A stretch of 64,000 nucleotides of DNA from a virus. The translations under genes were made by a program, and so were the position numbers. Of this stretch, positions 1 to 64,000 are shown one piece after another (position 1 is the stretch's first letter; every line of letters begins with the position of its first letter). Location of the stretch: positions 1-64,000 of IMG/VR virus record IMGVR_UViG_3300022746_000020. One strand, written 5' to 3'. Under the pieces are notes generated by a model that was not told the origin of the DNA, made no database searches, and saw only the letters and a list, made by a program, of their open reading frames with translations.

Positions 1-2
1 GA

Positions 3-653
3 ATCATCGATCCCTATTATGGATGGTATTTGTCTGGCGATCAATTCAACCAATACATCGTTAGTAAGTATGGGTCATTGACAGAAGCACAACTTAAAAC
101 ACATCACTACCAAGTCAATTGGGTAGGGGACGATACCAAGCTGACCATTTCAGCATATGAAGGACTACAGTGTGTAGCGCCAGTTAATCTAAAGCGTTAT
201 TGGAGTCCTGTTTTAAATGAATATGGTAGTGTTGTTTTTTATCAACGTGCTGCGCTCGATCTCATTGTAACTACTAATAGAATCATCCGTTTGGCTGTGC
301 CTACGTCGGCTGGATTTGAAGTTGGTGAATTGGTAAGTCAGCTGAGCGGCGATACTGTGATTGGCTATGCTGAAATTACAACACTGGATACTGAGAGTAT
401 CACGCTTAAAAACGTCAACGGTACATTTAATGCGGGGTTGCCGATTGTTGGGTTTAACACTAGCACACAAGCAACGCCGATTACTGTTACTGTGATGGTT
501 GAGAATATCCCCACAGTCGAGCAAACATATTGGCGCGCTGTGTCGTACTACGACTATGAAGAATTGCTAAATGAGCAGCGAAAGACTGTAAAGCTAATCG
601 ACAAGAGATATGCAGAACAAGCTCAGCTTAACTTGCAAAGTGTGATGAGCTAA
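3..653 (+). CDS. gp53: Baseplate wedge subunit, T4 gp53-like (5' end outside window)
   Basis: The reading frame is open from the first bases, so the gene starts upstream of the window; the TTG at 30 is internal. The first visible residues include DPYYGW, a motif I recall from T4 gp53, followed by a conserved stretch ending HHYQVNW. The C-terminus (about residues 170-207 counted from the TTG) is a helical YWRAVSYYDYEELLNEQRK segment, as expected for the gp53 tail. In T4, gp53 joins wedges around the hub during baseplate assembly. Between the two conserved parts (roughly 300-500) lies a beta-rich insert with the pattern F-x-V-G-E-x-V-x-Q that recurs in the gp7-like and gp8-like proteins downstream. 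The stop is one base before the next start. Confidence 0.82.
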   Translation: MIDPYYGWYLSGDQFNQYIVSKYGSLTEAQLKTHHYQVNWVGDDTKLTISAYEGLQCVAPVNLKRYWSPVLNEYGSVVFYQRAALDLIVTTNRIIRLAVPTSAGFEVGELVSQLSGDTVIGYAEITTLDTESITLKNVNGTFNAGLPIVGFNTSTQATPITVTVMVENIPTVEQTYWRAVSYYDYEELLNEQRKTVKLIDKRYAEQAQLNLQSVMS

Positions 654-654
654 T

Positions 655-1971
655 ATGGCTGAACAAAACGTACTCGGGCGGGCGATTATTAAAGAAGCTG
701 TCATCTATAATGGTGACGGCGTTACACTATCTGTAACTGACAATTTGATATCTGTTCAGATATACGAGGACATCTACAACCCGTTCGTCAGTTGTGAAAT
801 GATGCTGATCGATTATGACAGCCTTGCAAAGAAGTTTCCATTGGTCGGTGAGGAGTTCTTCAGATTCTCATACCAAAGCATCGATGGCAAGACCGTCTCC
901 TATGAATTTTTCTTAGGTACAAAAGATACAGCAGGTATGACCGAAATGAACACTGCTAAAGGCTACGTGCTACGCGGTGTTACAAAAGAACGCGCATTTG
1001 ATACAGCAAAGACTGTGGCTCGGGCTTATACAGGAACATACGCAAGCATTGCCGGCCAGATCTTTGATGATTACATTCAGCTAGACTCTGATGGCAATGT
1101 ATTCAATTTTGAACCAAGTCGTGGCGTCGGCCGTTTCTTATCACCGCAACTGAGCCCACTTGCTGCTATCGACTTTTGCCGTGCAAGATCTGTCGCGACT
1201 GGTGAATCGCGTACACCGTTTACCTTCTTCCGTAGCTCGGAAGGATATTCGTTTACGTCGATTAGCGGTCTATTCAATAGACAAGGATCTTTGCCATCTG
1301 CAGGAATTACTCACACATATGCTGCTAGACAACTACCAGCTGAATATGATGAAAAACTTGCCAACGGCGTTAAGGTAGACATCGTCGATTTTGAAATTGT
1401 GTCGTTCTATGATACGACCGAAAAGATTGATTCGGGCGCATACAACGCTGACTGCTACTCATTCGACTTGACTACAAAGGCGTTCGTTCTCAATAAGAGA
1501 TTTAACTTAGTCGACGATGGCAACAAGTTCCAATTGGGTGGCCAAGGATATCTTAATAGAGCAAGTTTTGCTGAAACGTTTGCAAATACAAGATGTGTAG
1601 CGTACTACCTACCGAAAGATTGTTCGTGGGAAATGGATGGCCAGAACAGCACACAAAAAGATCTGTATTCTGAGTATGTCGGGGAAATGAAAGCATACAC
1701 AAATCTGCTAAGCGAGTATAACATCCAGTATACAATATATGGTGATTCGAACGTGACAGCAGGACAAGTTATGAAAGTCATGGTTCCGCAATCACGTGAG
1801 ATTGCGGCCAAGGGCGAAGGTAGAGGGATGGTTGATAAGATGTATTCCGGCACATTTTTGTGTGCTCGTGTAGTACATACATTCAGCTTTAATGAAAACG
1901 TAGATTATTATGTGCATATTAGCGCTGTCAACGGTGCGCGCAATCACAGTATTGAGGGTCTTAGAACATGA
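655..1971 (+). CDS. gp27: Baseplate hub protein, gp27-like
   Basis: This 438-residue protein sits immediately before a gp5 homologue and overlaps it by 4 bases, the position and approximate size of a T4 gp27-type hub (391 aa in T4). The N-terminal 130 residues look like a tube-type beta domain (SVQIYEDIYNPFVSCEMML, then a segment on the imposed coordinate surface, SYEFFLGTKD), and the C-terminus (FLCARVVHTFSF...YYVHISAV) resembles the closing strands of hub domains. In T4 the gp27 trimer forms the torus linking tail tube to the gp5 spike. The assignment rests on architecture and context more than on long identity, so a different hub subfamily is possible. Confidence 0.7.
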   Translation: MAEQNVLGRAIIKEAVIYNGDGVTLSVTDNLISVQIYEDIYNPFVSCEMMLIDYDSLAKKFPLVGEEFFRFSYQSIDGKTVSYEFFLGTKDTAGMTEMNTAKGYVLRGVTKERAFDTAKTVARAYTGTYASIAGQIFDDYIQLDSDGNVFNFEPSRGVGRFLSPQLSPLAAIDFCRARSVATGESRTPFTFFRSSEGYSFTSISGLFNRQGSLPSAGITHTYAARQLPAEYDEKLANGVKVDIVDFEIVSFYDTTEKIDSGAYNADCYSFDLTTKAFVLNKRFNLVDDGNKFQLGGQGYLNRASFAETFANTRCVAYYLPKDCSWEMDGQNSTQKDLYSEYVGEMKAYTNLLSEYNIQYTIYGDSNVTAGQVMKVMVPQSREIAAKGEGRGMVDKMYSGTFLCARVVHTFSFNENVDYYVHISAVNGARNHSIEGLRT

Positions 1972-2852
1972 GTGAAATGGGTAAAATGGGGTTTACGTGG
2001 TGGTTCGGCATCGTTGAAGATGTTATGGATCCATTACAACTCGGCCGCGTCAAGGTGCGCGTGTATCATTTTTATTCGATGAACAGCAGCACATTACCTA
2101 CTGATGACCTGCCATGGGCTCATGTGGTAATGCCAACAACAAGTGCAAGCTATCAAGGCAAGGGATGGAGCCCAACATTTATCAGACCCGACAGTACTGT
2201 GTTTGGGTTCTTCGTTGATGGCCCACAAGGACAAATGCCAATTGTTCTGGGAACGTATCCTGGCATTCCGCAGCCTGATCCAGACTTCACCGATACAGAT
2301 AACTTTACATCTGATATGCATGACGTCAGTCAGCTTGCAAGAGGCGTCAATAAGCTAGCATCTGCTAAGGCAGAAGTCAGAGCAGGTGAAGATAATCCAA
2401 TGGAGCCGCCTCCTACAGCAACATTTGCTGCCCAGTATCCATACAACAAAGTATTTGAGTCTGAACGCGGGCATGCAATCGAAGTAGACGATACACCTGG
2501 TGCTGAACGTATCCATGTATACCACAATGGTGGCTCATATATGGAGATGAGCAACGGAATGACTGTCGATAAGACAAATGGCATTCGCGTCAACACAGCT
2601 ACCGTCGGCCACTACACAAAAAGCAACGGCGATATGTACGTTGTTGCTGACGGAGCTCTTACGATATACGCAAAGGGCGCTATTACGATGGCATCGGATA
2701 AGCAAATATCGATGTCTGCCCCGCTGATAAATATAAACGGAACTGCTGCTGTTAATATTAATACAGCTGGTATGTTGTCTATGTCTGGTTCTACCACAAT
2801 GGTCTCGGGTATCTTGGGCCTATGGTTGAATCCTGGAAGTACAGTAGCATAA
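1968..2852 (+). CDS. gp5: Baseplate central spike, gp5-like, without lysozyme domain
   Basis: Residues 8-100 match the OB-fold domain of T4 gp5: WFGIVEDVMDPLQLGRVKVRV, then LPWAHVVMP and IVLGTYPGIP. A short linker (about 100-160) follows where T4 gp5 carries its T4-lysozyme-like domain; no lysozyme signature is present. The C-terminal part (about 160-294) runs FESERGHAIEVDDTPGAERIHVYH and then short repeated beta strands, consistent with the triple beta-helix needle seen in gp5 and VgrG proteins. At 294 residues it is about half of T4 gp5 (575 aa), the shortfall mostly from the missing enzyme domain. The PAAR tip gene follows 10 bases later. Confidence 0.88.
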   Translation: MSEMGKMGFTWWFGIVEDVMDPLQLGRVKVRVYHFYSMNSSTLPTDDLPWAHVVMPTTSASYQGKGWSPTFIRPDSTVFGFFVDGPQGQMPIVLGTYPGIPQPDPDFTDTDNFTSDMHDVSQLARGVNKLASAKAEVRAGEDNPMEPPPTATFAAQYPYNKVFESERGHAIEVDDTPGAERIHVYHNGGSYMEMSNGMTVDKTNGIRVNTATVGHYTKSNGDMYVVADGALTIYAKGAITMASDKQISMSAPLININGTAAVNINTAGMLSMSGSTTMVSGILGLWLNPGSTVA

Positions 2853-2862
2853 GAGGAGTTGT

Positions 2863-3150
2863 ATGCCAAAGTTAGTTGGAAGAGTAGGAGCCCCTACTGA
2901 TACTGTCGGTGGTGTACCTTTGATGACGCCACTATATCCTACCGTCACGGTAGGAGGACTTCCAATAGCAGTTGTCGGTACTCCTGTTACACCACATGGA
3001 TCAGGACCACATGCAGCATCAAAGATGGCAGTTGGTAATCCTTTGGTATGGGTAGGTGCAGCAAAAACTCCAGTTTGTGGAACTGGAGACACAGCAACAT
3101 GCGTACATCCCTTGATTGTTGGGCCTGACGCAAAAGTATTCATAGGCTAA
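2863..3150 (+). CDS. gp5.4: PAAR-repeat spike tip protein, gp5.4-like
   Basis: A 95-residue protein, glycine- and proline-rich, with the spacing of hairpins typical of PAAR proteins (VGAPTDTVGGV, VTVGGLPIAVVG, VTPHG..PH, VCGTGDTATCVHP). His and Cys residues at about 44, 48, 72, 79 and 81 are candidates for the structural metal site at the cone apex. T4 gp5.4 is 97 aa and caps the gp5 needle; gene order here (gp5, PAAR, gp25) matches. A clear Shine-Dalgarno (AGGAG) lies 5 bases before the ATG. The next gene starts one base after the stop. Confidence 0.88.
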   Translation: MPKLVGRVGAPTDTVGGVPLMTPLYPTVTVGGLPIAVVGTPVTPHGSGPHAASKMAVGNPLVWVGAAKTPVCGTGDTATCVHPLIVGPDAKVFIG

Positions 3151-3151
3151 C

Positions 3152-3580
3152 ATGGCAAATATTTCGATAGCAGATAAATTTACATCTACAGATGTTAAGA
3201 CGGAGTTGTTTAGCGACTTTGGCGTCGACCTCCAGCTGCATCCCGGTAAACGTGACATCGTCCGCGTGACTAATGAGAATGCTGTTAAGCGCTCGATTGT
3301 CAACCTGCTTTTGACGGACTATCACGAACGCTTCCACCAACCATATTTGGGTGCTAATATTAAGCATCTATTATTCGAACCAGCAACTGAAGACACACTT
3401 TCTATGCTGAGACACAGAATCCTTACATGCATCAGCAAGTTTGAGCCTCGCGCGAACGTAATATCGTTGCGTGTTACTACAACTGCTGATGAGCATCAAA
3501 TACAAGTCAACTTAGTGTTCAGTCTCGTTAACACATCAACGCCTGTAGCACTCAACCTCCTTCTTAATAGAGTACGATAA
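3152..3580 (+). CDS. gp25: Baseplate wedge subunit gp25 (GPW/gp25 family)
   Basis: The 142-residue protein has the family core NENAVKRSIVNLLLTDYHER followed by QPYLGANIKHLLFEP, the most conserved stretch of GPW/gp25 proteins. T4 gp25 is 132 aa and forms, with gp6 and gp53, the core bundle that attaches the sheath to the baseplate wedge. Its stop codon overlaps the gp6 start by one base (TAATG), implying coupled translation with gp6, its structural partner. Confidence 0.93.
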   Translation: MANISIADKFTSTDVKTELFSDFGVDLQLHPGKRDIVRVTNENAVKRSIVNLLLTDYHERFHQPYLGANIKHLLFEPATEDTLSMLRHRILTCISKFEPRANVISLRVTTTADEHQIQVNLVFSLVNTSTPVALNLLLNRVR

Positions 3581-5379
3581 TGGCCAACGGTTCAATTAAT
3601 CTAGTCAACCTCGACTTTGATACGCTAAAGTCTTCATTCAAGTCATACCTCAGTTCGCAAACTGCGTTCAAGGACTTCAACCTCGAGGGTTCGAACCTTA
3701 ATGTCCTGCTTGATGTGATGGCGTATAACACATACATTAACTCTTTCTATCTTAACATGGTAGCAAGTGAGATGTTCTTGGATACAGCTCAACTCAGAGC
3801 TAGTGTAATATCACATGCCAAGGAACTGAACTACGTTCCACGCTCATTCCGTTCAGCAAAAGCGATCATCGATATTGCTATCGCGCCGACAAACCCAAAT
3901 GGAATTACTACAGTTACAATTCCACGTGGGACATCGTTTACAAGTAAGGTTGGTGCAAACACTTACACATTCACGATGCCAGATAATTTGCTGGTTACGA
4001 GTTCTTCAAATGGTGTGTTTACAGCCAGCAACGTTGCAATCTATGAAGGTTCGTTAGTAACTGACACGTTTGTTTTCAATGCAGCTTCAGAAAGCCAACG
4101 CTTCATTCTATCCAACCCTACAATCGACACAACAAGTCTGCGCGTGTATGTCACTGAAGATAACAGCAGTACTACACTCACTTACCAACAGGCTTCATCG
4201 TTCCTAGGTATTGACGGAAACTCTCAAGTATTCTTCGTACAAGCGGCAGAGAATGATTTGTATGAGTTGGTGTTCGGTAACGGTACGCAAGGCCGCTTGC
4301 CAAAGCATGGTGCTGTCATTTCAGCTGTATATCAGGTGGGTAATGGTGAGCTACCTAATGGATGTAGCGTATTTGCTAGCGATGATGCCATCGATGGCCA
4401 CACAAATGTCCGCGTTACTACCGTCCAGGATGCAATTGGCGGGGCCGTCCACGAGACAACACAATTGATCCGTAAGAATGCTCCTCGTTTCTTCCAAACA
4501 CAAGAGCGCGCAGTAACAGCATCAGACTACCGTACACTTCTTCAATTGAACTATCCAGAGATTACATCGATCTATGTTTTCGGTGGCGAAGAAGCTGATC
4601 CTCCACGCTATGGCAAGGTTATGATCTCTACAGACATCGCTGGGTCTGATGGCGTGTCTGATTCCAAAAAGGAAGAATATAGAAAATTCTTGAAGACAAG
4701 ATGTCCGCTTACTATCGACCCAATCTTCATTGATCCAGAGTTCTTAAACGTCGAGGTGTATACATCGGTAACATATGACATCGATACGACAACTTCTTCT
4801 GAAGCTGAGCTGATTTCGGCCATCGCTACAAAGGTTCGTATCTTTAATGAGCAGAACTTAAACGATTTTGGTACTGTATGTCGCTACTCTAAGCTCGTCA
4901 AGGCAATCGATGACACGACTACCAGCATAATTGGCAATAGTACAGAAGTTGTCGCATACAAGGAGTTGAATCCTGCTCTCAATTCAACAGAGCCATTCAC
5001 CGTACACTTCCGCAACCCGCTGAAGATTCTCAATAGCGCTTATATCCATCCGTATGTTGATAATCACTCTATAACATCGACGTTCTTTACATATGGTGGC
5101 GCTCAATGTAAAGTAGAAGATGATGGTTTTGGTGTCATCAGAATTGTTACAGTTGCTGACGAAGGCGCAGACCATGCTGTAGTAGTCAATGTAGGAACTG
5201 TAGACTATACAACAGGAACAGTTGTATTTGATGCTGGTTTGAATATTACAGCATATGAAGGAAGCGCTATCCGCCTTCGTGCTGTTACAGACAGCAAGGA
5301 TATTGCAGCTACTCAGAACGACATCATCAGAATCAAAGATGATGACATCTACGTTACAGTTATCGGCGAGCGCGGCTAA
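3580..5379 (+). CDS. gp6: Baseplate wedge subunit gp6 (J/gp6-like)
   Basis: A 599-residue protein close in size to T4 gp6 (660 aa). The N-terminal segment (NLVNLDFDTLKSSFKSYL, then NVLLDVMAYNTYINSFYLNMVASEMFLDTAQLR at about 45-77) is the hallmark of gp6/J-type wedge proteins, followed by HAKELNYVPRS. The middle contains FGNGTQGRLPKHG, a common motif of the family's beta domain, and ERAVTASDYRTLL, the conserved entry to the C-terminal domains. In T4, gp6 dimers form the continuous inner ring of the baseplate. It overlaps gp25 by 1 base upstream and the gp7-like gene by 1 base downstream. Confidence 0.92.
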   Translation: MANGSINLVNLDFDTLKSSFKSYLSSQTAFKDFNLEGSNLNVLLDVMAYNTYINSFYLNMVASEMFLDTAQLRASVISHAKELNYVPRSFRSAKAIIDIAIAPTNPNGITTVTIPRGTSFTSKVGANTYTFTMPDNLLVTSSSNGVFTASNVAIYEGSLVTDTFVFNAASESQRFILSNPTIDTTSLRVYVTEDNSSTTLTYQQASSFLGIDGNSQVFFVQAAENDLYELVFGNGTQGRLPKHGAVISAVYQVGNGELPNGCSVFASDDAIDGHTNVRVTTVQDAIGGAVHETTQLIRKNAPRFFQTQERAVTASDYRTLLQLNYPEITSIYVFGGEEADPPRYGKVMISTDIAGSDGVSDSKKEEYRKFLKTRCPLTIDPIFIDPEFLNVEVYTSVTYDIDTTTSSEAELISAIATKVRIFNEQNLNDFGTVCRYSKLVKAIDDTTTSIIGNSTEVVAYKELNPALNSTEPFTVHFRNPLKILNSAYIHPYVDNHSITSTFFTYGGAQCKVEDDGFGVIRIVTVADEGADHAVVVNVGTVDYTTGTVVFDAGLNITAYEGSAIRLRAVTDSKDIAATQNDIIRIKDDDIYVTVIGERG

Positions 5380-8300
5380 TGAATATATTACTACACGATA
5401 AAATATCTCCTCTCATTGAGTCACAATTTCCTTCTTTCTATAGGGAAGAAGGGCCTCATTTTGTAGCTTTCGTCAAAGCGTATTATGAGTGGCTTGAGCA
5501 AACAGGCAATCCACTCTTTCACTCTCGCAACCTGCTACAGTATAGAGATATTGATAGCACGTTGGATGAATTCATTCCTCATTTCGCCGACAAGTATTTG
5601 GCTGGAGCGAGAAATGTAACCATCGGCGAGCAGCGCAATTTAATCAAACACTCACACGACCTATACCAGACAAAAGGTACGATTGAATCGCTGGAGCTGG
5701 TGTTTCGCATGCTGTTCAATGAGAACGTCGACGTATACTATCCTGGGGATGATATCCTAAGAACGTCGGATGGTGTATGGATCGTTCCAAAGTACATTGA
5801 GCTTTCTGTAAGCGATAAAGCAGTCCAGTTTGTGGGCCATGATATTAGAGGAAACTTGTCTGGCGCAAAGGCGTTCGTCGAGCGCGTCGATCGCAAAACA
5901 TACGACGGCAAAATCGTAGACGTGGCATACCTCTCGAACGTGCAACCCAACCAAGATACGGGTCAATCGTTCCTCTATGGTGAGTATGTTTCTATAGACG
6001 GCATCATTAAGGATGCTCCGCAAGTAGTCGGATCGCTCACACGTGTCAATATTACATCGTCTGGTAGCGGGTTCGTCGAAGGAGAGACTGTCGATATTAT
6101 TTCTAGTCGCCGTGGGCATCGCGGAAAGGCTCGTGTTACGTCTGTTGGCAACAGAACGGGCGAAGTTAACTATCGTCTTATTGATGGCGGGTATGGATAT
6201 ACGCTTAATGCTAACATCTATGGGACGAGCCAAAAGGTGTACGTATCAGCGAACGTACTATCATTGACGTCCTTCTCTAGCAGTAATTCATTTGTTACTG
6301 GCTTTCCGGAATTTACTACTATCGTTCAACCATTAACGAACGTATCATTTAGCACAGCAAATACCACCTTTGCTGCGGGTGATCTGATTTACGGAACAAC
6401 AAACACAACATCGAATGTGCTCGCAACCGGATTTGTGTTGTCTGTATCACAGGCAGCTGGTTCTGGTACACTGTTAATTTCACCACACACCACGTCCACG
6501 GCAAACATCGATAGCGTGCAGTTTGCAAATACTGTTACAGGGTCGTTTGTAATTGGCGAAGATGTATACCAATCCAATAGCAGCGGTAATGCAGCAGTTG
6601 GAACCATCATCCAAGCAAACTCATCGTATGTTGTAATCGACCATCGTTATGGTCCCTTTACATCAGGCCAGTTGATACTAGGAAGTAGCTCTGGTGCAAT
6701 TGCTAACGTCGTATCGGTAACAACGAGATCTTTCAATAACACCAACTTCTCTAATACAAATATCACAAAACTTGTGATTGGCGAAACTAATAATGGTGCT
6801 TCTAAAACAGGATCTGTTGATATATCCGCATCAGCCAACGTCGTAGGATCGAATACAGGTGCCGTAGGTGTATTCCAAATCACCAATGATTTCAAGGGTG
6901 GATCTTATGCAAGAGTGTACTCGCCATACAACGGCGCCGTTGCCGATGTTACTGTAACATCGAGTGGATATCCAGGCCAATTTAAGATCGGTGCTATCGG
7001 AAATACAGAAGTTGTATACTTGGGCTCAGACTTACTGAGCGCAAACGCAGCTCCTAATACAACATTCTTGTCGTTACCATTAAATTCAAGTACATATGGG
7101 TTTGCTGCTAATACGTCTGCCAACTTATCATCTGTACTTGCATCTGCTTTCAGTAAGAATGCATATACAATCGGATCTGTACTGACGTTGACTGAACGTA
7201 ACCCAGGTTTCGATAACACCGCCAAGCCGTTCGTCGTTGAAATCGAACAGATTGTTGCGTCTTATGGTAAGAGAAGTCGATTGACACTAGGTGTCGTTGA
7301 TAAGGTTGGTATTTTCGCAATCGGCGAGCAAGTAACACAAAGTATCAGCACACCACTCGCTAACGTCGCTGTTAGTAATGTAAGTGGGACGTTCGACTTT
7401 TCTGTTCGTGAAACTATCAAGCAAGTGCGTGCCGATGGTCACACAATCTTTGGCGATTTGTACACAACGTCTGTAATAGGCAATGCTGGAACGATTCGTG
7501 TATTCGTCGCAAATACAGCAAACACATTCGATTCATCCAACACAATCGTTGGTCTAGTTTCCGGCGCAACTGCTAACGTAACGTCGGTTGGCATTACAAA
7601 TACCAATATCATAACAACAGGTATAGTTGTAGGCACTTCGAATAATCAGGTAGACGTGCAACGGACGACGTTTAAGGACTTTGTGCGTGGGACGATGATC
7701 TATGGTGCTGAATCCGGCGCAACTGCTAACGTCGTTACTATTCAGGAAGACTCATCGTCAGGCGTGATTGGCAACAACGTTAACGTAGATGCTGAAGCAG
7801 GCATTTCTGACGGCCGTATTAACACACTCGAAGTCCTCGACTCTGGCTTCCTCTATGAGGAAGGTGAAACTGTTGATATCTCCGCTCCTGGTAACCAGAT
7901 CATGGCTGCTGGTGTTGCTAGAGTAGAAACGCATGGTTCATCGCAAGGATATTGGAGAGGCGATAGAGGCACACTCGATAGTACAAAAAGAATTCAAGAT
8001 AATGAATATTATCAAGAATACTCATATGAGATTCAAACTGGACTTAGCCGTGAAAAGTATGAAAGTGTCGTTAAGAGCCTTACTCACGTCGTCGGCACTA
8101 AGATGTTCAATAAGTTCGTTGGCATTACACTATCGAGTAAACCTGTAGCTGCAGCAAACGCAACGTATAGCAGAATCAATACATTGACGTTGACAGGCGT
8201 AACAGGCACGTACGTTGCTAACGAGATAGTCAGTCAAGCGGGACAAGCTACAGGGCGAGTCAAATCGTTTAATGGTGCACTAAATACCCTACAGCTCGTC

Positions 8301-8396
8301 GACGTAGAAGGTCAGTTTACTGCTTCTGGTAGCGTCGTAGGAGCCAACTCATCAGCTACTGGTACAATCAGCAGCACAAACATTTTGTTTATATAA
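5379..8396 (+). CDS. gp7: Baseplate wedge protein, gp7-like, rearranged and repeat-expanded
   Basis: Residues about 20-130 (FVAFVKAYYEWLEQ, then HSHDLYQTKGTIESLELVFRMLFNENVDV) resemble the segment of T4 gp7 that reads FCEAYIQYLSDG ... DFYSTKGIEASYKFLFKVLYNEEVEI, which in T4 lies in the C-terminal third of a 1032-residue protein. Here it is at the N-terminus, so the T4 N-terminal domains are missing. Residues about 320-830 and 930-1005 are beta-rich modules of the type VTGSFVIGEDVYQS...GNAAVGTI, with multiple degenerate copies. A helical segment (about 880-925, ending KMFNKFVGITLSS) precedes the last module. In T4 gp7 initiates wedge assembly and binds gp8 and gp10; the gp8-like gene is next. 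Assigned on that domain plus order. Confidence 0.72.
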   Translation: MNILLHDKISPLIESQFPSFYREEGPHFVAFVKAYYEWLEQTGNPLFHSRNLLQYRDIDSTLDEFIPHFADKYLAGARNVTIGEQRNLIKHSHDLYQTKGTIESLELVFRMLFNENVDVYYPGDDILRTSDGVWIVPKYIELSVSDKAVQFVGHDIRGNLSGAKAFVERVDRKTYDGKIVDVAYLSNVQPNQDTGQSFLYGEYVSIDGIIKDAPQVVGSLTRVNITSSGSGFVEGETVDIISSRRGHRGKARVTSVGNRTGEVNYRLIDGGYGYTLNANIYGTSQKVYVSANVLSLTSFSSSNSFVTGFPEFTTIVQPLTNVSFSTANTTFAAGDLIYGTTNTTSNVLATGFVLSVSQAAGSGTLLISPHTTSTANIDSVQFANTVTGSFVIGEDVYQSNSSGNAAVGTIIQANSSYVVIDHRYGPFTSGQLILGSSSGAIANVVSVTTRSFNNTNFSNTNITKLVIGETNNGASKTGSVDISASANVVGSNTGAVGVFQITNDFKGGSYARVYSPYNGAVADVTVTSSGYPGQFKIGAIGNTEVVYLGSDLLSANAAPNTTFLSLPLNSSTYGFAANTSANLSSVLASAFSKNAYTIGSVLTLTERNPGFDNTAKPFVVEIEQIVASYGKRSRLTLGVVDKVGIFAIGEQVTQSISTPLANVAVSNVSGTFDFSVRETIKQVRADGHTIFGDLYTTSVIGNAGTIRVFVANTANTFDSSNTIVGLVSGATANVTSVGITNTNIITTGIVVGTSNNQVDVQRTTFKDFVRGTMIYGAESGATANVVTIQEDSSSGVIGNNVNVDAEAGISDGRINTLEVLDSGFLYEEGETVDISAPGNQIMAAGVARVETHGSSQGYWRGDRGTLDSTKRIQDNEYYQEYSYEIQTGLSREKYESVVKSLTHVVGTKMFNKFVGITLSSKPVAAANATYSRINTLTLTGVTGTYVANEIVSQAGQATGRVKSFNGALNTLQLVDVEGQFTASGSVVGANSSATGTISSTNILFI

Positions 8397-8397
8397 C

Positions 8398-10158
8398 ATG
8401 GCAAAAATATTCACCACTAAATTTAGAACTGCGATGGTTGGCAGAATCATCACATCTAATCCGATCTTTTATATGTTCCTTGGTAAGTCGCAGCCATTTG
8501 CTGACGACCAAAATCCTCCTGAGCCTCTCGATCGGGTGTCGGAAATGTACACAGGTGCATATGATTCTATGATCGTTGCGAAATCGATTGCAACGACTGA
8601 TATGTCGCCTATGATTCCACGAAACGACTGGCAATCGGGCGTTGGATATAAAGCGTATAGGCACGATTCAGGTAGTTTGTATGGTAATACATTCTACGTA
8701 TCTGTAGACTCAGGAAGTGGACATGATGTATTTAAGTGTTTGAGTAACAACAGCACAGTGTCGACTGTCGCTCCCGATGCTACATCTACATCACCTGCTG
8801 ATGATATTTACGAAACTTCTGATGGATATCAATGGAAGTATATGTACACTATTCCAAATGCTACGTTTGCAAAATTCGCTTCTGACGACTTTATTCCAGT
8901 ATTTGCAAATGCAGCAGTCGTCGGCAATGCAGTATCCGGCGCCATCGACTATGCACAAGTGACGTATGGTGGTTCAAACTACGATGCATTTACAAGCGGT
9001 ACAATTCAAGCTACATCTGTCGGCGGTAATGCGTTGGTGTATGTAATTGAGTCGTCTGCTTCATCGAATGCCAACTTCTACAACGGATCAGCAATTAAAA
9101 TTACAACCGGCACTGGTGCTGGCCAGCAAAGAACTGTCACTGGTTATACTGTATCGGGAGCTACACGTACGGTCGTCCTCGATCAGCCATTTGATCTGAC
9201 ACCATCAACGTCATCGACGTATGAAATTACTCCAAACGTAATCGTCGTCGGAAATGGCAGCGACTTCCAAGCTCGTGCCCTAGTAAATTCAGCAGCATCT
9301 AATTCGGTATACAAAATCGAGATTACGAAACGCGGAAGCGGTTACACAACAGCATCTTTATACTTCTCCGGTAACACAGGCGGCGTAAGTAATACCGCTA
9401 CAGCAGAAGCGATCATTGGCCCGAAAGGCGGCCATGGGTATGACCCTGTTAATGAGCTCGGCGGTAGATATTTGTGTATCACCACGACATTCAATAGCGC
9501 TGACATTGAAGCCAATAACAAAGTGTTGGATACAAATGAATTCCGTTCGATTGGTATTTTGTCCAACCCGATGATGGCCAACATCCAATTGTCGTATACT
9601 AGTGCAACTGGGTCGTTTATTGTCGGTGAGACAATAACTCAACCGACAACGAATGCTACCGGTAAGGTCGTAACGCTATCTGCCAACACATTGACTCTTA
9701 CCAACGTAACCCGCCATTTCCGTACTGGTAACTCTAGTGTGAATTACATTGTCGGTGGCAGCTCTACTACAACAGCTGAAGTTTTGGCAGTCCGCAATAA
9801 CGGAAGCGCAAACTTAGTTGCTAACGTCAGCTATGCATGCCAACTTACAAAATTGAACATCTCATCACTTTCAGGTTCATTCGTTGCGAATGAAACAGTA
9901 ACATTGACTGGCAATACAGCAACATCGAACGCAATTGTATACTTTGCAAACACATCACAAGTATGGCTGACACAATTGCAAGGTAATATAGGAACAGACA
10001 TTTCGAGCCCAGTAACTGGCTCATCAGCACCGATTGATAGTGTGATACCTGCAGATATTATTTACGGATCCGGCGATATTATGTACATGGAGAATTTTTC
10101 GCCGATAAATAAAGCATCAGGTCAAACAGAATCAATCAAAGCTATTATAGAATTCTAA
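8398..10158 (+). CDS. gp8: Baseplate wedge protein gp8-like, enlarged
   Basis: Both ends match T4 gp8: near the N-terminus TTKFRT, FLGKSQPF, VSEMYT, and MIPRNDW (about 68-74), then SDGYQWKYMYTIP (about 141-153); at the C-terminus GDIMYMENFSPINKASGQTE (about 561-580), like T4's GEMIYMENRPPIIMAMDQTE. At 586 residues it is about 250 longer than T4 gp8 (334 aa). The extra length is inserted in the middle as beta-rich modules, including SATGSFIVGETITQPTTNAT near residue 400, which resembles modules in the gp53- and gp7-like proteins. In T4, gp8 dimers clamp gp7 and gp10 in the wedge. It starts one base after the preceding stop. Confidence 0.85.
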   Translation: MAKIFTTKFRTAMVGRIITSNPIFYMFLGKSQPFADDQNPPEPLDRVSEMYTGAYDSMIVAKSIATTDMSPMIPRNDWQSGVGYKAYRHDSGSLYGNTFYVSVDSGSGHDVFKCLSNNSTVSTVAPDATSTSPADDIYETSDGYQWKYMYTIPNATFAKFASDDFIPVFANAAVVGNAVSGAIDYAQVTYGGSNYDAFTSGTIQATSVGGNALVYVIESSASSNANFYNGSAIKITTGTGAGQQRTVTGYTVSGATRTVVLDQPFDLTPSTSSTYEITPNVIVVGNGSDFQARALVNSAASNSVYKIEITKRGSGYTTASLYFSGNTGGVSNTATAEAIIGPKGGHGYDPVNELGGRYLCITTTFNSADIEANNKVLDTNEFRSIGILSNPMMANIQLSYTSATGSFIVGETITQPTTNATGKVVTLSANTLTLTNVTRHFRTGNSSVNYIVGGSSTTTAEVLAVRNNGSANLVANVSYACQLTKLNISSLSGSFVANETVTLTGNTATSNAIVYFANTSQVWLTQLQGNIGTDISSPVTGSSAPIDSVIPADIIYGSGDIMYMENFSPINKASGQTESIKAIIEF

Positions 10159-10169
10159 GGAAAAGCTAA

Positions 10170-13100
10170 ATGCCATTAGACAAACAGTCGACAACTCTAA
10201 GACAATCGCCTTACTTCGACGACTACAACGAAGAAAGCAACTATCATAGAGTATTGTTTAAGCCATCGGTGGCTGTACAAGCGCGCGAGTTGACTCAACT
10301 GCAAACAATCTTGCAAAACCAGATCGAGCGCTTTGGTGATAACATATATCAAACAGGCACTATCATCAAGGGATGTTCCTTGATCACTGATTCTGAGTAT
10401 CACTATGTAAAGTTGTTCGATTTGCAACCGAGTGGTGATAACTATTCAATCTCGGCGCTCGTCAATACCTACGTCGTCGAATCGACAAGTAATCTGCATG
10501 CACTGACCGTCAACTATGCACAAGGCGGCCAGCAGCTCGATCCAGACTTGAACACATTGTACTTGAAGTACTTGAACACTGGTATCAATGGCGAAAAGAC
10601 ATATAGCAACAACTCCGTTCTCACTTCCTACCACCGCGATTATCGCGTCGAATCTATCAGCGTTGTTGATGGCGGTACGTTGTACTCTAACAGCGACGTT
10701 GTTGGGTTCGTAAGCAATACTGGATCCGGTGCAAGTGCTCAAATTATCACGTATGCTAACGGTACAATCCGTAGTGTGAATGTCGTTGAGCGAGGAATCG
10801 GCTACACTACGATTCCAGACATCACCATCACGTCTACGAATGGTGCTGGCGCTGTATTGAACGTGGTCAACTACCTTGCTCAAGTGCAGGTTGCTAATAG
10901 CGTATATACTGCACCAGTTGGCCGCGGTACTGCTATCAAGACGTCCGATGGTGTTATATACCAAAAAGGTCACTTCATCCGCGTCGCTGCACATGAAACG
11001 ATTCTTTCGAAATATGATACGACACCTAATAACGTTGCAGTTGGTTTCGTTACTAGCGAAGCTGTTGTTAACAGCAACTCTGATCAAACATTGCTTGACA
11101 ATGCTGGTGGCACCACTAACTATACAGCTCCAGGCGCAGACCGTCTCAAGTTGACAGCTAACCTAGTCGCATTGTCTGTAGCTAATGCGGCAAGCAATAA
11201 CGAATTCTTGACGTTATATGAATACCAAGATGGTCGCGTCATAAAGGACCGCACATTTACACAATACAACTCGATCAACAAAGAGTTGGCTCGTCGTACA
11301 TATGAAGAGTCAGGTAACTACGTCGTTAACCCATTTACATTGTATTCTGAATCAATCGCAAGCAACACAACTCATCTAAGTATGGTTGTTGGTGCTGGTG
11401 TTGGCTACGTTGAAGGCGGTCGTGTTGAGATTATGAACAACACACGCTACCCTATCCGCAAGGCTACAGATACAGCAACAGATACAACACAAACCATCGC
11501 TACCAACTATGGCGGCTATGTGTTGGTGAAAGAACTGATGGGCAACTTTGATGTAAAGAATGCATCTACCGTCACTCTGTACAATGACCCATCTGCCCCA
11601 CTCGGCCGTCTCGCAATCAGCGCTGGCAATGGCATTGGAGCACCGTCTGGAGGCGTCCAAATCGGCACAGCTCGTGTGCGTTCATTGGCATACGATTCTG
11701 GAACCCCAGGATCTGCAGAGTGTACATATCGTATGTACCTGTTCGACGTACAAATGTCGCCAGGATATGCCTTCAAAGATGTACGTACTGTATTGTATAA
11801 CAGCACAGGTGTTGCAGACATTATTTGGGATTCGGCACTCGGCTATGCAGTGCAATATGATGCCGATTTTGATCGTTTGATATTTGAAACTGGTACATTT
11901 GCCGTCCAACAGCTCGACAACGAAGTTGTAATCGATCGTACATCGAACAACACAGGTTCGTTTACGTTGTCTGGTGACTTGAGTATCTCGTTGGGTAGTG
12001 GCGTTCAGTTCCCATACGAAGCTAGCTCTACGCTGAATACTATTCAAGAGCGCGATTTCATCGTTATCCCAAGCAGCGCGATGACTAAGTCATCGAATAA
12101 TAGTGGTACTGTTACAGTCACGTCTGGCGCTAACACTGTGACGGGCACTGGTACGTTGTTTACTACAGAATATACTGTTGGTCAATATATCAAAGTCGGT
12201 AATACCAGCGTATCTGGCAACACTGCACTGATTACGCGCATCATCTCCAACACATCGATACAGGTGTCTACAAACTGGGGTGCTTCGTGGACAGGCAACG
12301 CTCACCACACCACATATCCAGCTAACGTGCCTATCGATTTTGCACCAACCGGTCGTACAATCGCTACTGATTCTACACGTAGTGCGATTACAGTCTCTTT
12401 GGGTCACCCAATTACGGCGACTGCTGGCGCTACAGTCTACCACGATGCCGAGTTCGACTCTCCTGCTGTTCGTGTTAAGACAGCTAACACATATTATGTA
12501 AAGATTTCTAATACAGCGACTACTACATCAACACGTGGTCCATGGAGCTTAGGTATTCCTGACGTAGTAGATTTGGTCGGCGTATATGTTGGCACAGGCA
12601 CATCATACGCTAACACATCTACGACAAACTACCGTGACAGTTTTGTAATCGACAGTGGACAGACAGACAACTTCTACGGCCTATCTACATTGAAGATTCG
12701 CCCAGGTGCTTCTATTTCGCTGACGAACAAGAACCTGTTGGTCGTCGTTAAGGCGATGACGCACGGCGTTGGTACATACATCTCTACAGAATCATATAGT
12801 GGTTCGATCGACGACACAACCAACCCATTGCCAAGCAACAAGATCAGAACTCAGGACATCCCTGTGTTTGTATCACCAAAGACTGGTAAGGCATACGATC
12901 TTCGTAACGTGATTGACTTCCGTCCTATCTGTTCAAACACAGCTGTTATGGCCACCGATGCTGCTACTGCAACAATCGATCCAAGCAGCACGGTGACGTT
13001 CGCTGCTACAGATAAGAAGTTCCCTTCACCAACAAGATCGTTCACTGGCTCGGTAACATCATATCTTGCCCGCCGTGACAGAATTATCATCGACAAGGTT

Positions 13101-16100
13101 GGTTCTATCCGTATCGTTGAAGGTACTCCGTCCAACTCTCCATCTGTTCCAGTGGAACCAGAAGGATGTATGACGATCGGTGTTGTCAACGTACCACCAT
13201 ATCCAAGTCTATCTGCCAAAGACGCTGCCGATAGTGGCCGCCCAGACCTTGGCGTATATGTGCTTCCACAACAAAACCGTAGATACACGATGAAGGATAT
13301 TTCCGACATCGAAGGACGTATCAGCCGTTTGGAATACTATACTCTATTGAACACATTGGAAACCAGCACCAAGCAAATGGTGCTGCCAGGTGAAGCAAAC
13401 TCTTCGATTGAGCGCTTCAAGAACGGGTTCTTTGTAGATCCAATGACTGATTATAACGTATCTAACCTTCAAGATCCTGAGTACAAGATCTTGATTGATA
13501 CAGTTAGTGGCATTGCACGTCCATACTTCTCAGATGCTCGCGTCGACCTTCAATTCAACGAAGCAGCAAGCTCGAATGTCAGCAGACACGGCGACCACGT
13601 ATTGCTCAATTACAGCAATACGACGATCATGTTGAGTCAGCCTACTGCTACCAAGGAGCGTACGCTCGTTGACCAGTATTGGAGATATGTTGGTAACTTG
13701 ACAACAGTTCCTTCATTTGACAGCTACTACGATATTGCAAATACGTCCGTATCTGTCGTCATCGACTTGGCTTCTCCGCTGAACAGCCTTGCACAAGCTA
13801 CGTCTGCAGCTCTTTCACAATTGAAAGTTAACACCAACGTACTCGGCTCTGTTAATGCTGGAAGTTCATATTTGATCAGCCAATCTGGATTGACTCAAAC
13901 ATGGAGACAAGACGTCAACACTGCTCTCAATGATACTAAGGTAACATTGTCTGGTGGCGTTACAACTTCAAACGCAACGACAGTTGATATCTTGAATAGT
14001 TTGGAGCTGCAACAATACATTCGTGATCAACGCATCCATTTCGTGAGCACCGGCCTACGTCCAGGCGCACGTCACTGGGTATACTTTGATGGCGTGCAGA
14101 TCTCCGACAGAGCAGCTCCTGCTCAAGTTGATCTGACATTATCACAATTGCTACCAACATCATTCGTCGCAACAGGAACAATCGGTTCTCCGTTAGTGGC
14201 TAATAGTTCTGGCGTGATTGCTGGCTATATCGACCTTCCAAAGTCGACATACTTCGTCGGTGAGCGCTCTGTTGTATTGATGGACGTTGATAATGTCGTA
14301 TCAGAAGCTACTGCAACGTCGCGTGGCCTCGGTAAGTTTACTGCATATGCATTCTCTGGAAACAGAACAAATCTATCGATCTCTACTAAGACTATCGACG
14401 TGGCTGGCGGAAGCGGTTTCTCTGCAACAAACTACTTGTCTGCAACATACTATCGCAACGATCATACTGATTTCCATGTTCAGTTACCTAACCCAGACCC
14501 ACTAGCACAGACATTCAAGGTGCAGTCGACTGGCGATCAAACTGATGGCATTTTTGTTACAAGCGTTGATGTGTTCTTCAAGGCAAAAGATGTTTCACAA
14601 GGTGTTACACTAGAGCTCCGTGAAACAGTGAATGGTGTTCCGGCATCTGTTATTGTTCCGTTCTCACGTGTATACAAGACAAGCAGTCAAGTATCAGTCA
14701 GTAACAACGCAACGGCTGCTACAACGTTTGAATTTGTAACTCCAGTATACCTAAGAGCAAATAGCGATTACGCTATCGTATTGTATCCTGATGCTAACAC
14801 ACCAGAATACCGCATCTACACTGCTCGCGTTGGTTACAAAGACTTGACAAATCCTAGCTTGACAGTCAACCAAAACTGGGGTCTTGGAACTCTGTTCTAT
14901 TCGACGTCTGGTTCTGTATGGACACCTGTTCAAGACGAGGATTTGAAGTTCACTATCAAACGTGCTGTATTCCAAAGCACTAATGGTACTGCTGTTCTCA
15001 ACAACGGCGACTATGAATTCTTATCAATCAATGCTGCATCTGGTACTGTTCGTGGTGGCGAAGCTATTGCTCAGCTCCACCCAAGCAACTATCTGAATAC
15101 AACGCTTATGACATCAACGGCGACTAACGTGATTGGTACTAGCACCAACATGACATCGTCGCTTGCTGCTGGCGATAACGTATTGATCATCTATGGTAAT
15201 AACCAAACAGTAAGTACTGGTAATGTTACTGTCAGCTCGACAATCGTAACGAACGCTGCTGGCCAAACAACATCGTTCAATACAGATTACAGCAACGGCA
15301 GCTTCATCAAGCTCGGTAGCTCGGCAAACGGTGAAATCCGTCAAGTTGTATCTGTTACAAACAGCTCGATGATGATTATCGATGCTCCGATCGTCGGCAA
15401 CACGACAAGCACACAGCAATACCGTATCTCTCCTGTATTCCAGGTAGCAAAGGTATTGGCTGCTAACTCGTCTACAATCACATTGAACAAGTCTGCATCG
15501 ACTACCACGTCTGCTACTGTTCAAGCTACGATCCAAAAAGTCGTAGCAGGTACTGTTGACACATACGATTATGGCAACAACATCATCTACATCAACAACT
15601 CCTCGTCCGCAAACGACACATTCAAGTTCTTTACTTCGAATAGCACATATCGTGGAACGATTGTTGGCGATACTACACAAGCTACGGCTGAAGTTACTGG
15701 TATCAATAACATTAGTGTCAACTTCTTCAAACCATTCTTCAGCACGATCGTGACTCCTGGAACATCGTTGTCGTTGACGTCGACATTCACACTGCAAAAT
15801 ACAGGTGCTACTGATACGAAGTTGTATGAACTTGGAATGTTGAACAAATTGACGTTCAATGATAGCGCTATGATTAAGAGTCGTAGTAACGAGATCGTTG
15901 GTTCTGTTGTCAATAAGTCATTCTCTGTATCGATGAGCTACAGCACGTCTTCAACAGACACATCTCCCGTACTCGACGTCAACCCTATCAGCGTAATCAC
16001 TACACGCAACTTGATCAACGACTCTACCACAAACGAAACAACACGTTATGGTAGCGCATTGAGCAAGTATATCTCTAAGCGTCTTGCGCTGACAGAAGGT

Positions 16101-16724
16101 ATGGATGCGGAAGACGTTAAAGTGTTCTTGACAGCATACAAGCCAACAGGTACCAACATCGACGTTTATGCTAAGGTGTTGAACTTCAGCGATGGCGAAC
16201 TGTTCGAGGATAAGGATTGGACATTGCTTGAGCAATCAACATCTCCATATATGTACAGTGATTCGTTGAATGATCAAGACTATCGTGAGTATGAGTACAC
16301 ATTCCCACAAACTGCACCTTCGTTGCAACTAAGTGGTGTAGCTCAAACATACACTAACACCACAATCACGGGTATTGGTACAGCGTTCGATACGTACTTG
16401 GCTGCTGGCGATTTCATCAAGGTCGTCAAATCAAATACACTGACTGACTATGATATGCTGCGCGTAGCTTCTGCTAACAGCAGCACAATCACAACAACGA
16501 CAGATGTTTCATTCACATCGACTGGCTGTACAATTGAGAAAGTCACTCAGCCGAAAGCTGCGTTTAAATACTGCCGTAATAGCTACATTGTACGCTACCA
16601 CGGTCTAACTGGTGCGGCATATGATACGTATAAGTATTTGGCTATCAAGATTGTATTGAGATCTCCATACTCATACTTGGTACCAACAGTCAATGACGTT
16701 CGTGCACTCGCAGTATCGGTATGA
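10170..16724 (+). CDS. Giant virion structural protein, DUF4815 type
   Basis: At 2184 residues this is the longest gene in the window. The N-terminus (SPYFDDYNEESNYHRVLFKP, then AVQARELTQLQTILQNQIE at about 35-53) is the signature of DUF4815 proteins found next to baseplate genes in marine T4-like phages. A second conserved stretch, MKDISDIEGRISRLEYYTLL, lies near residue 1040. The rest is beta-rich with many Ser/Thr/Asn, and late segments (about 1480-1600) look like carbohydrate-binding or jelly-roll folds. It occupies the place where T4 encodes gp9-gp12, so a role as a peripheral baseplate or fibre-attachment component is inferred. SD AAGGAA lies just upstream; the end overlaps the next gene by 4 bases (ATGA). 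Confidence 0.75.
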   Translation: MPLDKQSTTLRQSPYFDDYNEESNYHRVLFKPSVAVQARELTQLQTILQNQIERFGDNIYQTGTIIKGCSLITDSEYHYVKLFDLQPSGDNYSISALVNTYVVESTSNLHALTVNYAQGGQQLDPDLNTLYLKYLNTGINGEKTYSNNSVLTSYHRDYRVESISVVDGGTLYSNSDVVGFVSNTGSGASAQIITYANGTIRSVNVVERGIGYTTIPDITITSTNGAGAVLNVVNYLAQVQVANSVYTAPVGRGTAIKTSDGVIYQKGHFIRVAAHETILSKYDTTPNNVAVGFVTSEAVVNSNSDQTLLDNAGGTTNYTAPGADRLKLTANLVALSVANAASNNEFLTLYEYQDGRVIKDRTFTQYNSINKELARRTYEESGNYVVNPFTLYSESIASNTTHLSMVVGAGVGYVEGGRVEIMNNTRYPIRKATDTATDTTQTIATNYGGYVLVKELMGNFDVKNASTVTLYNDPSAPLGRLAISAGNGIGAPSGGVQIGTARVRSLAYDSGTPGSAECTYRMYLFDVQMSPGYAFKDVRTVLYNSTGVADIIWDSALGYAVQYDADFDRLIFETGTFAVQQLDNEVVIDRTSNNTGSFTLSGDLSISLGSGVQFPYEASSTLNTIQERDFIVIPSSAMTKSSNNSGTVTVTSGANTVTGTGTLFTTEYTVGQYIKVGNTSVSGNTALITRIISNTSIQVSTNWGASWTGNAHHTTYPANVPIDFAPTGRTIATDSTRSAITVSLGHPITATAGATVYHDAEFDSPAVRVKTANTYYVKISNTATTTSTRGPWSLGIPDVVDLVGVYVGTGTSYANTSTTNYRDSFVIDSGQTDNFYGLSTLKIRPGASISLTNKNLLVVVKAMTHGVGTYISTESYSGSIDDTTNPLPSNKIRTQDIPVFVSPKTGKAYDLRNVIDFRPICSNTAVMATDAATATIDPSSTVTFAATDKKFPSPTRSFTGSVTSYLARRDRIIIDKVGSIRIVEGTPSNSPSVPVEPEGCMTIGVVNVPPYPSLSAKDAADSGRPDLGVYVLPQQNRRYTMKDISDIEGRISRLEYYTLLNTLETSTKQMVLPGEANSSIERFKNGFFVDPMTDYNVSNLQDPEYKILIDTVSGIARPYFSDARVDLQFNEAASSNVSRHGDHVLLNYSNTTIMLSQPTATKERTLVDQYWRYVGNLTTVPSFDSYYDIANTSVSVVIDLASPLNSLAQATSAALSQLKVNTNVLGSVNAGSSYLISQSGLTQTWRQDVNTALNDTKVTLSGGVTTSNATTVDILNSLELQQYIRDQRIHFVSTGLRPGARHWVYFDGVQISDRAAPAQVDLTLSQLLPTSFVATGTIGSPLVANSSGVIAGYIDLPKSTYFVGERSVVLMDVDNVVSEATATSRGLGKFTAYAFSGNRTNLSISTKTIDVAGGSGFSATNYLSATYYRNDHTDFHVQLPNPDPLAQTFKVQSTGDQTDGIFVTSVDVFFKAKDVSQGVTLELRETVNGVPASVIVPFSRVYKTSSQVSVSNNATAATTFEFVTPVYLRANSDYAIVLYPDANTPEYRIYTARVGYKDLTNPSLTVNQNWGLGTLFYSTSGSVWTPVQDEDLKFTIKRAVFQSTNGTAVLNNGDYEFLSINAASGTVRGGEAIAQLHPSNYLNTTLMTSTATNVIGTSTNMTSSLAAGDNVLIIYGNNQTVSTGNVTVSSTIVTNAAGQTTSFNTDYSNGSFIKLGSSANGEIRQVVSVTNSSMMIIDAPIVGNTTSTQQYRISPVFQVAKVLAANSSTITLNKSASTTTSATVQATIQKVVAGTVDTYDYGNNIIYINNSSSANDTFKFFTSNSTYRGTIVGDTTQATAEVTGINNISVNFFKPFFSTIVTPGTSLSLTSTFTLQNTGATDTKLYELGMLNKLTFNDSAMIKSRSNEIVGSVVNKSFSVSMSYSTSSTDTSPVLDVNPISVITTRNLINDSTTNETTRYGSALSKYISKRLALTEGMDAEDVKVFLTAYKPTGTNIDVYAKVLNFSDGELFEDKDWTLLEQSTSPYMYSDSLNDQDYREYEYTFPQTAPSLQLSGVAQTYTNTTITGIGTAFDTYLAAGDFIKVVKSNTLTDYDMLRVASANSSTITTTTDVSFTSTGCTIEKVTQPKAAFKYCRNSYIVRYHGLTGAAYDTYKYLAIKIVLRSPYSYLVPTVNDVRALAVSV

Positions 16725-16939
16725 TATTACAAACTACCGATACTAACTTTGCGCGTGATACAGAGAGTCACGCGGTAATAAATACAAATACTACCGCGTA
16801 CATGCTCTACAAACAACAGCGAGATAAGTCACGCACGATCGACGCTCTCGCTGATGAAGTCAGCGATTTGAAGAATGACATCAGCGAAATAAAACAATTA
16901 TTAGGACAATTGATTAAACATGCCTCTACTAATAGCTAA
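16721..16939 (+). CDS. Small coiled-coil protein, unknown
   Basis: A 72-residue protein that starts inside the stop of the DUF4815 gene (ATGA overlap) and ends 20 bases into the next gene. The C-terminal half (about 36-66, DALADEVSDLKNDISEIKQL) is a predicted heptad coiled coil with I/L at a and d positions. I do not recognise a family. Tight coupling to the giant protein suggests it is made in ratio with it, as a structural linker or an assembly factor. Confidence 0.65.
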   Translation: MILQTTDTNFARDTESHAVINTNTTAYMLYKQQRDKSRTIDALADEVSDLKNDISEIKQLLGQLIKHASTNS

Positions 16940-17723
16940 CGTAAACCCAACATCTGACACGTTTCAGTCTTGGGTAGATAAAACGAATCAGATCGCTGAT
17001 GCTATGTCTACTGTTGTCCTTACGACAGCAGCTAACTCAGTTGGTGGACAGAATAGCGCAAACGCCTTCGTTAATGGCATCTTTGCAGCTCAGACGATGG
17101 TTGCAGTTGGAGAGTTGAGAGGCGGTGGTGTTACTTCGTCCGCCAACCTCATCATTTCATCGAACGCACATTTTACTGGTGCCAACCTAAGCGCTGCAAC
17201 CACATACCTTAACCTACAAGCAACTGCTACTCTTGCTAATACTACTACCCTGACAATCAACGGAACGACTGCTAACGTCGCTTCCAATCTATATGTCAAA
17301 GGCACGTCGCTTACAGTCGTATCTACAGGCCGCGTTGGTATCAACACTGCAACGGCTGATGCTGCATTAACTGTGTCAGGAAGCGCTAACGTTTCTCAAG
17401 CGTTGTATGTTGGCACGACAACAACATTAAATGGTAACGTTGTTGCTACAGCTAACGTTACATTATATAACGCAGCAAACAATACTCAAGGTATATTGTA
17501 CTTCGGCAACACCGCAACACGATATATGCAATATGACGGCACTAAGTTCGTCATAGCGACAGCTAACCTTCAAGTAAATGGATACATCACTGCCAGTGGC
17601 ATTACTACTGTAGGCAATACTGGTATTGATGGTGTAAACGTTGCTGCATTCAAATCGACCTATGATGGTCGTACTATTTTAAAAGTATATGATGTAAATG
17701 GCACTCAGCTATTTTCAATGTAA
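16920..17723 (+). CDS. Tail fibre-like structural protein
   Basis: 267 residues. The N-terminus (TSDTFQSWVDKTNQIADAMSTVVLT, about 10-37) resembles a phage fibre attachment helix; the remainder is a run of short beta segments with alternating Thr/Ala/Asn and GNTT/ANV-like turns, the same style as the long fibre proteins from 28 kb onward. It ends with a compact GRTILKVYDVNGTQLFSM cap. A tail fibre or fibre-connector role is inferred from composition and position; no enzymatic motif is visible. Confidence 0.6.
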   Translation: MPLLIANVNPTSDTFQSWVDKTNQIADAMSTVVLTTAANSVGGQNSANAFVNGIFAAQTMVAVGELRGGGVTSSANLIISSNAHFTGANLSAATTYLNLQATATLANTTTLTINGTTANVASNLYVKGTSLTVVSTGRVGINTATADAALTVSGSANVSQALYVGTTTTLNGNVVATANVTLYNAANNTQGILYFGNTATRYMQYDGTKFVIATANLQVNGYITASGITTVGNTGIDGVNVAAFKSTYDGRTILKVYDVNGTQLFSM

Positions 17724-17733
17724 TTGGTGATAT

Positions 17734-18717
17734 ATGGGTAGACCGTTAAAGATTGATGCATATGATGCGGGTAGCATTTCCTTGAAGGAGATGTCCAACG
17801 CCGACATATACAATGCTATTAGCTTTCATGTGCTCAAGGAGTTTGCTTCTAGTAGCAGCACTGGAAGCCTGGTAAGCCCTCAAGGCGGCGCTAGTAATAT
17901 AGGTAGCTTTGTTGATGTGTACCGCACATCGGCTCCAGGCACACATGATGGTACCGCCGGATATTTGTCATCATCGACAATTACCGTTGCACAATTAACC
18001 GGAACGATAAGCGAGACGTTCACGCGTCCTATTGGATGGTCAACAACTTTGTCTGCTTTGCAGGAAATGTCTGATGATGATATCAACACGTATATTATCG
18101 ATCCGGCGATCACAACAATGACCAATGGTGGACTTGGTTCTTACTACATCAGCTCCACTACTCCGAGCCATGTAGCTGGAGCCACGTGGACGCAAGTGTT
18201 CAGTATCAACGACTATGCATACACTGGTTCCAATGTAGGAACGACGTATGTGTGGCAGCTGACGAACTTGGCTACGCCAACTACACTTTACCCAATCAAG
18301 TGGAATAGTAGCAGCTCACTCCGCGAAATTGATCAAACAACAATCAAACTGTTGGTTCAACGTCTGCGTAACCGTATAATTAGCACTGGGCGAGGTACAT
18401 ACGCTATACAAGCAACAGCTCCTAGCTACGGCAGCTGGGCTCAGATGGGCGGTTCGTACACCGACACTCAACAAACAGCAGGCAACGTCGCATATACTGG
18501 CACGTATACCGGATCCTACACCGGTACATATGCTGGTACGTATTCTGGCACATACAGTACATGGTATGGTAGCTCGCACAATGATTATACTGGCTACTAC
18601 ACTGGTTATTATACTGGGTATTATACAGGCAACTATACAGGTTACTACACAGGCCTGACAGTAGGAAATACAACAGAGACAGTCGGTTCCGTTGCATTAT
18701 GGGTCCGCAGGAGTTAA
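17734..18717 (+). CDS. Structural protein with three L-x-E-M repeats and a Tyr-Thr-Gly repeat tail
   Basis: 327 residues. Three related helical segments occur at about 16-32 (LKEMSNADIYNAI), 108-124 (LQEMSDDDINTYI) and 194-212 (LREIDQTTIKLLV), each preceded by a Trp/Pro or Asp-rich lead-in, so the protein looks like three copies of one unit joined by beta segments. Residues about 253-310 are almost only Y, T, G, A and S in a degenerate 4-residue pattern (YTGT, YTGS, YTGY). Genes with a similar start (MG-PLKI) occur in the same place in marine T4-like phages as I recall; function is unknown, most likely virion structure. Confidence 0.65.
   Translation: MGRPLKIDAYDAGSISLKEMSNADIYNAISFHVLKEFASSSSTGSLVSPQGGASNIGSFVDVYRTSAPGTHDGTAGYLSSSTITVAQLTGTISETFTRPIGWSTTLSALQEMSDDDINTYIIDPAITTMTNGGLGSYYISSTTPSHVAGATWTQVFSINDYAYTGSNVGTTYVWQLTNLATPTTLYPIKWNSSSSLREIDQTTIKLLVQRLRNRIISTGRGTYAIQATAPSYGSWAQMGGSYTDTQQTAGNVAYTGTYTGSYTGTYAGTYSGTYSTWYGSSHNDYTGYYTGYYTGYYTGNYTGYYTGLTVGNTTETVGSVALWVRRS
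18484..18660 (+). repeat. Degenerate 12-base coding repeat (Tyr-Thr-Gly-x)
   Basis: The 3' part of the preceding gene contains about a dozen tandem units of roughly 12 bases encoding Y-T-G-(T/S/Y/N), split by a spacer encoding STWYGSSHND. Synonymous codons vary between units, so selection appears to act on the protein pattern rather than recent slippage alone. Confidence 0.75.
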
Positions 18718-18720
18718 TAA

Positions 18721-19164
18721 ATGAAAACAATACAAGCAATTGAAAATCCAATTTGGCAGGACGTCTCGACAAAAGATCGCATCATGGCTCGCTTCGTGTA
18801 TGATGATGGGAGCTCCAATGTCGTATCGTTTCCTGTAGACGAATCCAACGAAGACTACCAAGTGTTCCTACAACACAGCTCGCACGAAGATACGGAAACT
18901 AATACAGAGAACGTCCGTGCCGAACAGGCAGTCGCACGTGAGAAGAATGTCGCTCAAAGTTCAGATAGAGCAGAGCAAAAGCGTGCTAATGTTCTCTTTA
19001 ACGCCAAGATCGAAGCATTCGAGCACCCACTTGTACAAGCAGCGTCCAAGGCATGGAAGGCAAAAATTCGCAAAGCAACTACGACCGTTGAAGTTGTTGC
19101 TATTGTTGCAGCATTGATAATGATGAGTGGTGAGCCTGCAGATGAAGAGCCAGCAGCCGAGTAA
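18721..19164 (+). CDS. Unknown protein, charged with hydrophobic C-terminal segment
   Basis: 147 residues with no family I recognise. The N-terminal 45 residues form a likely beta domain (IENPIWQDVS, MARFVYDDGSSNVVSFPVD), followed by a long charged helix (about 55-95, rich in E, A, Q, R), a basic helix (about 105-118), and a hydrophobic stretch VEVVAIVAALIMM (about 122-134) before an acidic tail. The start is 3 bases after the previous stop; SD GGAG at about 18707 lies 10 bases upstream. It is the last gene before the enzyme island, and its 3' end overlaps the glycosyltransferase gene. Confidence 0.6.
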   Translation: MKTIQAIENPIWQDVSTKDRIMARFVYDDGSSNVVSFPVDESNEDYQVFLQHSSHEDTETNTENVRAEQAVAREKNVAQSSDRAEQKRANVLFNAKIEAFEHPLVQAASKAWKAKIRKATTTVEVVAIVAALIMMSGEPADEEPAAE

Positions 19165-19840
19165 TGGCTTTGTAGTAATAGCGTCTGTACACAAGAAGTA
19201 TGTACTGTCTGCTGTCATTCTAGCAGAGTCCATACGCGAGCATTTCCCTGCAGCTAATATAACTCTATATGCGCCAGCAGAGTTGCTAGATGGTGCAGAT
19301 CTCGATGCGTTTACTGATGTTGTTACAGACGGCGTTCCTAATGACCGTAGAGCTAAGTTGTGGGCCTTGAGTAGGACACCATATACGATTACGGCTTATC
19401 TTGATGCAGACACTGTGGTCGTGTCTCCAGAGATAGCTAACATATTTGACCAACTAAAAGACGATGATCTGATATTCACTAAGATCCGTCCATATAACTC
19501 CAACCGAAAAGGCTTCATTGAAGATCCAGAATACATTCGGCATGGCGGAGTATTCGTATATAACAATAAGCCTTCGACGATAAAGTTTATGGAGCAGTGG
19601 TGGATACTATGGTCGACCACAAGATATCAGGATGTATTTGCAGCGACGTATCCTGAATATCCAGCAAGAATGAAAGAGTGGGATCAGTTCTACCTATTCT
19701 ATCTTATCAAGCATACAGACCATGGACTGAAGCTAGGATTCTTCGAAGAAGATGCTCGATGGAATTTCGTAACTGGGTATCATAAAGAGGAACTGAACGG
19801 CAAACCTCCGATTATTGAGCACTACACTATTAAATTATGA
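19142..19840 (+). CDS. Glycosyltransferase, GT-A fold, GT8-like
   Basis: About 232 residues. The layout is that of a small GT-A enzyme: beta strand GFVVIASVHKKYVLSAVILAESIREH at the start, then AYLDADTVVVSP with a D-A-D metal/nucleotide-sugar motif (D88-D90 counted from this ATG), and RHGGVFVYNN further on, a motif position typical of acceptor-side residues in GT8-like proteins. It probably transfers a sugar from a nucleotide sugar; donor and acceptor are not predictable. The reading frame also opens at GTG codons at 19127 and 19130; the ATG at 19142 is preferred because conserved sequence begins just after it. It overlaps the upstream gene and overlaps the next by 4 bases. Confidence 0.75.
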   Translation: MKSQQPSNGFVVIASVHKKYVLSAVILAESIREHFPAANITLYAPAELLDGADLDAFTDVVTDGVPNDRRAKLWALSRTPYTITAYLDADTVVVSPEIANIFDQLKDDDLIFTKIRPYNSNRKGFIEDPEYIRHGGVFVYNNKPSTIKFMEQWWILWSTTRYQDVFAATYPEYPARMKEWDQFYLFYLIKHTDHGLKLGFFEEDARWNFVTGYHKEELNGKPPIIEHYTIKL

Positions 19841-20505
19841 TATTCGCTAACAAGCTTCCCAAACAATTATCTGATCAGCTGTATGACTTTAGCGATTGGT
19901 TCTTTAGCCAGTCACTACAAGACACAATAACTCCAAAGCCAAAGAACTTAGATACTCAGTATGCTGTTAGCAATGAGTATCTTGAGTTGATGAAGGCAAG
20001 GCCAGACAATGTTGGGTATCCAGAAGAATGTTATGGTGCAGATTTCAAAGATGTTGGTGTGTATGATACAAACATATACCTCAATCGTGTGCAGCAGCTT
20101 GACAAAGCACTGATGAGTTTTACTGGTAGCCGTAGTAATGCTTTGAAGATGTACTACCCTCCTGGTGGATATATCGGATGGCATAACAACGCAAATGCAC
20201 CTGGTTATAATATCTTGTTTACGTATAGCGAAACCGGCGAAGGTGATTTTAGGTACATACATCCTCAAACTGGCGAGCTAGTAATCATGCCCGATAAGAA
20301 GGGATGGAGCTGTAAAGTAGGATACTATGATGTCGTAGAGGGAGCTCCGTTATGGCACGCAGCCCATACTAATTGCAATAGATTAAACTGGGCTTACATT
20401 ATTCATCCCATGCTATGGACAGACATGGCAGATGAATTAGGCATCGATCCGAACGGTATAAGGGAAATATTTGGTAAGGACCCATACAATGGTCAATCTA
20501 ATTGA
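19837..20505 (+). CDS. Putative 2-oxoglutarate/Fe(II) oxygenase-like protein
   Basis: 222 residues. The central part reads MYYPPGGYIGWHNNANAPGY (about 105-124), then a beta stretch with GEGDFRYI, and WHAAHTNCNRLNWAYII (about 173-189), which fits the double-stranded beta-helix order of prolyl-hydroxylase-like oxygenases: first metal His H116, distal His H174 or H177, and Arg R182 for 2OG. The first motif is H-N-N rather than the usual H-x-D, so a metal ligand may be altered, and activity is uncertain. It overlaps the glycosyltransferase gene by 4 bases and the QueC-like gene by 17, forming a plus-strand three-gene unit. Confidence 0.5.
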   Translation: MIFANKLPKQLSDQLYDFSDWFFSQSLQDTITPKPKNLDTQYAVSNEYLELMKARPDNVGYPEECYGADFKDVGVYDTNIYLNRVQQLDKALMSFTGSRSNALKMYYPPGGYIGWHNNANAPGYNILFTYSETGEGDFRYIHPQTGELVIMPDKKGWSCKVGYYDVVEGAPLWHAAHTNCNRLNWAYIIHPMLWTDMADELGIDPNGIREIFGKDPYNGQSN

Positions 20506-21097
20506 CGCTAAAAAGGTCGGAGTATTCTGGTCAAGTGGTTTAGAGTCGACTCTATTGCTACTGTTGTGCATTGACAAATATGGCAAGGACAATGTGTATG
20601 CATTTACACAAAAGACACCGTTTGATGATCCATTCATCGATGGCGTAAAGCACTATCACTACTATGCTCAGCAGATGGCGGATGAAATGGATTTCGATAA
20701 CCACTTTATCATTGAGTCGCCGACAAATTCCGTATACGTTAACAGACTACGAGAAGACACATATCATACTGCAATCAAGCTAGTACCGGACATCGACGTG
20801 CTGTATCTTGGTATCAATGAGGTTGTATATGGGAGACTAGCAGATCCAGAACACAAGAAAGCAGTGTTGGATAAGGTCGCAGAACTAGGATTAGTATCAA
20901 TGCCCTTCTTGAATATGTCTAAGGCGCAAATCGTCGATCTTTATTACCAGTTGGGGTATGAGAAGTGGATTCCACTCACACGTTCGTGCGCCAAGAACAT
21001 ACCAACACATTGTGGTACGTGCACCAACTGTAAGGAACGCAAACTAGCATTTGAAACAGCTGATAAGCTAGACCCCACTACTTACAAAACACTCTGA
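20489..21097 (+). CDS. QueC-like PP-loop ATPase
   Basis: About 202 residues. The N-terminus has a PP-loop variant VFWSSGLESTLLL (S15-S20; the usual form is SGGxDS), and the C-terminus has RSCAKN...HCGTCTNCKERKLAF with four cysteines (C167, C175, C178, C181) spaced like the zinc site of QueC (7-cyano-7-deazaguanine synthase). QueC makes preQ0 for queuosine or deazaguanine DNA. No QueD, QueE or GTP cyclohydrolase is in the window, and the PP-loop has Gly-to-Ser and Asp-to-Glu changes, so a related amide- or nitrile-forming reaction on another carboxylate is possible. The ATG at 20489 is chosen over a TTG at 20471 because an AAGGA lies about 8 bases before it. It converges on and overlaps the next gene by 16 bases. 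Confidence 0.7.
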   Translation: MVNLIDAKKVGVFWSSGLESTLLLLLCIDKYGKDNVYAFTQKTPFDDPFIDGVKHYHYYAQQMADEMDFDNHFIIESPTNSVYVNRLREDTYHTAIKLVPDIDVLYLGINEVVYGRLADPEHKKAVLDKVAELGLVSMPFLNMSKAQIVDLYYQLGYEKWIPLTRSCAKNIPTHCGTCTNCKERKLAFETADKLDPTTYKTL

Positions 21098-21780
21098 ATC
21101 ATTCTAATGCGATCGTTGAATTCACCTACATGAAAGTAGTCGTGACCATAGTTCAGTAAATACAATTCATTATATTCAACGGCATGTTGGTGATCGCTGG
21201 GCATTCTGCCTATTGCATCTCGGGGCTCGAAGTACTTTAATATACCAGTATTCTTTCTAATCGTTTCGTCTACGAAATTTTGCTCGCCGTTAACAGGGGG
21301 ATGCGCCAATCGTCGGTCGAGAATATAATGCTGCATCCAGTATTGCGGACGATCGTAAAACGTATCAGGGACATATTGATGATCGCCCCCGATGAACTTA
21401 TAGAGGCCACCGTTAATGGTAAAGCCTTTTCCTTTATAGCGAGTCCACCAGCGATATGGAGCTATCAACTCGTTTGATTTTACTTCCTGATTGAATATAT
21501 CAGTTACATCACCAACGAACGTCCAGTCTATATCTGATACAAAGACGACATCGCCTTTTGGTGCCATCCTAAACACATCCATCTTATACCACTGACGTCT
21601 CCCATCATCATTTTCGATAGGTATTACTTCGATCGACGCATCATATGATGACCTGTCGTATGAAGTATAGCAGTGTATTTTGAAATCAATATTGACGTGA
21701 TCTTTGAGCTGTCGCTCAAATCTTCTTACATGCTCTGGGGTATAGTTTGGTCCAGTGCAGATTACATACATCGGCGTCAT
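21082..21780 (-). CDS. Glycosyltransferase, GT-A fold
   Basis: 232 residues with PMYVICTGPNYTPEHVRRFER at the start, WYKMDVFR (about 64-71), and GDVVFVSDIDWTFVGDVTDIF, giving a D83-x-D85 motif. INGGLYKF and HPPVNGEQNF follow. The arrangement parallels the glycosyltransferase at 22809-23483 (Y-C-Y-T near residue 38, K-x-x-x-F/I, D-x-D followed by GD), so the two are probably distant paralogues. It is the last gene of a minus-strand operon whose middle genes are APS kinase and sulfotransferase, one base after the sulfotransferase stop. Donor and acceptor are unknown. Confidence 0.75.
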   Translation of the reverse strand: MTPMYVICTGPNYTPEHVRRFERQLKDHVNIDFKIHCYTSYDRSSYDASIEVIPIENDDGRRQWYKMDVFRMAPKGDVVFVSDIDWTFVGDVTDIFNQEVKSNELIAPYRWWTRYKGKGFTINGGLYKFIGGDHQYVPDTFYDRPQYWMQHYILDRRLAHPPVNGEQNFVDETIRKNTGILKYFEPRDAIGRMPSDHQHAVEYNELYLLNYGHDYFHVGEFNDRIRMIQSVL

Positions 21781-21781
21781 A

Positions 21782-22390
21782 TTAAAATGTATATTTAAAT
21801 GTGTCTATGTCTTTTTGGTAGTACGTTGTAACTTTGTTTTTCGTATCGGTTGTATAGTATGTTTTGTAGTCGTCGGTGGATGACTGTCTGACCATACCCA
21901 ATGGAGCATAGCAACCAAACATATCTTGGACAGTTTTAAAATCACTATCCAAGCTTTCAGTCCTCAGTATCGTATCGACAGAATCGTCTATCCAGTCTAC
22001 TTGTGGTGTTGACATTCTAAACCAATAATCTAGATTGACTTGTCGTCCATTCACAGCATACGATTTGTCGTTTAGGTCTCCATCGATGTAGTTGAATATG
22101 AAGTCATCGAATGAAGGAAAATCAGTGTAGCCGTCAACCGTCGATATGCCCGTCTCGAAGCGTTTTTTGTGGTATGTGTAAAAGCTAACTGCTCTTGCCC
22201 AAGGATTACGCACTACTGTAAATGCATGATCAACACGGCCATCACATGACGCTCTAAGCGTGCCAATATTCGGATGGTTCATCTTAAAGTGTTCGGTTAC
22301 TGGTGTATTCTTAATCATCCACTGAGCGACGCTACTTCCGCCAGTCTTTGGAATGTGTACATATAGTATGCCGAGCGATAGTACTGACAT
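21782..22390 (-). CDS. Sulfotransferase (PAPS-dependent, carbohydrate-type)
   Basis: 202 residues. The N-terminal VHIPKTGGSSVAQW (H12-W24) is the 5'-phosphosulfate-binding loop of the sulfotransferase-2 type, and VVRNPWARAVSFY (R61 to Y71) is the 3'-phosphate-binding motif R-N-P-x-x-R-x-x-S. Enzymes with HIPKTGG most often sulfate polysaccharides or other glycans using PAPS. The size is at the small end for the family. It lies in the same operon as an APS kinase (5 bases upstream), which makes its cofactor, and between two glycosyltransferases, so a sugar hydroxyl or amine is the most likely acceptor. Both cofactor motifs are intact. Confidence 0.85.
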   Translation of the reverse strand: MSVLSLGILYVHIPKTGGSSVAQWMIKNTPVTEHFKMNHPNIGTLRASCDGRVDHAFTVVRNPWARAVSFYTYHKKRFETGISTVDGYTDFPSFDDFIFNYIDGDLNDKSYAVNGRQVNLDYWFRMSTPQVDWIDDSVDTILRTESLDSDFKTVQDMFGCYAPLGMVRQSSTDDYKTYYTTDTKNKVTTYYQKDIDTFKYTF

Positions 22391-22395
22391 TGTTC

Positions 22396-22818
22396 TTACT
22401 CCATGATGTGGTTAAAAATATACTGAGCCCAATGCACGGCATTTTTCTCAGTGATATGGAAATCGACTGCCTTCGGCTTAACGAATGCTTTGTTAGTATC
22501 TTCGTGTATGCTCTGGTCAATTGTGTCGACCCATACTGTGTAGTCGGCCTTGAAATTATCTCTTTGGATTGGCAGCGCTGCCACAAAGTCAGCAATCACG
22601 TAATCAGTAATTGCTTGCTCAGCTAGGTTATGCATACGGACCGACTGTCTTATGCGGCCTTCATCGCTGAAATCCCAATCATCATATTGCTTGCGTATGA
22701 TGTCAGCATTCAACCACGTGGTAGTATACCTATGGTCACACAATTGCTCGTTCAATGCCGCGGCTAGTGTAGTTTTTCCAGCTCCAGGAAGACCCATAAT
22801 CAATATTTTTATTGCCAT
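22396..22818 (-). CDS. cysC: APS kinase (adenylyl-sulfate kinase), short form
   Basis: About 140 residues. A Walker A GLPGAGKTT (9-17) is followed by WLNADIIRKQYDDWDFSDEGR (35-55), matching the D-x-x-R and FS-x-x-D/E-R motifs that bind APS in CysC-type kinases, and by DYTVWVDTI and EDTNKAF near the C-terminus. It would phosphorylate adenylyl sulfate to PAPS in the cytoplasm. The family is usually about 180-200 aa; the lid region looks shortened. The ATG at 22818 is preferred to an in-frame GTG at 22833; it overlaps the upstream glycosyltransferase by 10 bases. Other P-loop kinases of small metabolites are the alternative, but the adjacent sulfotransferase strongly favours PAPS synthesis. APS itself must come from host ATP sulfurylase. 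Confidence 0.8.
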   Translation of the reverse strand: MAIKILIMGLPGAGKTTLAAALNEQLCDHRYTTTWLNADIIRKQYDDWDFSDEGRIRQSVRMHNLAEQAITDYVIADFVAALPIQRDNFKADYTVWVDTIDQSIHEDTNKAFVKPKAVDFHITEKNAVHWAQYIFNHIME

Positions 22819-23483
22819 AGCTTCACCACCCACTCATCCACTACATCGACCTGTTTCGTTTGGCCATGAAATAAACAAACATCATATGTTGGTCGGTACT
22901 TGGCTTGAACTTGGTCACACAAATTTGCACCCTTGCGATATGAGTATACTATTCCCATTGGAAGTGTGTCGACCTTGATGCCCTCATGCCAAAGAAACCT
23001 GTCGACTCCCTTATACACAGCCATGTATTTTTCTGGGTCTTGGATGAAGTATTCGTATATGTATGATGCATCTTTCCATATCATCACACTAGAGTTGTAC
23101 ATCGTATTGCGCTCTTGTATGTCTTTGAGTATCGATGGGTCCTTCCAATAAGCCATGCAGATTGTCAGATTGTCGGATGCCTTTTCAAACAAACGCTCAA
23201 TGTCGCCATGAATAACCACATCCAAGTCAAATAGAATCTTAGTATCGAACTGCTTTAATGTTGGATGATTGAGCAGTGGTATCTTGAACCACCACTTTTC
23301 GTAGTCATATTCTGGTTCAATTGGAAGGATGTGAATCGATTGGTCGATACCAGTTGGATCATCCGTGTAGCAATAAATAGGGGTATGTGGATTGCCCCAT
23401 CGACGAATCATCGATGCTAGTTTATTGACGTAATCGGCCGAATACTTCTGGCCCCACTTCAGGCAGACATAACAATTTTTCAT
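22809..23483 (-). CDS. Glycosyltransferase, GT-A fold (first gene of sulfation operon)
   Basis: 224 residues: NCYVCLKWGQKYSADYVNKL at the start, PIYCYTDDP, EKWWFKIPLL (about 62-71), and TKILFDLDVVIHGDIERLF with D86-x-D88, a typical metal-binding D-x-D followed by the GD seen in the paralogue at 21082. NSSVMIWKD and LWHEGIKVD follow, likely acceptor-side. It heads the minus-strand operon and is divergent from the radical SAM gene, with only 22 bases between the two starts; that gap contains TATAAT on the plus strand. Similar proteins occur in marine phages and in capsule/LPS loci; substrate unknown. Confidence 0.75.
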   Translation of the reverse strand: MKNCYVCLKWGQKYSADYVNKLASMIRRWGNPHTPIYCYTDDPTGIDQSIHILPIEPEYDYEKWWFKIPLLNHPTLKQFDTKILFDLDVVIHGDIERLFEKASDNLTICMAYWKDPSILKDIQERNTMYNSSVMIWKDASYIYEYFIQDPEKYMAVYKGVDRFLWHEGIKVDTLPMGIVYSYRKGANLCDQVQAKYRPTYDVCLFHGQTKQVDVVDEWVVKLWQ

Positions 23484-23505
23484 ATTATAATGTGTTGAGG
23501 AACGT

Positions 23506-24543
23506 ATGTATATTTATCGTGATGGAATTGAATCGATGCACGTCGAGCTTACTAATAAATGTAACGCTCGGTGTCCTCAATGCTCGCGCACCAACAATTC
23601 TACGGTCGAAGACAACCCTGCTGAAATAACTTTGGAGCAGTTCAAGCGATATTTTGATACTACCTTTATTGCAGGGTTGAAGAAAATTAAATTCTGCGGA
23701 AACTTTGGCGATCCTGCTGTGGCTAAGGATTGTATACGCATACATGAATATATCATCGAATGCAATCCAAATATAGGACTTACGTTCGACACCAATGGTG
23801 GAATAAGAACAACGACGTTCTGGAAGCAGTTAGGCAAATTCTACATAGACAGACCGAACAGCTACATCATCTTCCACATCGACGGAATGGAAGATACAAA
23901 CCACATATACAGAGCTGATGTCAATTTCTCTAACGTAATGAAGAATGCAAAGGCTGCAATATCTACTGGCGCGCAGGTAGTGTGGGCATTCATTCCATTC
24001 ATGCATAACGAACATCAGGTCGAGGAGGCAGAGGAGCTGGCCAAGACTATGGGGTTCTATAAATTTGCTGTTAAGATTAGCTCACGGTTCGAACATAAAA
24101 TGAAGCCATTCCCATACAAAGATCAGAAGACGGGAACGATGAAGCAAATATACCCAACAACGTCGCCTGAATTTAATGTCAGCGATTTGCTGGTGAATTT
24201 GGATAAGCCTATTTGTGCTGCTGAAAAGAGAAAAGAGATTTACATAGATGCACGAGGACGTGTACATCCGTGCTGCTGGTATGGATCAGGATATGAGACG
24301 AAACCTGCATTCAAGGCAGCTGTTGATAAGATCCACACGCCAAATCTAGATAGTATTGGCATTAAGGACGCGATCGATACGCCGTTGTTCCATGGTATCA
24401 AGCAGGCATGGGACAGGCCAGAAGATGTAACAAATGCCCCTTGCTATAAATCTTGTAGTGGAAAAATAATGCATTTTTGGATGGTGGATGGCGTAACTAT
24501 TCCACAAAAGAATTATGCTGATTGGATGAAGAGCGATCTATGA
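23506..24543 (+). CDS. Radical SAM protein with SPASM-like C-terminus
   Basis: 345 residues. The N-terminus has CNARCPQC (C19, C23, C26), the [4Fe-4S]-SAM motif, then KFCGNFGDP (glycine-rich SAM-binding strand near 64-72). The C-terminal third has more cysteines (ICAAEKR near 237, HPCCWYGS near 257, CYKSCSGK near 312), consistent with a SPASM or twitch domain binding an auxiliary cluster, as in peptide- or sugar-modifying enzymes. SD GAGGA lies 6 bases before the ATG. Its stop overlaps the start of the next gene (ATGA), so the two are coupled. It is not QueE-like: too long, and lacking that family's layout. The substrate could be a peptide, sugar or lipid. Confidence 0.82.
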   Translation: MYIYRDGIESMHVELTNKCNARCPQCSRTNNSTVEDNPAEITLEQFKRYFDTTFIAGLKKIKFCGNFGDPAVAKDCIRIHEYIIECNPNIGLTFDTNGGIRTTTFWKQLGKFYIDRPNSYIIFHIDGMEDTNHIYRADVNFSNVMKNAKAAISTGAQVVWAFIPFMHNEHQVEEAEELAKTMGFYKFAVKISSRFEHKMKPFPYKDQKTGTMKQIYPTTSPEFNVSDLLVNLDKPICAAEKRKEIYIDARGRVHPCCWYGSGYETKPAFKAAVDKIHTPNLDSIGIKDAIDTPLFHGIKQAWDRPEDVTNAPCYKSCSGKIMHFWMVDGVTIPQKNYADWMKSDL

Positions 24544-25145
24544 TTATCGAAGTAGAGCGTGGCGATTTCACACACGTGTTTGCTGATGAACCCAACGAGA
24601 CGTGGAGTTACATTCAGAGAGCAACAGCACAAGAAGATAAGTCATACTCTGGACTGAAGATAGGTCCAGCTGAAAAATACACAATGTGTAACGTGCTATG
24701 CTATAAGGGTGAGCCGATGCAATTCTTTACTATGAATGGCAGTAGCTTTGGAGAGGGAGTATTGAGATGTTATACAGCACAATACACGCTGAAGAAGTTC
24801 AGGGCATTCAAGTCTGTAAATAATGTTCGCACAGCGTTGCATGAGACTGTAAATTATTACAGCAATGTCTGGCCATTAATATCACCACATCTTCCAACAT
24901 ACAACCTATTCTTCTTTAGTAGATTGTATGGGCAGAGCAGCTTGGAGAAATTCTTTAAGTCGAGTCTAGATCACCCAGAGCTGTGGACGTTTGGCGGAGA
25001 ACACCTCTACCGCATAGGGCGGAACGAACAAAAACCGACAGCATGGAAGTATGTCAATTACATGGGGGACGTTAGTCTCCTCGCTCGTCCTCGTCTAACC
25101 ACCGAGGAATACGTTTCGCGGTTTCAGGATCAAATACCCGGATAA
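24540..25145 (+). CDS. Unknown protein coupled to the radical SAM gene
   Basis: About 201 residues from the ATG that overlaps the radical SAM stop (ATGA); an upstream in-frame TTG at 24522 lies inside the radical SAM gene and is less likely. I recognise no family. Visible features: a mixed alpha/beta N-terminal half with MCNVLCYKGEPMQFFTM and VLRCYTAQYTLKKFR (three Cys), then aromatic-rich helices (YNLFFFSRLYGQSSLEKFF). The length and mixed content would suit an N-acyl- or acetyltransferase-like fold, but that is only an impression. Its last 74 bases run antisense to the 3' end of the desaturase gene. Confidence 0.65.
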   Translation: MIIEVERGDFTHVFADEPNETWSYIQRATAQEDKSYSGLKIGPAEKYTMCNVLCYKGEPMQFFTMNGSSFGEGVLRCYTAQYTLKKFRAFKSVNNVRTALHETVNYYSNVWPLISPHLPTYNLFFFSRLYGQSSLEKFFKSSLDHPELWTFGGEHLYRIGRNEQKPTAWKYVNYMGDVSLLARPRLTTEEYVSRFQDQIPG

Positions 25146-25815
25146 ATGTCAAATAGGGAATATCGACTAACCCAGTCCGTGCCTCATTTGGGTATTTGTG
25201 GTGGGTAGCGTGATATGTCTCGGCGCTAAACAACAATGCATGGGCATGCGATAGATTGATTGGTTTATATCCATCGTGGGCAATATAGTTGATTGTCGCT
25301 TGTAGCAAATACACTACGCCATTGATAATGAACCACGACAGCGGTCCAAACAACCACGACCACAATACGAAATATACAATAACAATTGTAAAGTAGTATT
25401 CTAACTGCAAAGTATACAATCGATCCTTCCAAAGCCGACCAGCATACTTGAGGTCGGTGTTGTAGAAGGATATCAATGCATTCTTGATAAACCCAACTTG
25501 TGGTCCATGTGGATCCTCAGCTGTATCTGAAAATCGATGATGCTTTCTATGAATCGATACCCACGATATTGCTGGTGTAAATGCATGACCTGCTGCAACG
25601 ATCGTTAAAAATATCTGGAGCCACCGCGGACACTTCCACGCACCATGGCTCAAGCATCTATGATAAAAAGCAGCAGCGATTATTCCCACTAGCCATATAC
25701 CATACACCAACCACCCATACACATACAACGACGGCATGAAAATACAAGCGTAGGTTGTGATTCCAGCAGATACTAAGAATAGTGTTTGCTGGATGTATTT
25801 TCCATAATGCATCAT
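25072..25815 (-). CDS. Fatty-acid desaturase, delta-9 acyl-CoA/acyl-lipid type
   Basis: 247 residues, an integral membrane di-iron enzyme by its three histidine boxes: HRCLSH (52-57), HRKHHRFSDTAEDPHGP (89 onward) and YHATHHKYP (201-209), plus the extra NYIAHDG (about 166-172) seen in SCD/DesC-type desaturases. Hydrophobic segments at about 12-28, 32-50, 66-82, 140-158 and 160-172 fit four transmembrane helices and a re-entrant part. It would insert a cis double bond into acyl-CoA or lipid acyl chains, with host electron donors. Length is slightly below the bacterial norm (about 270-320), but no motif is missing. The start overlaps the oxygenase stop by 4 bases. Confidence 0.9.
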   Translation of the reverse strand: MMHYGKYIQQTLFLVSAGITTYACIFMPSLYVYGWLVYGIWLVGIIAAAFYHRCLSHGAWKCPRWLQIFLTIVAAGHAFTPAISWVSIHRKHHRFSDTAEDPHGPQVGFIKNALISFYNTDLKYAGRLWKDRLYTLQLEYYFTIVIVYFVLWSWLFGPLSWFIINGVVYLLQATINYIAHDGYKPINLSHAHALLFSAETYHATHHKYPNEARTGLVDIPYLTFIRVFDPETAKRIPRWLDEDERGD

Positions 25816-26609
25816 AACGGCGTGTGTGTCAGTTTAATGCCAAATACTTTGAGTGCTTCTTCGGTTTGCCAGTGGATGTCTGAGTTGATCATATCACACA
25901 TCGTCTGGTGATCGGCCCAGTGTATTTCATAAGACCGTGCGTTGTGTTCATTGGTCGCATGAAGTTTGTGCACTTTCTTAGTACGATACATTGCCTGTGT
26001 TAACGACATTGTAAAGTTTTGCTCTATCGTCGATGCTATATCCCTTTTGCCTGTAAACAAACCCATACAATTGCAATCCGAGTAGTCGTACGACAGCTTT
26101 GATACGAACGTCTGTGAAGGATTCGGCACGTCGCATTCGTGCTCAGTCATCACCAAATGGATCCGTGGCTCGACACCACCATTGATAGCTGTGTGATGGC
26201 ATTCAGAAGAGTTTATCTTTCTCAATTGGCCATCGGCTGGTAAATGAACACCAGTGCGACGATCATAATCGTAGTAGAAAGAGCCAGGATTCTCAATCAC
26301 CGATATATGATACTTGTCATCAGGGTCTGTGTGGTGTCGTAGGCACATCCCTTCCGGAATGTATATGAATACAGCTCTATTCAAATTGAAAGGGACACGC
26401 ATGAGAATATCTTCAAATATCGTTCCTTCTAAGATAGGATTGATCTTTGTTCGGCGGACGTAGGTAAACATTTCCTCGTCAGGATTTTCTGCAAATACTG
26501 CAGGTATAATCGAATTGCGTGTGAGGTGTGGAAGTACCTTATTGTACCAGTCGGCACGGATTTGCCATGCATCCCACTTATACCCAACGACGTCTTTTAC
26601 TTGGTTCAT
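25812..26609 (-). CDS. Asp/Asn beta-hydroxylase-like 2OG-Fe(II) oxygenase
   Basis: 265 residues. GMCLRHHTDPDDKYHISV gives the metal motif H93-T-D95, and INSSECHHTAINGGVEPRIHLV gives the distal His (H138 or H139) and the 2OG-binding R149, in the order and spacing of aspartyl/asparaginyl beta-hydroxylase-like proteins. It should couple 2-oxoglutarate decarboxylation to hydroxylation; related bacterial enzymes act on peptides or on lipid acyl chains (LpxO-type), and the desaturase next door makes a lipid substrate worth considering. The C-terminal 80 residues are family-specific. Overlaps of 4 bases with both neighbours imply one operon. Confidence 0.8.
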   Translation of the reverse strand: MNQVKDVVGYKWDAWQIRADWYNKVLPHLTRNSIIPAVFAENPDEEMFTYVRRTKINPILEGTIFEDILMRVPFNLNRAVFIYIPEGMCLRHHTDPDDKYHISVIENPGSFYYDYDRRTGVHLPADGQLRKINSSECHHTAINGGVEPRIHLVMTEHECDVPNPSQTFVSKLSYDYSDCNCMGLFTGKRDIASTIEQNFTMSLTQAMYRTKKVHKLHATNEHNARSYEIHWADHQTMCDMINSDIHWQTEEALKVFGIKLTHTPL

Positions 26610-26806
26610 GCTCTAGTCCTCACTGAGGAATTATGGTGTGTCGTGGGAGCTGCCATATCATACAACGCAAACTTCGGATTTGCGATTTTATCCATCAGCC
26701 CCTTTTCTGCAGAATCCTTATCACCATCTACATGGACAAACACCTTGTCCTGTATTCTGGCCAGCGCCATCACGCGTCCATTGCGTTCTTTGTATTCAAT
26801 TTTCAT
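26606..26806 (-). CDS. Small unknown protein in lipid operon
   Basis: 66 residues from the ATG at 26806 (a TTG six bases earlier is also possible). It begins inside the 3' end of the ketoacyl synthase gene (11-base overlap) and its stop overlaps the oxygenase start by 4 bases. The N-terminal 45 residues look like a small beta domain (MKIEYKERNGRVMALARI, VFVHVDGD); the tail is His/Ser/Arg-rich. It is not an acyl carrier protein: there is no D-S-L phosphopantetheine site. Conserved operon position suggests a function tied to its neighbours, unidentified. Confidence 0.55.
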   Translation of the reverse strand: MKIEYKERNGRVMALARIQDKVFVHVDGDKDSAEKGLMDKIANPKFALYDMAAPTTHHNSSVRTRA

Positions 26807-27944
26807 ATTCAATCACCATCGAGGAACATTTGCCACCAAACCCAAACGAGTTGTTCAGAGTATATGCTGTCTGCTTTGTGTAGTTTGTTGGCGTTTTAAT
26901 TAGATTATTATTTATATCGAACGACGATGTTTGAAGGTTATGGGTATGTGGAATGACACTTCGCTTCATCGCCTCAATACTATAGATTGTTTCAATAACA
27001 CCAGCAGCTGCCATAGTATGGCCGATCTTGCCTTTGTTGCTATAGATTGGCACATCCCCTAGCGTATACAATATTGCATTATATTCAACCTCATCGCCAG
27101 CTGGCGTGCTAGTACCATGCGCATTGACGAAATCGATGTTAGGGCCACCAGCATTGCTGATTGCTTTCTTCATAGCCGTTATTGCGCCCTCTCCTGATGG
27201 GGAGGTTCTATCATGCGCATCGGAAGCGTTTCCAGCTGGATATAAGTATGCATGTATGGTTGCACCTCGTGCTTTAGCCTTTTCCTCCGACTCTAGAATC
27301 AGAACACCAGCTCCCGACCCCATCACGAATCCTTCACGGTTGTCGTCAAAAGGCGCTGACTTATTTCCTAGCGCGGTCAATTGGCAGAAGAAACTAAGAT
27401 CGATTGGGTTGACGCCGTGGTCTGCACCTCCGACAATGACATAATCATATTCGTCGAGTAGTTTCATTCCATAGTCGATGCTGACGATGCCGGTGGAACA
27501 TGCAGAGTAAATTGATAGATTGACACCAGTGAACCCGTGTTGTTGAGATACGGCGCTACATAAGGAATCAACCATTACGTTGAGGGTCTTCTTGATTGAG
27601 TACCTTTTCTCGGATGTTTGGGCTTCATACCGAAGCTCATTTCCGCCAGTGACTGAAGATAGAATTACAGCAACGTTCTTCGTATCTGGCACATCGGCCA
27701 TTTTGAGGGCTTGCTCGGTGGCATATATGCCATAAATCATCGTCTTGGATAGGTGTACTTTTGGCACGCCTATTTCGAGGTCAGTATCATCGACCGTACA
27801 GCCGCGATTAACATACGCGTGGCGGATATTTTCGCAGTCAACGTGGGAGGTATAGTCGTGAGGATCGATCAGTTTGTCGAAATTCGAAGAAGGATCGCGA
27901 CCCAAACAGTCAATCATTCCATACCCAGTTACACAAGCTCTCAT
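26796..27944 (-). CDS. Beta-ketoacyl-ACP synthase, FabF-like
   Basis: 382 residues, close to the FabF norm (about 410). The catalytic set is intact: nucleophile C149 in IYSACSTG, H276 in NAHGTSTPAGD, K304 and H309 in SNKGKIGHTMAAAG, and a terminal NNSFGFGGK loop. DDNREGFVMGSGAGVLILE (about 200-218) is the usual FabF signature. It should catalyse decarboxylative condensation of malonyl-ACP with an acyl-ACP, using host ACP. It heads a four-gene minus-strand operon with the desaturase last. Its SD is strong (GGAGATATT before ATG). A polyketide- or NodE-type specialised synthase is an alternative to a housekeeping FabF. Confidence 0.92.
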   Translation of the reverse strand: MRACVTGYGMIDCLGRDPSSNFDKLIDPHDYTSHVDCENIRHAYVNRGCTVDDTDLEIGVPKVHLSKTMIYGIYATEQALKMADVPDTKNVAVILSSVTGGNELRYEAQTSEKRYSIKKTLNVMVDSLCSAVSQQHGFTGVNLSIYSACSTGIVSIDYGMKLLDEYDYVIVGGADHGVNPIDLSFFCQLTALGNKSAPFDDNREGFVMGSGAGVLILESEEKAKARGATIHAYLYPAGNASDAHDRTSPSGEGAITAMKKAISNAGGPNIDFVNAHGTSTPAGDEVEYNAILYTLGDVPIYSNKGKIGHTMAAAGVIETIYSIEAMKRSVIPHTHNLQTSSFDINNNLIKTPTNYTKQTAYTLNNSFGFGGKCSSMVIEYEN

Positions 27945-27991
27945 AATATCTCCATTAATCTAGTATTATTATCTAGGCGATCTTGACATCT

Positions 27992-27999
27992 TATAAATA
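27992..27999 (+). promoter_or_regulatory. T4-type late promoter TATAAATA
   Basis: An exact match to the T4 late promoter -10 consensus, 29 bases before the ATG of the gene at 28029, in the 84-base gap between the divergent ketoacyl synthase operon and the fibre genes. In T4 such elements are read by RNA polymerase carrying gp55 and gp33. No other promoter element is clear in the gap. Confidence 0.7.
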
Positions 28000-28028
28000 A
28001 AGAAGACACTTCAAACTGCGAAAAAACC

Positions 28029-28358
28029 ATGGCAATTAAAGCAAATCTGATCATCGACCAAGGGACCACATACTCAACTTCCATCGATATTACCGATGAT
28101 AACGATATGCCAGTCGATCTGACTGGGTATACAGGTTCCGCTCAGATAAGAAAACACTATTCATCGTCAAATTCCACACCATTTGCTGTATCGATCGATG
28201 CGGCTGACGGCGTTGTAACGTTGGGTTTGACGTCGACGCAGACTGGCGCTTTGACGGCCGGTCGTTTTGTATATGATGTAGAGCTTACAAACACATCTGG
28301 TGTTGTTTCTCGGATTGTGGAAGGAATAGTTACGGTCACCCCACAAGTTACGAGATAA
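28029..28358 (+). CDS. Small beta-sandwich structural protein
   Basis: 109 residues with the plan of an Ig-like or BppU-like domain: IIDQGTTYSTSIDITDDNDMP, VDLTGYTGSAQIRKHY, GVVTLGLTSTQT and a closing VEGIVTVTP strand. Similar short proteins precede long fibre genes in marine T4-like phages as I recall. A role in fibre attachment at the baseplate is inferred. It is the first gene behind the late promoter at 27992, and the giant fibre gene follows 5 bases after its stop. Confidence 0.65.
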   Translation: MAIKANLIIDQGTTYSTSIDITDDNDMPVDLTGYTGSAQIRKHYSSSNSTPFAVSIDAADGVVTLGLTSTQTGALTAGRFVYDVELTNTSGVVSRIVEGIVTVTPQVTR

Positions 28359-28363
28359 AATAG

Positions 28364-31300
28364 ATGGCAAATACCGTTTTCCAAACCCCAAAGATTAAGG
28401 TTCGTGTAAAGAACGACGGTGCCTTAGCACCAACGCAAGCACTTACACTACGCAATGCTGTTGGCTCTGGCCGTAGGTTGGATGAGCTGACGGACGTCAC
28501 TACTACCAACGTAGCCAATGCGTACATCATTATCTACAATGCGAATTCCGCTACATGGGTGGCACATCGCGCACCTACGATCACCGGCAATGTGTTTCAA
28601 ATTGCGGTATCGAACACATATAACGACTTTGACTGGAGTCTGTCGTTCCCAAATAACGTCATTATTGCCAATAACCTAAACGTTGGCAATAGTTTCAGCA
28701 TTGTCGATCAAACGACGACCGCTAATAATCTAGACATCACAGGCGCGATCAACAGAGATCCGACAATCACGATCAATCTGTCTGGCGACGTCGCAGGTTC
28801 TGGAAATACCACGCTAACGAATTTAGCGAATGGTGTAATCAACATCACAACGACTAATCAGTTCGATAGTATTGAGCTTGGCGTCGATACAACTGGCTCA
28901 TATGTCGGCAACGTGGCTCCAGGAACTGGTGTTCACATTACGGGTGCTGGCGGCGAAAACAGCCAGCCTACATTCTCGATCGGTCAACCAGTTGAAACTG
29001 ATTCTGAAGTTAACTTCGGTAACACAACTGCACATGGCTTTGCAAACGTAACAGGCACGTTGCAAGTATCTGGACGTACTGATCTACGTGATACTGGTAT
29101 TGATGGTACGTTGCGCGTCAACTATACAGCTAATTTGGCTGGCAACGTTGAAATTCGTGGCACCGCTACAGTCAATGGCGCAACCGTTATTGCTAATACT
29201 TTGGCTGTAGGGAATACGACTGTCGTTGGTTCGATTAACGTATCATCCACTGCCAATGTAGGCGGCGATGCTACTATTCATGGTGGTTTGGTTGTCAATG
29301 GCGCAGTAACAATTGCTAACACAGCCAACATCAGTGGCAATGCAGCAATCGCCGGAACACTAACGACTAAGAATGTCGTTCCAGATGCTAACAACGCATA
29401 TGCTCTCGGTACACCTGAAATGCGATACACTGAGTTGTATCTCAGTGGCAATACGCTTGTTGTCGGCAATGCTGTTATTTCGGATGCTGGAACTGTTCTA
29501 AGTGCTCAGACTCCAACTGGCGATCCTATCGCATTCGACGTTGGCAATACGAGCGTACAAGGAACGCTGACAGTTCGCGAGACTGTTTCTTCTAACACAC
29601 TCGTTGCTAATGCAATCTCTGTTGCCGAGAGCTCAGACTTTTATGGTAACACACAAATTCACGGCCCTGCAATCGTTAATGGTGCAGTTACCATCGCAAA
29701 CACAATTGCTACAGGTAATGCAACAGTTACTGGCTATGCGAACGTAACAGGACAACTTCAAACAGGAACATTGCTTTCTGGTAATGCTGATGTTGTAGGT
29801 TATATCAACGTTTCATCAACCGCGAATATCGGCGGCAATGCAACCATCAACGGCCAAGTGTCGGTTACGAATGCGATTGCGACAGGCAATTCGACTGTTA
29901 CTGGTTTCTTAGAAGTATCTTCCACGGCCAACATCGGTGGCGCTGTAACTGCTCGTAGCACAGTCGCTGTTAATGGTGCTGTTACTATTGCAAATACGCT
30001 TGCTACTGGCAATTCGACTGTTACTGGATTCATCAACGTATCATCGACTGCAAACGTCGGCGGCGATCTGACTGCACGTAGCCGAATCATCGCCAACGGC
30101 TCAGTAACAATTGCAAACACTCTTGCTGCTGGTAACACGACTGTTACTGGTTTCTTAGAAGTATCTTCATCAGCAAACGTTGGTGGCAACTTAGCTGCTC
30201 ATGGCAACATGACAGTCAATGGTGCTGTAAATATCGCCAACACTCTAGCGGCTGGTAATACTACAATCACTGGCATCGCGAACGTCCAAGGTAATGTTGT
30301 CGTTACAGATACGCTTGCTGGTAATAACTTAACACTGACTGGTAACCTAACGGTTTCCGGTACAACCACTTATATCAACACAACTGCATTGAATATTGGT
30401 GACAATATCATCACGCTCAATGCTGATATGGCTGGCGTTCCACTTGAGAATGCTGGTATCGACATCAACCGTGGCACATCTGCTAATGTTCAGTTCCTTT
30501 GGGACGAGTTGAACGATAGATGGTCAACGAATGGTAGCAATTTAGCTGTTGGCGCAAACGTCGTTATCAATACTACTGACATTACAGTAGGTAATACGAC
30601 TGTCAATACATTCGCCAACTCTACAACGATCGTTGCAAACAACATCAACGTTGCCACAATCAACCGCAACCCAAACATTGTTGTTTCGTTGACTGGTGAT
30701 GTTGTTGGTACTGCTAACGCAACACTAACAAACTTGGCAAATGGTAGCATTACGCTATCAACAACAATTCAACCGAATGCTGTTGAGCTTGGTATCGATA
30801 CTTCGGGATCATATGTTGGTAATGTCGTACCAGGAACTGGTGTATACATCACTGGAGCTGGTGGTGAGAATAGCCAACCTACGTTTGCAATCGGCCAGCC
30901 AGTCGATACAACATCTGCTGTTACGTTTGGTAACACAACAATCAATGGCACTGCCAATGTCTCTGGTAAGGTAGTTGCTGGTACTATCGATTCAGGAAAT
31001 GTATCGGTAACTGGCTTCATTAATGTCACATCGACTGCCAACATCGGTGGCAATATCACTGCTCGTGGTGATGTAACCGTTAATGGTGCTGTTGTAGTTG
31101 CAAACACAATCGCAACTGGTAATGCAACTGTAGCTGGTTATGCCAACGTTATTGGCAATCTAAATGCAGTGACTGCTACGGTAGGAAACACAATTGTATC
31201 TGGCTCATTGGCTAGTGGCAATACAACTGTAACCGGTTTCATCAACGTTTCTTCTACCGCTAATGTAGGCGGAGCTGTTACCCTGAGAGACAGCTTGACC

Positions 31301-33907
31301 GTTAATGGAGCTGTCTTAATATCTAATACATTGAGCAGCGGCAATACGACTATAGCCGGTTTTGCTAATGTGGTCAACAGTTTGCAAGTGTCGGGTGGAA
31401 CAACTCTAGCAAATACTGTAGATATCGCCGGAAATACGACGATTAGTGCTGGTTCGTTGACGCTTTCCAACACAGTAAGCAAGTGGATCAACTTCCAGCA
31501 AAACGGAATTGGTGCTCCTACAGTCGCCACAAGAAGCGCTGGTACTAAAGCTATTTTCTGGGATACAGTTAGCGCTGCCGCTGTCGACTATGCAATTGGT
31601 ATTGAATCTGGTTCGATGTGGTTCAGTACAGCTACGCTGACCGATAGCAACTACAAGTTCTACGCAAATACTACGCTGATTATGCAAGCCAACAATACTG
31701 GCTTGAATCTATTTGGCCGTACGTTGTCTGGCGTTACTACACTTGCAGCTGGCAACACAACAATCACTGGTTACGCTAACGTAACTGGATCTTTCCAATC
31801 GCAGACGCTGTCAACAGGCAACACGATCGTTGGTGGCACGTTGTCGGCCGGAAATACAACGATTACGGGCTATGCTAATGTAACGACTAGCCTACAGACA
31901 TCTACATTTGTTTCTGGCAATTCCACAATCACTGGTTTTGCTAATGTCGTTGGTACGCTCCAATCGACAACTCTTTCTACTGGCAATAGCGTCGTATCTG
32001 GCACACTGGCTTCTGGAAATACAACAGTTACAGGATTTGCTAATGTAACAGGCAATATGATGTCTGCTACAATCACAGCAGGTAACACAACCGTAACTGG
32101 ATTTGCTAATGTCGTTGGATCGCTACAATCGACAACTCTTACTACAGGCAACACTACTGTAACAGGTTCAGCAAACGTCGTTGGAAACCTACAAACAACA
32201 ACATTCGTTTCTGGTAACTCAACTGTTACAGGTTTTGCTAACGTTGTTGGTAGCTTGCAAACAACTACATTTGCTTCTGGTAATGCAGTTGTGTCTGGAT
32301 CTCTCGATGCTGGCAATACAACCGTAACTGGCTTCGCGAATGTCGTTGGTTCGTTGCAATCGACCACCCTATCGACTGGCAACACAACAGTTGCTGGTAC
32401 ACTCGCATCCGGTAATACAGTAGTAACTGGCTTCATCAACGTATATTCTACAGCAAGCATCGCTGGCAACGTTGATGTTCATGGTACGTTAGTTGTTAAC
32501 GGTGCTACTACAATCGCCAACACGCTTGCTACAGGCAATACGACCGTAAACGGATGGGCAAACGTAACAGGTAATATTAATTCAGCTACGATTACGACTG
32601 GTGGCGCTAATGTAGCCGGCACGCTAGCGGCCGGTAACACAACGATCAATGGATTCGCGAATGTTACATCGACGTTGGATGTTGGTGGTGCAGTAACGAT
32701 TGCTAATACACTTGCAGCTGGCAACACAACGATTACTGGCTTTGCTAATGTGAACGGCGATGCTACTGTTAGTGGCAACGCTACGATCGGGTATCATCTA
32801 ACAGCAAATACAATCCATACACTATCTAACGTCCAGATCGATGGTGATTTGTTTGTCAATGGTAATACTGTAACAATTGGCGTTACGAATCTAGCAGTTG
32901 AAGACAACATGATCTACCTCAACGAAGGTAGTGCAATTGCTAATCCTGATTTGGGTATTACTGGTAACTATAACGACGGTACATATCGTCATGCTGGTTT
33001 CTTCCGTGATGCCACAGATGGAGTGTGGAAAGTCTTCGATCAATATGAGCCTGAACCAGATGGCGCATACATCGATACATCAAACAACACGTTCAGAATC
33101 GCCGACTTCCAAGCAAATACCGGTACGTTCCGTATCGTTGCAGCCGGCAATACTACAATTAGCGGATTCGCTAATGTGGTCGGCACGCTCGATTCTGGAA
33201 ACACAACGATTGTTGGCTTTGCAAACATCTCGTCGACGCTTGCTGCCGGTAATACAACAATTACTGGTTTTGCTAACGTAACTTCGTCGCTCCAATCGTT
33301 GACGTTGTCGACAGGTAACACAACAATTGCTGGAACGCTTGGTGCTGGCAACACAACAGTAGCAGGTTGGGCAAATGTAACATCACAACTACAAACGCAG
33401 ACACTCGTTTCTGGTAACTCTACGATCACCGGATATGCTAATGTCGTTGGTTCGTTGCAATCTACGACACTCTCCACTGGTAATACAACTATCAGTGGTA
33501 CGCTAGCTTCTGGCAACACAACGATTACTGGTAGCTTGGCAGCAACAACAATTGCAGCAGGCAATACTGTATTGTCTGGATCGCTATCTGTAGGAAATAC
33601 TACGATCGCAGGATTTGCGAATGTATCTGGCGCGGTGAGTGCCGGCAATACGACGATCGCTGGTTTTGCAAATGTTATTGGTGATGTTGCAATTTCGGGC
33701 AATATTACTGCAACTGCCATAACACTGACGAACGATCTCACAGTTCCGAACGGCGGTACAGGTAGATCTACATTCACGGTTAATGGCGTTCTTTATGGCA
33801 ATGGTACGGATGGCTTATTGGTAACTGCTGCTGGCGCTGAGGGCGAAGTACTGCAGATTATTGGAGGAGTCCCAACATTCGGATCAATAGACTGTGGTAC
33901 ATTCTGA
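28364..33907 (+). CDS. Long tail fibre shaft protein, beta-repeat, 1847 residues
   Basis: Residues 1-110 form a distinct N-terminal domain (LDELTDVTT, IIYNANSATWVAHRAP). The body consists of repeats around GNTT(I/V)TGFANV with intervening TLQSTTLSTGN-type segments, about 22 residues per unit in the clearest part (about 1120-1400), suggesting a trimeric beta-solenoid. Two domains resemble those in the next fibre: INTTALNIGDNIITLNAD near 670 and VTNLAVEDNMIYLNE near 1505. The C-terminus ends in NGGTGRSTFTVNGVLYGNGT and an IGGVPTFG cap, common in phage fibres and baseplate-linked proteins. It probably forms the proximal or main shaft of a long fibre. Confidence 0.8.
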   Translation: MANTVFQTPKIKVRVKNDGALAPTQALTLRNAVGSGRRLDELTDVTTTNVANAYIIIYNANSATWVAHRAPTITGNVFQIAVSNTYNDFDWSLSFPNNVIIANNLNVGNSFSIVDQTTTANNLDITGAINRDPTITINLSGDVAGSGNTTLTNLANGVINITTTNQFDSIELGVDTTGSYVGNVAPGTGVHITGAGGENSQPTFSIGQPVETDSEVNFGNTTAHGFANVTGTLQVSGRTDLRDTGIDGTLRVNYTANLAGNVEIRGTATVNGATVIANTLAVGNTTVVGSINVSSTANVGGDATIHGGLVVNGAVTIANTANISGNAAIAGTLTTKNVVPDANNAYALGTPEMRYTELYLSGNTLVVGNAVISDAGTVLSAQTPTGDPIAFDVGNTSVQGTLTVRETVSSNTLVANAISVAESSDFYGNTQIHGPAIVNGAVTIANTIATGNATVTGYANVTGQLQTGTLLSGNADVVGYINVSSTANIGGNATINGQVSVTNAIATGNSTVTGFLEVSSTANIGGAVTARSTVAVNGAVTIANTLATGNSTVTGFINVSSTANVGGDLTARSRIIANGSVTIANTLAAGNTTVTGFLEVSSSANVGGNLAAHGNMTVNGAVNIANTLAAGNTTITGIANVQGNVVVTDTLAGNNLTLTGNLTVSGTTTYINTTALNIGDNIITLNADMAGVPLENAGIDINRGTSANVQFLWDELNDRWSTNGSNLAVGANVVINTTDITVGNTTVNTFANSTTIVANNINVATINRNPNIVVSLTGDVVGTANATLTNLANGSITLSTTIQPNAVELGIDTSGSYVGNVVPGTGVYITGAGGENSQPTFAIGQPVDTTSAVTFGNTTINGTANVSGKVVAGTIDSGNVSVTGFINVTSTANIGGNITARGDVTVNGAVVVANTIATGNATVAGYANVIGNLNAVTATVGNTIVSGSLASGNTTVTGFINVSSTANVGGAVTLRDSLTVNGAVLISNTLSSGNTTIAGFANVVNSLQVSGGTTLANTVDIAGNTTISAGSLTLSNTVSKWINFQQNGIGAPTVATRSAGTKAIFWDTVSAAAVDYAIGIESGSMWFSTATLTDSNYKFYANTTLIMQANNTGLNLFGRTLSGVTTLAAGNTTITGYANVTGSFQSQTLSTGNTIVGGTLSAGNTTITGYANVTTSLQTSTFVSGNSTITGFANVVGTLQSTTLSTGNSVVSGTLASGNTTVTGFANVTGNMMSATITAGNTTVTGFANVVGSLQSTTLTTGNTTVTGSANVVGNLQTTTFVSGNSTVTGFANVVGSLQTTTFASGNAVVSGSLDAGNTTVTGFANVVGSLQSTTLSTGNTTVAGTLASGNTVVTGFINVYSTASIAGNVDVHGTLVVNGATTIANTLATGNTTVNGWANVTGNINSATITTGGANVAGTLAAGNTTINGFANVTSTLDVGGAVTIANTLAAGNTTITGFANVNGDATVSGNATIGYHLTANTIHTLSNVQIDGDLFVNGNTVTIGVTNLAVEDNMIYLNEGSAIANPDLGITGNYNDGTYRHAGFFRDATDGVWKVFDQYEPEPDGAYIDTSNNTFRIADFQANTGTFRIVAAGNTTISGFANVVGTLDSGNTTIVGFANISSTLAAGNTTITGFANVTSSLQSLTLSTGNTTIAGTLGAGNTTVAGWANVTSQLQTQTLVSGNSTITGYANVVGSLQSTTLSTGNTTISGTLASGNTTITGSLAATTIAAGNTVLSGSLSVGNTTIAGFANVSGAVSAGNTTIAGFANVIGDVAISGNITATAITLTNDLTVPNGGTGRSTFTVNGVLYGNGTDGLLVTAAGAEGEVLQIIGGVPTFGSIDCGTF
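31732..32430 (+). repeat. Tandem coding repeat, GNTT-V-TGFANV units
   Basis: The densest part of the repeat region in the 1847-residue fibre: about ten consecutive units of roughly 66 bases encode (A/S)GNTT(V/I)TGFANV(V/T)GSLQ(S/T)TT(L/F)STG. Units differ by synonymous and conservative changes. The pattern suggests expansion by unequal exchange followed by divergence. Confidence 0.75.
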
Positions 33908-33921
33908 TGGATTTGTGACAA

Positions 33922-33929
33922 CCTAAATA
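33922..33929 (+). promoter_or_regulatory. Possible late promoter, CCTAAATA
   Basis: CTAAATA, a variant of the T4-like late element, in the 74-base gap before the fibre gene at 33982 (53 bases from the ATG). One mismatch from the TATAAATA core at the second position lowers confidence. Confidence 0.4.
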
Positions 33930-33981
33930 ATACATTAATATACGGGCTGCTCTATAGTGGCCTTTAACTCTAGATAGAGAC

Positions 33982-36900
33982 ATGGCTGGAACAAAAGTAC
34001 AAATCAAACGTAGCAGCGTTGCTGGGCGCGTCCCATCAGCTTCAGATATTGAAGTTGGACAGCTTGCTATTAACTTTACAGACAATCGGTTCTTTACAAA
34101 GGACGGGTCAAACACCGTCATTGATGTTTTTGGCCAAAGTCTAAATACAACAGCTAACGTCTCTTTCAGAGATGGTGCATTTGCTAATATTTCAGCTACC
34201 ACGCTTGCTGGTAACTTGGAATGGAGCTACATCACAACAAAACCAGATCTCAAAATCGACATCACAGGCGATGCGACTGGTACAAATACATTTGTTGATC
34301 TTGCAAATGGCGCGATCAACATCACACTTGCTAATACAGCTGTTACGCCAGGCACATATGGTAACAGCTCTGTAATCCCAGTACTCACGATCGATAGTAA
34401 GGGTCGTGTAACGGCTGCAACAACGAATGCGGTAGCTGGCATTACTGGATTCTCATACACATCATCGAACAACACGCTTGCTATTACTGCTGGCGACGGT
34501 TCGGTCTATAAAGCTACCGTCAATACAGTCAATACATTTGCAGTATCGAATACGTTACTTGTGACTGGTGTCGGTACGTTTTCCAACGATGTAATTGTTT
34601 CTGGTAACCTAGTTGTTTCTGGTACAACAACGTACATTAATACGACAGAGCTAAACATTGGCGACAATATCATTTCGCTCAATGCTGATTTAACAGGCAC
34701 TCCATCAGAAAATGCTGGCGTCTCTATCAACAGAGGAACATCCTCTAATGTAGCTTTGTTGTGGGATGAATCGGTAGATGCTTGGACATTTACTAACGAC
34801 GGCTCTACTTACTTCAAGATCGCGAGCAACACGGATGTTGATGCTGCATACGCCAATGCTGCAAGCTATGCTGATGCTAAGGCTGCAAATGCATATTCCA
34901 ACGCAGTAAGCTATACGGATACAAAAGCCGCTGCTGCATATTCTAATGCGACGAGTTATGCAGACACGGTAGCAGCTACATCATATGCTAACGCTACATC
35001 TTATGCTGATACTGTTGCTGCAACATCTTATGCAAATGCAACGAGCTATACGGATACAGTAGCAGCTACAGCGTATTCTAATGCAGCTTCATATGCAGAT
35101 ACAAAGGCTGCAGCGGCTTATTCGAACGCAGTGTCGACAGCATCAGCTGATGCGACAGACAAGGCATCTAATGCTTATAGCAATGCTGTAAGTTTTGCTA
35201 CTGCTGCAGCAAGTGCTGCTTACTCGAATGCAACCTCGTACGCTGATACAAAGGCTGCTGCCGCATACTCGAACGCTGTATCTACAGCAGCAACAGACGC
35301 TACCAATAAAGCAGCCAACGCATACTCCAACGCTATAAGCTATGCTGCTTCGATAGCTGCTACAGCATATTCAAATGCCGTATCTACAGCAGCAACAGAT
35401 GCGACAATACTAGCAACAGATGCGTACAATTCTGCTGTAAGTGCTGCAGCATCTGATGCATCTAGCAAGGCAGCGACTGCTTACTCAAACGCAGTATCGA
35501 CTGCATCGGCCGATGCTACTTCGAAGGCTGCTACGGCTTATTCGAATGCTGTATCTACAGCAGCAACAGACGCTACCAATAAGGCAGCAAATGCATATTC
35601 GAATGCAATTGCATACGCTGCTTCCAATTCATATGTCAATTCGACGTTTGCTCCTCTTGCAGGTGCAACGTTTACTGGATCTGTAACTTTCGCTAACACA
35701 GTAGCGTTTGGCAACACACGGATTACTGCTAATGGTGGTGTAGGCACATCTGGTCAAGTGTTGATGTCTGGTGGTGCAAGCGGCAATGTATATTGGTCGA
35801 CAGTATCGCTGACTGATCTTAATACAACATACACATTATCGACAGCAGCAAACACAGCATCGGCTAACATCGTTTTAACTGGTTCTGATTCATCGACGAA
35901 TACAGTTAAAATCATTGGTGCTGGTGGCCTCAATGTTAGCTCGAATGGTACAGTAATCACACTTGATGGTTCTAGTATCACTGGAGGTGGTGGAAGCAGT
36001 AACAGTTTCGGTACGTTCATCGTAGCTGGCCAAGCAAACGTAGTTGCAGATCAAGCAAATGACACATTGACGCTTGTTGCTGGTAGCAATATGTCGATTA
36101 CGACTAATGCTACGAGTGGCGCAATCACATTTACTTCGACTGCAAGTGGTGGTGGCGGTGCGCTTGGTAACAACGTCGGCAATGCGTTTATATCGGCGCG
36201 TGATAATTTCCTTGGCAACGGATCAAATACAGCATTCACGCTGTCGCAAACGGCAACGTCGAATACAATCCTGGTTCTCGTTGAAGGCTTGGTACAATTC
36301 CATAACGAAGATTATGACGTATCTGGCACAACACTGACATTTACGACTGCTCCAGTAAACAACGAAGCAATTGAAGTCCTTCATATATCTGGTGCGGCGA
36401 TCTATCGCTTCTCGCAATATGGAGCAATTGATAGCTTTACTGGTAACGGAAGCAATACAGGATATACACTATCCAGAACTGCCAATACTAGCACAGCAAC
36501 AGTCTACTTGGATGGTTTGCTGCAGGATCCTTCGACTGACTTCTCGATTAGTGGTACTGCTCTTACATTCACAACTGCACCTCTGAGCGGCGAAAGCATA
36601 TTGGTATATCATGTTGATAGCGCAGCAACTGCTCTACCTTCAGCAGCGATTACGAGCTCGGATACATTTACTGGCGATGGTACAACTACTGCATTTACGT
36701 TGACAGCCACAGCGAATAGTACGACTAGCTTTGTGACAATCAACGGTATGCTCCAACGCTATACGACGGATTATAGCGTAACAGATTTAACGCTGACGTT
36801 TGTCGATGCTCCACCGAGCGGTGCATCGATCCAATCGTTAAGATTGTCAGGAGCAATAGGCGCTTCTTATAAGAGCGTAGTCGCAAATGGCGTAACAGTA

Positions 36901-37203
36901 ACTGCTCCAACATCGGACGCTGTCCTTAATCTAGCAGCTGGTTCGGGTGTATCATTATCTGCGAATGCATCTACATCTACGGTAACTATCGCTGCGACGG
37001 CGGTAACGAAACAATCGCTAACTGGTAATGGATCGAACACGATCTTTACGTTGAGCTCCAGCACATTTTCTGATAATATTCTGGTATTCGTTGATGGTAC
37101 ATACTTCCATCCAGACGAAGACTATACAGTTTCTGGTACTACTATTACATTTTCTTCAGCTCCGATTGCATCGGCTGAAATTAGAATTAGGTTTATTCGA
37201 TAA
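33982..37203 (+). CDS. Tail fibre protein with alanine-rich coiled-coil shaft
   Basis: 1073 residues. The N-terminus (KVQIKRSSVAGRVPSASDIE, then GQLAINFTDNRFFTKDGS, residues 4-40) is a widespread phage fibre head motif. A domain near 215-270 (INTTELNIGDNIISLNAD) parallels the previous fibre. Residues about 287-549 are alanine-rich 15-residue repeats (AYSNAVSYTDTKAAA). After SYVNSTFAPLAGATFTG the C-terminal half has four copies of a beta module starting with F-x-GNGSNT-x-F/Y-T-L (near 745, 815, 893 and 1012), seen also at the start of other fibre proteins downstream. Its stop overlaps the next start by one base. Confidence 0.8.
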   Translation: MAGTKVQIKRSSVAGRVPSASDIEVGQLAINFTDNRFFTKDGSNTVIDVFGQSLNTTANVSFRDGAFANISATTLAGNLEWSYITTKPDLKIDITGDATGTNTFVDLANGAINITLANTAVTPGTYGNSSVIPVLTIDSKGRVTAATTNAVAGITGFSYTSSNNTLAITAGDGSVYKATVNTVNTFAVSNTLLVTGVGTFSNDVIVSGNLVVSGTTTYINTTELNIGDNIISLNADLTGTPSENAGVSINRGTSSNVALLWDESVDAWTFTNDGSTYFKIASNTDVDAAYANAASYADAKAANAYSNAVSYTDTKAAAAYSNATSYADTVAATSYANATSYADTVAATSYANATSYTDTVAATAYSNAASYADTKAAAAYSNAVSTASADATDKASNAYSNAVSFATAAASAAYSNATSYADTKAAAAYSNAVSTAATDATNKAANAYSNAISYAASIAATAYSNAVSTAATDATILATDAYNSAVSAAASDASSKAATAYSNAVSTASADATSKAATAYSNAVSTAATDATNKAANAYSNAIAYAASNSYVNSTFAPLAGATFTGSVTFANTVAFGNTRITANGGVGTSGQVLMSGGASGNVYWSTVSLTDLNTTYTLSTAANTASANIVLTGSDSSTNTVKIIGAGGLNVSSNGTVITLDGSSITGGGGSSNSFGTFIVAGQANVVADQANDTLTLVAGSNMSITTNATSGAITFTSTASGGGGALGNNVGNAFISARDNFLGNGSNTAFTLSQTATSNTILVLVEGLVQFHNEDYDVSGTTLTFTTAPVNNEAIEVLHISGAAIYRFSQYGAIDSFTGNGSNTGYTLSRTANTSTATVYLDGLLQDPSTDFSISGTALTFTTAPLSGESILVYHVDSAATALPSAAITSSDTFTGDGTTTAFTLTATANSTTSFVTINGMLQRYTTDYSVTDLTLTFVDAPPSGASIQSLRLSGAIGASYKSVVANGVTVTAPTSDAVLNLAAGSGVSLSANASTSTVTIAATAVTKQSLTGNGSNTIFTLSSSTFSDNILVFVDGTYFHPDEDYTVSGTTITFSSAPIASAEIRIRFIR
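34842..35630 (+). repeat. 15-residue (45-base) alanine-rich coding repeats
   Basis: Tandem units of A-Y-S-N-A-V-S-Y-A-D-T-K-A-A-A, with some 19-residue units (15+4), encode the shaft of the preceding fibre. A 15-over-4 hydrophobic periodicity is expected for a right-handed or near-straight coiled coil. Short versions of the same repeat are in the fibres at 40286, 46825 and 55687. Confidence 0.75.
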
Positions 37204-39842
37204 TGGGAATTAGAACACGTACAATTGCTGCCCAGTTAGCAACCAACTTTACTAACGCAGCGGCAACACAAACGCTGACGCAAACTGCAAACGTCGCCTT
37301 TGCGGGGATCACAACTGGTAATACTGTTGTTAACAACATGGTCGTTTCCGTTGGTGCTGCTGCATACGTCAATACAACGGCTGTATTTGTTGGCAACAGT
37401 ACTGTCAATAGTAGCATGACGTCGTCCTCACTACGAGTTGGTGGCACCGTTGTTGCCAACGGAGGACAAGGAACTGCTGGCCAAGTGCTGACGTCCGGCG
37501 GTACAGGAAACGTATATTGGGCCAATGCAGCTAGCGGTGGCGGTGGGGGTGGCAGCGGGTCTACAACAAACGCACTAACCATCGGTAACGGACTGTCTAC
37601 GCAAGATGGTGATAAGTTAGCAACATGGCTACCAACGGATAGTAATACGTCGGAGTACATGGGGATGTCGGTGGCCACAAATGGCACCTACTCTGTTGTG
37701 GCTGCTTCTGGTGCTAACGGTGGAACGGGTTATGTGTATGTATATCTGAACTCTACTGGCGTAATGCAGTATCGTATTGGGATTACTGGTACAATCTCAT
37801 TGGGCGCAAAAGTCGCAATCAACAGCAATAATATTATTGTAGTGTCCGAGACGGCATATAGCGGTAGCACTGGCCGCGTGTTTGTGTTCGATATGTCGAC
37901 GTGGCCTACGTATACGGGTTCATTGGTTTCAATTACGTCTGCGACCAATACACTTACTAATCCACAATCTAACAGCTATTACTTCGGCAACGCACTAGCA
38001 ATATCATCATCGTATATTGTTGTTGGGTGTTGGAATACTAGAGTATCTGGATATAGTAATGCGGGCGTCGTATATCTATATTCGATAACAGGTACTCTGA
38101 AATACATGATTACCGATCCCAGCGCATATAGTAACCCTTCCGGTGACTATTTTGGTTGGTCGGTGGGTATCAGCGGAAACACTCTGGTCGTCGGAGCGTT
38201 TAACGAAGGCAACAGCACACAGTCGGTCGATGGTGCTGTATATGTATTTAATATAGGCAGTTTCCCAGCGTACCCAGGGTCAACTGTTAACATTACGTCG
38301 TCTAATTATACAAGCTATGGGTTTGCTATAGCTGTTCCTGACCCGATCCTATACACGCAATCAAATATGGGGTATTCGGTTGCCACTAACGGAGTATATG
38401 TGATCGCAGGTGCTCCTGGGGCAAAGGGCAGCGTGCGACCTGGACAAGCATCAAAGCAAGGTGTAGGTGCAGTGTATGTGTTTGATGCTTCGTCTGGAGC
38501 ATTAGTATATAAGCTAAACTCGCCTAGCCCGATAGTTAATGCTGGCCAGGATTTTGGTACTGCAGTGTCGGTGTCTGGAAATAACTTATTAGTAGGAGAA
38601 CCCAACGATAATGCAGGCGGACAAGGGTGGCCTCTTCCAGGCATATCCTATATGTTCGACTTGGCAGACGGTAAGTTAAAGAAAACAATATTTTCACCAA
38701 ACTCTGCTGGAGAGCAGGGTGCTTCTGATAAGTTTGCTCGAGCTTTAAGCATGTCCGGCAACTATGCCGTTATCGGCGCACCATATGAAACCAATGCCAA
38801 CTATGTGACCGGAAGTGGCGTCACATACCTGTTTAATGTTAATAATACATTCAACGGCGGCACTGCTACCACAGTCGCTTTAGCCCCGACGTCGGTAGTG
38901 CCTGGCATTTATGGGGGTACTGATGGTACGTCATACATTAACGTACCACAAATGTCGATTGACTCATATGGTCGCGTTGTCTCAGTTACTAGCACACAAT
39001 ACACACCAACAGGCGGTTTGTCATCAGCATTTACGAGCGTAAAGATCGCTGGGCAGTCGTTGACTGCAATGGGCCCCGACATGTTTGAGCTTGTTGCTGG
39101 CAGCAATATAACATTGAGTGCCGACACGATGATGAAGACTATTACGATCAGTTCCACAGGTGGCGGTAGTTCTGGTGGCATTGGTGGTGGTGGAACGCCC
39201 TTCTTTGCTAACGCAGGACCTACTGCGATATCGTATAGTATGGGCGATGCGACAGTTACTATACCAGCTACGGCGCAGTGGCTGATACAACCGATGCCAC
39301 TTAACGAATCAACTGCTATGGTCGGGGGACCAGGACTTCCGCCATTCAACACAATAAACGGTCCCTATTCTGGCGCCTATGGTCCTAATGGAATGGTGTA
39401 TCCGTGGTATTCATCATCCAGCATTCAATCGGGCGCCACTCTCCACATCTCAACCAACATGTCGAATGGCGGAAACGGCACGATGGCGGTGGTTGGCTAT
39501 GGTTTAGCCAGCAGCACAAACCCCGCGATGATGCAATGTTGGTTCTCTGGAAGTGGTGGATCGGCTATGGGAGGTGACTTCTTTATTAGCAATATGCCGC
39601 AGATGAACTACGGCGCTTATATAAGCCAGCCGGATTACTTCTATGGTACAGTTTATTTGATGGGTGGTGGCGATCTATCTACATTCACGCCTGCACCTGG
39701 TGTCGTCATTTACTATAATACGACACTACAACAGCTGATGGTTAGAGTTCCTGGTTCGATCTGGTCGATGGGAGGCCTGATGGGGACCCTGTCTGGATAT
39801 AATGGTTCGTTTGGTTATTCTGGCTTCTACTTTGGAATTTAA
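37203..39842 (+). CDS. Tail fibre protein with seven FG-GAP-like repeats
   Basis: 879 residues. After an N-terminal fibre head (IRTRTIAAQLATNFTNAAAT) and a glycine-rich hinge (GGQGTAGQVLTSGG, SGGGGGGSG), seven repeats of the FG-GAP pattern appear at about residues 153, 200, 260, 316, 389, 450 and 509, for example FGWSVGISGNTLVVGAFNEG and FGTAVSVSGNNLLVGEPNDN. Seven such repeats form the beta-propeller of integrin-alpha and related adhesins. The C-terminal 270 residues are Gly/Ser/Met/Pro-rich with many aromatic residues and end in SGFYFGI, probably the trimer tip. The next gene is a fibre assembly chaperone, so this is probably its client and a distal, receptor-binding fibre part. Confidence 0.78.
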   Translation: MGIRTRTIAAQLATNFTNAAATQTLTQTANVAFAGITTGNTVVNNMVVSVGAAAYVNTTAVFVGNSTVNSSMTSSSLRVGGTVVANGGQGTAGQVLTSGGTGNVYWANAASGGGGGGSGSTTNALTIGNGLSTQDGDKLATWLPTDSNTSEYMGMSVATNGTYSVVAASGANGGTGYVYVYLNSTGVMQYRIGITGTISLGAKVAINSNNIIVVSETAYSGSTGRVFVFDMSTWPTYTGSLVSITSATNTLTNPQSNSYYFGNALAISSSYIVVGCWNTRVSGYSNAGVVYLYSITGTLKYMITDPSAYSNPSGDYFGWSVGISGNTLVVGAFNEGNSTQSVDGAVYVFNIGSFPAYPGSTVNITSSNYTSYGFAIAVPDPILYTQSNMGYSVATNGVYVIAGAPGAKGSVRPGQASKQGVGAVYVFDASSGALVYKLNSPSPIVNAGQDFGTAVSVSGNNLLVGEPNDNAGGQGWPLPGISYMFDLADGKLKKTIFSPNSAGEQGASDKFARALSMSGNYAVIGAPYETNANYVTGSGVTYLFNVNNTFNGGTATTVALAPTSVVPGIYGGTDGTSYINVPQMSIDSYGRVVSVTSTQYTPTGGLSSAFTSVKIAGQSLTAMGPDMFELVAGSNITLSADTMMKTITISSTGGGSSGGIGGGGTPFFANAGPTAISYSMGDATVTIPATAQWLIQPMPLNESTAMVGGPGLPPFNTINGPYSGAYGPNGMVYPWYSSSSIQSGATLHISTNMSNGGNGTMAVVGYGLASSTNPAMMQCWFSGSGGSAMGGDFFISNMPQMNYGAYISQPDYFYGTVYLMGGGDLSTFTPAPGVVIYYNTTLQQLMVRVPGSIWSMGGLMGTLSGYNGSFGYSGFYFGI

Positions 39843-39844
39843 AA

Positions 39845-40273
39845 ATGGAATTATACATTCAATCTAATGTGACCGCATTTCCGACGGCGAGCATACTACA
39901 CGGCGATGTGGTTCGAGCAAGTATGATGTGGCCCAACGCCACATCTGAACAACTTACAGCCGCAGGTTATATTTCTGTAACTGAGCCCACCATGGCTCAA
40001 CCAGCAAATACTATATTAGTTGTCAATAACGACCACACTACTGCTTGGATGCCGACAGCCGACTATGAGGAGTCGGTATCGGTCCGAGTCGCGATCATTA
40101 CCATGCGTGCAAAGCGCAATAAACTACTATCGGATTGCGACTGGACACAAGGTAAGGATGTTCCTGATGCAGTGTCGTCGGCATGGGCTCCGTATAGACA
40201 GGCATTGCGTGATATTACTACACAGAGCGGGTTTCCGCAGAACATCGAGTGGCCAACTCCTCCACAACAATAA
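39845..40273 (+). CDS. Tail fibre assembly chaperone
   Basis: 142 residues. The C-terminus (RAKRNKLLSDCDWTQ, then AWAPYRQALRDIT, GFPQNIEWPTPP) is the conserved signature of phage tail-fibre assembly proteins (Caudo_TAP-like), which help trimerise the fibre encoded upstream. The N-terminal 80 residues are variable, as usual. It starts 2 bases after the FG-GAP fibre stop, and that fibre is the probable client. Confidence 0.85.
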   Translation: MELYIQSNVTAFPTASILHGDVVRASMMWPNATSEQLTAAGYISVTEPTMAQPANTILVVNNDHTTAWMPTADYEESVSVRVAIITMRAKRNKLLSDCDWTQGKDVPDAVSSAWAPYRQALRDITTQSGFPQNIEWPTPPQQ

Positions 40274-40285
40274 TAAATACCAAGC

Positions 40286-41248
40286 ATGACACTCCAGATA
40301 AACTTAAAACAATTAAAAGCTGAAAGTGCTTCTAATAACTACGTGTTGACGTGGAGTAACGTCTCCAACTCATGGACGTCGTCGAATGCTACATCGCTGA
40401 TTGTTGCTGCCAACTCAACTGTCTCTGGTGTTGTTAGAATCCTCGATTCGTATGCCAATACGAGCACCAACATCGCAGCTTCTGTTAACTCTGTCAAGGT
40501 TGCATACGACACTGCAGTAACTGCTCAGAACATGGCATCGAATGCATATTCGAATGCAGCAACGCTTGCAGCATCAGCATATACAAACGCTGTCAGCTAT
40601 GCAGACACAAAGGCTGCTACTGCATACTCAAACGCAGTCGCATACGCAGCATCAAACACATACGTTAACTCAACATTCGCTCCTCTTGCTGGTGCAACTT
40701 TCACGGGCGCAATTGCTGCTGGTAATACAACTATTACAGGGTTCGCCAACGTCACAGGCACGTTGCAAGTTGGCGGACAAACGACAATTGGCGGTAACTT
40801 AGTTGTCAACGGTACGACCATCACAGTCAACACATCACAAATCAACGTCACAGATTCGTTGCTATATCTTGCTTCGAATAATGAAATCAGCGATTCGTTA
40901 GATATTGGTTTTGCTGCTCATTATAATGCAGGCGCTGGCGCTAACGGCCACACTGGATTGATTCGTTCAGCAACTACGAAAAAGTACTACCTATTTCAAA
41001 ACTATCAGCCAGAGTTCTATGCTAACAATAATATCGACGTAGCGAATACGTCGACCGGTATTCAGATGGCGGATCTCGTTGTCGGCAACTTTACCGCAAA
41101 CAACACACTTGCTGCTGGCAATACGACGATCACTGGTAGCTTGCGTGCTAATACAGGATTGCTGTCAGCTAATACGATTCAATTTAATGATGGATCACAA
41201 CAAACAACATACATCGATCCGATAGCGATGGCTATTGCCCTAGGATAA
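40286..41248 (+). CDS. Tail fibre protein, cassette A copy 1
   Basis: 320 residues. Layout: N-terminal adaptor (INLKQLKAESASNNYVLTW), a short alanine-rich coiled coil (about 80-125), SNTYVNSTFAPLAGATFTG, a beta domain with INVTDSLLYLASNNEISDSL and GFAAHYNAGAGANGHTG, KKYYLFQNYQPEF, and a short TTYIDPIAMAIALG tail. Genes 46825 and 55687 encode close paralogues. Each copy is followed by a 106-108-residue protein and then a fibre with a GN-SNT beta module, giving a three-gene cassette present three times. Likely a short fibre shaft to which the following tip attaches. Confidence 0.8.
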   Translation: MTLQINLKQLKAESASNNYVLTWSNVSNSWTSSNATSLIVAANSTVSGVVRILDSYANTSTNIAASVNSVKVAYDTAVTAQNMASNAYSNAATLAASAYTNAVSYADTKAATAYSNAVAYAASNTYVNSTFAPLAGATFTGAIAAGNTTITGFANVTGTLQVGGQTTIGGNLVVNGTTITVNTSQINVTDSLLYLASNNEISDSLDIGFAAHYNAGAGANGHTGLIRSATTKKYYLFQNYQPEFYANNNIDVANTSTGIQMADLVVGNFTANNTLAAGNTTITGSLRANTGLLSANTIQFNDGSQQTTYIDPIAMAIALG

Positions 41249-41255
41249 ATAAAAC

Positions 41256-41582
41256 ATGGCTTCTACATTCAAATCATCTGTCGCAAAATCTGTTGGTACG
41301 AGTGCTAACTCTGTATACACTGTTCCGTCGCTAACTACCACTACGGTGATTGGTTGGAACCTTTGCAACATCACATCGAATCCTGTTACTGTAGATCTAT
41401 ACTTCACAAGAAGTGCTGTCGATTACTACATCTTGAAGGGAGCTACTGTCCCACAAGGTGGTGCATTGGTTCCTGTTGGTGGAGATCAGAAATTGGTTCT
41501 CCAGGCAGCTGATGTATTGAAGGTAGTATCAGGTGCTGCTTCTGCGATTGATGCAACTGTTTCTTATCTCGAGACGACATAA
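41256..41582 (+). CDS. Small beta structural protein, cassette A copy 1
   Basis: 108 residues, predicted all-beta: SVYTVPSLTTTTVIGWNLCN, NPVTVDLYFTRSAVDYYILKG, GGALVPVGGDQKLVL, DVLKVVSGAASAIDATVSY. It is paralogous to the proteins at 47806 and 56665. The pattern resembles small jelly-roll/collar proteins found between fibre genes in marine phages; a joint between shaft and tip is a fair inference. The stop overlaps the next start by one base (TAATG). Confidence 0.7.
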   Translation: MASTFKSSVAKSVGTSANSVYTVPSLTTTTVIGWNLCNITSNPVTVDLYFTRSAVDYYILKGATVPQGGALVPVGGDQKLVLQAADVLKVVSGAASAIDATVSYLETT

Positions 41583-42628
41583 TGAGCTACATCGGAAATA
41601 GCTTAACACAACAATCATTTACAGGGGGCGTTGATCAGTTTAATGGCAACGCTTCTAATACTGCGTTTGGTCTAACGAGAACGATCAATACAAACTTCGA
41701 CGTCGATGTGTATGTCGAAAACGTATGGCAAAGACCCGGCGTAGGATATAACGTATCAGCAAACACAATTACATTTACATCAGCACCTTCTGCTGGTTCT
41801 AATAACGTAGTTGTAGTCTACAAGAATTTTACTGCAACGAGCGTTGTTCCCATTTCAGGATCAGTCACAACTACTACTTTAGTTGATGGTGCTGTTACGC
41901 CTGCAAAGCTGTCTACAGGCGCACCAAGTTGGGATAGCAGCAGCAACCATGCAGTTGCAGGCAACCAGACAATAGCAGGCAATCAGACAGTTGGCGCAGC
42001 TGGATCGATACTTGCTGAAAATAACCTCCGCTTCAAGTCTGCTGGTGATAGTTACGTCGACCACAATACGGTTGGCAGAAACATCAACTTCCGTGTGTCT
42101 AACGGATCCGCTCTCGATACAAATCCGCTCTCGATATTGTCTACTGGTGTAGTGTCCTTACCTTTAGGACAACTCAAATTTCCAGTCACACAAAACGCAT
42201 CCTCGGATGCAAACACATTAGATGATTATGAAGAAGGCACTTGGACGCCGGTAGTCACTCGCGCCACTACTGCTCCGACACTCACAACAGACGTACTGCA
42301 AGGTACCTATATTAAAGTGGGTCGCCTGGTTCATATATCAGTAAACCTACACGTAGCGTCGGTGTCGGCGGCTGGTGCTGGGTATAATTTAATCAGTGGG
42401 CTTCCTTTTCCAGCAGACAATTCTGCTGCCATCTGGAGCACACTCGGCGGAAGCGTCACATACAACAATGCGTTTGCGACCAGTGTCGCCACGGGATTGA
42501 GCTTCGGAGCTACGCTGACAGGGATATCTTTCCTACCATCAGGAAACTCGCGAACGCAGAGTGAAATTAATGAAAGTTGGACGTCTGGATACTTGGTATT
42601 CGCTGCTACATACCGCACAACCCAGTAA
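41582..42628 (+). CDS. Tail fibre / receptor-binding tip, DYEEGTWTP type
   Basis: 348 residues. The N-terminus has the beta module F-N-G-N-x-S-N-T-x-F (about 20-75) followed by a connector containing GAVTPAKLS. Around residues 209-222 is DANTLDDYEEGTWTP, the marker of a widespread phage tip domain; the C-terminal 125 residues (YIKVGRLVHISVNLHV, YNLISGLPFPAD) form the tip itself. The same type of tip ends the protein at 51598. It is the third gene of cassette A copy 1 and probably contacts a cell-surface sugar. Confidence 0.78.
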   Translation: MSYIGNSLTQQSFTGGVDQFNGNASNTAFGLTRTINTNFDVDVYVENVWQRPGVGYNVSANTITFTSAPSAGSNNVVVVYKNFTATSVVPISGSVTTTTLVDGAVTPAKLSTGAPSWDSSSNHAVAGNQTIAGNQTVGAAGSILAENNLRFKSAGDSYVDHNTVGRNINFRVSNGSALDTNPLSILSTGVVSLPLGQLKFPVTQNASSDANTLDDYEEGTWTPVVTRATTAPTLTTDVLQGTYIKVGRLVHISVNLHVASVSAAGAGYNLISGLPFPADNSAAIWSTLGGSVTYNNAFATSVATGLSFGATLTGISFLPSGNSRTQSEINESWTSGYLVFAATYRTTQ

Positions 42629-42636
42629 TAAAATAT

Positions 42637-43599
42637 ATGGCAATCGATAAATTAAACGCTAATTCGTTCGCAAGCCCACTTAACTATAGTGGCAATCTTG
42701 TGATGTCCAATACAAGTGTGTTTATAATACCAGTTGGCAATACAAGCAACAGACCGTCAGCTAATGCGGGTGGCTTTCGCTTCAACTCCCAACGAGGTGT
42801 GCTCGAATATGCAGATGGAACGACATGGTATGGTACGAATGATATCACAGCGACTGGCGGAACAATCACTACTAATGGCGGCAATAACGTCCACACATTC
42901 ACATCGAGCGGCACGCTTACCGTAACATCAGGATCAAGATCCGCGACCGTTTTAATGGTCGGAGGTGCTGGTGCTGGTGGGTGGGACGTTGGTGGTGGCG
43001 GTGGCGCCGGCGGAGTAATTCAACAAACCGTAAGTTTAGTCCCAGGCGTATACAATATCGTAATCGGGGCTGGTGCAGCATCTTCGACGTCGGGTGGTGG
43101 TATTGCGCCAAGTGGATCAAACACAACGGCGTTCGGATTGACTGCAATTGGCGGTGGCGGCGGTGGCAATTATAATGGCGGATCTGGTGCTTCTGGCGGA
43201 TCGGGTGGCGGCGGCTCGGGGTATTCTGGTGGTTATCTTGCTGGCGGATCTGGAACATCTGGACAGGGATATGCTGGCGGTGCTGGCCGTTCGGATGCCT
43301 ATGGAACATCCTCAACTGGCGGTGGTGGTGGCGGAGCTGGTGGTGCTGGCAGCGATGGTATAAGCAGCACCACTGGTTATGCGAACGGTGGTAGCGGAAT
43401 TACGAGCTCGATATCTGGCACTACAACAACATATGCCGCAGGCGGCAAGGGTGGTGGTGATGGATGGACTACTGGTGGCAATGACGGTACCGCAAATAGA
43501 GGCAGCGGCGGCGATGGTGCTGGTAGCACAGACCCTCGTGGCAACAACGTAGGTGGTTATGGTGGGTCCGGCATTGTTATCATCACATACGCTGTATAA
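42637..43599 (+). CDS. Glycine-rich adhesin-type tail fibre tip
   Basis: 320 residues from the ATG at 42637 (the open frame continues upstream into the previous gene). Residues 1-100: fibre head (IDKLNANSFASP, RFNSQRGVLEYADGTTWYG) and a short beta domain (HTFTSSGTLTV). From about 108 to 308 the chain is dominated by glycine runs with Gly-Gly-x-Gly spacing (GGGGGAGG, SGGSGGGGSGYSGG), ending GGSGIVIITYAV. Such domains resemble polyglycine-II sandwiches in gp38-type adhesins of T-even phages, where loops between glycine helices bind receptor. The small protein at 43611 follows 11 bases later. Confidence 0.78.
   Translation: MAIDKLNANSFASPLNYSGNLVMSNTSVFIIPVGNTSNRPSANAGGFRFNSQRGVLEYADGTTWYGTNDITATGGTITTNGGNNVHTFTSSGTLTVTSGSRSATVLMVGGAGAGGWDVGGGGGAGGVIQQTVSLVPGVYNIVIGAGAASSTSGGGIAPSGSNTTAFGLTAIGGGGGGNYNGGSGASGGSGGGGSGYSGGYLAGGSGTSGQGYAGGAGRSDAYGTSSTGGGGGGAGGAGSDGISSTTGYANGGSGITSSISGTTTTYAAGGKGGGDGWTTGGNDGTANRGSGGDGAGSTDPRGNNVGGYGGSGIVIITYAV
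42960..43570 (+). repeat. Glycine-rich low-complexity coding region
   Basis: About 200 codons rich in GGN, encoding the tip of the preceding adhesin. Codons for glycine vary (GGT, GGC, GGA), so the low complexity is at protein rather than nucleotide level. Long antisense open frames here are a by-product of this composition. Confidence 0.8.
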
Positions 43600-43610
43600 G
43601 AGGTAAAATA

Positions 43611-43955
43611 ATGGGACATTTTGCAAAAGTAGTCGACAACACTGTAGTTCAGGTAATCGTAGCAGAGCCAGAGTTTTTCGATTCGTTCATAGACACTTCT
43701 CCTGGCGAATGGATACAGACATCCTATAATACAAGAGGGGGTATCCACATCCACGGAGGGACGCCTCTTCGCAAGAACTTTGCTGGAGTAGGATATACAT
43801 ACGACAAATTAAAGGATGCATTCATTCCCCCTCAACCATATCCAAGCTGGACGCTCGATGACGACACGTGTATGTGGAACCCGCCAATCGACAAACCTCA
43901 AGATGGGCAAAGATATGCGTGGGATGAGCAAACACAACAATGGAACGAAGTCTAA
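43611..43955 (+). CDS. Small fibre-associated protein (WTLDDDTC type)
   Basis: 114 residues. Conserved pieces VVDNTVVQVIVAEPEFF, LRKNFAGVGYTYD, DAFIPPQPYPSW and a Trp-rich C-terminus (WNPPIDKPQDGQRYAWDE) mark a family common among marine T4-like phages near fibre genes. Molecular function is not established; it may be an accessory or chaperone to the glycine-rich adhesin immediately upstream. SD GAGGT lies 9 bases before the start. Confidence 0.72.
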   Translation: MGHFAKVVDNTVVQVIVAEPEFFDSFIDTSPGEWIQTSYNTRGGIHIHGGTPLRKNFAGVGYTYDKLKDAFIPPQPYPSWTLDDDTCMWNPPIDKPQDGQRYAWDEQTQQWNEV

Positions 43956-43958
43956 TCT

Positions 43959-44843
43959 ATGGCATTAACAAAATTAGATCCAAGCGTAATTGGGCAAGAC
44001 TCAACTGGTGCAAGCAAGATTACATCTGCAGGCGGTTCTGTGTCGATCGATTCGACTGGTAGCGTAAGAATTGCAAATAGCACTGCTAATAGTGTAACAA
44101 TTGCAGCGAACGGCAACGTAACGTTCGCTGCTAACGTAACTATCAATAGCGGCCTCAACATGAGTAATACTGCCGTTGTTGGTGGCTTTGTTGGCGTTGG
44201 TGGTGTTACCCCAATTCGTCATATTCACATCGGCGCTGCAGGCGCTGCAGAATTCATCATTGAACAAACAGACTCACCAGCAAACCATCGCAAATGGAAC
44301 ATCTTAGCGGATGGTGGTAACTCGACAACTAATGGTATTCTTCGCGTGAGAATGCTGAACGATAATGGTGTTGGTGAACAATTTACATCGATGATTTGGG
44401 ATGGTGCAGGACGCGTACGCAAGCCAATGCAAACGTTCTTTAGCGCAACTGCTCATAACACTGGTGGCACTGCATACATTGCTTCGCCTGCCACATACCC
44501 GTTCGTAACGTGGACACTGAGGGCACAGAACTCAGGCGGTGCATCTTTCTTCGATACATCGACTGGAATATTTACAGCTCCTGTAGATGGTGTATATGCC
44601 ATCGAAACTAACTTTGCAATCGACACATCGCTTGGTGGAACGTCGGTGCTCGGCCGATATATCTACATCCTTTCCTTCAACGGATCATATGAAGAGATTA
44701 TTGAGATGCACCACGAATACCAAAACGACGGCACCATATCGATGAGATATCTCACTGCCGGCACACAAGTCCGCGTAGGACTAAATGGCGTTGCAAACGC
44801 CACTGCGCACGGCGCATCTATTGCAGTATGGCTTCTGGGATAA
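43959..44843 (+). CDS. Tail fibre with C1q-like tip
   Basis: 294 residues. N-terminal head MALTKLDPSVIGQDSTG (shared start style MALTK(I/V) with 58780 and 60737), a short beta shaft (RIANSTANSVTIAANGNV), a middle domain with GGVTPIRHIHIG and ANHRKWNILADG, and a C1q/TNF-like tip from about 160: FFSATAHNTGG ... FDTSTGIFTAPVDGVYAIETNF ... AVWLLG. C1q-like tips are trimeric and often bind ligands with their apical loops. It starts 3 bases after the previous stop. Confidence 0.78.
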   Translation: MALTKLDPSVIGQDSTGASKITSAGGSVSIDSTGSVRIANSTANSVTIAANGNVTFAANVTINSGLNMSNTAVVGGFVGVGGVTPIRHIHIGAAGAAEFIIEQTDSPANHRKWNILADGGNSTTNGILRVRMLNDNGVGEQFTSMIWDGAGRVRKPMQTFFSATAHNTGGTAYIASPATYPFVTWTLRAQNSGGASFFDTSTGIFTAPVDGVYAIETNFAIDTSLGGTSVLGRYIYILSFNGSYEEIIEMHHEYQNDGTISMRYLTAGTQVRVGLNGVANATAHGASIAVWLLG

Positions 44844-44847
44844 TAAT

Positions 44848-45135
44848 ATGATCACATATACTGTATCGGTCACTGAAACACAAAACAAAGCACTTGCTGT
44901 GATGATGCTTGACCAGCAGCAGTGGGTCAGCGGTGTCGTCGAAGCGTATGTAAAAGCAGCAACGAAGCAAATCCTATCTATTGCCGTTCCGAAGTGCTTA
45001 GATCTAGGAATTCAAATCCCACAATCTGAAGAAGCAATCATCGAATTAGCATTAGCGCACAATTGGGTAAAAACAATTGCACAGCTAAACGCAGAAGCTG
45101 CTATCCGCGACGCAACAAGAAACCAACAAGGATAA
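44848..45135 (+). CDS. Small helical protein, fibre-associated
   Basis: 95 residues from the ATG at 44848 (the frame extends upstream inside the preceding gene). The N-terminus ITYTVSVTETQNKALAVMMLDQQQWVSGVVEAY resembles the start of the protein at 55408 (YTITLSAAEDKALGFIAFSQQEWIDNAV), so the two are paralogues; the rest is helical and variable. Sitting between two fibre genes, it is a candidate dedicated chaperone or accessory. Confidence 0.65.
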   Translation: MITYTVSVTETQNKALAVMMLDQQQWVSGVVEAYVKAATKQILSIAVPKCLDLGIQIPQSEEAIIELALAHNWVKTIAQLNAEAAIRDATRNQQG

Positions 45136-45142
45136 TTTCGGC

Positions 45143-46603
45143 ATGTCATTAATCGGAAATCCATTAGTATCAACAAACTATCAAACCAACACCTTCAGTG
45201 GTGATGGTACGACGGTCGCATATACACTTTCGTTGGCGCCAGCATCTGCTGCGTCTATCGCTGTGTATATTAGTGGCCTATATCAAACACCAAGTGTTGC
45301 TTATACGGTAAGCGGCACTACGCTGACGTTTACTGGCGCTCCTCCTACTGGAACAAATAACATTCTAGTTCTTCATCTTGGTATCAAGAGTTCAACGCTA
45401 GTGCCAGTTGATGGATCTGTTACACCATCTATGTTGAGTAACGCAAACGTCGTATTCTGGAGCGGAGCTAATACTAACGTCGGTATCGGCAACACAGCTC
45501 CTAACGCGCCGCTAACGATTGGTGCTGCGAATGGTACGTTTACGAATCCACTAGTTCAGGCTGCAAGTAGTGCAAATAGCTGGCTGCAGATTAACGCTCA
45601 AAATAAGAGCAACGGCAATAACGCGTCAACAGACTTGATCCTTGCTCGATCGGATGGTAACGATAGCGTTGGCTATATCGATATGGGCATCAATAGCAAC
45701 ACATATGCTCAGGCTGCATACAGCATCATGACGCCAAGCAGTGGATACTTGTTCACCAACGGCGGCGACCTAGTACTCGGTACACAGACTGCTCATAATA
45801 TCCTATTCCATACTGGTAATACTACAAGTGCGTCTGAACGCATGCGTATCGACAGTTCTGGCAACTTCTTTGTAGGAGATACTGTTCAGGTCGAATCGGC
45901 AAAGTTTTCAGTAAAATCTGCAAAAACATTGTCGTCAGGAATTCCAGTAGGGCAGATGCTAGCAGTCGACAGCACCGCCCTTGCAGTGGGAACTGGTGGT
46001 GCTATTAATATGGGTGGAGTATATAATTCTGGCGGAGGAATTACAAGCTTCGCCTCCATAGAAGCATATAAAGAAAATGCTACTAGTGGTTCGTATGGTG
46101 CATCCATGGTGTTTAAGACGCGCACTGATGGTGGAGCGCAAACGGAGCGTATGCGCATCAATTCTCTTGGTTATGTAACCATGCCATACCAACCATCATT
46201 TCGTGTTTCAGGATCATCAACGACTTCATTCTCGAATGGGGCGATCATTCCGCTTACTGATGGTAATGGGTTTAATCTTGGTGGGTTTTGGAACAATACA
46301 TCGTATAGATTTACAGCGCCAGTGGCCGGAACGTATTTGTTCGCTGCGGCGATATATGTATGGAATGGTAGCGGGCAAGGCACGCAATCATATGCATTCA
46401 ACGTAAACGGCGGTCAGCTAAGTTCGGGAGATTCGCTCATTATGTACAGTGGTGCAGTTACTGGTGGCGACAACCAAACGAGAGGCGAATTGCTAGTTAA
46501 GCTCAATGCCGGCGATTATGTTGATTTGAGATTACGTATTGGTGCTCCTGCTGTAAACATATACGCAGGGCACACATATATGTGGGGATACATGGTAGGG
46601 TAG
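45143..46603 (+). CDS. Tail fibre with shared 100-residue module and C1q-like tip
   Basis: 486 residues. N-terminal beta module (FSGDGTTVAYTLSLAPA, about 13-90), connector with DGSVTPSML, then a conserved module at about 133-240 (NPLVQAASSANSWLQINAQN, MGINSNTYAQAAYSIM, GTQTAHNILFHTGNTT) also present in 51598 and 57002. The C-terminal domain from about 345 (YQPSFRVSGSSTT, YRFTAPVAGTYLFAAAIYVW) is C1q-like, ending in YMWGYMVG. Probably a receptor-binding fibre. Confidence 0.78.
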   Translation: MSLIGNPLVSTNYQTNTFSGDGTTVAYTLSLAPASAASIAVYISGLYQTPSVAYTVSGTTLTFTGAPPTGTNNILVLHLGIKSSTLVPVDGSVTPSMLSNANVVFWSGANTNVGIGNTAPNAPLTIGAANGTFTNPLVQAASSANSWLQINAQNKSNGNNASTDLILARSDGNDSVGYIDMGINSNTYAQAAYSIMTPSSGYLFTNGGDLVLGTQTAHNILFHTGNTTSASERMRIDSSGNFFVGDTVQVESAKFSVKSAKTLSSGIPVGQMLAVDSTALAVGTGGAINMGGVYNSGGGITSFASIEAYKENATSGSYGASMVFKTRTDGGAQTERMRINSLGYVTMPYQPSFRVSGSSTTSFSNGAIIPLTDGNGFNLGGFWNNTSYRFTAPVAGTYLFAAAIYVWNGSGQGTQSYAFNVNGGQLSSGDSLIMYSGAVTGGDNQTRGELLVKLNAGDYVDLRLRIGAPAVNIYAGHTYMWGYMVG

Positions 46604-46614
46604 TATTTTGCTGT

Positions 46615-46622
46615 CATAAATA
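46615..46622 (+). promoter_or_regulatory. Late promoter motif CATAAATA
   Basis: In the 53-base gap after the fibre at 45143, 34 bases before the ATG at 46657. The downstream leader ends in GGAGATATT before ATG, the same ribosome site used at 63114 behind another CATAAATACCT motif. Fits a T4-like late promoter. Confidence 0.6.
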
Positions 46623-46656
46623 CCTTCTGTTATCAACCTCACATTATGGAGATATT

Positions 46657-46821
46657 ATGAACTTGAATTTTGTTTTTACGCTAGATCAAACCAATATTAT
46701 TCTTGCTGCTCTTGGCAAGCAAACGTTTGAGACTGTGGCACCGATCATCGACTCGATCCGCCAACAAGCTCAACCTCAATTGCAAGCTGCTGAGCAACAG
46801 GAATCACAACCAGAAGCATAA
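46657..46821 (+). CDS. Small protein, 54 residues, unknown
   Basis: MNLNFVFTLDQTNIILAALG then a Gln/Glu-rich tail. The start is fixed by a strong SD (GGAGAT, 4 bases before ATG); the open frame upstream is the read-through of the previous gene's 3' end. The pattern FTLDQTNIILAALGKQTFETVAPIIDSI is familiar from small proteins scattered near phage fibre genes. It has its own late promoter motif. Function unknown; possibly an accessory of the cassette that follows 3 bases later. Confidence 0.65.
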   Translation: MNLNFVFTLDQTNIILAALGKQTFETVAPIIDSIRQQAQPQLQAAEQQESQPEA

Positions 46822-46824
46822 TAG

Positions 46825-47802
46825 ATGTCTAAGTTACGGATAGAGAAACTCAAACAAGGCAGCTCGTCTAATAACGACGTTCTTGTCTATAGGAATGACC
46901 TTGGTACCTATCAAGGGCAATCGAACCTATCCGTCAACACAATTCTGCTTGGCTCAAACTCTGTAAACTCTTCTGTTTACACTGGTACAGCTTATCTTGC
47001 AAATAGCGCAACATATCTTGCTGGACAGCCTGCATCATACTATGCAGTAAATACAGCTCCTGCGACCGCATACTCAAATGCCGTATCAACTGCTGCAGCA
47101 GACGCTACATCTAAAGCTGCAACCGCATATTCTAATGCAACTGCTTATGCGGATACTAAGGCAGCAACTGCATACGCTAATGCAATCGCATATTCTGGCA
47201 ACGCTGCTGCAGCATACGCTAATGCAATCGCCTATGCTGCATCAAACACATATGTCAATTCGACATTCGCACCGCTAGCCAACCCTACGTTCTCTGGCTC
47301 AATGCTATTGAACGGTAGCGCGACAATCACTGGAAACTTGGTTGTCAACGGCAACACAATTTCGATCAATACGACCTCGATTAACGTTACCGATTCGTTG
47401 CTATACCTTGCTTCGAATAACGAAGTCAGCGACTCTCTCGATATCGGATTTGCAGCTCACTACAACGCTGGAGCTGGAGCAAATGGACATACAGGTCTAA
47501 TCAGATCTGCAACTACGAAGAAGTATTATCTGTTCCAGAACTATCAACCAGAGTTCTACGCGAACAATAACGTAGATGTTGCAAATACATCTACAGGCAT
47601 TCAAATGGCAGACTTGGTTGTCGGTAATCTGGTCGCAAACAGCACACTAACTGTCACAGGACAGGCAAACGTAGGCAGTCTAAATACAACAGGGACAGTT
47701 ACTGCAAACGTAATCTCAGTAGCTAACGTCTCACAAACACAAACGAATTTGCAAGTTGATCCTGCAGGTTCAGCGTTCCTCAACGCAATCATTTACGGAT
47801 AA
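46825..47802 (+). CDS. Tail fibre protein, cassette A copy 2
   Basis: 325 residues, paralogous to 40286 and 55687: N-terminal adaptor LRIEKLKQGSSSNNDVLVYR, alanine-rich coiled coil (about 80-140), STFAPLANPTFSG, INVTDSLLYLASNNEVSDSL, GFAAHYNAGAGANGHTG, KKYYLFQNYQPEF, and a QTNLQVDPAGSAFLNAIIYG tail. The tail differs from copy 1 but resembles copy 3, so the attachment end may be swapped among copies. Confidence 0.8.
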   Translation: MSKLRIEKLKQGSSSNNDVLVYRNDLGTYQGQSNLSVNTILLGSNSVNSSVYTGTAYLANSATYLAGQPASYYAVNTAPATAYSNAVSTAAADATSKAATAYSNATAYADTKAATAYANAIAYSGNAAAAYANAIAYAASNTYVNSTFAPLANPTFSGSMLLNGSATITGNLVVNGNTISINTTSINVTDSLLYLASNNEVSDSLDIGFAAHYNAGAGANGHTGLIRSATTKKYYLFQNYQPEFYANNNVDVANTSTGIQMADLVVGNLVANSTLTVTGQANVGSLNTTGTVTANVISVANVSQTQTNLQVDPAGSAFLNAIIYG

Positions 47803-47805
47803 GCA

Positions 47806-48126
47806 ATGGCTTCTACACAAACCAGTTATCTTAATTCAGCAGTCGGTACAACGCCGGCTACTATCGTTACGGCATCTGCAACGACTGCTTTGGTAGGCTG
47901 CCAAGTCGCAAACATATCTGGCGCAGCAATCACAGTCGATGTGTATATCACGCGCAGCGCAACGAACTACTACCTAATCAAGGGCGTAACGATTCCGGTC
48001 GGAGGCGCTCTCGCCTTGATTGGCGGAGACGTTAAACACTTCTTGGTTACAGGCGATGTGCTGAAATGCGTTTCGAGCGCAGCATCGAGTGCAGACTTTG
48101 TAACTAGTGCAGCGGTAGGTGTCTAA
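47806..48126 (+). CDS. Small beta structural protein, cassette A copy 2
   Basis: 106 residues, paralogous to 41256: ALVGCQVANISGAAITVDVYITRSATNYYLIKG is matched nearly position by position. Same order within the cassette and same one-base stop/start overlap with the following fibre gene. Confidence 0.7.
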   Translation: MASTQTSYLNSAVGTTPATIVTASATTALVGCQVANISGAAITVDVYITRSATNYYLIKGVTIPVGGALALIGGDVKHFLVTGDVLKCVSSAASSADFVTSAAVGV

Positions 48127-48719
48127 TGGCATGGATCGGCGCTTCTGGCGCATTAACCAACCAAGCGTCTGCATCAGACGTATTTAACGGTAACGGGTCG
48201 AATACTCAGTTTACACTATCGCGCACCGTATATAATACACGCGATATTGAAGTTGTTGTTAACAACGTCCAACAAAATCCATTTGATGGCAGCTACTCCG
48301 TGAGCGGACAAACGCTTACGTTTTCTGGCGCTCCAACAGCCGGTGCAAATAACATCTATGTTAATTACAGTGCTGGTGTAATTGGCATCCTGGCTCCTAC
48401 TGACAACTCGGTAACAGCTAACTCAATTATAGCAAACGCAGTAACGACAGCAAAGCTATCTGATAGCGGCGTCACTGCTGGAACATATGGCAATACGACC
48501 GTCATACCGGTTATTACTGTTGACGCTAAGGGTCGCACAACAAGCGTAACCACAGCTCCGGTGAATCAAGCTAACGGCGCAATTCACGAATTTAGCCCAA
48601 CAGTAACAGCACCATACACACTAACTACTGGTAAGAACGGTCTGACTGTTGGTCCGCTAGTCATTGCTAACGGCGCTTCAGTAACAGTACCTCCTGGACA
48701 AAGATTGGTGATCCTCTAA
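48126..48719 (+). CDS. Short fibre protein with GNGSNT beta module
   Basis: 197 residues. N-terminal beta module FNGNGSNTQFTLSRTVYNTRDIEVVVNNVQQ (about 20-95), a linker with TANSIIANAVTTAKLSDSGVTAGTYGNTTV and KGRTTSVT (also seen in the fibre at 33982), and a short beta end VPPGQRLVIL. It lacks a large tip; the next gene, which overlaps by one base, may supply it. Third gene of cassette A copy 2. Confidence 0.7.
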   Translation: MAWIGASGALTNQASASDVFNGNGSNTQFTLSRTVYNTRDIEVVVNNVQQNPFDGSYSVSGQTLTFSGAPTAGANNIYVNYSAGVIGILAPTDNSVTANSIIANAVTTAKLSDSGVTAGTYGNTTVIPVITVDAKGRTTSVTTAPVNQANGAIHEFSPTVTAPYTLTTGKNGLTVGPLVIANGASVTVPPGQRLVIL

Positions 48720-49282
48720 TGTTAATATCATCTACAACACTCAATGGAGCAGTAGGCAACGATAGTAACAACAACATTACGATGTCTGTTGGCAATACTG
48801 TTATCGCTAACGTCAATAGCACCGGCATGTATTTTGAAGCTGGTAAGAAAGCAATTTATACTGGGGGCATACTACAAGTGGTGCAATCGGCCAACTCGAC
48901 GACTACAACTGTGTCGTCCGCGTCGTGGGTCGACACCGGCTATGTAGGGACAATTACGCCTACGAGTACATCGAGTAAAATCTTAGTTATAGTCAACACC
49001 ATGCCCAGACATCAGTCTGCTGGTATGAATCCGAACTACCGCCTGAGTAGAGGTGGTGCTGCGTTTTCTGGCGCAGTATCTGACTTCTATCATCCTACAG
49101 GGGGTGGTGTCTCTGGCTGCGTTACTATTACGTGGTTGGATTCCCCTGCTACCACTTCTCCGGTCACGTATGGCCTACAGTGGATGACTGCGGGTGCTGG
49201 GGGGTCGGTAATATTCAATGCAGATTATAACAATAATAACTATGGTGTAACGTATATTACAATGATGGAGATTGCAGGATGA
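48719..49282 (+). CDS. Receptor-binding tip-like protein
   Basis: 187 residues. A brief shaft (SVGNTVIANVNSTGMYFEAG) leads into a globular domain (ILQVVQSANSTTTTVSSASW, VDTGYVGTITPTSTSSKILVIVNTM, NYRLSRGGAAF...YGLQWMTAG, YGVTYITMMEIAG). The TPTSTSSKILV pattern occurs in many phage tip domains. It overlaps 48126 by one base and the chaperone-like gene at 49279 by 4 bases, so it may be the C-terminal half of a split fibre. Confidence 0.68.
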   Translation: MLISSTTLNGAVGNDSNNNITMSVGNTVIANVNSTGMYFEAGKKAIYTGGILQVVQSANSTTTTVSSASWVDTGYVGTITPTSTSSKILVIVNTMPRHQSAGMNPNYRLSRGGAAFSGAVSDFYHPTGGGVSGCVTITWLDSPATTSPVTYGLQWMTAGAGGSVIFNADYNNNNYGVTYITMMEIAG

Positions 49283-49554
49283 CGTTAGAACAAAAACAAA
49301 AAGCTATCTTGGCATTGTATCCTGACGTCGTTAGAGTTTCAGGAGAGGTTGCTTTCGATATAAACAATAATGTTATCGAATATGATAATGCATCGGTCGA
49401 CCAGTGGCAAGATCCTAATGAGTATAAGGAACTTCGAGAACAAGAGTATCCGTCGATCGGCGAACAGCTCGATGCATTATTTCATGCTGGCGTATTCCCT
49501 GCCGAAATGGCTGCTAAAATTCAAGCAGTCAAAGACAAGTATCCGAAGGTTTAA
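49279..49554 (+). CDS. Small fibre chaperone-like protein (YPSI-QLD type)
   Basis: 91 residues. The C-terminal half EYPSIGEQLDALFHAG then IQAVKDKYPK matches the end of the protein at 54312 (YYPSIEAQLDTLYHGG ... IEAVKTTFP), a motif widely found in small proteins adjacent to phage fibre genes. The start overlaps the preceding tip gene's stop (ATGA). A chaperone or accessory role for that tip is inferred. Confidence 0.7.
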   Translation: MTLEQKQKAILALYPDVVRVSGEVAFDINNNVIEYDNASVDQWQDPNEYKELREQEYPSIGEQLDALFHAGVFPAEMAAKIQAVKDKYPKV

Positions 49555-49557
49555 TAT

Positions 49558-50076
49558 ATGGCATTAATTCTTGACGGCGGTGGCACGATATCTGGATTGG
49601 CAGTTGGTGGCCTAACAGATGCATCTATACAGCAGGCAGATCTAGCTCCCAATATAGCTGGTAATGGCCCCGCGTTTTGCGCGTATCTCTCAGGCAACCA
49701 GTCAATTTCTACAAATACTTGGACCAAGATTGCTTGGAATGCTGAGGAATTTGATACCCACAACGCATTCGATTCTGCGACCAACTATAGATTTCAACCA
49801 CAAGTTGCTGGGTATTATCAAATTCAAGGCATGTGGGAATGTAATTCGTCCGCATCATATACATATGCTGATATTCGAAAAACTGGCGCGTCTCATAGAG
49901 TAATTTTGGTTCCACAAGCTGGAACGTCGAACCCATTTTTTGGATTGGTATACTTGAACGGATCGACTGACTATATCGAAGTCTGGGCATATGTGGTCGG
50001 CGGCACAAGTCCGAATACCATCTACGGAAGTCAAATTTACACCTCTTTACAGGGGTTCATGGTTAGGGCAGCATGA
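49558..50076 (+). CDS. C1q-like tip protein
   Basis: 172 residues. After a short head (ALILDGGGTISGLAVGGLTD) a C1q-like domain begins near 38: PAFCAYLSGNQSISTNTWTK, WNAEEFDTHNAFDS, YRFQPQVAGYYQIQG, ending LQGFMV. It is a minimal fibre, almost only tip. Its stop overlaps the start of the 59-residue protein at 50073 (ATGATG). Confidence 0.75.
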   Translation: MALILDGGGTISGLAVGGLTDASIQQADLAPNIAGNGPAFCAYLSGNQSISTNTWTKIAWNAEEFDTHNAFDSATNYRFQPQVAGYYQIQGMWECNSSASYTYADIRKTGASHRVILVPQAGTSNPFFGLVYLNGSTDYIEVWAYVVGGTSPNTIYGSQIYTSLQGFMVRAA

Positions 50077-50252
50077 TGTCACTATACGAAAAAATCAAAA
50101 CAATTTATCCAGAATTGACGGATGCAGAGTTTGCACCTCGCGGTACTATCTCATTAGAGAATGCCAGTGACGGACGAGGCGACTATATTGCTAAGTGGGA
50201 ACATCATACTCTAGCTAGACCTACCGAAGAACAGCTAGCTGCGATCGAATAA
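50073..50252 (+). CDS. Small protein, 59 residues, fibre-associated
   Basis: Starts within the stop region of the C1q-like tip gene. Sequence: SLYEKIKTIYPELTDAEF at the start, then GTISLENASDGRGDYIAKW and RPTEEQLAAIE. The pattern (short helix, beta hairpin with KW, Pro-T-EEQL) is typical of small accessory proteins near phage tips. The frame is fully open and its overlap with the neighbour supports translation. Confidence 0.65.
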   Translation: MMSLYEKIKTIYPELTDAEFAPRGTISLENASDGRGDYIAKWEHHTLARPTEEQLAAIE

Positions 50253-50255
50253 ATA
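50248..50255 (+). promoter_or_regulatory. Late promoter motif AATAAATA
   Basis: ATAAATA overlapping the stop codon of the 59-residue gene, 31 bases before the ATG at 50279. Position fits a late promoter with an about 18-base leader, but the ribosome site in that leader is weak. Confidence 0.45.
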
Positions 50256-50278
50256 ATACAAAAACAAAGAGCTAACAA

Positions 50279-51433
50279 ATGAGCGTAGTAGTCGACGGAT
50301 CCAACGGTCTAACATTCAATGATGGAACAGCGCAGGTCACTGCGGCGTCTGGCTTCGGCTTTAAGAACCGCATCATCAATGGTGCGATGAATATATGGCA
50401 ACGTGGAACAAATTTTCCACAGACAGGACTTTCTTTTGGTAGCGTATATTTGGCTGATAGATTTTATATCGAATCGACCAACTCAACAGCAGCAGCCACA
50501 TGGTCACAAGTCCAAGATGCTCCAGCTGGATTCACTTACTCATTAAAACAAACCGTAACTGCAACGCAAGCGGCACCGACAGCAACAGGACACTACTATG
50601 GACTGTGTCAGCAAATCGAAGGATACAACTTTGCTGATCTCGCTTATGGTACAGCACAAGCAGCTTCGGCAGTATTGAGCTTTTGGGTCAAGTCGAGCGT
50701 CACAGGTACGTTTTCTGCCAGTTTCATTCTGACAGGCGGCACACCTGGCGAAAAGACATATCCGTTCACATATACGATAGCGGCTTCCAATACTTGGACT
50801 CAGGTCATTATAAACATACCTGGCAACACGTCCACTGCTCCGACTAGCGTGACGATTGGAGCGGCCGCTCGTGTTGAATTCTATACGTTGCTAAGCGCCG
50901 GATATGCGACTGGAACGGCAGGGACATGGAACACGAACGCCTCAGCTAACCAATATGCTTCCACACAAGGTGTTAACTTGTTTGCTACATCTGGCGCCAC
51001 ATGGCAAATTACTGGTGTGCAGTTTGAAAAAGGTTCGACAGCTACAGCATTCGACTATCGTCCATATAGCGCCGAGTTGCAGCTATGCCAACGATACTTC
51101 ATTAAATCTTTTGAGCCTGGAACGGCACCTGCGAACGGCGCTGCCGCAGGCATCAACGGCACGTTTACTGCATACAATGCAACCAACTCATATGGTATAG
51201 TATTGACATATCCTGTTCAGATGCGTTCTGTTCCGACGGTAGCATTCTATGGTGTGAATGGTGCTACTGGCGTCTGGGACGTATATAAGGGTGCAGGTTG
51301 GGGCGCAAGCACAAGCACGACTGTAAACTCTCCTAGCTCTACATGCCTGTCTGTGTTTATAGGATCGACAGGCATGACGGCTTGGGCTTCGTACTTATTG
51401 TCTGGAAACTACACTGCAAATGCGGAGCTATAA
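50279..51433 (+). CDS. Tail fibre tip, KNRIINGAM type
   Basis: 384 residues. FNDGTAQVTAASGFGFKNRIINGAMNIWQRG (about 12-42) starts a large beta domain with FADLAYGTAQAASAVLSFWVKSS, YTIAASNTWTQVIINIPG and ITGVQFEKGSTATAFDYRPY ... LQLCQRYF. This is a widespread phage receptor-binding domain; close relatives here are the C-terminal part of 57002 and most of 60737 and 61952. It ends ANAEL, as those do. No long shaft is present, so it probably attaches to another fibre. Confidence 0.8.
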   Translation: MSVVVDGSNGLTFNDGTAQVTAASGFGFKNRIINGAMNIWQRGTNFPQTGLSFGSVYLADRFYIESTNSTAAATWSQVQDAPAGFTYSLKQTVTATQAAPTATGHYYGLCQQIEGYNFADLAYGTAQAASAVLSFWVKSSVTGTFSASFILTGGTPGEKTYPFTYTIAASNTWTQVIINIPGNTSTAPTSVTIGAAARVEFYTLLSAGYATGTAGTWNTNASANQYASTQGVNLFATSGATWQITGVQFEKGSTATAFDYRPYSAELQLCQRYFIKSFEPGTAPANGAAAGINGTFTAYNATNSYGIVLTYPVQMRSVPTVAFYGVNGATGVWDVYKGAGWGASTSTTVNSPSSTCLSVFIGSTGMTAWASYLLSGNYTANAEL

Positions 51434-51598
51434 ATGTATCAGCTCATACAAAATCCAATTACTCAGCAAATAAATTACGTGTACCGCACGTCGGATGGTG
51501 CACATATTCCATTTGATCCAGCTAACACAGACTATCAAGAATACTTAAAGTGGGTTGCCGAAGGCAATCGACCATTACCAGCTGAGGAACAACAGTAA
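51434..51598 (+). CDS. Small protein, 54 residues, IPFDPANTDYQEYLKW type
   Basis: Begins directly after the preceding stop and shares its stop with the next start (TAATG). DGAHIPFDPANTDYQEYLKW and EGNRPLPAEEQ are hallmarks of small proteins found next to fibre genes in many phages. Likely accessory or chaperone. Confidence 0.7.
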   Translation: MYQLIQNPITQQINYVYRTSDGAHIPFDPANTDYQEYLKWVAEGNRPLPAEEQQ

Positions 51599-52821
51599 TG
51601 TCTTATTTGGGCATCCCGCCATTCGGCCAAACAGTCAGAACAGTTACAACGATAACTGCAACTGCTAGCCAAACTATCTTTACACCTAATGGTGGATATA
51701 CTGTCGGCTATGTTGATGTATACTATAACGGCGTCAAGCTCGTTGCTGGTACTGACTTCTCTGCTACGGACGGATTAACGATTGTATTGACAGCAGGCGC
51801 TACTGCAAACGCAATTATCGAAACAGTTGCATATGGATCAGTGTCGATGGCTGATGCTATCCGTCGTTCTGGCGATACGTTCTCTGGTACAGTCAACTTT
51901 CCAAATAATAACATCATCGCTGCTAATGGTAGCGTTGGTATTGGTAATACTGCTCCTAAGGCTCCGCTAACAATCGGTGCAGCTAATGGCACATTTACAA
52001 ACCCATTGGTTCAAGCAGCAAGCTCAGCAAATAGCTGGTTGCAAATTAATGCACAGAACATAAACCCAGGTAACAACGCATCGACCGACTTGGTCCTTGC
52101 AAGAAATGACGGTACAGACACATCGAACTTCATCGACGTAGGTATCAACAGCAACAACTACAACCAAGCTGGTTATAGCATAATGACGCCCGGTAGTGGA
52201 TATGTGTTTACTAATGGTGGCGATCTTGTTATCGGCACGCAGACAGCACATAACATTCTTTTCCACACTGGCAATACTACTGCAGCATCGGAAAAGTTGC
52301 GCATTAATACTACTGGCGCAATTATTCTTGCGGGCGGTAACGTAGCTGCTAGTGGGGTTGGTATTGCGTTTCCAAATACACAAGTGACAACATCTGATCC
52401 GAATACATTAGACGATTATGAAAAAGGAACATGGTCGCCATATGCATATGGATCGACTACTGCTGGAACCGGAACATATAGCGCGACTAACAACAAGGGT
52501 GCATATGTGAAGATCGGTTCGCTAGTTACTGCATATTTTTCATTCAATTGCACGTCCACGCATACTGGTACTGGATTGCTGTTCATAGGCGGCCTTCCAT
52601 TTAGCAATTATGGATATACGTGGGTAAGCGGTGCTGTGGGGTATTGGGCTAGCCTGCTTACCACCACAGCAACGTATGTGGGTTGTTACATAGATCCTGG
52701 ATCGTCGGGTGTTGTAATTACATATACAAACTCTGCTGTAGCGGGCGTAAGCTACTTGAGCCCAGCAGCGTTACAAAACGGGACGCATATTATAGGCTCT
52801 GTGACCTATAGAGTTGCTTGA
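51598..52821 (+). CDS. Tail fibre with shared module and DYEKGTWSP-type tip
   Basis: 407 residues. N-terminal beta module of a second type (ITATASQTIFTPNGGYTVGY then VDVYYNGVKLVAGTDFS, about 18-60), RSGDTFSGTVNFP, then the shared module (NPLVQAASSANSWLQINAQN, about 133-235), then DPNTLDDYEKGTWSP near 268 and a C-terminal tip (YVKIGSLVTAYFSF, LLFIGGLPFSNYG). It therefore combines parts found separately in 45143/57002, 59441 and 41582, a clear case of domain shuffling. Confidence 0.78.
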   Translation: MSYLGIPPFGQTVRTVTTITATASQTIFTPNGGYTVGYVDVYYNGVKLVAGTDFSATDGLTIVLTAGATANAIIETVAYGSVSMADAIRRSGDTFSGTVNFPNNNIIAANGSVGIGNTAPKAPLTIGAANGTFTNPLVQAASSANSWLQINAQNINPGNNASTDLVLARNDGTDTSNFIDVGINSNNYNQAGYSIMTPGSGYVFTNGGDLVIGTQTAHNILFHTGNTTAASEKLRINTTGAIILAGGNVAASGVGIAFPNTQVTTSDPNTLDDYEKGTWSPYAYGSTTAGTGTYSATNNKGAYVKIGSLVTAYFSFNCTSTHTGTGLLFIGGLPFSNYGYTWVSGAVGYWASLLTTTATYVGCYIDPGSSGVVITYTNSAVAGVSYLSPAALQNGTHIIGSVTYRVA

Positions 52822-52833
52822 TTTTCACAATTA

Positions 52834-52853
52834 CCTAGTATGGATTTACTAGG
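52834..52853 (+). other. Perfect 7-bp inverted repeat
   Basis: CCTAGTA and TACTAGG flank a 6-base loop in the 55-base gap between two fibre genes. There is no T-run after it, so it is not a standard terminator; it may be a structured leader element for the gene at 52877. Confidence 0.4.
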
Positions 52854-52876
52854 CGGACACTAAAAGGAGAAACAAA

Positions 52877-53131
52877 ATGGCATTATCAGAAGTAAAAGTA
52901 ATAGACAAAATCGAAGTAGTAGAGAACGGCACATTACAAGTTCGTGAAGCTACTCGTATTCTAAAAGACGGCGAACAGATCGCCCAAACATATCATCGCT
53001 GGAGCTTTGCTCCTGGTTCTGATGTATCAGAAATGCCTGCAAATGTGCAAGCAATTGCATCTGCAGCATGGACATCGGAAGTCGTATCGGCATATCAAGC
53101 ACAACAAGCAGAAATCGCTAATAGAGGTTAA
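52877..53131 (+). CDS. Small fibre-associated protein (VIDKIEVVENG type)
   Basis: 84 residues. VKVIDKIEVVENGTLQVREATRI, then a hairpin and SEMPANVQAIASAAWTSEVV helix. I recall similar proteins in many marine phages next to fibre genes; function is unknown. A strong SD (AAGGAGA) lies 7 bases before ATG, suggesting high expression. Confidence 0.7.
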   Translation: MALSEVKVIDKIEVVENGTLQVREATRILKDGEQIAQTYHRWSFAPGSDVSEMPANVQAIASAAWTSEVVSAYQAQQAEIANRG

Positions 53132-53133
53132 TT

Positions 53134-54312
53134 GTGAGTAATTCTAGAACGCTATCGGATTTTATCGGCTCGTCTGGTACGCCAGCGTTCACGAGCAACA
53201 CTACGTTTGCAGCTAACGTTGCTGTTACTGGCGCTGCTACCTTTGCAAATACAGTCGCGTTTACATCTAATGGATCGATAACACTTCCTATCGGAACGAC
53301 AGCTCAACGTGCAGGATCAAATGGATCGATTCGATTTAATAGCAACACTAACGTAGTCGAAGAGTATAATGGTTCGCGTTGGTTATCTGGCAACTATCCA
53401 GGATCATCGCCGCAAAATGCTGCTAACTCAGCTGTAGAAATCTGGCAGGCTGGTGGCCGCGGCAAAGGATTCTTCTGGTTAAATAGCCCCAATGGCGGTA
53501 CTGTTCAAAATTTTTGTGATCTCGATACGCTAGACGAGAATGGTCAGTCTGGCTGGATTCTCGTCGCTATGTTTCCGATGGCACAGAACTGGCGCGATGA
53601 TGGACTGTCGACTAGACAAGTATTGAACCCATTCGACCTTGTAATGAACCAGAACGATGGTACCCCTCAACCTGACCGTAAAATGTGGTCAGCAAACTGG
53701 GGTGATTATCAGATGAACAAGTTCCGCATTCAAAATGCATGGAGCATCATCGAGACTGGACCGAATGCCACAATGGATTGGTATTTCAATTACTCAAACG
53801 CATGTGCATGGAAGCAAGTATGGAATTGGCAGACAGGTACTGGCAATTATATGAACGATACGTCGGGCGATAACAACGGCAACATCAATGCCGCATATTG
53901 CTCTGGATGGCCAGCACCGACTAACCAAGCAGGTGCGCTACCACGCTGCTGTTTGCGTGGATTTAACTGGGCATACAACTTGAAGTTTGGATATCAAGTC
54001 GGCCAACGCTGGAATAATCTGTCTGACTCTGCTGGCGGCGGTACAGCACAAAACACATCATATAATTGGTGGGCTGGATTAACACAGCCCCACAATACAC
54101 TTGGATGGGGGGTTGGTGGCGATGGGTCTCTTGCTATTCTTCCACAAGGTAGCACATATACGACTGCTGGACAAGATTGCGACTCAATGAACTGTAAAGT
54201 GGGTGTCGACGACACCAGCGGCGCAACTTTGTGGTCATCCTCCGCTACTGCCAGTGTTACGCAAACTGGCCTCACTGACTATTATCGTAGTCTCTACTTC
54301 TGGATCAAATAA
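53134..54312 (+). CDS. Tail fibre with fibrinogen-like C-terminal domain
   Basis: 392 residues from a GTG start (GAGG 7 bases upstream; the gene begins 2 bases after the previous stop). A short shaft (FAANVAVTGAATFANTVAF) and RFNSNTNVVEEYNGSRW are followed from about 105 by GFFWLNSPNGGTVQNFCDLD then GWILVAMFPMAQNWRDD, which resembles the start of fibrinogen-related lectin domains (C-D-x-x-x...GGW-x-L-V). The remainder has many Trp, Asn and Cys and ends YYRSLYFWIK. In animals such domains bind acetylated or sulfated sugars. A glycan-binding tip is likely; exact family not certain. Confidence 0.68.
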   Translation: MSNSRTLSDFIGSSGTPAFTSNTTFAANVAVTGAATFANTVAFTSNGSITLPIGTTAQRAGSNGSIRFNSNTNVVEEYNGSRWLSGNYPGSSPQNAANSAVEIWQAGGRGKGFFWLNSPNGGTVQNFCDLDTLDENGQSGWILVAMFPMAQNWRDDGLSTRQVLNPFDLVMNQNDGTPQPDRKMWSANWGDYQMNKFRIQNAWSIIETGPNATMDWYFNYSNACAWKQVWNWQTGTGNYMNDTSGDNNGNINAAYCSGWPAPTNQAGALPRCCLRGFNWAYNLKFGYQVGQRWNNLSDSAGGGTAQNTSYNWWAGLTQPHNTLGWGVGGDGSLAILPQGSTYTTAGQDCDSMNCKVGVDDTSGATLWSSSATASVTQTGLTDYYRSLYFWIK

Positions 54313-54611
54313 TGCAGAATAATTACATTAACTACCAGACTGTTTTAGAAAAGAAGTTTTCCTTCTATGACTGGAGTATCGCCGATCCTGAAAATTACGA
54401 TACGCTCGTATGGAATTCGGATCCGTCCCTCAAGCCAACCAAAGAGTTTCTAGATAATAAGATTAATGCTGCGAAGCAAGATTATGCTAGACATCGCAAG
54501 ATGTACTACCCATCAATAGAGGCTCAACTAGATACATTATACCATGGCGGATACGATGCGTGGAGAGCTTCAATAGAGGCTGTTAAGACTACTTTCCCAA
54601 AACCAGAGTAA
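54312..54611 (+). CDS. Small fibre chaperone-like protein (YPSI-QLD type)
   Basis: 99 residues. The C-terminal half (YYPSIEAQLDTLYHGGYDAW, IEAVKTTFP) is related to 49279. The N-terminus (YQTVLEKKFSFYDWSIADPE) is specific. It overlaps the fibrinogen-like fibre by one base (TAATG) and probably assists it. Confidence 0.7.
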   Translation: MQNNYINYQTVLEKKFSFYDWSIADPENYDTLVWNSDPSLKPTKEFLDNKINAAKQDYARHRKMYYPSIEAQLDTLYHGGYDAWRASIEAVKTTFPKPE

Positions 54612-54614
54612 TGT

Positions 54615-55370
54615 ATGGCACTAAGTAAAATCACAGCAGATTCGCTTCAAGCAAACGTAGTAGCGAGTGCTATTGGATATGTTCCAGCTAACGCAGCTGG
54701 CGATAACTTCACTGGCCAAGTCAAGGTATCTGGCCCTATGGCCAACATTGGCCCTACGTCTAAGGGTGTGTATATTGGATATGATCCAAACGCAGCAAAC
54801 AACGTTGGCATCGAAATTGTATCCGGACCAGTCGGTATATCGTGGGTAGACTTTGGTAATGGTGATGGATCGGATTTCAGAGGACGCATTGGATATGATT
54901 CGAATACCAATGCGCTCTTCCTATGTACAAACACTCTTAATAGATTAAACATCGATTCAACAGGCCGCATGACGGTGCCGAACCAGCCGATGTTTTCAGG
55001 TATCAGAAACACGACACCAACAACACTGGCGTCTGGAAACGTCGTACTACACAACGTCACCGTAACAGATGTTGGTGGTTATTATAGTGCTGCAACCGGT
55101 AGATTTACATGCCCAGTTGCTGGCAGATATATGGTAACGATTGGCGGCCATGCTGAAAACTCTCAGCCGACTTCACATCAAATCAGAAAGAACGGCACAA
55201 CGGTAGCATATGAGTATGGGTCGATGCCTTCTGGAAGCTATGTTGCTATGTCTAGAACCATCATTCTAACTTGTGCAGCTAATGATTATATTGACCACTA
55301 TATCTCGACTGGTACGTTCTGGTGCGGTGATGGTTCTGGCCTCACAATGACAGTCATGCTAGTTTCTTAA
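54615..55370 (+). CDS. Tail fibre with C1q-like tip
   Basis: 251 residues. Head MALSKITADSLQANVVAS, a connector with IGYVPANAAGDNFTGQVKVSG, a domain around IGYDPNAANNVGIEIVSG, then a C1q-like tip from about 124 (FSGIRNTTPTTLASGN, GRFTCPVAGRYMVTIG, IILTCAANDYIDHYI). The tip carries several Thr/Asn-rich loops. Confidence 0.75.
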   Translation: MALSKITADSLQANVVASAIGYVPANAAGDNFTGQVKVSGPMANIGPTSKGVYIGYDPNAANNVGIEIVSGPVGISWVDFGNGDGSDFRGRIGYDSNTNALFLCTNTLNRLNIDSTGRMTVPNQPMFSGIRNTTPTTLASGNVVLHNVTVTDVGGYYSAATGRFTCPVAGRYMVTIGGHAENSQPTSHQIRKNGTTVAYEYGSMPSGSYVAMSRTIILTCAANDYIDHYISTGTFWCGDGSGLTMTVMLVS

Positions 55371-55373
55371 ACG

Positions 55374-55381
55374 AATAAATA
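55374..55381 (+). promoter_or_regulatory. Late promoter motif AATAAATA
   Basis: In the 37-base gap before 55408, 26 bases upstream of the ATG, followed by AAGGAATCATTATG. Spacing fits a T4-like late promoter. Confidence 0.55.
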
Positions 55382-55407
55382 CATCACCTAATAATAAAGG
55401 AATCATT

Positions 55408-55674
55408 ATGTCAAAAACATACACAATTACTCTTTCCGCAGCCGAAGACAAGGCACTTGGATTCATCGCTTTCTCTCAACAAGAATGGATCGATAATGCC
55501 GTTCACGAGCGTTGCCGCATTGCTATCGAAGAAATCGTAGCAGCAGAAGTTCAACGCAAACTTGCAGCTGGCGAAACAATCTCTGGCTCTAAAGAAGACA
55601 TCGTTGTTGCAGCTCCAATCCAATCGGCAGCAGAACGTCAAGCAGCAGCTGAGGCAGCACAACCTAACGCTTAA
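55408..55674 (+). CDS. Small helical protein, fibre-associated
   Basis: 88 residues, paralogous at its N-terminus to 44848: YTITLSAAEDKALGFIAFSQQEWIDNAV. The remaining helices (IEEIVAAEVQRKLAAG) are Ala/Glu-rich. SD AAGGAA lies 9 bases before ATG. Located just before cassette A copy 3, it may be a chaperone for it. Confidence 0.68.
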   Translation: MSKTYTITLSAAEDKALGFIAFSQQEWIDNAVHERCRIAIEEIVAAEVQRKLAAGETISGSKEDIVVAAPIQSAAERQAAAEAAQPNA

Positions 55675-55686
55675 AGGCAACAACGC

Positions 55687-56661
55687 GTGCGCAAGATAGA
55701 CTTTTCAAGACTAAAAACGACTGAGGCGGTTCCGTCTGGCTTTCTGTCGTTAATGTCGACGTCGCTTTATAATGCAAACTCAACAACGAGTGGTATTGTA
55801 AAGCTGGTAGACACTACGTCTAACACTAGCGCAACAGTTGCCGCTTCAGCAAACGCCGTTAACCAGACATTAGTCAGCGCTCAGATTCTCGCTGGCTCTG
55901 CATATGCCAATGCCGTCACTTACACCAATTCGTTAGGCGCGACGGCATACGCTAACGCCGTTGCATATGCAAACACAATCGCAGCGACAGCGTACGCGAA
56001 TGCAGCAAGCAGAGCAGCAGATGCATTTACGAACGCTGTTGCATATGCAGCATCGAACACGTACGTCAATACACAGCTCGGTCTCAAGGCAGATCTGGCT
56101 GGTGCGTCATTCACGGGTGCCGTTTCCATCGCAAATAGCGCAAACGTTTCTGGTTCGTTACAAGTTGGCGGTGTGCTAACAGTAGCAGGAAACTTGGTAA
56201 TTAATGGAACGACAACGACTGTTAACACAAGTTCGATCAACGTTACCGATTCGTTGCTATACCTTGCTTCCAACAATGAAGTATCTGATTCTTTAGATAT
56301 TGGTTTTGCTGCTCACTATAATAATGGTGCTGGCGCGAATGGTCATACTGGTTTGATTAGAAGTTCACTCACGAAAAAGTATTACCTATTTCAAAACTAT
56401 CAACCAGAGTTCTTCGCAAATAACGTAGTAGATGTTGCTAATACTGCAACTGGTATTCAGATGGCAGACTTGGTCGTTGGTAACTTTACTGCAAACAATA
56501 CACTCGCTGCCGGTAACACAACAATTACAGGCACCCTAAATACTTCCGGATTACTTACCGCTAATGCGATCACAGTATCGAATGTTAGCGCGACTCAAAC
56601 TAACTTACAAGTAGACGCGGCCGGAACAGCAACTGCTATGGCTATCGTCTTCGGTGGATAA
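55687..56661 (+). CDS. Tail fibre protein, cassette A copy 3
   Basis: 324 residues from a GTG start 12 bases after the previous stop. Same plan as 40286 and 46825: adaptor IDFSRLKTTEAVPSGFLSLM, alanine-rich coiled coil (about 65-125), AASNTYVNTQLGLKADLAG, INVTDSLLYLASNNEVSDSL, HYNNGAGANGHTG, KKYYLFQNYQPEFF. The tail ends with VDAAGTATAMAIVFGG. The three copies are about equally diverged by eye, so duplication is not recent. Confidence 0.8.
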   Translation: MRKIDFSRLKTTEAVPSGFLSLMSTSLYNANSTTSGIVKLVDTTSNTSATVAASANAVNQTLVSAQILAGSAYANAVTYTNSLGATAYANAVAYANTIAATAYANAASRAADAFTNAVAYAASNTYVNTQLGLKADLAGASFTGAVSIANSANVSGSLQVGGVLTVAGNLVINGTTTTVNTSSINVTDSLLYLASNNEVSDSLDIGFAAHYNNGAGANGHTGLIRSSLTKKYYLFQNYQPEFFANNVVDVANTATGIQMADLVVGNFTANNTLAAGNTTITGTLNTSGLLTANAITVSNVSATQTNLQVDAAGTATAMAIVFGG

Positions 56662-56664
56662 ACA

Positions 56665-56991
56665 ATGGCAAACACGTTCAAAAATAAAGGCCTAGCATTA
56701 ACAACGACGTCTAGAACGGACTTGTATACTTGCCCAGCTAACACAGCTGCAGTTATTCATACACTAAACATTGCAAACGTCAATGGCGTGTCTAGCTCTT
56801 CGATTACGATTGAAGTATATGATACATCCGCAGCTGCATACTATAAAATTGGATACTTGATTCCAGTTCCAGGCGGATCGTCATACTTCTATGATAAGCC
56901 TTTGAATTTGGAAGCAGGGGACAAGGTATCGTTAACTGCGACTACAGCGAACTACTTGGAAGCGTTTGCATCTATTCTTGAAATTGCATAA
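56665..56991 (+). CDS. Small beta structural protein, cassette A copy 3
   Basis: 108 residues, more distant from 41256 and 47806 but with the same strand plan (VIHTLNIANVNG, SITIEVYDTSAAAYYKIGYLIPVPGG, LNLEAGDKVSLTAT, FASILEI). It sits in the same slot between fibre shaft and GNGSNT fibre. Confidence 0.68.
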   Translation: MANTFKNKGLALTTTSRTDLYTCPANTAAVIHTLNIANVNGVSSSSITIEVYDTSAAAYYKIGYLIPVPGGSSYFYDKPLNLEAGDKVSLTATTANYLEAFASILEIA

Positions 56992-57001
56992 GGAGCGCTA
57001 A

Positions 57002-58777
57002 ATGGGATATGGTGGCAAAATAGCCTCGCGCTCAGGTGACGTAAGAAGATTCAACTTTACAGGCAATGGATCGAACACAGCTTTCGATCTTGGTTTCTCG
57101 CCTGCAACACAAAACCAACTAATCATCACGATCAACGGCGTCGTTCAACACTACGATGCGTTCTCTGTTTCAGGCTCGGTAGTAACATTCACTGGCACGC
57201 CTGCGGCTGGCGATTATATTCAAGTCACAGCAGTTGTAGACGCTATCGGTGTGACTGGTATTCCAGACGGTGCGATCGCAAACGTATCTTCTTTGAAAGT
57301 CACAACTACGCCGGTGTTAATTGGTAATGCGGTTGGTACCTTCAGCAATCCAATCATCCAAGCAGCAAGCACAGCTAACAGTTGGATTCAAATTAACGCA
57401 CAGAATTTAAATAACGGCAACAATGCATCAACTGATGCTATTCTTGCTCGTTCTGATGGTAATGATAATGCTGGATACATCGATATGGGTATCAACAGCA
57501 ATACGTACAGCCAAGCTGCATACAGCATTATGACGCCGAACAGCGGCTATGTGTTTGTTAATGGTGGTGACTTGGTGCTCGGTACTCAGACTGCTCACAA
57601 CATCATTTTCCATACTGGCAATACGACCGCCAGTTCAGAGAGGCTGCGAATCACATCCAATGGCGCTATCGCGTTCCCAGACGGCACACAATTCAGCACT
57701 GCCAGTTCATTCGGAATGCGCAATCGTGTTATCAATGGTGCGATGGCATTCGATCAGCGCGCGTCGGGTAACCCACAAACAGGTGTCACTGGCGGGGCAG
57801 GATGGTATTTGGCGGACCGGTTTCGTATAGGTGGTTCGGCGCTCACGACAGGACGACTTACTTTCCAACAAGTCGTTGACGCCCCAGCTGGATTTAAATA
57901 TTCTGGCAAAATCACAACCACGGCCGCACAGACGACAACAACTGAAACTATTGTTTTATCGCACATCATTGAGGGGTTAAACACTTTAGATCTTGGCTGG
58001 GGAACAGCCAGCGCTGCTAACGTCACGTTGTCGTTTTGGGTTAAGGCATCATTAACTGGCACCTACCCTGTGGCGGTACGTTGCGATAATGCAAACGCAA
58101 CCTACGTTGCAACGTATACAATTAATAGTGCAAATACGTGGCAATATATAACGTTGAATATTCCTGGCCCAACATTTGGAACGTGGAGCACGACTAACGC
58201 AAATGGTATCCGTATCGATTGGGATTTGGGGTCTGGAACGAATGGGTCCTCATCTTCCGCTGGTAATGTAACTACGACTCCAAATGCATGGCAGACATAC
58301 GATGCGTTTAGAACGTCAACTAGTGTGCAGCTACAAGCTAACTTGAATGCGACATGGCAGATCACAGGCATTCAGTTTGAAAGGGGTAATGTGGCTACTC
58401 CATTTGAAGCGAGATCGTTCAGCACAGAACTGGCTTTGTGCCAGCGCTACTATCAAATCATAGCAGCAGGTTCGGGTGCACCCATTGGTATAGGTGCATT
58501 TGTTGGAACTACCGATTTCAGATTGTCGTATATGTTCCCTGTACAGATGAGAGCAGCACCTAGCGGCATAACGTGCGTCAGTGGTACTGGTTACTACCGC
58601 TTCTATTGGGGCAGTGGCGTAAGCTCGACGTTCAACGGATTTGTGCTAGACACTGCATCCCCACAAGGCATATCAATGTACACTGGTGGTGGTTTGTCGG
58701 GTGTTACAGCAGGCCAGAGTGGGTTCTGTTTAACAAACAATACAGCTGCGTATTTGGCAGCTAATGCGGATCTATAA
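57002..58777 (+). CDS. Long fibre: beta module, shared module and KNRIINGAM-type tip
   Basis: 591 residues. N-terminal module FTGNGSNTAFDLGFSPATQN (about 19-85), shared module (NPIIQAASTANSWIQINAQN, MGINSNTYSQAAYSIM, about 118-215), then FGMRNRVINGAMAFDQRASG near 236 opens a tip like that of 50279 (LSFWVKASLTGTY, WQITGIQFERGNVATPFEAR, LALCQRYY) ending LAANADL. It is the third gene of cassette A copy 3 and combines the parts of 45143 and 50279. SD AGGAG is 6 bases before ATG. Confidence 0.8.
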   Translation: MGYGGKIASRSGDVRRFNFTGNGSNTAFDLGFSPATQNQLIITINGVVQHYDAFSVSGSVVTFTGTPAAGDYIQVTAVVDAIGVTGIPDGAIANVSSLKVTTTPVLIGNAVGTFSNPIIQAASTANSWIQINAQNLNNGNNASTDAILARSDGNDNAGYIDMGINSNTYSQAAYSIMTPNSGYVFVNGGDLVLGTQTAHNIIFHTGNTTASSERLRITSNGAIAFPDGTQFSTASSFGMRNRVINGAMAFDQRASGNPQTGVTGGAGWYLADRFRIGGSALTTGRLTFQQVVDAPAGFKYSGKITTTAAQTTTTETIVLSHIIEGLNTLDLGWGTASAANVTLSFWVKASLTGTYPVAVRCDNANATYVATYTINSANTWQYITLNIPGPTFGTWSTTNANGIRIDWDLGSGTNGSSSSAGNVTTTPNAWQTYDAFRTSTSVQLQANLNATWQITGIQFERGNVATPFEARSFSTELALCQRYYQIIAAGSGAPIGIGAFVGTTDFRLSYMFPVQMRAAPSGITCVSGTGYYRFYWGSGVSSTFNGFVLDTASPQGISMYTGGGLSGVTAGQSGFCLTNNTAAYLAANADL

Positions 58778-58779
58778 TC

Positions 58780-59436
58780 ATGGCACTGACTAAAATAACA
58801 GCAACAAATATTGGATACACACCCGCTAACAAGGCAGGCGATGTTCTAACTGGTGCTCTTACAGTGCCAAACTTGGGTGTTGGTAGCGTAGCCGATTCTA
58901 ATACTACGAATAGAACAATCACATATCAGAATGCTGGAAAGAACTGGTATGTTGGATTGCGCGGCGACACATCTAATGCGTGGTCAATTGCTGATGATTC
59001 TGCACATCGAATGATGGTCGACGCTAACGGTCGCATCACGATGCCATACCAACCAAGCTGGTGCGTTGAGTATTATGGTATGACTGTGTCCGCAAGCACG
59101 ACATATAACTATACTGGTGGCACTGTGTTCATTAACAACGGTTCCTACTACTCAACGAGCACCGGCAGGTTCACTGCTCCCGTTGCAGGATACTACTTGG
59201 TGAGCGCATCGATTGAGCAGAGCACTTCGTCGGGCACGACTGGGTCAGTAGTAGTAAACAAGAATGGGGCTAGCCAGTTTCAAGCGCTCGCGTATAGCGC
59301 CATATACAACAGCGGTTCTTTGACTGGTATAATTTACTGCGCGGTAAATGATTACCTCACATTAACATCATATGGCAACAACGGCCTTTCTTACAACGTA
59401 TACACAACACGCTTCACAGGCCATTTGATAGGATAA
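58780..59436 (+). CDS. Tail fibre with C1q-like tip
   Basis: 218 residues. Head MALTKITATNIGYTPANKAG, a short middle domain (GKNWYVGLRGDTSNAWSIAD), and a C1q-like tip from about 90 (QPSWCVEYYGMTVSASTTYN, FTAPVAGYYLVSASIEQ, VNDYLTLTSYG) ending FTGHLIG. It starts 2 bases after the previous stop. Confidence 0.76.
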   Translation: MALTKITATNIGYTPANKAGDVLTGALTVPNLGVGSVADSNTTNRTITYQNAGKNWYVGLRGDTSNAWSIADDSAHRMMVDANGRITMPYQPSWCVEYYGMTVSASTTYNYTGGTVFINNGSYYSTSTGRFTAPVAGYYLVSASIEQSTSSGTTGSVVVNKNGASQFQALAYSAIYNSGSLTGIIYCAVNDYLTLTSYGNNGLSYNVYTTRFTGHLIG

Positions 59437-59440
59437 TACA

Positions 59441-60733
59441 ATGAGCTACTCAGGCGTACAACCAACATTCGGGACGTTCCCAAGCGATCTATTCACAGGT
59501 AATGGATCGAATACTGTTTTCACATTGTCGTCCGTTCCAGGAAATAAAGCAGCGTTGCTTATTTCGATCGATGGTGTTCGTCAGCACACCGACACATATT
59601 CGTATTCTGCTAACACACTATCATTCAGTGAAGCTCCTCCTAGCGGAGCTATCATCGAAGCGATCAATATGGGCTCTCGTGCCGATGTTGTCGTTACTGA
59701 TGGCGTATATCGCAAGTCTCAATTTACAGCAACGGCCGCTCAAACAAACTTCAACATTGCTACTGGATATACAATCGGCTTTGTTGATGTATATTTGAAC
59801 GGTATTCGTTTAGTTGTTGGCGATGACTATACAGCAAATGATGGTTCGACAATCATTCTAGCAGTTGCTGCAGCTGCAGGTGATGCCGTCGAAGTTGTTG
59901 CATATGGTACGTTCAATGTTGCTAATGCATTGCTAAAGTCTGGCGATACGATGTCAGGCAACCTAGTTGTTTCTGGCACATCGATTATGGCGACGCCGCA
60001 CGCGATTGCCAATACAACAGGCAACACTGTAGTTTTTGCCAACACTGGTGTAGTCACATTCAATGCAAACACCATACACGTTGGTGCTGCTACATTTAGT
60101 AATGCCGTATCGATAACAAGCACTATTACTGAAACTGTAAGTCCGCAGACTGCAATTGAAACGACGGTTCTTCAGATGACCGATAGTAGTGCTATCAATT
60201 ACTTGGGTAGTATACGCACATATAATAACGGCGGATACAATCAGTCGCTTCGTATATACACGACAAACTTGGGTGGAGCAAAATCAAACGAAATCAAGGC
60301 CATGGAACTAAACGGCAATGGTTACGTCACTATGCCATACCAACCAGCATTCAGTGCTGTAAAAACAGCAAACGTTGTCAATGGAACTGGCACATACACA
60401 AGCTGGCCAACTGTGCATGTTAATGTAGGAAACAGCTTCAATGCCACTACTGGTGTGTTTACAGCTCCTATTGCAGGCGTATATCAATTTACCGTGTCTG
60501 CTATGGCTAGCGGCACTGGTTATATTAACGTATTCATTTATAAAAATGGCACGAGTGTAGTGGGCGGAGGGGCACGTCCAGCCAACTCCACATACGATCA
60601 GGCAGAACGTACTATAATGCTATCGCTAGCTGTCGGAGATACGGTATATGTATCAGATGGGGTCGGCGGCAACCAGGCTGTATTCAGCGATAGTAATGGT
60701 TGGTTGTCGTTCCTTGGAAGGCTTGTAGGATAA
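59441..60733 (+). CDS. Tail fibre with two N-terminal beta modules and C1q-like tip
   Basis: 430 residues. Module 1 FTGNGSNTVFTLSSVPGNKA (about 19-85) is of the 45143 type; module 2 FTATAAQTNFNIATGYTIGFVDVYLNGIRL (about 92-150) is of the 51598 type; then SGDTMSGNLVVSGTSI, a short shaft, and a C1q-like tip from about 300 (YQPAFSAVKTANVVNG, FTAPIAGVYQFTVSAMA) ending FLGRLVG. It shows both N-terminal module types in series. Confidence 0.78.
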   Translation: MSYSGVQPTFGTFPSDLFTGNGSNTVFTLSSVPGNKAALLISIDGVRQHTDTYSYSANTLSFSEAPPSGAIIEAINMGSRADVVVTDGVYRKSQFTATAAQTNFNIATGYTIGFVDVYLNGIRLVVGDDYTANDGSTIILAVAAAAGDAVEVVAYGTFNVANALLKSGDTMSGNLVVSGTSIMATPHAIANTTGNTVVFANTGVVTFNANTIHVGAATFSNAVSITSTITETVSPQTAIETTVLQMTDSSAINYLGSIRTYNNGGYNQSLRIYTTNLGGAKSNEIKAMELNGNGYVTMPYQPAFSAVKTANVVNGTGTYTSWPTVHVNVGNSFNATTGVFTAPIAGVYQFTVSAMASGTGYINVFIYKNGTSVVGGGARPANSTYDQAERTIMLSLAVGDTVYVSDGVGGNQAVFSDSNGWLSFLGRLVG

Positions 60734-60736
60734 TAT

Positions 60737-61948
60737 ATGGCACTAACAAAAGTAACATCTAACGTATTAGGCAATAGCGCAGTCACGTCTGCGAAGATCG
60801 CTCTATCAAATACTGGGTTGACGTTCAACGATGGCAGCAACCAAATGACTGCTGCATCCGGATTCGGTTTCAAGAACCGCATCATTAATGGTGCGATGAT
60901 GATCAATCAGCGAGGTGTGACTACATTGACTGTTAACAACGGCAATTCTTCGACTGTTGGTGGCACATACTTTCAGGACCGGTTCATACTACCTAGCGCC
61001 ACCGCAGTGTCGCAATATTCAACCACACCCTCAGCATTTACTTGTGCTGTAACAAACAACGCTGCGTCGATCGGATATCCGTTCTGTTTTTCGATTACAG
61101 TCAATACGGCAGGTGTGGGCGGAACGAACCGAGACATTTCGTTTATATCTCATAAAGTGGAGGTCGGAAACCTCAGCGATCTTGCGTACGGAACATCCAA
61201 TGCGCAACCAGCTACACTTTCGTTTTGGATTCGCTCGAGTCTCATCGGCCAGAGATCCCTATTCATATACAGTCCCATTACAAATCGATATATTCAGCCG
61301 TCGTTTACGATAAACGCTGCGAATACTTGGGAATATAAGACGATTACGATTCCAGGGGACACGACGGCATCATTTGGCACAACGATGAACGCTGAGGCCA
61401 TTCGGATTGAATTCCGCACATCCTGTTCCGGAACGACTCTGGCAGCAGCAACCAACACATGGGCAACGCTAAGCAGTCAACGTGCTGTAACTGGGGATGT
61501 TGATTTCTTCGGTACAGTCGGAGCAACACTAGATATTACAGGCATTCAATTTGAAAAAGGCCCATCAGCAACATCGTTCGATCATCGCCCATATGGATTA
61601 GAATTGTCCTTGTGTCAAAGATACTATGCTACCATCAATAACCCAGGAAACGTTTCCTATGCTAGATATTCATTAGGACTATGCCGCTCGACTGGAACGT
61701 CGTCGATGGACCTATACGTACATCTGCCAGTTCCAATGAGAACGACGCCAGTATTCAGTACGACAGGCAGCTTCGTTATGGATCCAGGAGCAATCGCTGT
61801 AAGTAGTATCAGTCTATATTCCGCTATTGCAGGATACCAGTACATAGCATTGGCGCCAGTGACTGCATCAAGCATGTCTGTTGGCCCAATATCACTTGTT
61901 CAGAATGCAACTACACAATCATCGTTGAACTTCTCAGCGGAACTATAA
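60737..61948 (+). CDS. Tail fibre tip, KNRIINGAM type
   Basis: 403 residues. Head MALTKVTSNVLGNSAVTSAK, FNDGSNQMTAASGFGFKNRIINGAMMINQRG (about 32-60), then the beta domain with LSDLAYGTSNAQPATLSFWI, INAANTWEYKTITIPGDT, ITGIQFEKGPSATSFDHRPY, LSLCQRYY, ending FSAEL. Paralogous to 50279 and 61952, with a different C-terminal 120 residues, as expected if the tip end is under diversifying selection. Confidence 0.78.
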   Translation: MALTKVTSNVLGNSAVTSAKIALSNTGLTFNDGSNQMTAASGFGFKNRIINGAMMINQRGVTTLTVNNGNSSTVGGTYFQDRFILPSATAVSQYSTTPSAFTCAVTNNAASIGYPFCFSITVNTAGVGGTNRDISFISHKVEVGNLSDLAYGTSNAQPATLSFWIRSSLIGQRSLFIYSPITNRYIQPSFTINAANTWEYKTITIPGDTTASFGTTMNAEAIRIEFRTSCSGTTLAAATNTWATLSSQRAVTGDVDFFGTVGATLDITGIQFEKGPSATSFDHRPYGLELSLCQRYYATINNPGNVSYARYSLGLCRSTGTSSMDLYVHLPVPMRTTPVFSTTGSFVMDPGAIAVSSISLYSAIAGYQYIALAPVTASSMSVGPISLVQNATTQSSLNFSAEL

Positions 61949-61951
61949 AAT

Positions 61952-63067
61952 ATGTCAAGAGCAAGACAAGTATCACAATTAATTGGTGCATCTAATACTC
62001 ATGTAGTAACAACGCCAGCAACGTTTAGCAATACAGTCACTGTTGCTAACTCAGGCATTACGTTCGGCGATGCTACAGTTCAGAACACAGCTGCTAGTGG
62101 ATTTGGCTTTAAGAACCGCATCATCAATGGTGCGATGGTGATCGACCAGAGGAATGGTGGGGCCAGTGTTGCATATGGATCCACTACCACTGCTGGTAAC
62201 TATTATGGTTATAACGTCGACCGTTGGTGGGCACAAAGCTACTCTACAACCGCAGGTAACGGAGCAGCCTTTACGGTACAACAGTCAAGCGTAGCGCCGA
62301 CTGGAATTCCTAGTTCCATCGTTGCTACCGTCACCAGCTCGCAGACAACGCTTCAGAGCGACAGTTTATACCGCATACAACAAGTTATAGAAGGGTATAA
62401 TGTCGCTGATATTGGATTTGGATCTGCTACTGCATCAGCCGTTACCCTATCGTTCTGGGTCAGATCCAATCTTACAGGCACATTCACTGGCGTATTAGGC
62501 AACGACGTTGACTACGCCTACCCATTTACATACACAATCAATGCCGCAAATGTGTGGCAGCAGATCGTGATTACTATTCCAGGAGCGACAGCTGGTACGT
62601 GGCTAAAGAACAACGGCAAGGGAATACTGATTGCGTGGTGTCTTGGTGCACATACATCGCGCCTTGGTACTGCTGGTGCGTGGGTCGCTAGTGCAAACTA
62701 CCAAGGGGCTTCTGGTCAAACGAACTTCATGGCGACAGTTGGTAATACGTTCTACATCACAGGCGTTCAACTAGAAAAAGGCTCAACAGCGACATCATTT
62801 GACTACCGTCCATATACCACTGAACTCCAGCTGTGTCAGCGTTATTACGAAGTTGGTGACAACCAACTATACCTTCCAGTAGTCGCTGGCAACGCTGTTG
62901 CAGCTATAAATTTCAAGGTTACGAAACGAGCATCGGCATCCATTACTACTGTATATGGTAATGGTTCAGCATCGAATGTGGCTGGCTCTACCAACGGAAT
63001 AACTTGGGTTTACTATGGTACATCCCTAGTCCAGGTTAACTCTTGGACCGCTTCGGCTGAACTATAA
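61952..63067 (+). CDS. Tail fibre tip, KNRIINGAM type
   Basis: 371 residues. Head ARQVSQLIGASNTHVVTTPA and a brief shaft, then FGFKNRIINGAMVIDQRNGG near 50, VADIGFGSATASAVTLSFWV, YTINAANVWQQIVITIPGAT, ITGVQLEKGSTATSFDYRPY, LQLCQRYY, ending WTASAEL. It is the last fibre gene of the array. Confidence 0.78.
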   Translation: MSRARQVSQLIGASNTHVVTTPATFSNTVTVANSGITFGDATVQNTAASGFGFKNRIINGAMVIDQRNGGASVAYGSTTTAGNYYGYNVDRWWAQSYSTTAGNGAAFTVQQSSVAPTGIPSSIVATVTSSQTTLQSDSLYRIQQVIEGYNVADIGFGSATASAVTLSFWVRSNLTGTFTGVLGNDVDYAYPFTYTINAANVWQQIVITIPGATAGTWLKNNGKGILIAWCLGAHTSRLGTAGAWVASANYQGASGQTNFMATVGNTFYITGVQLEKGSTATSFDYRPYTTELQLCQRYYEVGDNQLYLPVVAGNAVAAINFKVTKRASASITTVYGNGSASNVAGSTNGITWVYYGTSLVQVNSWTASAEL

Positions 63068-63084
63068 TCCACAATTCCAGCGAG

Positions 63085-63092
63085 CATAAATA
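63085..63092 (+). promoter_or_regulatory. Late promoter motif CATAAATA
   Basis: In the 46-base gap after the fibre array, 21 bases before the ATG at 63114, followed by CAGGAGATATT. The CATAAATACCT core equals that at 46615. It probably served the neck gene before the homing endonuclease inserted. Confidence 0.6.
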
Positions 63093-63113
63093 CCTCCATC
63101 CTCAGGAGATATT

Positions 63114-63137
63114 ATGGCCGTCCCTAATTCTAGACAA
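63114..63137 (+). repeat. 24-base repeat shared with the start of the neck gene (copy 1)
   Basis: Bases 63114-63137 and 63670-63693 match at 22 of 24 positions; both differences are synonymous third-position changes, so both encode MAVPNSRQ. The sequences diverge completely after the Gln codon. Confidence 0.9.
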
Positions 63138-63683
63138 CAAGAAGCATTCGTATATCGGTGGACCGACAGTCTAACCGGTATGCTGTATCTTGGCGTCCAT
63201 AAAGGTACAGTGGACGATGGTTATATCTGCTCTAGTAAGTACATGCTGAAAGAGTATAAGAAGCGCCCCACCGACTTTACGCGCGAGATCGTTTCGCAAG
63301 GCCTTACAGAAGACATGCATGCGCTTGAAGTTCAGATGCTCGTAGAAGTCGACGCCGCACGCAATCCAAAATACTACAACAAGCATAATGGTGGTAACAA
63401 CTTTCTATGTTTAGGCCACACAGAGGACACTCGTCGCAAGATGAGTGAAACGTGGAAATCTCGCACTGAATTTAATTGTAATAATGTTAAGGCGATTGCT
63501 AACTGGCGCGGCAAGCATCACTCCGAAGATGCTAAGAACAAAATGAAAGAAGCTGCTAAGAACCACACAGCTAAGCGCTCGGCCGCAATGACCACGAACA
63601 ACCCAATGAAAGATCCAGCAGCCATTCAGAGAATGTTGGAAACTAGAAGAATAAACAAGGAGCTCCGCAATGGCCGTGCCTAA
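63114..63683 (+). CDS. Homing endonuclease, GIY-YIG-like with NUMOD3 motifs
   Basis: 189 residues. After MAVPNSRQ, residues 12-60 (FVYRWTDSLTGMLYLGVHKG, DDGYICSSK) follow the GIY-YIG layout with both aromatic-hydrophobic strands degenerate (F-V-Y, Y-L-G), a downstream Glu in MHALEVQML (about E77) as metal ligand, and YYNKHNGGNN. NUMOD3-like DNA-binding motifs follow: GHTEDTRRKMSETWKSR (about 102-118) and GKHHSEDAKNKMKEA (about 133-147), then NNPMKDPAAIQRM. The layout is that of Seg-type phage endonucleases. Its SD (GGAGAT) is strong. The first eight codons duplicate those of the next gene, and the two genes overlap by 14 bases. Confidence 0.78.
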   Translation: MAVPNSRQQEAFVYRWTDSLTGMLYLGVHKGTVDDGYICSSKYMLKEYKKRPTDFTREIVSQGLTEDMHALEVQMLVEVDAARNPKYYNKHNGGNNFLCLGHTEDTRRKMSETWKSRTEFNCNNVKAIANWRGKHHSEDAKNKMKEAAKNHTAKRSAAMTTNNPMKDPAAIQRMLETRRINKELRNGRA

Positions 63684-63693
63684 TTCAAGACAA
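63670..63693 (+). repeat. 24-base repeat shared with the homing endonuclease start (copy 2)
   Basis: Second copy of the MAVPNSRQ-encoding repeat, at the start of the neck gene; see the first copy at 63114. Confidence 0.9.
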
Positions 63694-64000
63694 TCCTTTA
63701 AAGATTACTGCCTTCGTAAACTAGGCTTCCCAGTAATTGAAATCAACGTAGATGACGATCAAGTTGAAGATCGTATCGATGAAGCGTTGAGCTATTTCTG
63801 GGATTACCATTTTGATGGTAATGAAAAGATTTACTACAAACACCAAGTAACTGCTCAAGATAGAGCAAACAAATACATTATATTGCCCGACAACATCATC
63901 GGCGCAGTAAGTATCTTTTCGATTGGCGATCCTGCCGTTCGTGCAGACGATCTCTTCAACATTCGCTATCAGATTGCTTTGAACGATCTGTATACATTGA
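63670..64000 (+). CDS. gp13: Neck protein, gp13-like (3' end outside window)
   Basis: The first 110 residues are visible. FKDYCLRKLGFPVIEINVDDDQVEDRIDEALSYFWDYHFDG is the conserved N-terminus of gp13-type neck proteins of marine T4-like phages, followed by YYKHQVTAQDRANKYIILPDNIIGAVSIF. In T4, gp13 and gp14 form the neck joining head and tail. The ATG is preceded by AAGGAG about 8 bases upstream, inside the endonuclease gene's last codons, so translation probably depends on passage through that gene. The gene runs off the window. Confidence 0.78.
   Translation, partial: MAVPNSRQSFKDYCLRKLGFPVIEINVDDDQVEDRIDEALSYFWDYHFDGNEKIYYKHQVTAQDRANKYIILPDNIIGAVSIFSIGDPAVRADDLFNIRYQIALNDLYTL

Follow-up and report, generated by a model that had tools for sequence, protein, structure and literature searches.

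Ordered slots and exchangeable tips in a T4-like aquatic myophage with a tip-rich host recognition cluster

In 1998, Tetart is said to have described how the distal fibre adhesins of T-even phages are swapped through recombination between conserved motifs. Such conserved flanking sequence, mediating the exchange of tip specificity, is a trait shared with the locus presented here, although the T-even case concerns a single adhesin locus and ours ~16 parallel ones. The locus also resembles the host recognition clusters of cyano- and pelagimyophages (PMC7029224), with mean lengths of 34–45 kb, which lie between baseplate and neck genes, are hypervariable and mix fibres with glycosyltransferases and other non-structural genes; the cassette, slot and adaptor organisation is not described in the sections of that paper drawn on here, against which the number of tips and their ordered slots are exceptional. 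Likewise, genes of C1q, carbohydrate-binding, fibrinogen-like and XkdW type rank with the most frequent variable genes of the metaviromic islands known from marine phages, where fibres are more variable at the C-terminus than at the N-terminus (PMC3909814); those islands were defined by coverage, whereas a bounded import tract, slot-by-slot exchange and paired small genes are found here. Branched multi-depolymerase systems are known from G7C, CBA120 and phiKp24 (14 fibres), in which one tail holds numerous receptor-binding proteins that differ both in their N-terminal docking part and in their C-terminal part, the docking domains being T4gp10-like and the tips depolymerases (PMC9700779). In our case, no T4gp10-like domain was matched by Pfam on the proteins scanned; the junction is apparently made by a C-terminal tag plus a separate adaptor, and the tips are of C1q, Gly-rich and KNRIINGAM types. 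Finally, a point in favour of the display proposed below comes from S-CREM2, another Kyanoviridae phage, whose virions contain 6 of the 8 proteins with genes from gp8 to the neck (PMC10665884); none of the proteins of that interval is homologous to the tips described below.

The window, that is, the whole stretch of 64,000 nucleotides analysed, comes from a phage with a T4-like (Pantevenvirales/Kyanoviridae-like) gene order, gp25-gp6-gp7-gp8 ... gp13-gp14-gp15-gp17-gp18-gp19-gp20. In this assignment, gp25, gp6, the wedge gene and gp8 have phrog matches, terL matches cyanophages at 53–55%, and the neck, sheath, tube and portal-like ORFs were recognised in L006 from their order and sequence. As judged from these genes, the region 40286–63067 is part of the gp8-to-gp13 host recognition cluster of an aquatic myophage, a large and variable fibre island running from the baseplate genes to a neck gene; gp8 ends at 10158 and gp13 lies at 63670, leaving an interval of 53.5 kb that varies among relatives. 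The true start of the fibre array is upstream of 40286, at 28029, with a gene for a 109-aa protein kept in relatives (28029–28358; phrog_1084/phrog_3304, L-shaped tail fibre assembly). Three larger fibre genes follow, encoding a repetitive protein of 1847 aa (28364–33907), one of 1073 aa with the N-terminus MAGTKVQIKR (33982–37203) and one of 879 aa (37203–39842), and then a tail assembly chaperone (39845–40273; Pfam Phage_tail_APC, E 5e-21), all on the plus strand. A T4-type late promoter, TATAAATA, is placed at 27992–27999 on that strand, 29 nt 5′ of the first of these genes; it has no second exact copy on the plus strand of the window and is found at a conserved position 5′ of the homologous gene in four other genomes (G023, G025, G002 and G017). 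The number of late promoters within the window alone is not above chance. Thus placed at the head of the array, the motif is consistent with fibre genes that apparently form one late operon.

Between 40286 and 63067 there are 31 intact and tightly packed genes, namely three shafts, three adaptors, 16 tips and nine small genes (those at 46657, 50076 and 51434 encoding fewer than 60 aa each), with a coding density of 97% and intergenic gaps mostly of −4 to +12 nt. The initial annotation had seen here an array of fibre or tip genes with at least five tip types, which proves real, the 16 tip proteins belonging to at least six. All the ORFs it named are present at their starts, 42637 being an internal ATG of a frame listed from 42577 and 53134 having a GTG start codon. 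Among its six C1q-like genes, Pfam C1q scores above the cut-off in 59441, 54615 and 58780, is borderline in 45143 and stays below in 43959 and 49558, the last having phrog_15750 as its one match; a local profile groups all six, which are themselves among its seeds. Database matches were likewise obtained for the four KNRIINGAM tips (all phrog_4492, E 1e-40 to 1e-52), the two DYE tips (phrog_17970) and the glycine-rich 42637, whereas the label of fibrinogen-like given to 53134 finds no support in Pfam (including its fibrinogen entries), NCBIfam or the PDB. This protein shares ~30% identity, over 94%, with unnamed proteins of cyanophages, and its single-sequence AlphaFold model, with a pLDDT of 30, is of no use for assigning a fold. 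The gene 48719, listed among other tips, is indeed a separate type, and 48126 is another. The accompanying remark that most T4-like phages encode a few tips is too low for aquatic relatives, given the mean cluster lengths cited above (PMC7029224). With local profiles partly seeded with the very genes being counted, typed tips number 13 here, whereas G012 has 4 and 14 of the 15 gp13-related contigs have none; close kin equal the window, and G031, with 11, and the isolate RB11-B, with 9, come near to it. The cluster is thus tip-rich to an unusual degree, yet other cases exist. At the DNA level, the array found no match in the isolate collection searched.

All 31 genes lie on the plus strand with their own start codons, in three paralogous cassettes sharing one order: a shaft with a hydrophobic C-terminal tag, an adaptor, a tip with a "YIG" head, and further tips. 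Cassette 1 begins with a shaft (40286–41248; tag IDPIAMAIALG) and an all-beta adaptor of 108 aa (41256–41582), followed by the DYE tip S1-A (41582–42628; head MSYIGN), the Gly-rich tip (42637–43599; Pfam Gly_rich_2, PF21722) with the small gene of such tips (43611–43955; phrog_7759), the C1q-like tip S1-B (43959–44843; head MALTKLDPSVIGQ) with a small gene of the family of 55408 on its 3′ side (44848–45135), and the C1q-like S1-A2 (45143–46603; head MSLIGNPLVS) with a 54-aa ORF likewise 3′ (46657–46821). Cassette 2 has its shaft at 46825–47802 (tag SAFLNAIIYG) and a 106-aa adaptor at 47806–48126; next come S2-A (48126–48719; head MAWIGASGALTNQ), conserved in relatives over the whole protein, S2-x of MEIAG type (48719–49282), a small XkdW-like gene (49279–49554; phrog_9114), the weakly C1q-like S2-B (49558–50076; head MALILDGGGT), an XkdW-like protein of 58 aa (50076–50252), and the KNRIINGAM tip S2-K (50279–51433; head MSVVVDGSNG) with its partner of the DYQEYLKW family (51434–51598; 54 aa). 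The same cassette continues with the DYE tip S2-A2 (51598–52821; head MSYLGIPPFG) and its partner (52877–53131; phrog_6228), S2-C, a tip with no assigned fold (53134–54312; head (V/M)SNSRTLSDFIGSSG), another XkdW-like gene (54312–54611; phrog_9114), and the C1q tip S2-B2 (54615–55370; head MALSKITADS) with a small gene 3′ of it (55408–55674). Cassette 3 comprises a shaft with a GTG start (55687–56661; tag ATAMAIVFGG), a 108-aa adaptor (56665–56991) and five tips: S3-A (57002–58777; head MGYGGK, KNRIINGAM), S3-B (58780–59436; head MALTKITATN, C1q), S3-A2 (59441–60733; head MSYSGVQPTF, C1q), a KNRIINGAM tip with the head MALTKVTSNV (60737–61948), and S3-C (61952–63067; head MSRARQVSQLIG, KNRIINGAM).

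The succession of tag, adaptor and YIG head is by no means private to this phage. The three adaptors, of 106–108 aa, form one family with 32–45% identity, and the two scanned match phrog_1276 and phrog_26609, a family without a previously assigned function for which this gene context is our proposal. In S-TIM5, MaMV-DC and S-SCSM1, proteins homologous by fold carry the annotation of virion structural proteins. A solved structural family is not claimed: PDB sequence matches were unconvincing (best E 0.02), and the fold matches, to the Ena spore appendage and the cement protein of phages KHP30/40, are weak (Foldseek E ~5e-4, TM ~0.57). A supposed homologue, ORF127 of S-CREM2, was rejected on comparison. 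The order recurs in ~100 loci, with 107 distinct adaptor loci compared, and three isolates, Melnitz, CRP-9 and Rhizobium phage RHph_I1_18, have it as well; Melnitz and Synechococcus phage RB11-B carry two adaptors each. For the C-terminal tag, strict regular expressions proved too narrow (40/105), and a hydropathy test against background was used instead; by this test, the proteins 5′ of the adaptor have hydrophobic C-termini (33 families vs 208 background proteins, p = 1e-13), while 72 of 104 proteins 3′ of it open with M-x-(Y/W/F)-(I/V/F/L/Y)-G, against 3 of 296 in the background. In T4, genes 9–12 and wac occupy the corresponding genomic place. This position, together with the likeness to a cement protein, would suit a distribution of the products over separate virion locations (long fibres, short fibres, neck whiskers and capsid decorations) instead of one branched apparatus; we consider it improbable, since the adaptor is nearly always flanked by a tagged fibre on one side and a YIG tip on the other, and the three cassettes recur as units.

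Moreover, the type of a tip predicts the small gene directly 3′ of it (permutation p ≤ 5e-5), with pairings of KNRI and DYQEYL in 18 of 19 cases, DYE and phrog_6228 in 8 of 8, and Gly and phrog_7759 in 7 of 7. Such a tip-type-specific neighbour is what is expected of Tfa/gp38-like proteins, and the small genes may accordingly be regarded as putative dedicated chaperones of the tips. A similar pair is gp24-gp25 of Pam3, a TNF-like, Gly-rich tip with a dedicated chaperone that is missing from virions (PMC9608196); there it is one fibre and one chaperone, whereas here there are several tip-type-specific families.

A closer view of the slots is provided by a relative with a genome of 235 kb, G023, whose core genes share 78–85% nucleotide identity with the window. 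In it, 13 of the 16 heads have a colinear match in the same slot, 55–92% identical, against a median of 23% between unrelated slots; a clear head match is absent there for 42637, 48719 and 60737. Behind these 13 heads, four slots kept their tip (82–95%), four hold a diverged tip of the same type, and in five the tip changed type: from DYE to KNRI at 41582, from C1q to KNRI at 43959 and 59441, from C1q to another at 45143, and to Gly-rich at 53134. Further changes are seen in G024, which has C1q tips in the slots of 53134 and 57002. Adaptors, conserved tips and two shafts show a dN/dS of ~0.05–0.14, with dS often saturated. By these comparisons, most tips carry conserved, slot-specific and colinear heads under purifying selection. 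Some heads of different slots are nevertheless 40–53% alike, the YIG heads of 41582 and 48126 reaching 45%, so that tips could compete for one adaptor instead of each owning a socket. It is in this line that virions might be mosaic, all tips being made and those with YIG or MALTK heads competing for a few equivalent sites that hold a random subset in each particle, which would make the population a mixture, as the kinship of the three adaptors would also allow. Such mosaics seem unlikely to us, for they would have no need of a fixed slot order and are hard to square with the gap in head identity between different slots and the same slot in a relative.

The exchange of tips can be followed directly between near-identical contigs. 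L179 is free of SNPs relative to the present phage over most of 15 kb (51387–55308, 55679–59382 and 60950–66698), and the differences are gathered in a recombination tract of ~1.6 kb at 59383–60949 on the plus strand. Within it, 34 SNPs lie to the left of the tip and 24 to the right; in the head of 59441, 28 are silent and one is not, and the C1q-like tip itself (60104–60722) is wholly replaced (738 vs 619 bp). As L179 was assembled from a metagenome, a chimera of two strains living side by side could look like an import tract, though such a chimera, too, would presuppose allelic tips behind one and the same head. A second natural swap of a single tip, with a like pattern, separates L220 from L221; L125/L127 and L295/L296 were discarded as further cases, their localized replacements sitting inside shaft proteins. 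The initial annotation had weighed the display of many adhesins at once against an archive of alternative tips shuffled by recombination, and the first fares better. Recombination does shuffle tips, as it had supposed, but between phages. In an internal archive, one or a few tips would be used and the rest stored for recombination into an expression site, and it is true that paralogous modules repeat within the genome and that a given tip type occupies different slots in different genomes. However, no tip lacks a start of its own and conserved heads are present in most, internal copies do not exceed ~75% nucleotide identity, the tip imported by L179 has its best match anywhere in the window at ~28% amino acid identity, and G021 is identical to the window across 49.5 kb save for one SNP. 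Neither an RVT_1 reverse transcriptase, the mark of a diversity-generating retroelement, nor a serine recombinase or resolvase of Gin/Cin type was found in G000 (a fragment), G021 or G023, control genomes being positive in both searches. Because such enzymes, headless copies (including alternative tips in inverse orientation) and near-identical internal repeats were not found, the archive was rejected as very improbable.

On the other hand, the array might be a graveyard of captured tips, few of them functional, retained without size pressure. Single slots are lost or gained among relatives, G023 has shafts shortened to 90 aa in cassette 2 and 152 aa in cassette 3, and the frame of the cassette 2 shaft ends early in G024, at 247 aa. 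Against such decay, none of the 31 genes of the window is interrupted, so that the degenerate tips named in advance as an argument against a functional array are not seen at the sequence level; low dN/dS and the excess of silent SNPs across the head of 59441 within the import tract also speak for selection, and we give this explanation very little weight.

Altogether, an ordered multi-socket display, with three cassettes and ~16 sockets encoded in one late operon and with homologous recombination between phages as the route of tip exchange, is the reading to which we assign a probability of roughly 0.6. From 28029 onwards, the operon would yield all fibre proteins together; the hydrophobic tag ending a trimeric shaft would bind the small beta-sandwich adaptor, which in turn would receive the first tip of its cassette by its YIG head, while further tips, with other slot-specific heads, would attach at other points of that assembly. 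Folding of most tips would be aided by the dedicated small protein encoded directly 3′, and fixed sockets would put many tips on show at once. Cassettes, slots, the exchange of tips, their pairing with small genes and the order of tag, adaptor and YIG head are seen in the sequences themselves, whereas the contacts, the trimers, the chaperone role and the simultaneous display in one particle are what we infer. Tips and their small partner genes would swap between co-circulating phages, recombination being anchored in the conserved heads and in the start of the next gene. A broader and more tentative idea, which we hold at less than even odds, is that tag, adaptor and YIG head make up a widespread connector of aquatic phages, plugging tips in series and in parallel and here providing an ordered set of ~16 different adhesins per virion, with sockets that evolve as their tips are replaced out of a common gene pool.

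Should the sockets exist, a single uncultured phage would reveal a general wiring rule for fibres, with docking heads that stay fixed, tips that can be swapped and a small gene matched to each tip, and a role could be assigned to a very common but unnamed small virion protein (phrog_1276). Differences in host recognition would become legible slot by slot in metagenomes, and near-clonal phages would provide a natural record of single-tip replacements. The reason for carrying ~16 simultaneous adhesins, and the number of them used per infection, would then become directly testable.

From 40286 to 63067, the array comprises 31 genes, all intact and on a single strand, with a coding density of 97% and intergenic gaps of −4 to +12 nt for most, and a Shine-Dalgarno-like site accompanies 20 of the 34 genes tabulated between 28029 and 63683 (versus 14% of random positions). 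The tip types proposed in the initial annotation are correct for most genes, but its fibrinogen-like label found no support. Typed tips number 13 in the window and 13 in its 235 kb relative G023, 11 in the partial array of a further relative (G024), 11 in the more distant G031 and 9 in the cultured Synechococcus phage RB11-B, in comparison with 0-4 in each of fifteen gp13-related contigs, so the array is an extreme case but not the only one of its kind. The G031 array (L143; L303, L304), from a different phage, has one adaptor, adjoins a homologue of gene 28029, and seven of its eleven typed tips are of the KNRIINGAM (KNRI) type.

Within the 74,655-base virus record, baseplate genes (gp5/gp26-like, gp25, gp6, gp7-like and gp8) lie to the left of the array, and neck, sheath-completion, terminase, sheath, tube and portal-like genes to the right, which places it in the gp8-gp13 interval, known as the host recognition cluster of cyano- and pelagimyophages (PMC7029224). 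This interval spans 53.5 kb here versus ~11-41 kb in 15 relatives found through gp13. The terminase is 53-55% identical to those of cyanophages, pelagiphage Mosig and Methylophilales phage Melnitz. A T4-type late promoter, TATAAATA, is located 29 nt 5′ of 28029 and at the equivalent place in four relatives (G023, G025, G002 and G017), with no second exact copy on the plus strand of the window; when the window is considered alone, late promoter matches are no more numerous than expected by chance. The most economical interpretation is a single late operon of at least 35 kb. The block 5′ of this operon (18721-27944), partly on the minus strand, is non-structural, with likenesses by eye to glycosyltransferases, QueC-like, radical SAM, fatty acid desaturase and FabF-like ketosynthase proteins.

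The shafts 40286, 46825 and 55687 are paralogues of one another, as are the small adaptors 41256, 47806 and 56665, and each shaft-adaptor pair is followed by a tip beginning MSYIGN, MAWIGA or MGYGGK. Relatives carry one to three such units (G012 and G014 one, Melnitz two, G015 three), and searching viral contigs for matches to the three adaptors identified 107 distinct loci. Compared with other proteins of the same phages, those encoded 5′ of the adaptor (33 families) are strongly enriched for a hydrophobic C-terminal tag (AMAIALG, FSIAMSIAL, ALILALG, VAALLDDV; p = 1e-13). Moreover, 72 of 104 proteins 3′ of it start with M-x-(Y/W/F)-(I/V/F/L/Y)-G, versus 3/296 background proteins, all three of which are tips from the window. 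The adaptor is modelled as an all-beta domain (pLDDT 94) with fold homologues that carry virion structural protein annotations, and we infer that tag, adaptor and YIG head are in physical contact. A single Melnitz protein has a YIG head as well as a C-terminal tag and precedes another adaptor, suggesting that units can be linked in series.

A GIY-YIG homing endonuclease-like gene (63114-63683, phrog_314) took over the leader and first eight codons of gp13, so that both begin MAVPNSRQ, and gp13 begins anew at 63670 with a copy of its own; the insert is missing from G023, where the same leader stands directly 5′ of gp13. In cassette 1 of G025 (L173), a 221-aa GIY-YIG-like ORF separates shaft tag from adaptor, and its final residues, ...AAIALG, duplicate those of the shaft protein. 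Both cases suggest that such insertions reconstitute the border of the adjoining gene. Contig L006 holds two further endonuclease-like ORFs (4417-4854 and 5610-6311) among gp13, gp14 and gp15, around which three such inserts fall within ~3 kb.

Identity in G022/G023 core DNA is ~78-85%. In G023, 13 heads (60 residues) match the same slot at 55-92% (median 83%) in colinear order, versus a median of 23% for unrelated slots, whereas the tips of these slots (last ≤120 residues) are conserved in 4 (82-95%) and not in 9 (14-37%), five of the latter being of another type and four diverged members of the same type. Tips of a given type move from slot to slot: the Gly-rich tip lies in cassette 1 of the window and cassette 2 of G023, its small partner gene relocating with it. 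The family of the small gene 3′ of a tip depends on tip type (14 genomes, some related; 31 tips without recognised small gene; permutation p ≤ 5e-5): a 52-57-aa DYQEYLKW protein follows 18 of 19 KNRI tips with a recognised small gene, phrog_6228 follows DYE tips (8/8), phrog_7759 Gly-rich tips (7/7), an XkdW-like or 55408-like gene C1q tips, and an XkdW-like or APC gene MEIAG-type tips. These genes probably encode dedicated chaperones, by analogy with Pam3, whose TNF-like, Gly-rich fibre is folded by a chaperone that virions lack (PMC9608196). Earlier work describes large fibre islands (PMC7029224), hypervariability of C1q and fibre tips (PMC3909814) and hyperbranched fibre systems bearing fourteen tips (PMC9700779); the literature searched, of incomplete coverage, yielded no description of ordered sockets with exchangeable tips, of tip-to-small-gene pairing or of the tag-adaptor-YIG junction.

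A recent replacement of a single tip is seen in contig L179, which is free of SNPs relative to the window across 51387-55308, 55679-59382 and 60950-66698. Within 59383-60949, a different C1q-like tip (738 bp) takes the place of 60104-60722, flanked by 34 SNPs on the left and 24 on the right; in the head of gene 59441, 28 SNPs are silent and 1 is not. As no close relative of the new tip was found in the window (best ~28%), its donor was most likely another phage. L220/L221, a near-identical pair from a different phage, repeat the pattern, with the head MALGKIKADT kept and the C-terminal part replaced. A small residual chance remains that each case is instead a chimeric assembly. A second, small cluster of five SNPs against L179 (55309-55678), located where tip 54615 ends and in its small gene, is perhaps a further exchange tract. 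G021 is identical to the window across 49.5 kb except for one SNP, with no rearrangement seen there.

The initial annotation had left two readings, a branched apparatus displaying many adhesins or an archive of alternative tips. Were the tips a silent store, copies without heads or promoters, near-identical tracts and a dedicated enzyme would be expected; none was found. Multi-socket display predicts tips with their own heads, in fixed order and under selection, and this pattern is observed; dN/dS is ~0.05-0.14 in adaptors, conserved tips and two shafts, with dS often saturated. In S-CREM2, another Kyanoviridae phage, virions were found to contain six of the eight proteins whose genes lie between gp8 and the neck (PMC10665884); these are not homologues of the present tips, however, so simultaneous display of many tips by this phage is still an inference.

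Follow-up and report, generated by a model that had tools for sequence, protein, structure and literature searches.

Introduction

The freestanding homing endonuclease gene mobE of phage Aeh1 lies inside the essential gene nrdA, which is split but keeps its function, whereas at the locus reported here the interrupted gene, gp13, is preserved by a second start. In phage T4 the ribosome binding sites of some endonucleases are hidden by RNA structure. According to the available text of PMC2988022, several freestanding T4 endonucleases harness existing phage promoters, embedded promoters of essential genes favor the retention of the endonucleases carrying them, and one-sided homing joins at microhomology. 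The same text describes SegA to SegG, which resemble the present enzyme in having an I-TevI-type catalytic domain, in being freestanding and, except for segD, in having the same orientation as their neighbors (PMC2988022). T4 is described there as using embedded promoters and read-through (PMC2988022), while at the present locus the target's own start appears to have been copied. An endonuclease beginning with the codons of its target is not described in the available portions of PMC2988022, PMC3468402, PMC2993671 and PMC10448857.

A parallel resembling the present locus is T4 mobC at the nrdD/nrdG junction, although it encodes an HNH enzyme and thus belongs to another nuclease family than the GIY-YIG gene studied here. 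mobC starts exactly where nrdG starts in the mobC-less phage AR1, and 44 of the 45 upstream bases are identical. nrdG restarts inside the end of mobC and the two starts have 21 of 24 bases in common. The Mob protein of RB16, which is encoded away from nrdG, also starts with MNYDRIY, so mobC was taken as a parallel in position rather than as further proof that starts are copied. The codons common to mobC and nrdG probably resembled each other beforehand and were not copied. Here we describe a locus at which a freestanding phage homing endonuclease has most likely captured the start of gp13, with a second copy of that start preserving gp13.

Results

The stretch of DNA analyzed, called the window, comprises the first 64,000 bases of the 74,655-base virus record IMGVR_UViG_3300022746_000020, and window positions are used as numbering throughout. 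An ORF of 189 amino acids (63114-63683) is located near the end of the window, downstream of several tail fiber-like genes; the next gene is a gp13-like neck gene (Table 1). Two very long, internally repetitive ORFs of 1847 and 1073 amino acids (28364-33907 and 33982-37203), with degenerate repeats of the GNTTITGFANV and AYSNAVS types, probably encode fiber proteins.

The endonuclease and gp13 ORFs share the N-terminus MAVPNSRQ. The bases encoding it, ATGGCCGTCCCTAATTCTAGACAA (63114-63137) and ATGGCCGTGCCTAATTCAAGACAA (63670-63693), are identical at 22 of 24 positions. Both differences are silent third positions, as the original prediction had stated. With up to three mismatches allowed this 24-base pattern occurred twice in the 64-kb window and in none of 100 dinucleotide shuffles. 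Among 59,263 pairs of ATG triplets up to 2 kb apart in the record, 22/24 was reached by only three, and the other two were inside repetitive fiber ORFs. The repeats flank an insert body of 532 bp, and the endonuclease is the only long ORF within the insert. The two ORFs overlap by 14 nt and the endonuclease stop codon TAA sits in gp13 codons Pro4-Asn5. Sequences matching the late promoter and strong ribosome binding site proposed ahead of the endonuclease were found in place, as was the neck gene start inside the endonuclease 3' end behind AAGGAG. The extent originally given, 63114-63693, holds for the feature as far as the end of the second start copy, while the endonuclease itself ends at 63683.

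Table 1. Features of the endonuclease/gp13 locus and of the T4 mobC parallel.
Feature	Position	Strand	Basis
Late-promoter-like CATAAATA, originally that of gp13	63085..63092	+	Same leader immediately ahead of gp13 in empty site L196
Ribosome binding site AGGAG, inherited from gp13	63104..63108	+	AGGAGATATT-ATG identical before gp13 in L196
Left 24-bp direct repeat: captured gp13 codons 1-8, now endonuclease start	63114..63137	+	22/24 to 63670-63693; blastn homology to L196 stops exactly at 63137
GIY-YIG freestanding homing endonuclease, 189 aa, NUMOD3 motifs	63114..63683	+	PHROG 314 homing endonuclease, E 7e-21; Pfam NUMOD3; I-TevI-like model
Catalytic domain, residues 11-90	63144..63383	+	AlphaFold2 model, pLDDT 93-98
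New gp13 ribosome binding site AAGGAG, written in the last endonuclease codons	63657..63662	+	Sequence; same AAGGAG in L103
Right 24-bp direct repeat: second gp13 start copy	63670..63693	+	Repeat comparison, L196 blastn, shuffle test
gp13-like neck gene (head-tail adaptor), 247 aa	63670..64000 in window, complete at 64413 in record	+	PHROG 211, E 5e-42 (whole protein)
T4 mobC	NC_000866 42906-43538 (loci L218 and L227)		Occupies ancestral nrdG start position

Because the endonuclease interrupts an essential gene within its opening codons, it could be carried by a splicing element, an intein or intron, whose removal would rejoin gp13. This can hardly be the case. The endonuclease gene has its own start and stop outside any intron or intein. 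The gp13 ATG lies 556 bases after the endonuclease start in another reading frame, with a complete start and ribosome binding site, and a 3,601-base stretch surrounding the endonuclease (L102 4900-8500) gave no Rfam match up to E 1, group I introns included. An endonuclease of an intein or group I intron was rejected on the different frames, the internal stop and a gp13 that is complete alone. No inverted repeats of at least 12 bases, sought as transposon-type ends, were found in 63050-63760. A transposon with target-site duplication was likewise rejected, terminal inverted repeats and a transposase being absent and the endonuclease being the sole long ORF of the insert.

The modeled endonuclease is predicted to have an I-TevI-type GIY-YIG fold. 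The I-TevI catalytic domain was the top Foldseek match of the AlphaFold2 model (prob 1.00, E 0.008). It was also first with VIA-align (Z 8.0, rmsd 2.8, 83 residues aligned), and UvrC and R.Eco29kI ranked below it. NUMOD3 (PF07460) scored 23.6 bits against the Pfam cut-off of 20.4 and matched 17 of the 26 aligned family members among the matches listed. The Pfam GIY-YIG models were below cut-off, with SegE_GIY-YIG at 17.5 bits against 25 and PF01541 unlisted for the endonuclease. Residues Y14, Y25, R57 and E72 were invariant across the 26 family members among the matches listed and N89 was present in at least 90%. We take these to be the equivalents of the I-TevI catalytic residues (Tyr, Tyr, Arg, Glu, Asn). 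No relative turned up when GTDB genomes were scanned for the endonuclease, and a profile search against the sequences of solved structures gave chance-level matches only.

Residues 1-10 of the endonuclease were poorly ordered in the AlphaFold2 model (pLDDT 63). Of the 26 aligned family members among the matches listed, 24 start with M(x)EAFVY or close to it. Only two have a gp13-type start, and both of these are directly upstream of gp13. M[AS]xPxx[RK] starts were found in 72 of 80 IMG/VR gp13 relatives among the matches listed, 34 of the 80 having MAVP. In named phages gp13 starts with MAVPTNR (DLP_6), MAQNPNSR (Cr30) and MAKPTTR (phiM19). A second copy of the start, with up to five mismatches, was found in none of the 80 gp13 relatives among the matches listed. 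The shared start appears to belong to gp13 and to be appended to the enzyme, because gp13 relatives begin with MAxPxxR-type sequences, endonuclease relatives begin with M(x)EAFVY, and residues 1-10 are poorly ordered. As the start is native to gp13 and the endonuclease relatives begin otherwise, the direction of copying would be from gp13 to the endonuclease. This bears out the earlier claim that the endonuclease had copied the first eight codons of its target, since the gp13-type start is foreign to the endonuclease family.

A scan for MAVP[ND]SRQ starts gave 27 contig stretches. All had a single match, at a gp13-type start, except L186 and L189, which have the arrangement of the window. L196 was colinear with the record over gp13, gp14, gp15 and beyond (blastn to 74482) and lacked the endonuclease. 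The gp13 proteins of L196 and the record are identical at 227 of 247 residues. The L196 leader AAATACCTCCATCCTCAGGAGATATT is the same as that of the window and the following ATGGCCGTCCCAAATTCAAGACAATCC runs on into gp13. L196 2349-2405 (reverse complement) matched window 63081-63137 over 57 bases (94.7%, no gaps), so that the left homology runs exactly to the end of endonuclease codon 8. The right homology resumes at the gp13 ATG (L196 2382-3125 to 63670-64413, 82.6%). The 24 start bases are thus present once in L196 and twice in the window, on either side of the 532-base body. By this comparison L196 is an almost exact empty site. It fits the uninterrupted relative that had been predicted, with TAAATA, AGGAGATATT and ATG followed by MAVPNSRQ and the gp13 body (94.7% on the left, 82.6% on the right).

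The insertion point as read from the alignment is ambiguous within 24 bases because of the 24-bp repeats. Each window copy matched the L196 start at 22 of 24 bases, so the sequence does not tell which copy is new. Immediately to the left of the homology block, in the fiber region, the window and L196 are non-homologous. The left homology between the alleles is therefore about 57 bases, of which 24 are the captured codons. The same insert was present in two further metagenome contigs, L089, which showed no difference across the 3,887 bases compared, and L088, which differed only upstream, in the fiber genes (470 mismatches, the last at 60949). The insert is therefore no one-off assembly error. 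A small gene just before the gp13 promoter of L196 (reverse complement 2004-2322) is matched at 71% by window 43617-43935; one gene of the region has therefore moved between the two phages.

A second case of the arrangement was found in L103 and in the 202-kb contig L192, which is identical to L103 over the stretch compared. The L103 endonuclease is 57% identical to that of the window over 188 residues, and the order is TATAAATA, which we take to be a T4-type late promoter, then AGGAG, the MAVP-endonuclease, AAGGAG and the MAVP-gp13. In both the window and L103 the conserved endonuclease end INKELRxGR encodes the AAGGAG ribosome binding site. The L103 endonuclease starts with MAVPTPEAFVY and its gp13 with MAVPADRAS; about four to five codons are common to the two (14 of 24 bases). 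The L103 endonuclease start matched its own gp13 at 11 of 15 bases, no better than the median gp13 start, and matched gp13 of L069 at 15 of 15. The L103 copy is therefore either older or from another allele. Judged from these starts, L103 supports a gp13-type start, but it gives no support to recent copying from its own gp13.

The survey of other family members began from at least 87 loci. Thirteen duplicates were dropped, 28 had no next-gene start within 45 bases of the stop, and 46 endonuclease/next-gene pairs were left. Among the matches listed only the window (22/24) and L103 (14/24) stood out of these 46 pairs, the endonuclease starts being set by rule (an ATG no more than 45 bases ahead of the catalytic motif), by which some may be wrong. 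The remaining 44 pairs among the matches listed averaged 8.75 of 24 bases, with no excess over shuffled pairings. The next-gene start was inside the last endonuclease codons in 35 of the 46 pairs among the matches listed. Other IMG/VR members, for example L104, L108, L114 and L121, belong to the same enzyme family but have the M(x)EAFVY start and no copy of the next gene. Many of them seem to lie before gp14 or the portal gene, the names being judged from the first residues. L090-L099 have members of this endonuclease family too, in phages that carry another set of structural genes; L097 encodes in addition an HNH-type endonuclease, starting with MNYSKVYS, two genes upstream. Starts of the form MAxP...F(V/L)Y..W were in frame and open in five of 120 IMG/VR matches listed, and none of the five was an endonuclease as judged from the translations.

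Named phages were represented by 10 T4 pairs, five other phage pairs, two pairs from the record and seven more. High start sharing was found only for T4 mobC/nrdG (21/24) and the Cronobacter phage leE endonuclease/nrdG (19/24). Both are explained, at least partly, by what appears to be a native MNYxxIY Mob start. Unlike the window, T4 segA, C, E, F and G had only 6-12 of 24 bases in common with the next gene (n = 5 tested). In FL44 and Vibrio phage K485 other endonucleases occupy the nrdD/nrdG junction, and these have no shared start.

The shared start may also be a duplication with no role in mobility. The endonuclease could have inserted into a gp13 start that was already tandemly duplicated, or the repeat could be an accident of break repair, and the copies would simply not have decayed yet. 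The copies differ by two silent bases only. The 44 other pairs among the matches listed had no shared start, and sharing is therefore unnecessary for persistence of the family. Against this, the gp13-type start has been kept in two endonucleases that are just 57% identical, and had the repeat drifted since the split from L103 the chance of at least 22 of 24 matches would be about 0.0007 if it changed as fast as the enzyme body, or 0.025 if it changed as fast as gp13. Such a duplication is thus a tentative alternative and the less likely one. With these chances, the window start copy probably arose, or was renewed, later than the split from L103. The endonuclease bodies of the window and L103 have 60% nucleotide identity with a dN of 0.36 and a saturated dS, and the enzyme has therefore been kept by purifying selection.

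The insert is polymorphic for presence and absence, with L196, L010 and L011 empty and the window, L088, L089, L103 and L192 filled. A gp13 tree was built from 83 rows, one short row of 84 being dropped; L196 was found later and is outside the tree. The window, L103 and the empty L010 and L011 formed one clade of four rows (99/95), in which L103 and the empty L011 were sisters (100/98). Identity between the window and L196 gp13 was 94% in the first 150 nt and 79.6% in the next 450, the largest excess among comparably divergent pairs (n = 88). Between L103 and L011 it was 63% in the first 60 nt against 87% in nt 91-240, the lowest of 38 pairs of similar identity. Codons 5-27 of L103 gp13 are sharply unlike those of L011, followed by approximately 90% agreement. 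The early gp13 stretch of L103 and L011 (first 75 bases) is a candidate co-conversion tract, with a candidate cut site in the first 90 bases. Break repair with co-conversion would be expected to leave short tracts of this kind beside the insert; the pairs share members, however, and are non-independent.

ATAAATA was found within 60 nt upstream of gp13, at 24-46 nt, in 52 of the 79 gp13 relatives among the matches listed that had at least 50 nt of upstream sequence. From this gp13 would often be first in a late unit of its own. The distance from ATAAATA to the start was 28 nt in the window and 27 nt in L103. Five RNA folds were computed for structure hiding the ribosome binding sites and none stood out clearly from shuffles (z -0.74 to 0.86). 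The captured start, a copy of the putative target sequence just behind the late promoter, could instead serve as an operator, the enzyme binding a putative half-site by the promoter and repressing itself as I-TevI does. There is precedent in T4, where an operator resembling the homing site (15 of 20 bases) overlaps the late promoter of I-TevI, as given in the available text of PMC2988022. In the window, by contrast, the repeat is behind the promoter and not over it, and self-repression of this kind is improbable.

Two further insertions, both absent from L196, were seen downstream. An ORF of 145 amino acids lies between gp13 and gp14 (record 64416-64853; L102 6417-6854). It had no PHROG match and no Pfam match above cut-off; its C-terminus resembles the DNA-binding end of a homing endonuclease by eye and it is perhaps a remnant. 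A GIY-YIG/NUMOD3-type insertion of 233 amino acids lies between gp14 and gp15 (record about 65609-66310; L102 7610-8311). This neck gene cluster thus holds three insertions, with a copied start in the first only.

Discussion

The arrangement at this locus, a captured leader and start with a second gp13 start, is established at the level of sequence. The comparison with L196 supports, in its anatomy, the proposal that the endonuclease holds the expression signals of its target while a duplicated start preserves the neck gene. The 5' end of neck gene 13 in a T4-like phage was most likely the entry site of a freestanding GIY-YIG/NUMOD3 homing endonuclease gene. The old promoter, ribosome binding site, ATG and first eight gp13 codons would now drive and begin the endonuclease. 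A second start, with its ribosome binding site in the last codons of the endonuclease itself, would keep gp13 intact. The most likely targets of the enzyme are gp13 alleles without the insert, cut near the 5' end, and the endonuclease gene may have been copied in by break repair. The captured leader and codons would provide the left homology arm, and gp13 would provide the right one. Each new host allele could then supply promoter and start. An element lacking a promoter and ribosome binding site would gain both at an operon-first site only through those of the target.

It is possible, though doubtful, that recapture of the start at every entry into a new phage is part of the homing cycle. The promoter, ribosome binding site and first gp13 codons of the broken recipient would become the endonuclease start, and the gp13 start of the donor would travel behind the endonuclease. 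The endonuclease would always start with the codons of the local gene, giving a matched left arm despite differing fiber genes. The flanking direct repeats would also permit a clean excision restoring the old gene.

Capture of the gp13 start provides a concrete route by which a selfish gene without expression signals may reach the first position of a late operon while the essential gene is spared. The copied start is a readable sequence signature which can be searched for in phage genomes. An identical N-terminus in two neighboring genes does not by itself make them paralogues, which is a caution for annotation. If recapture were general, the N-termini of such endonucleases would record the last allele invaded.
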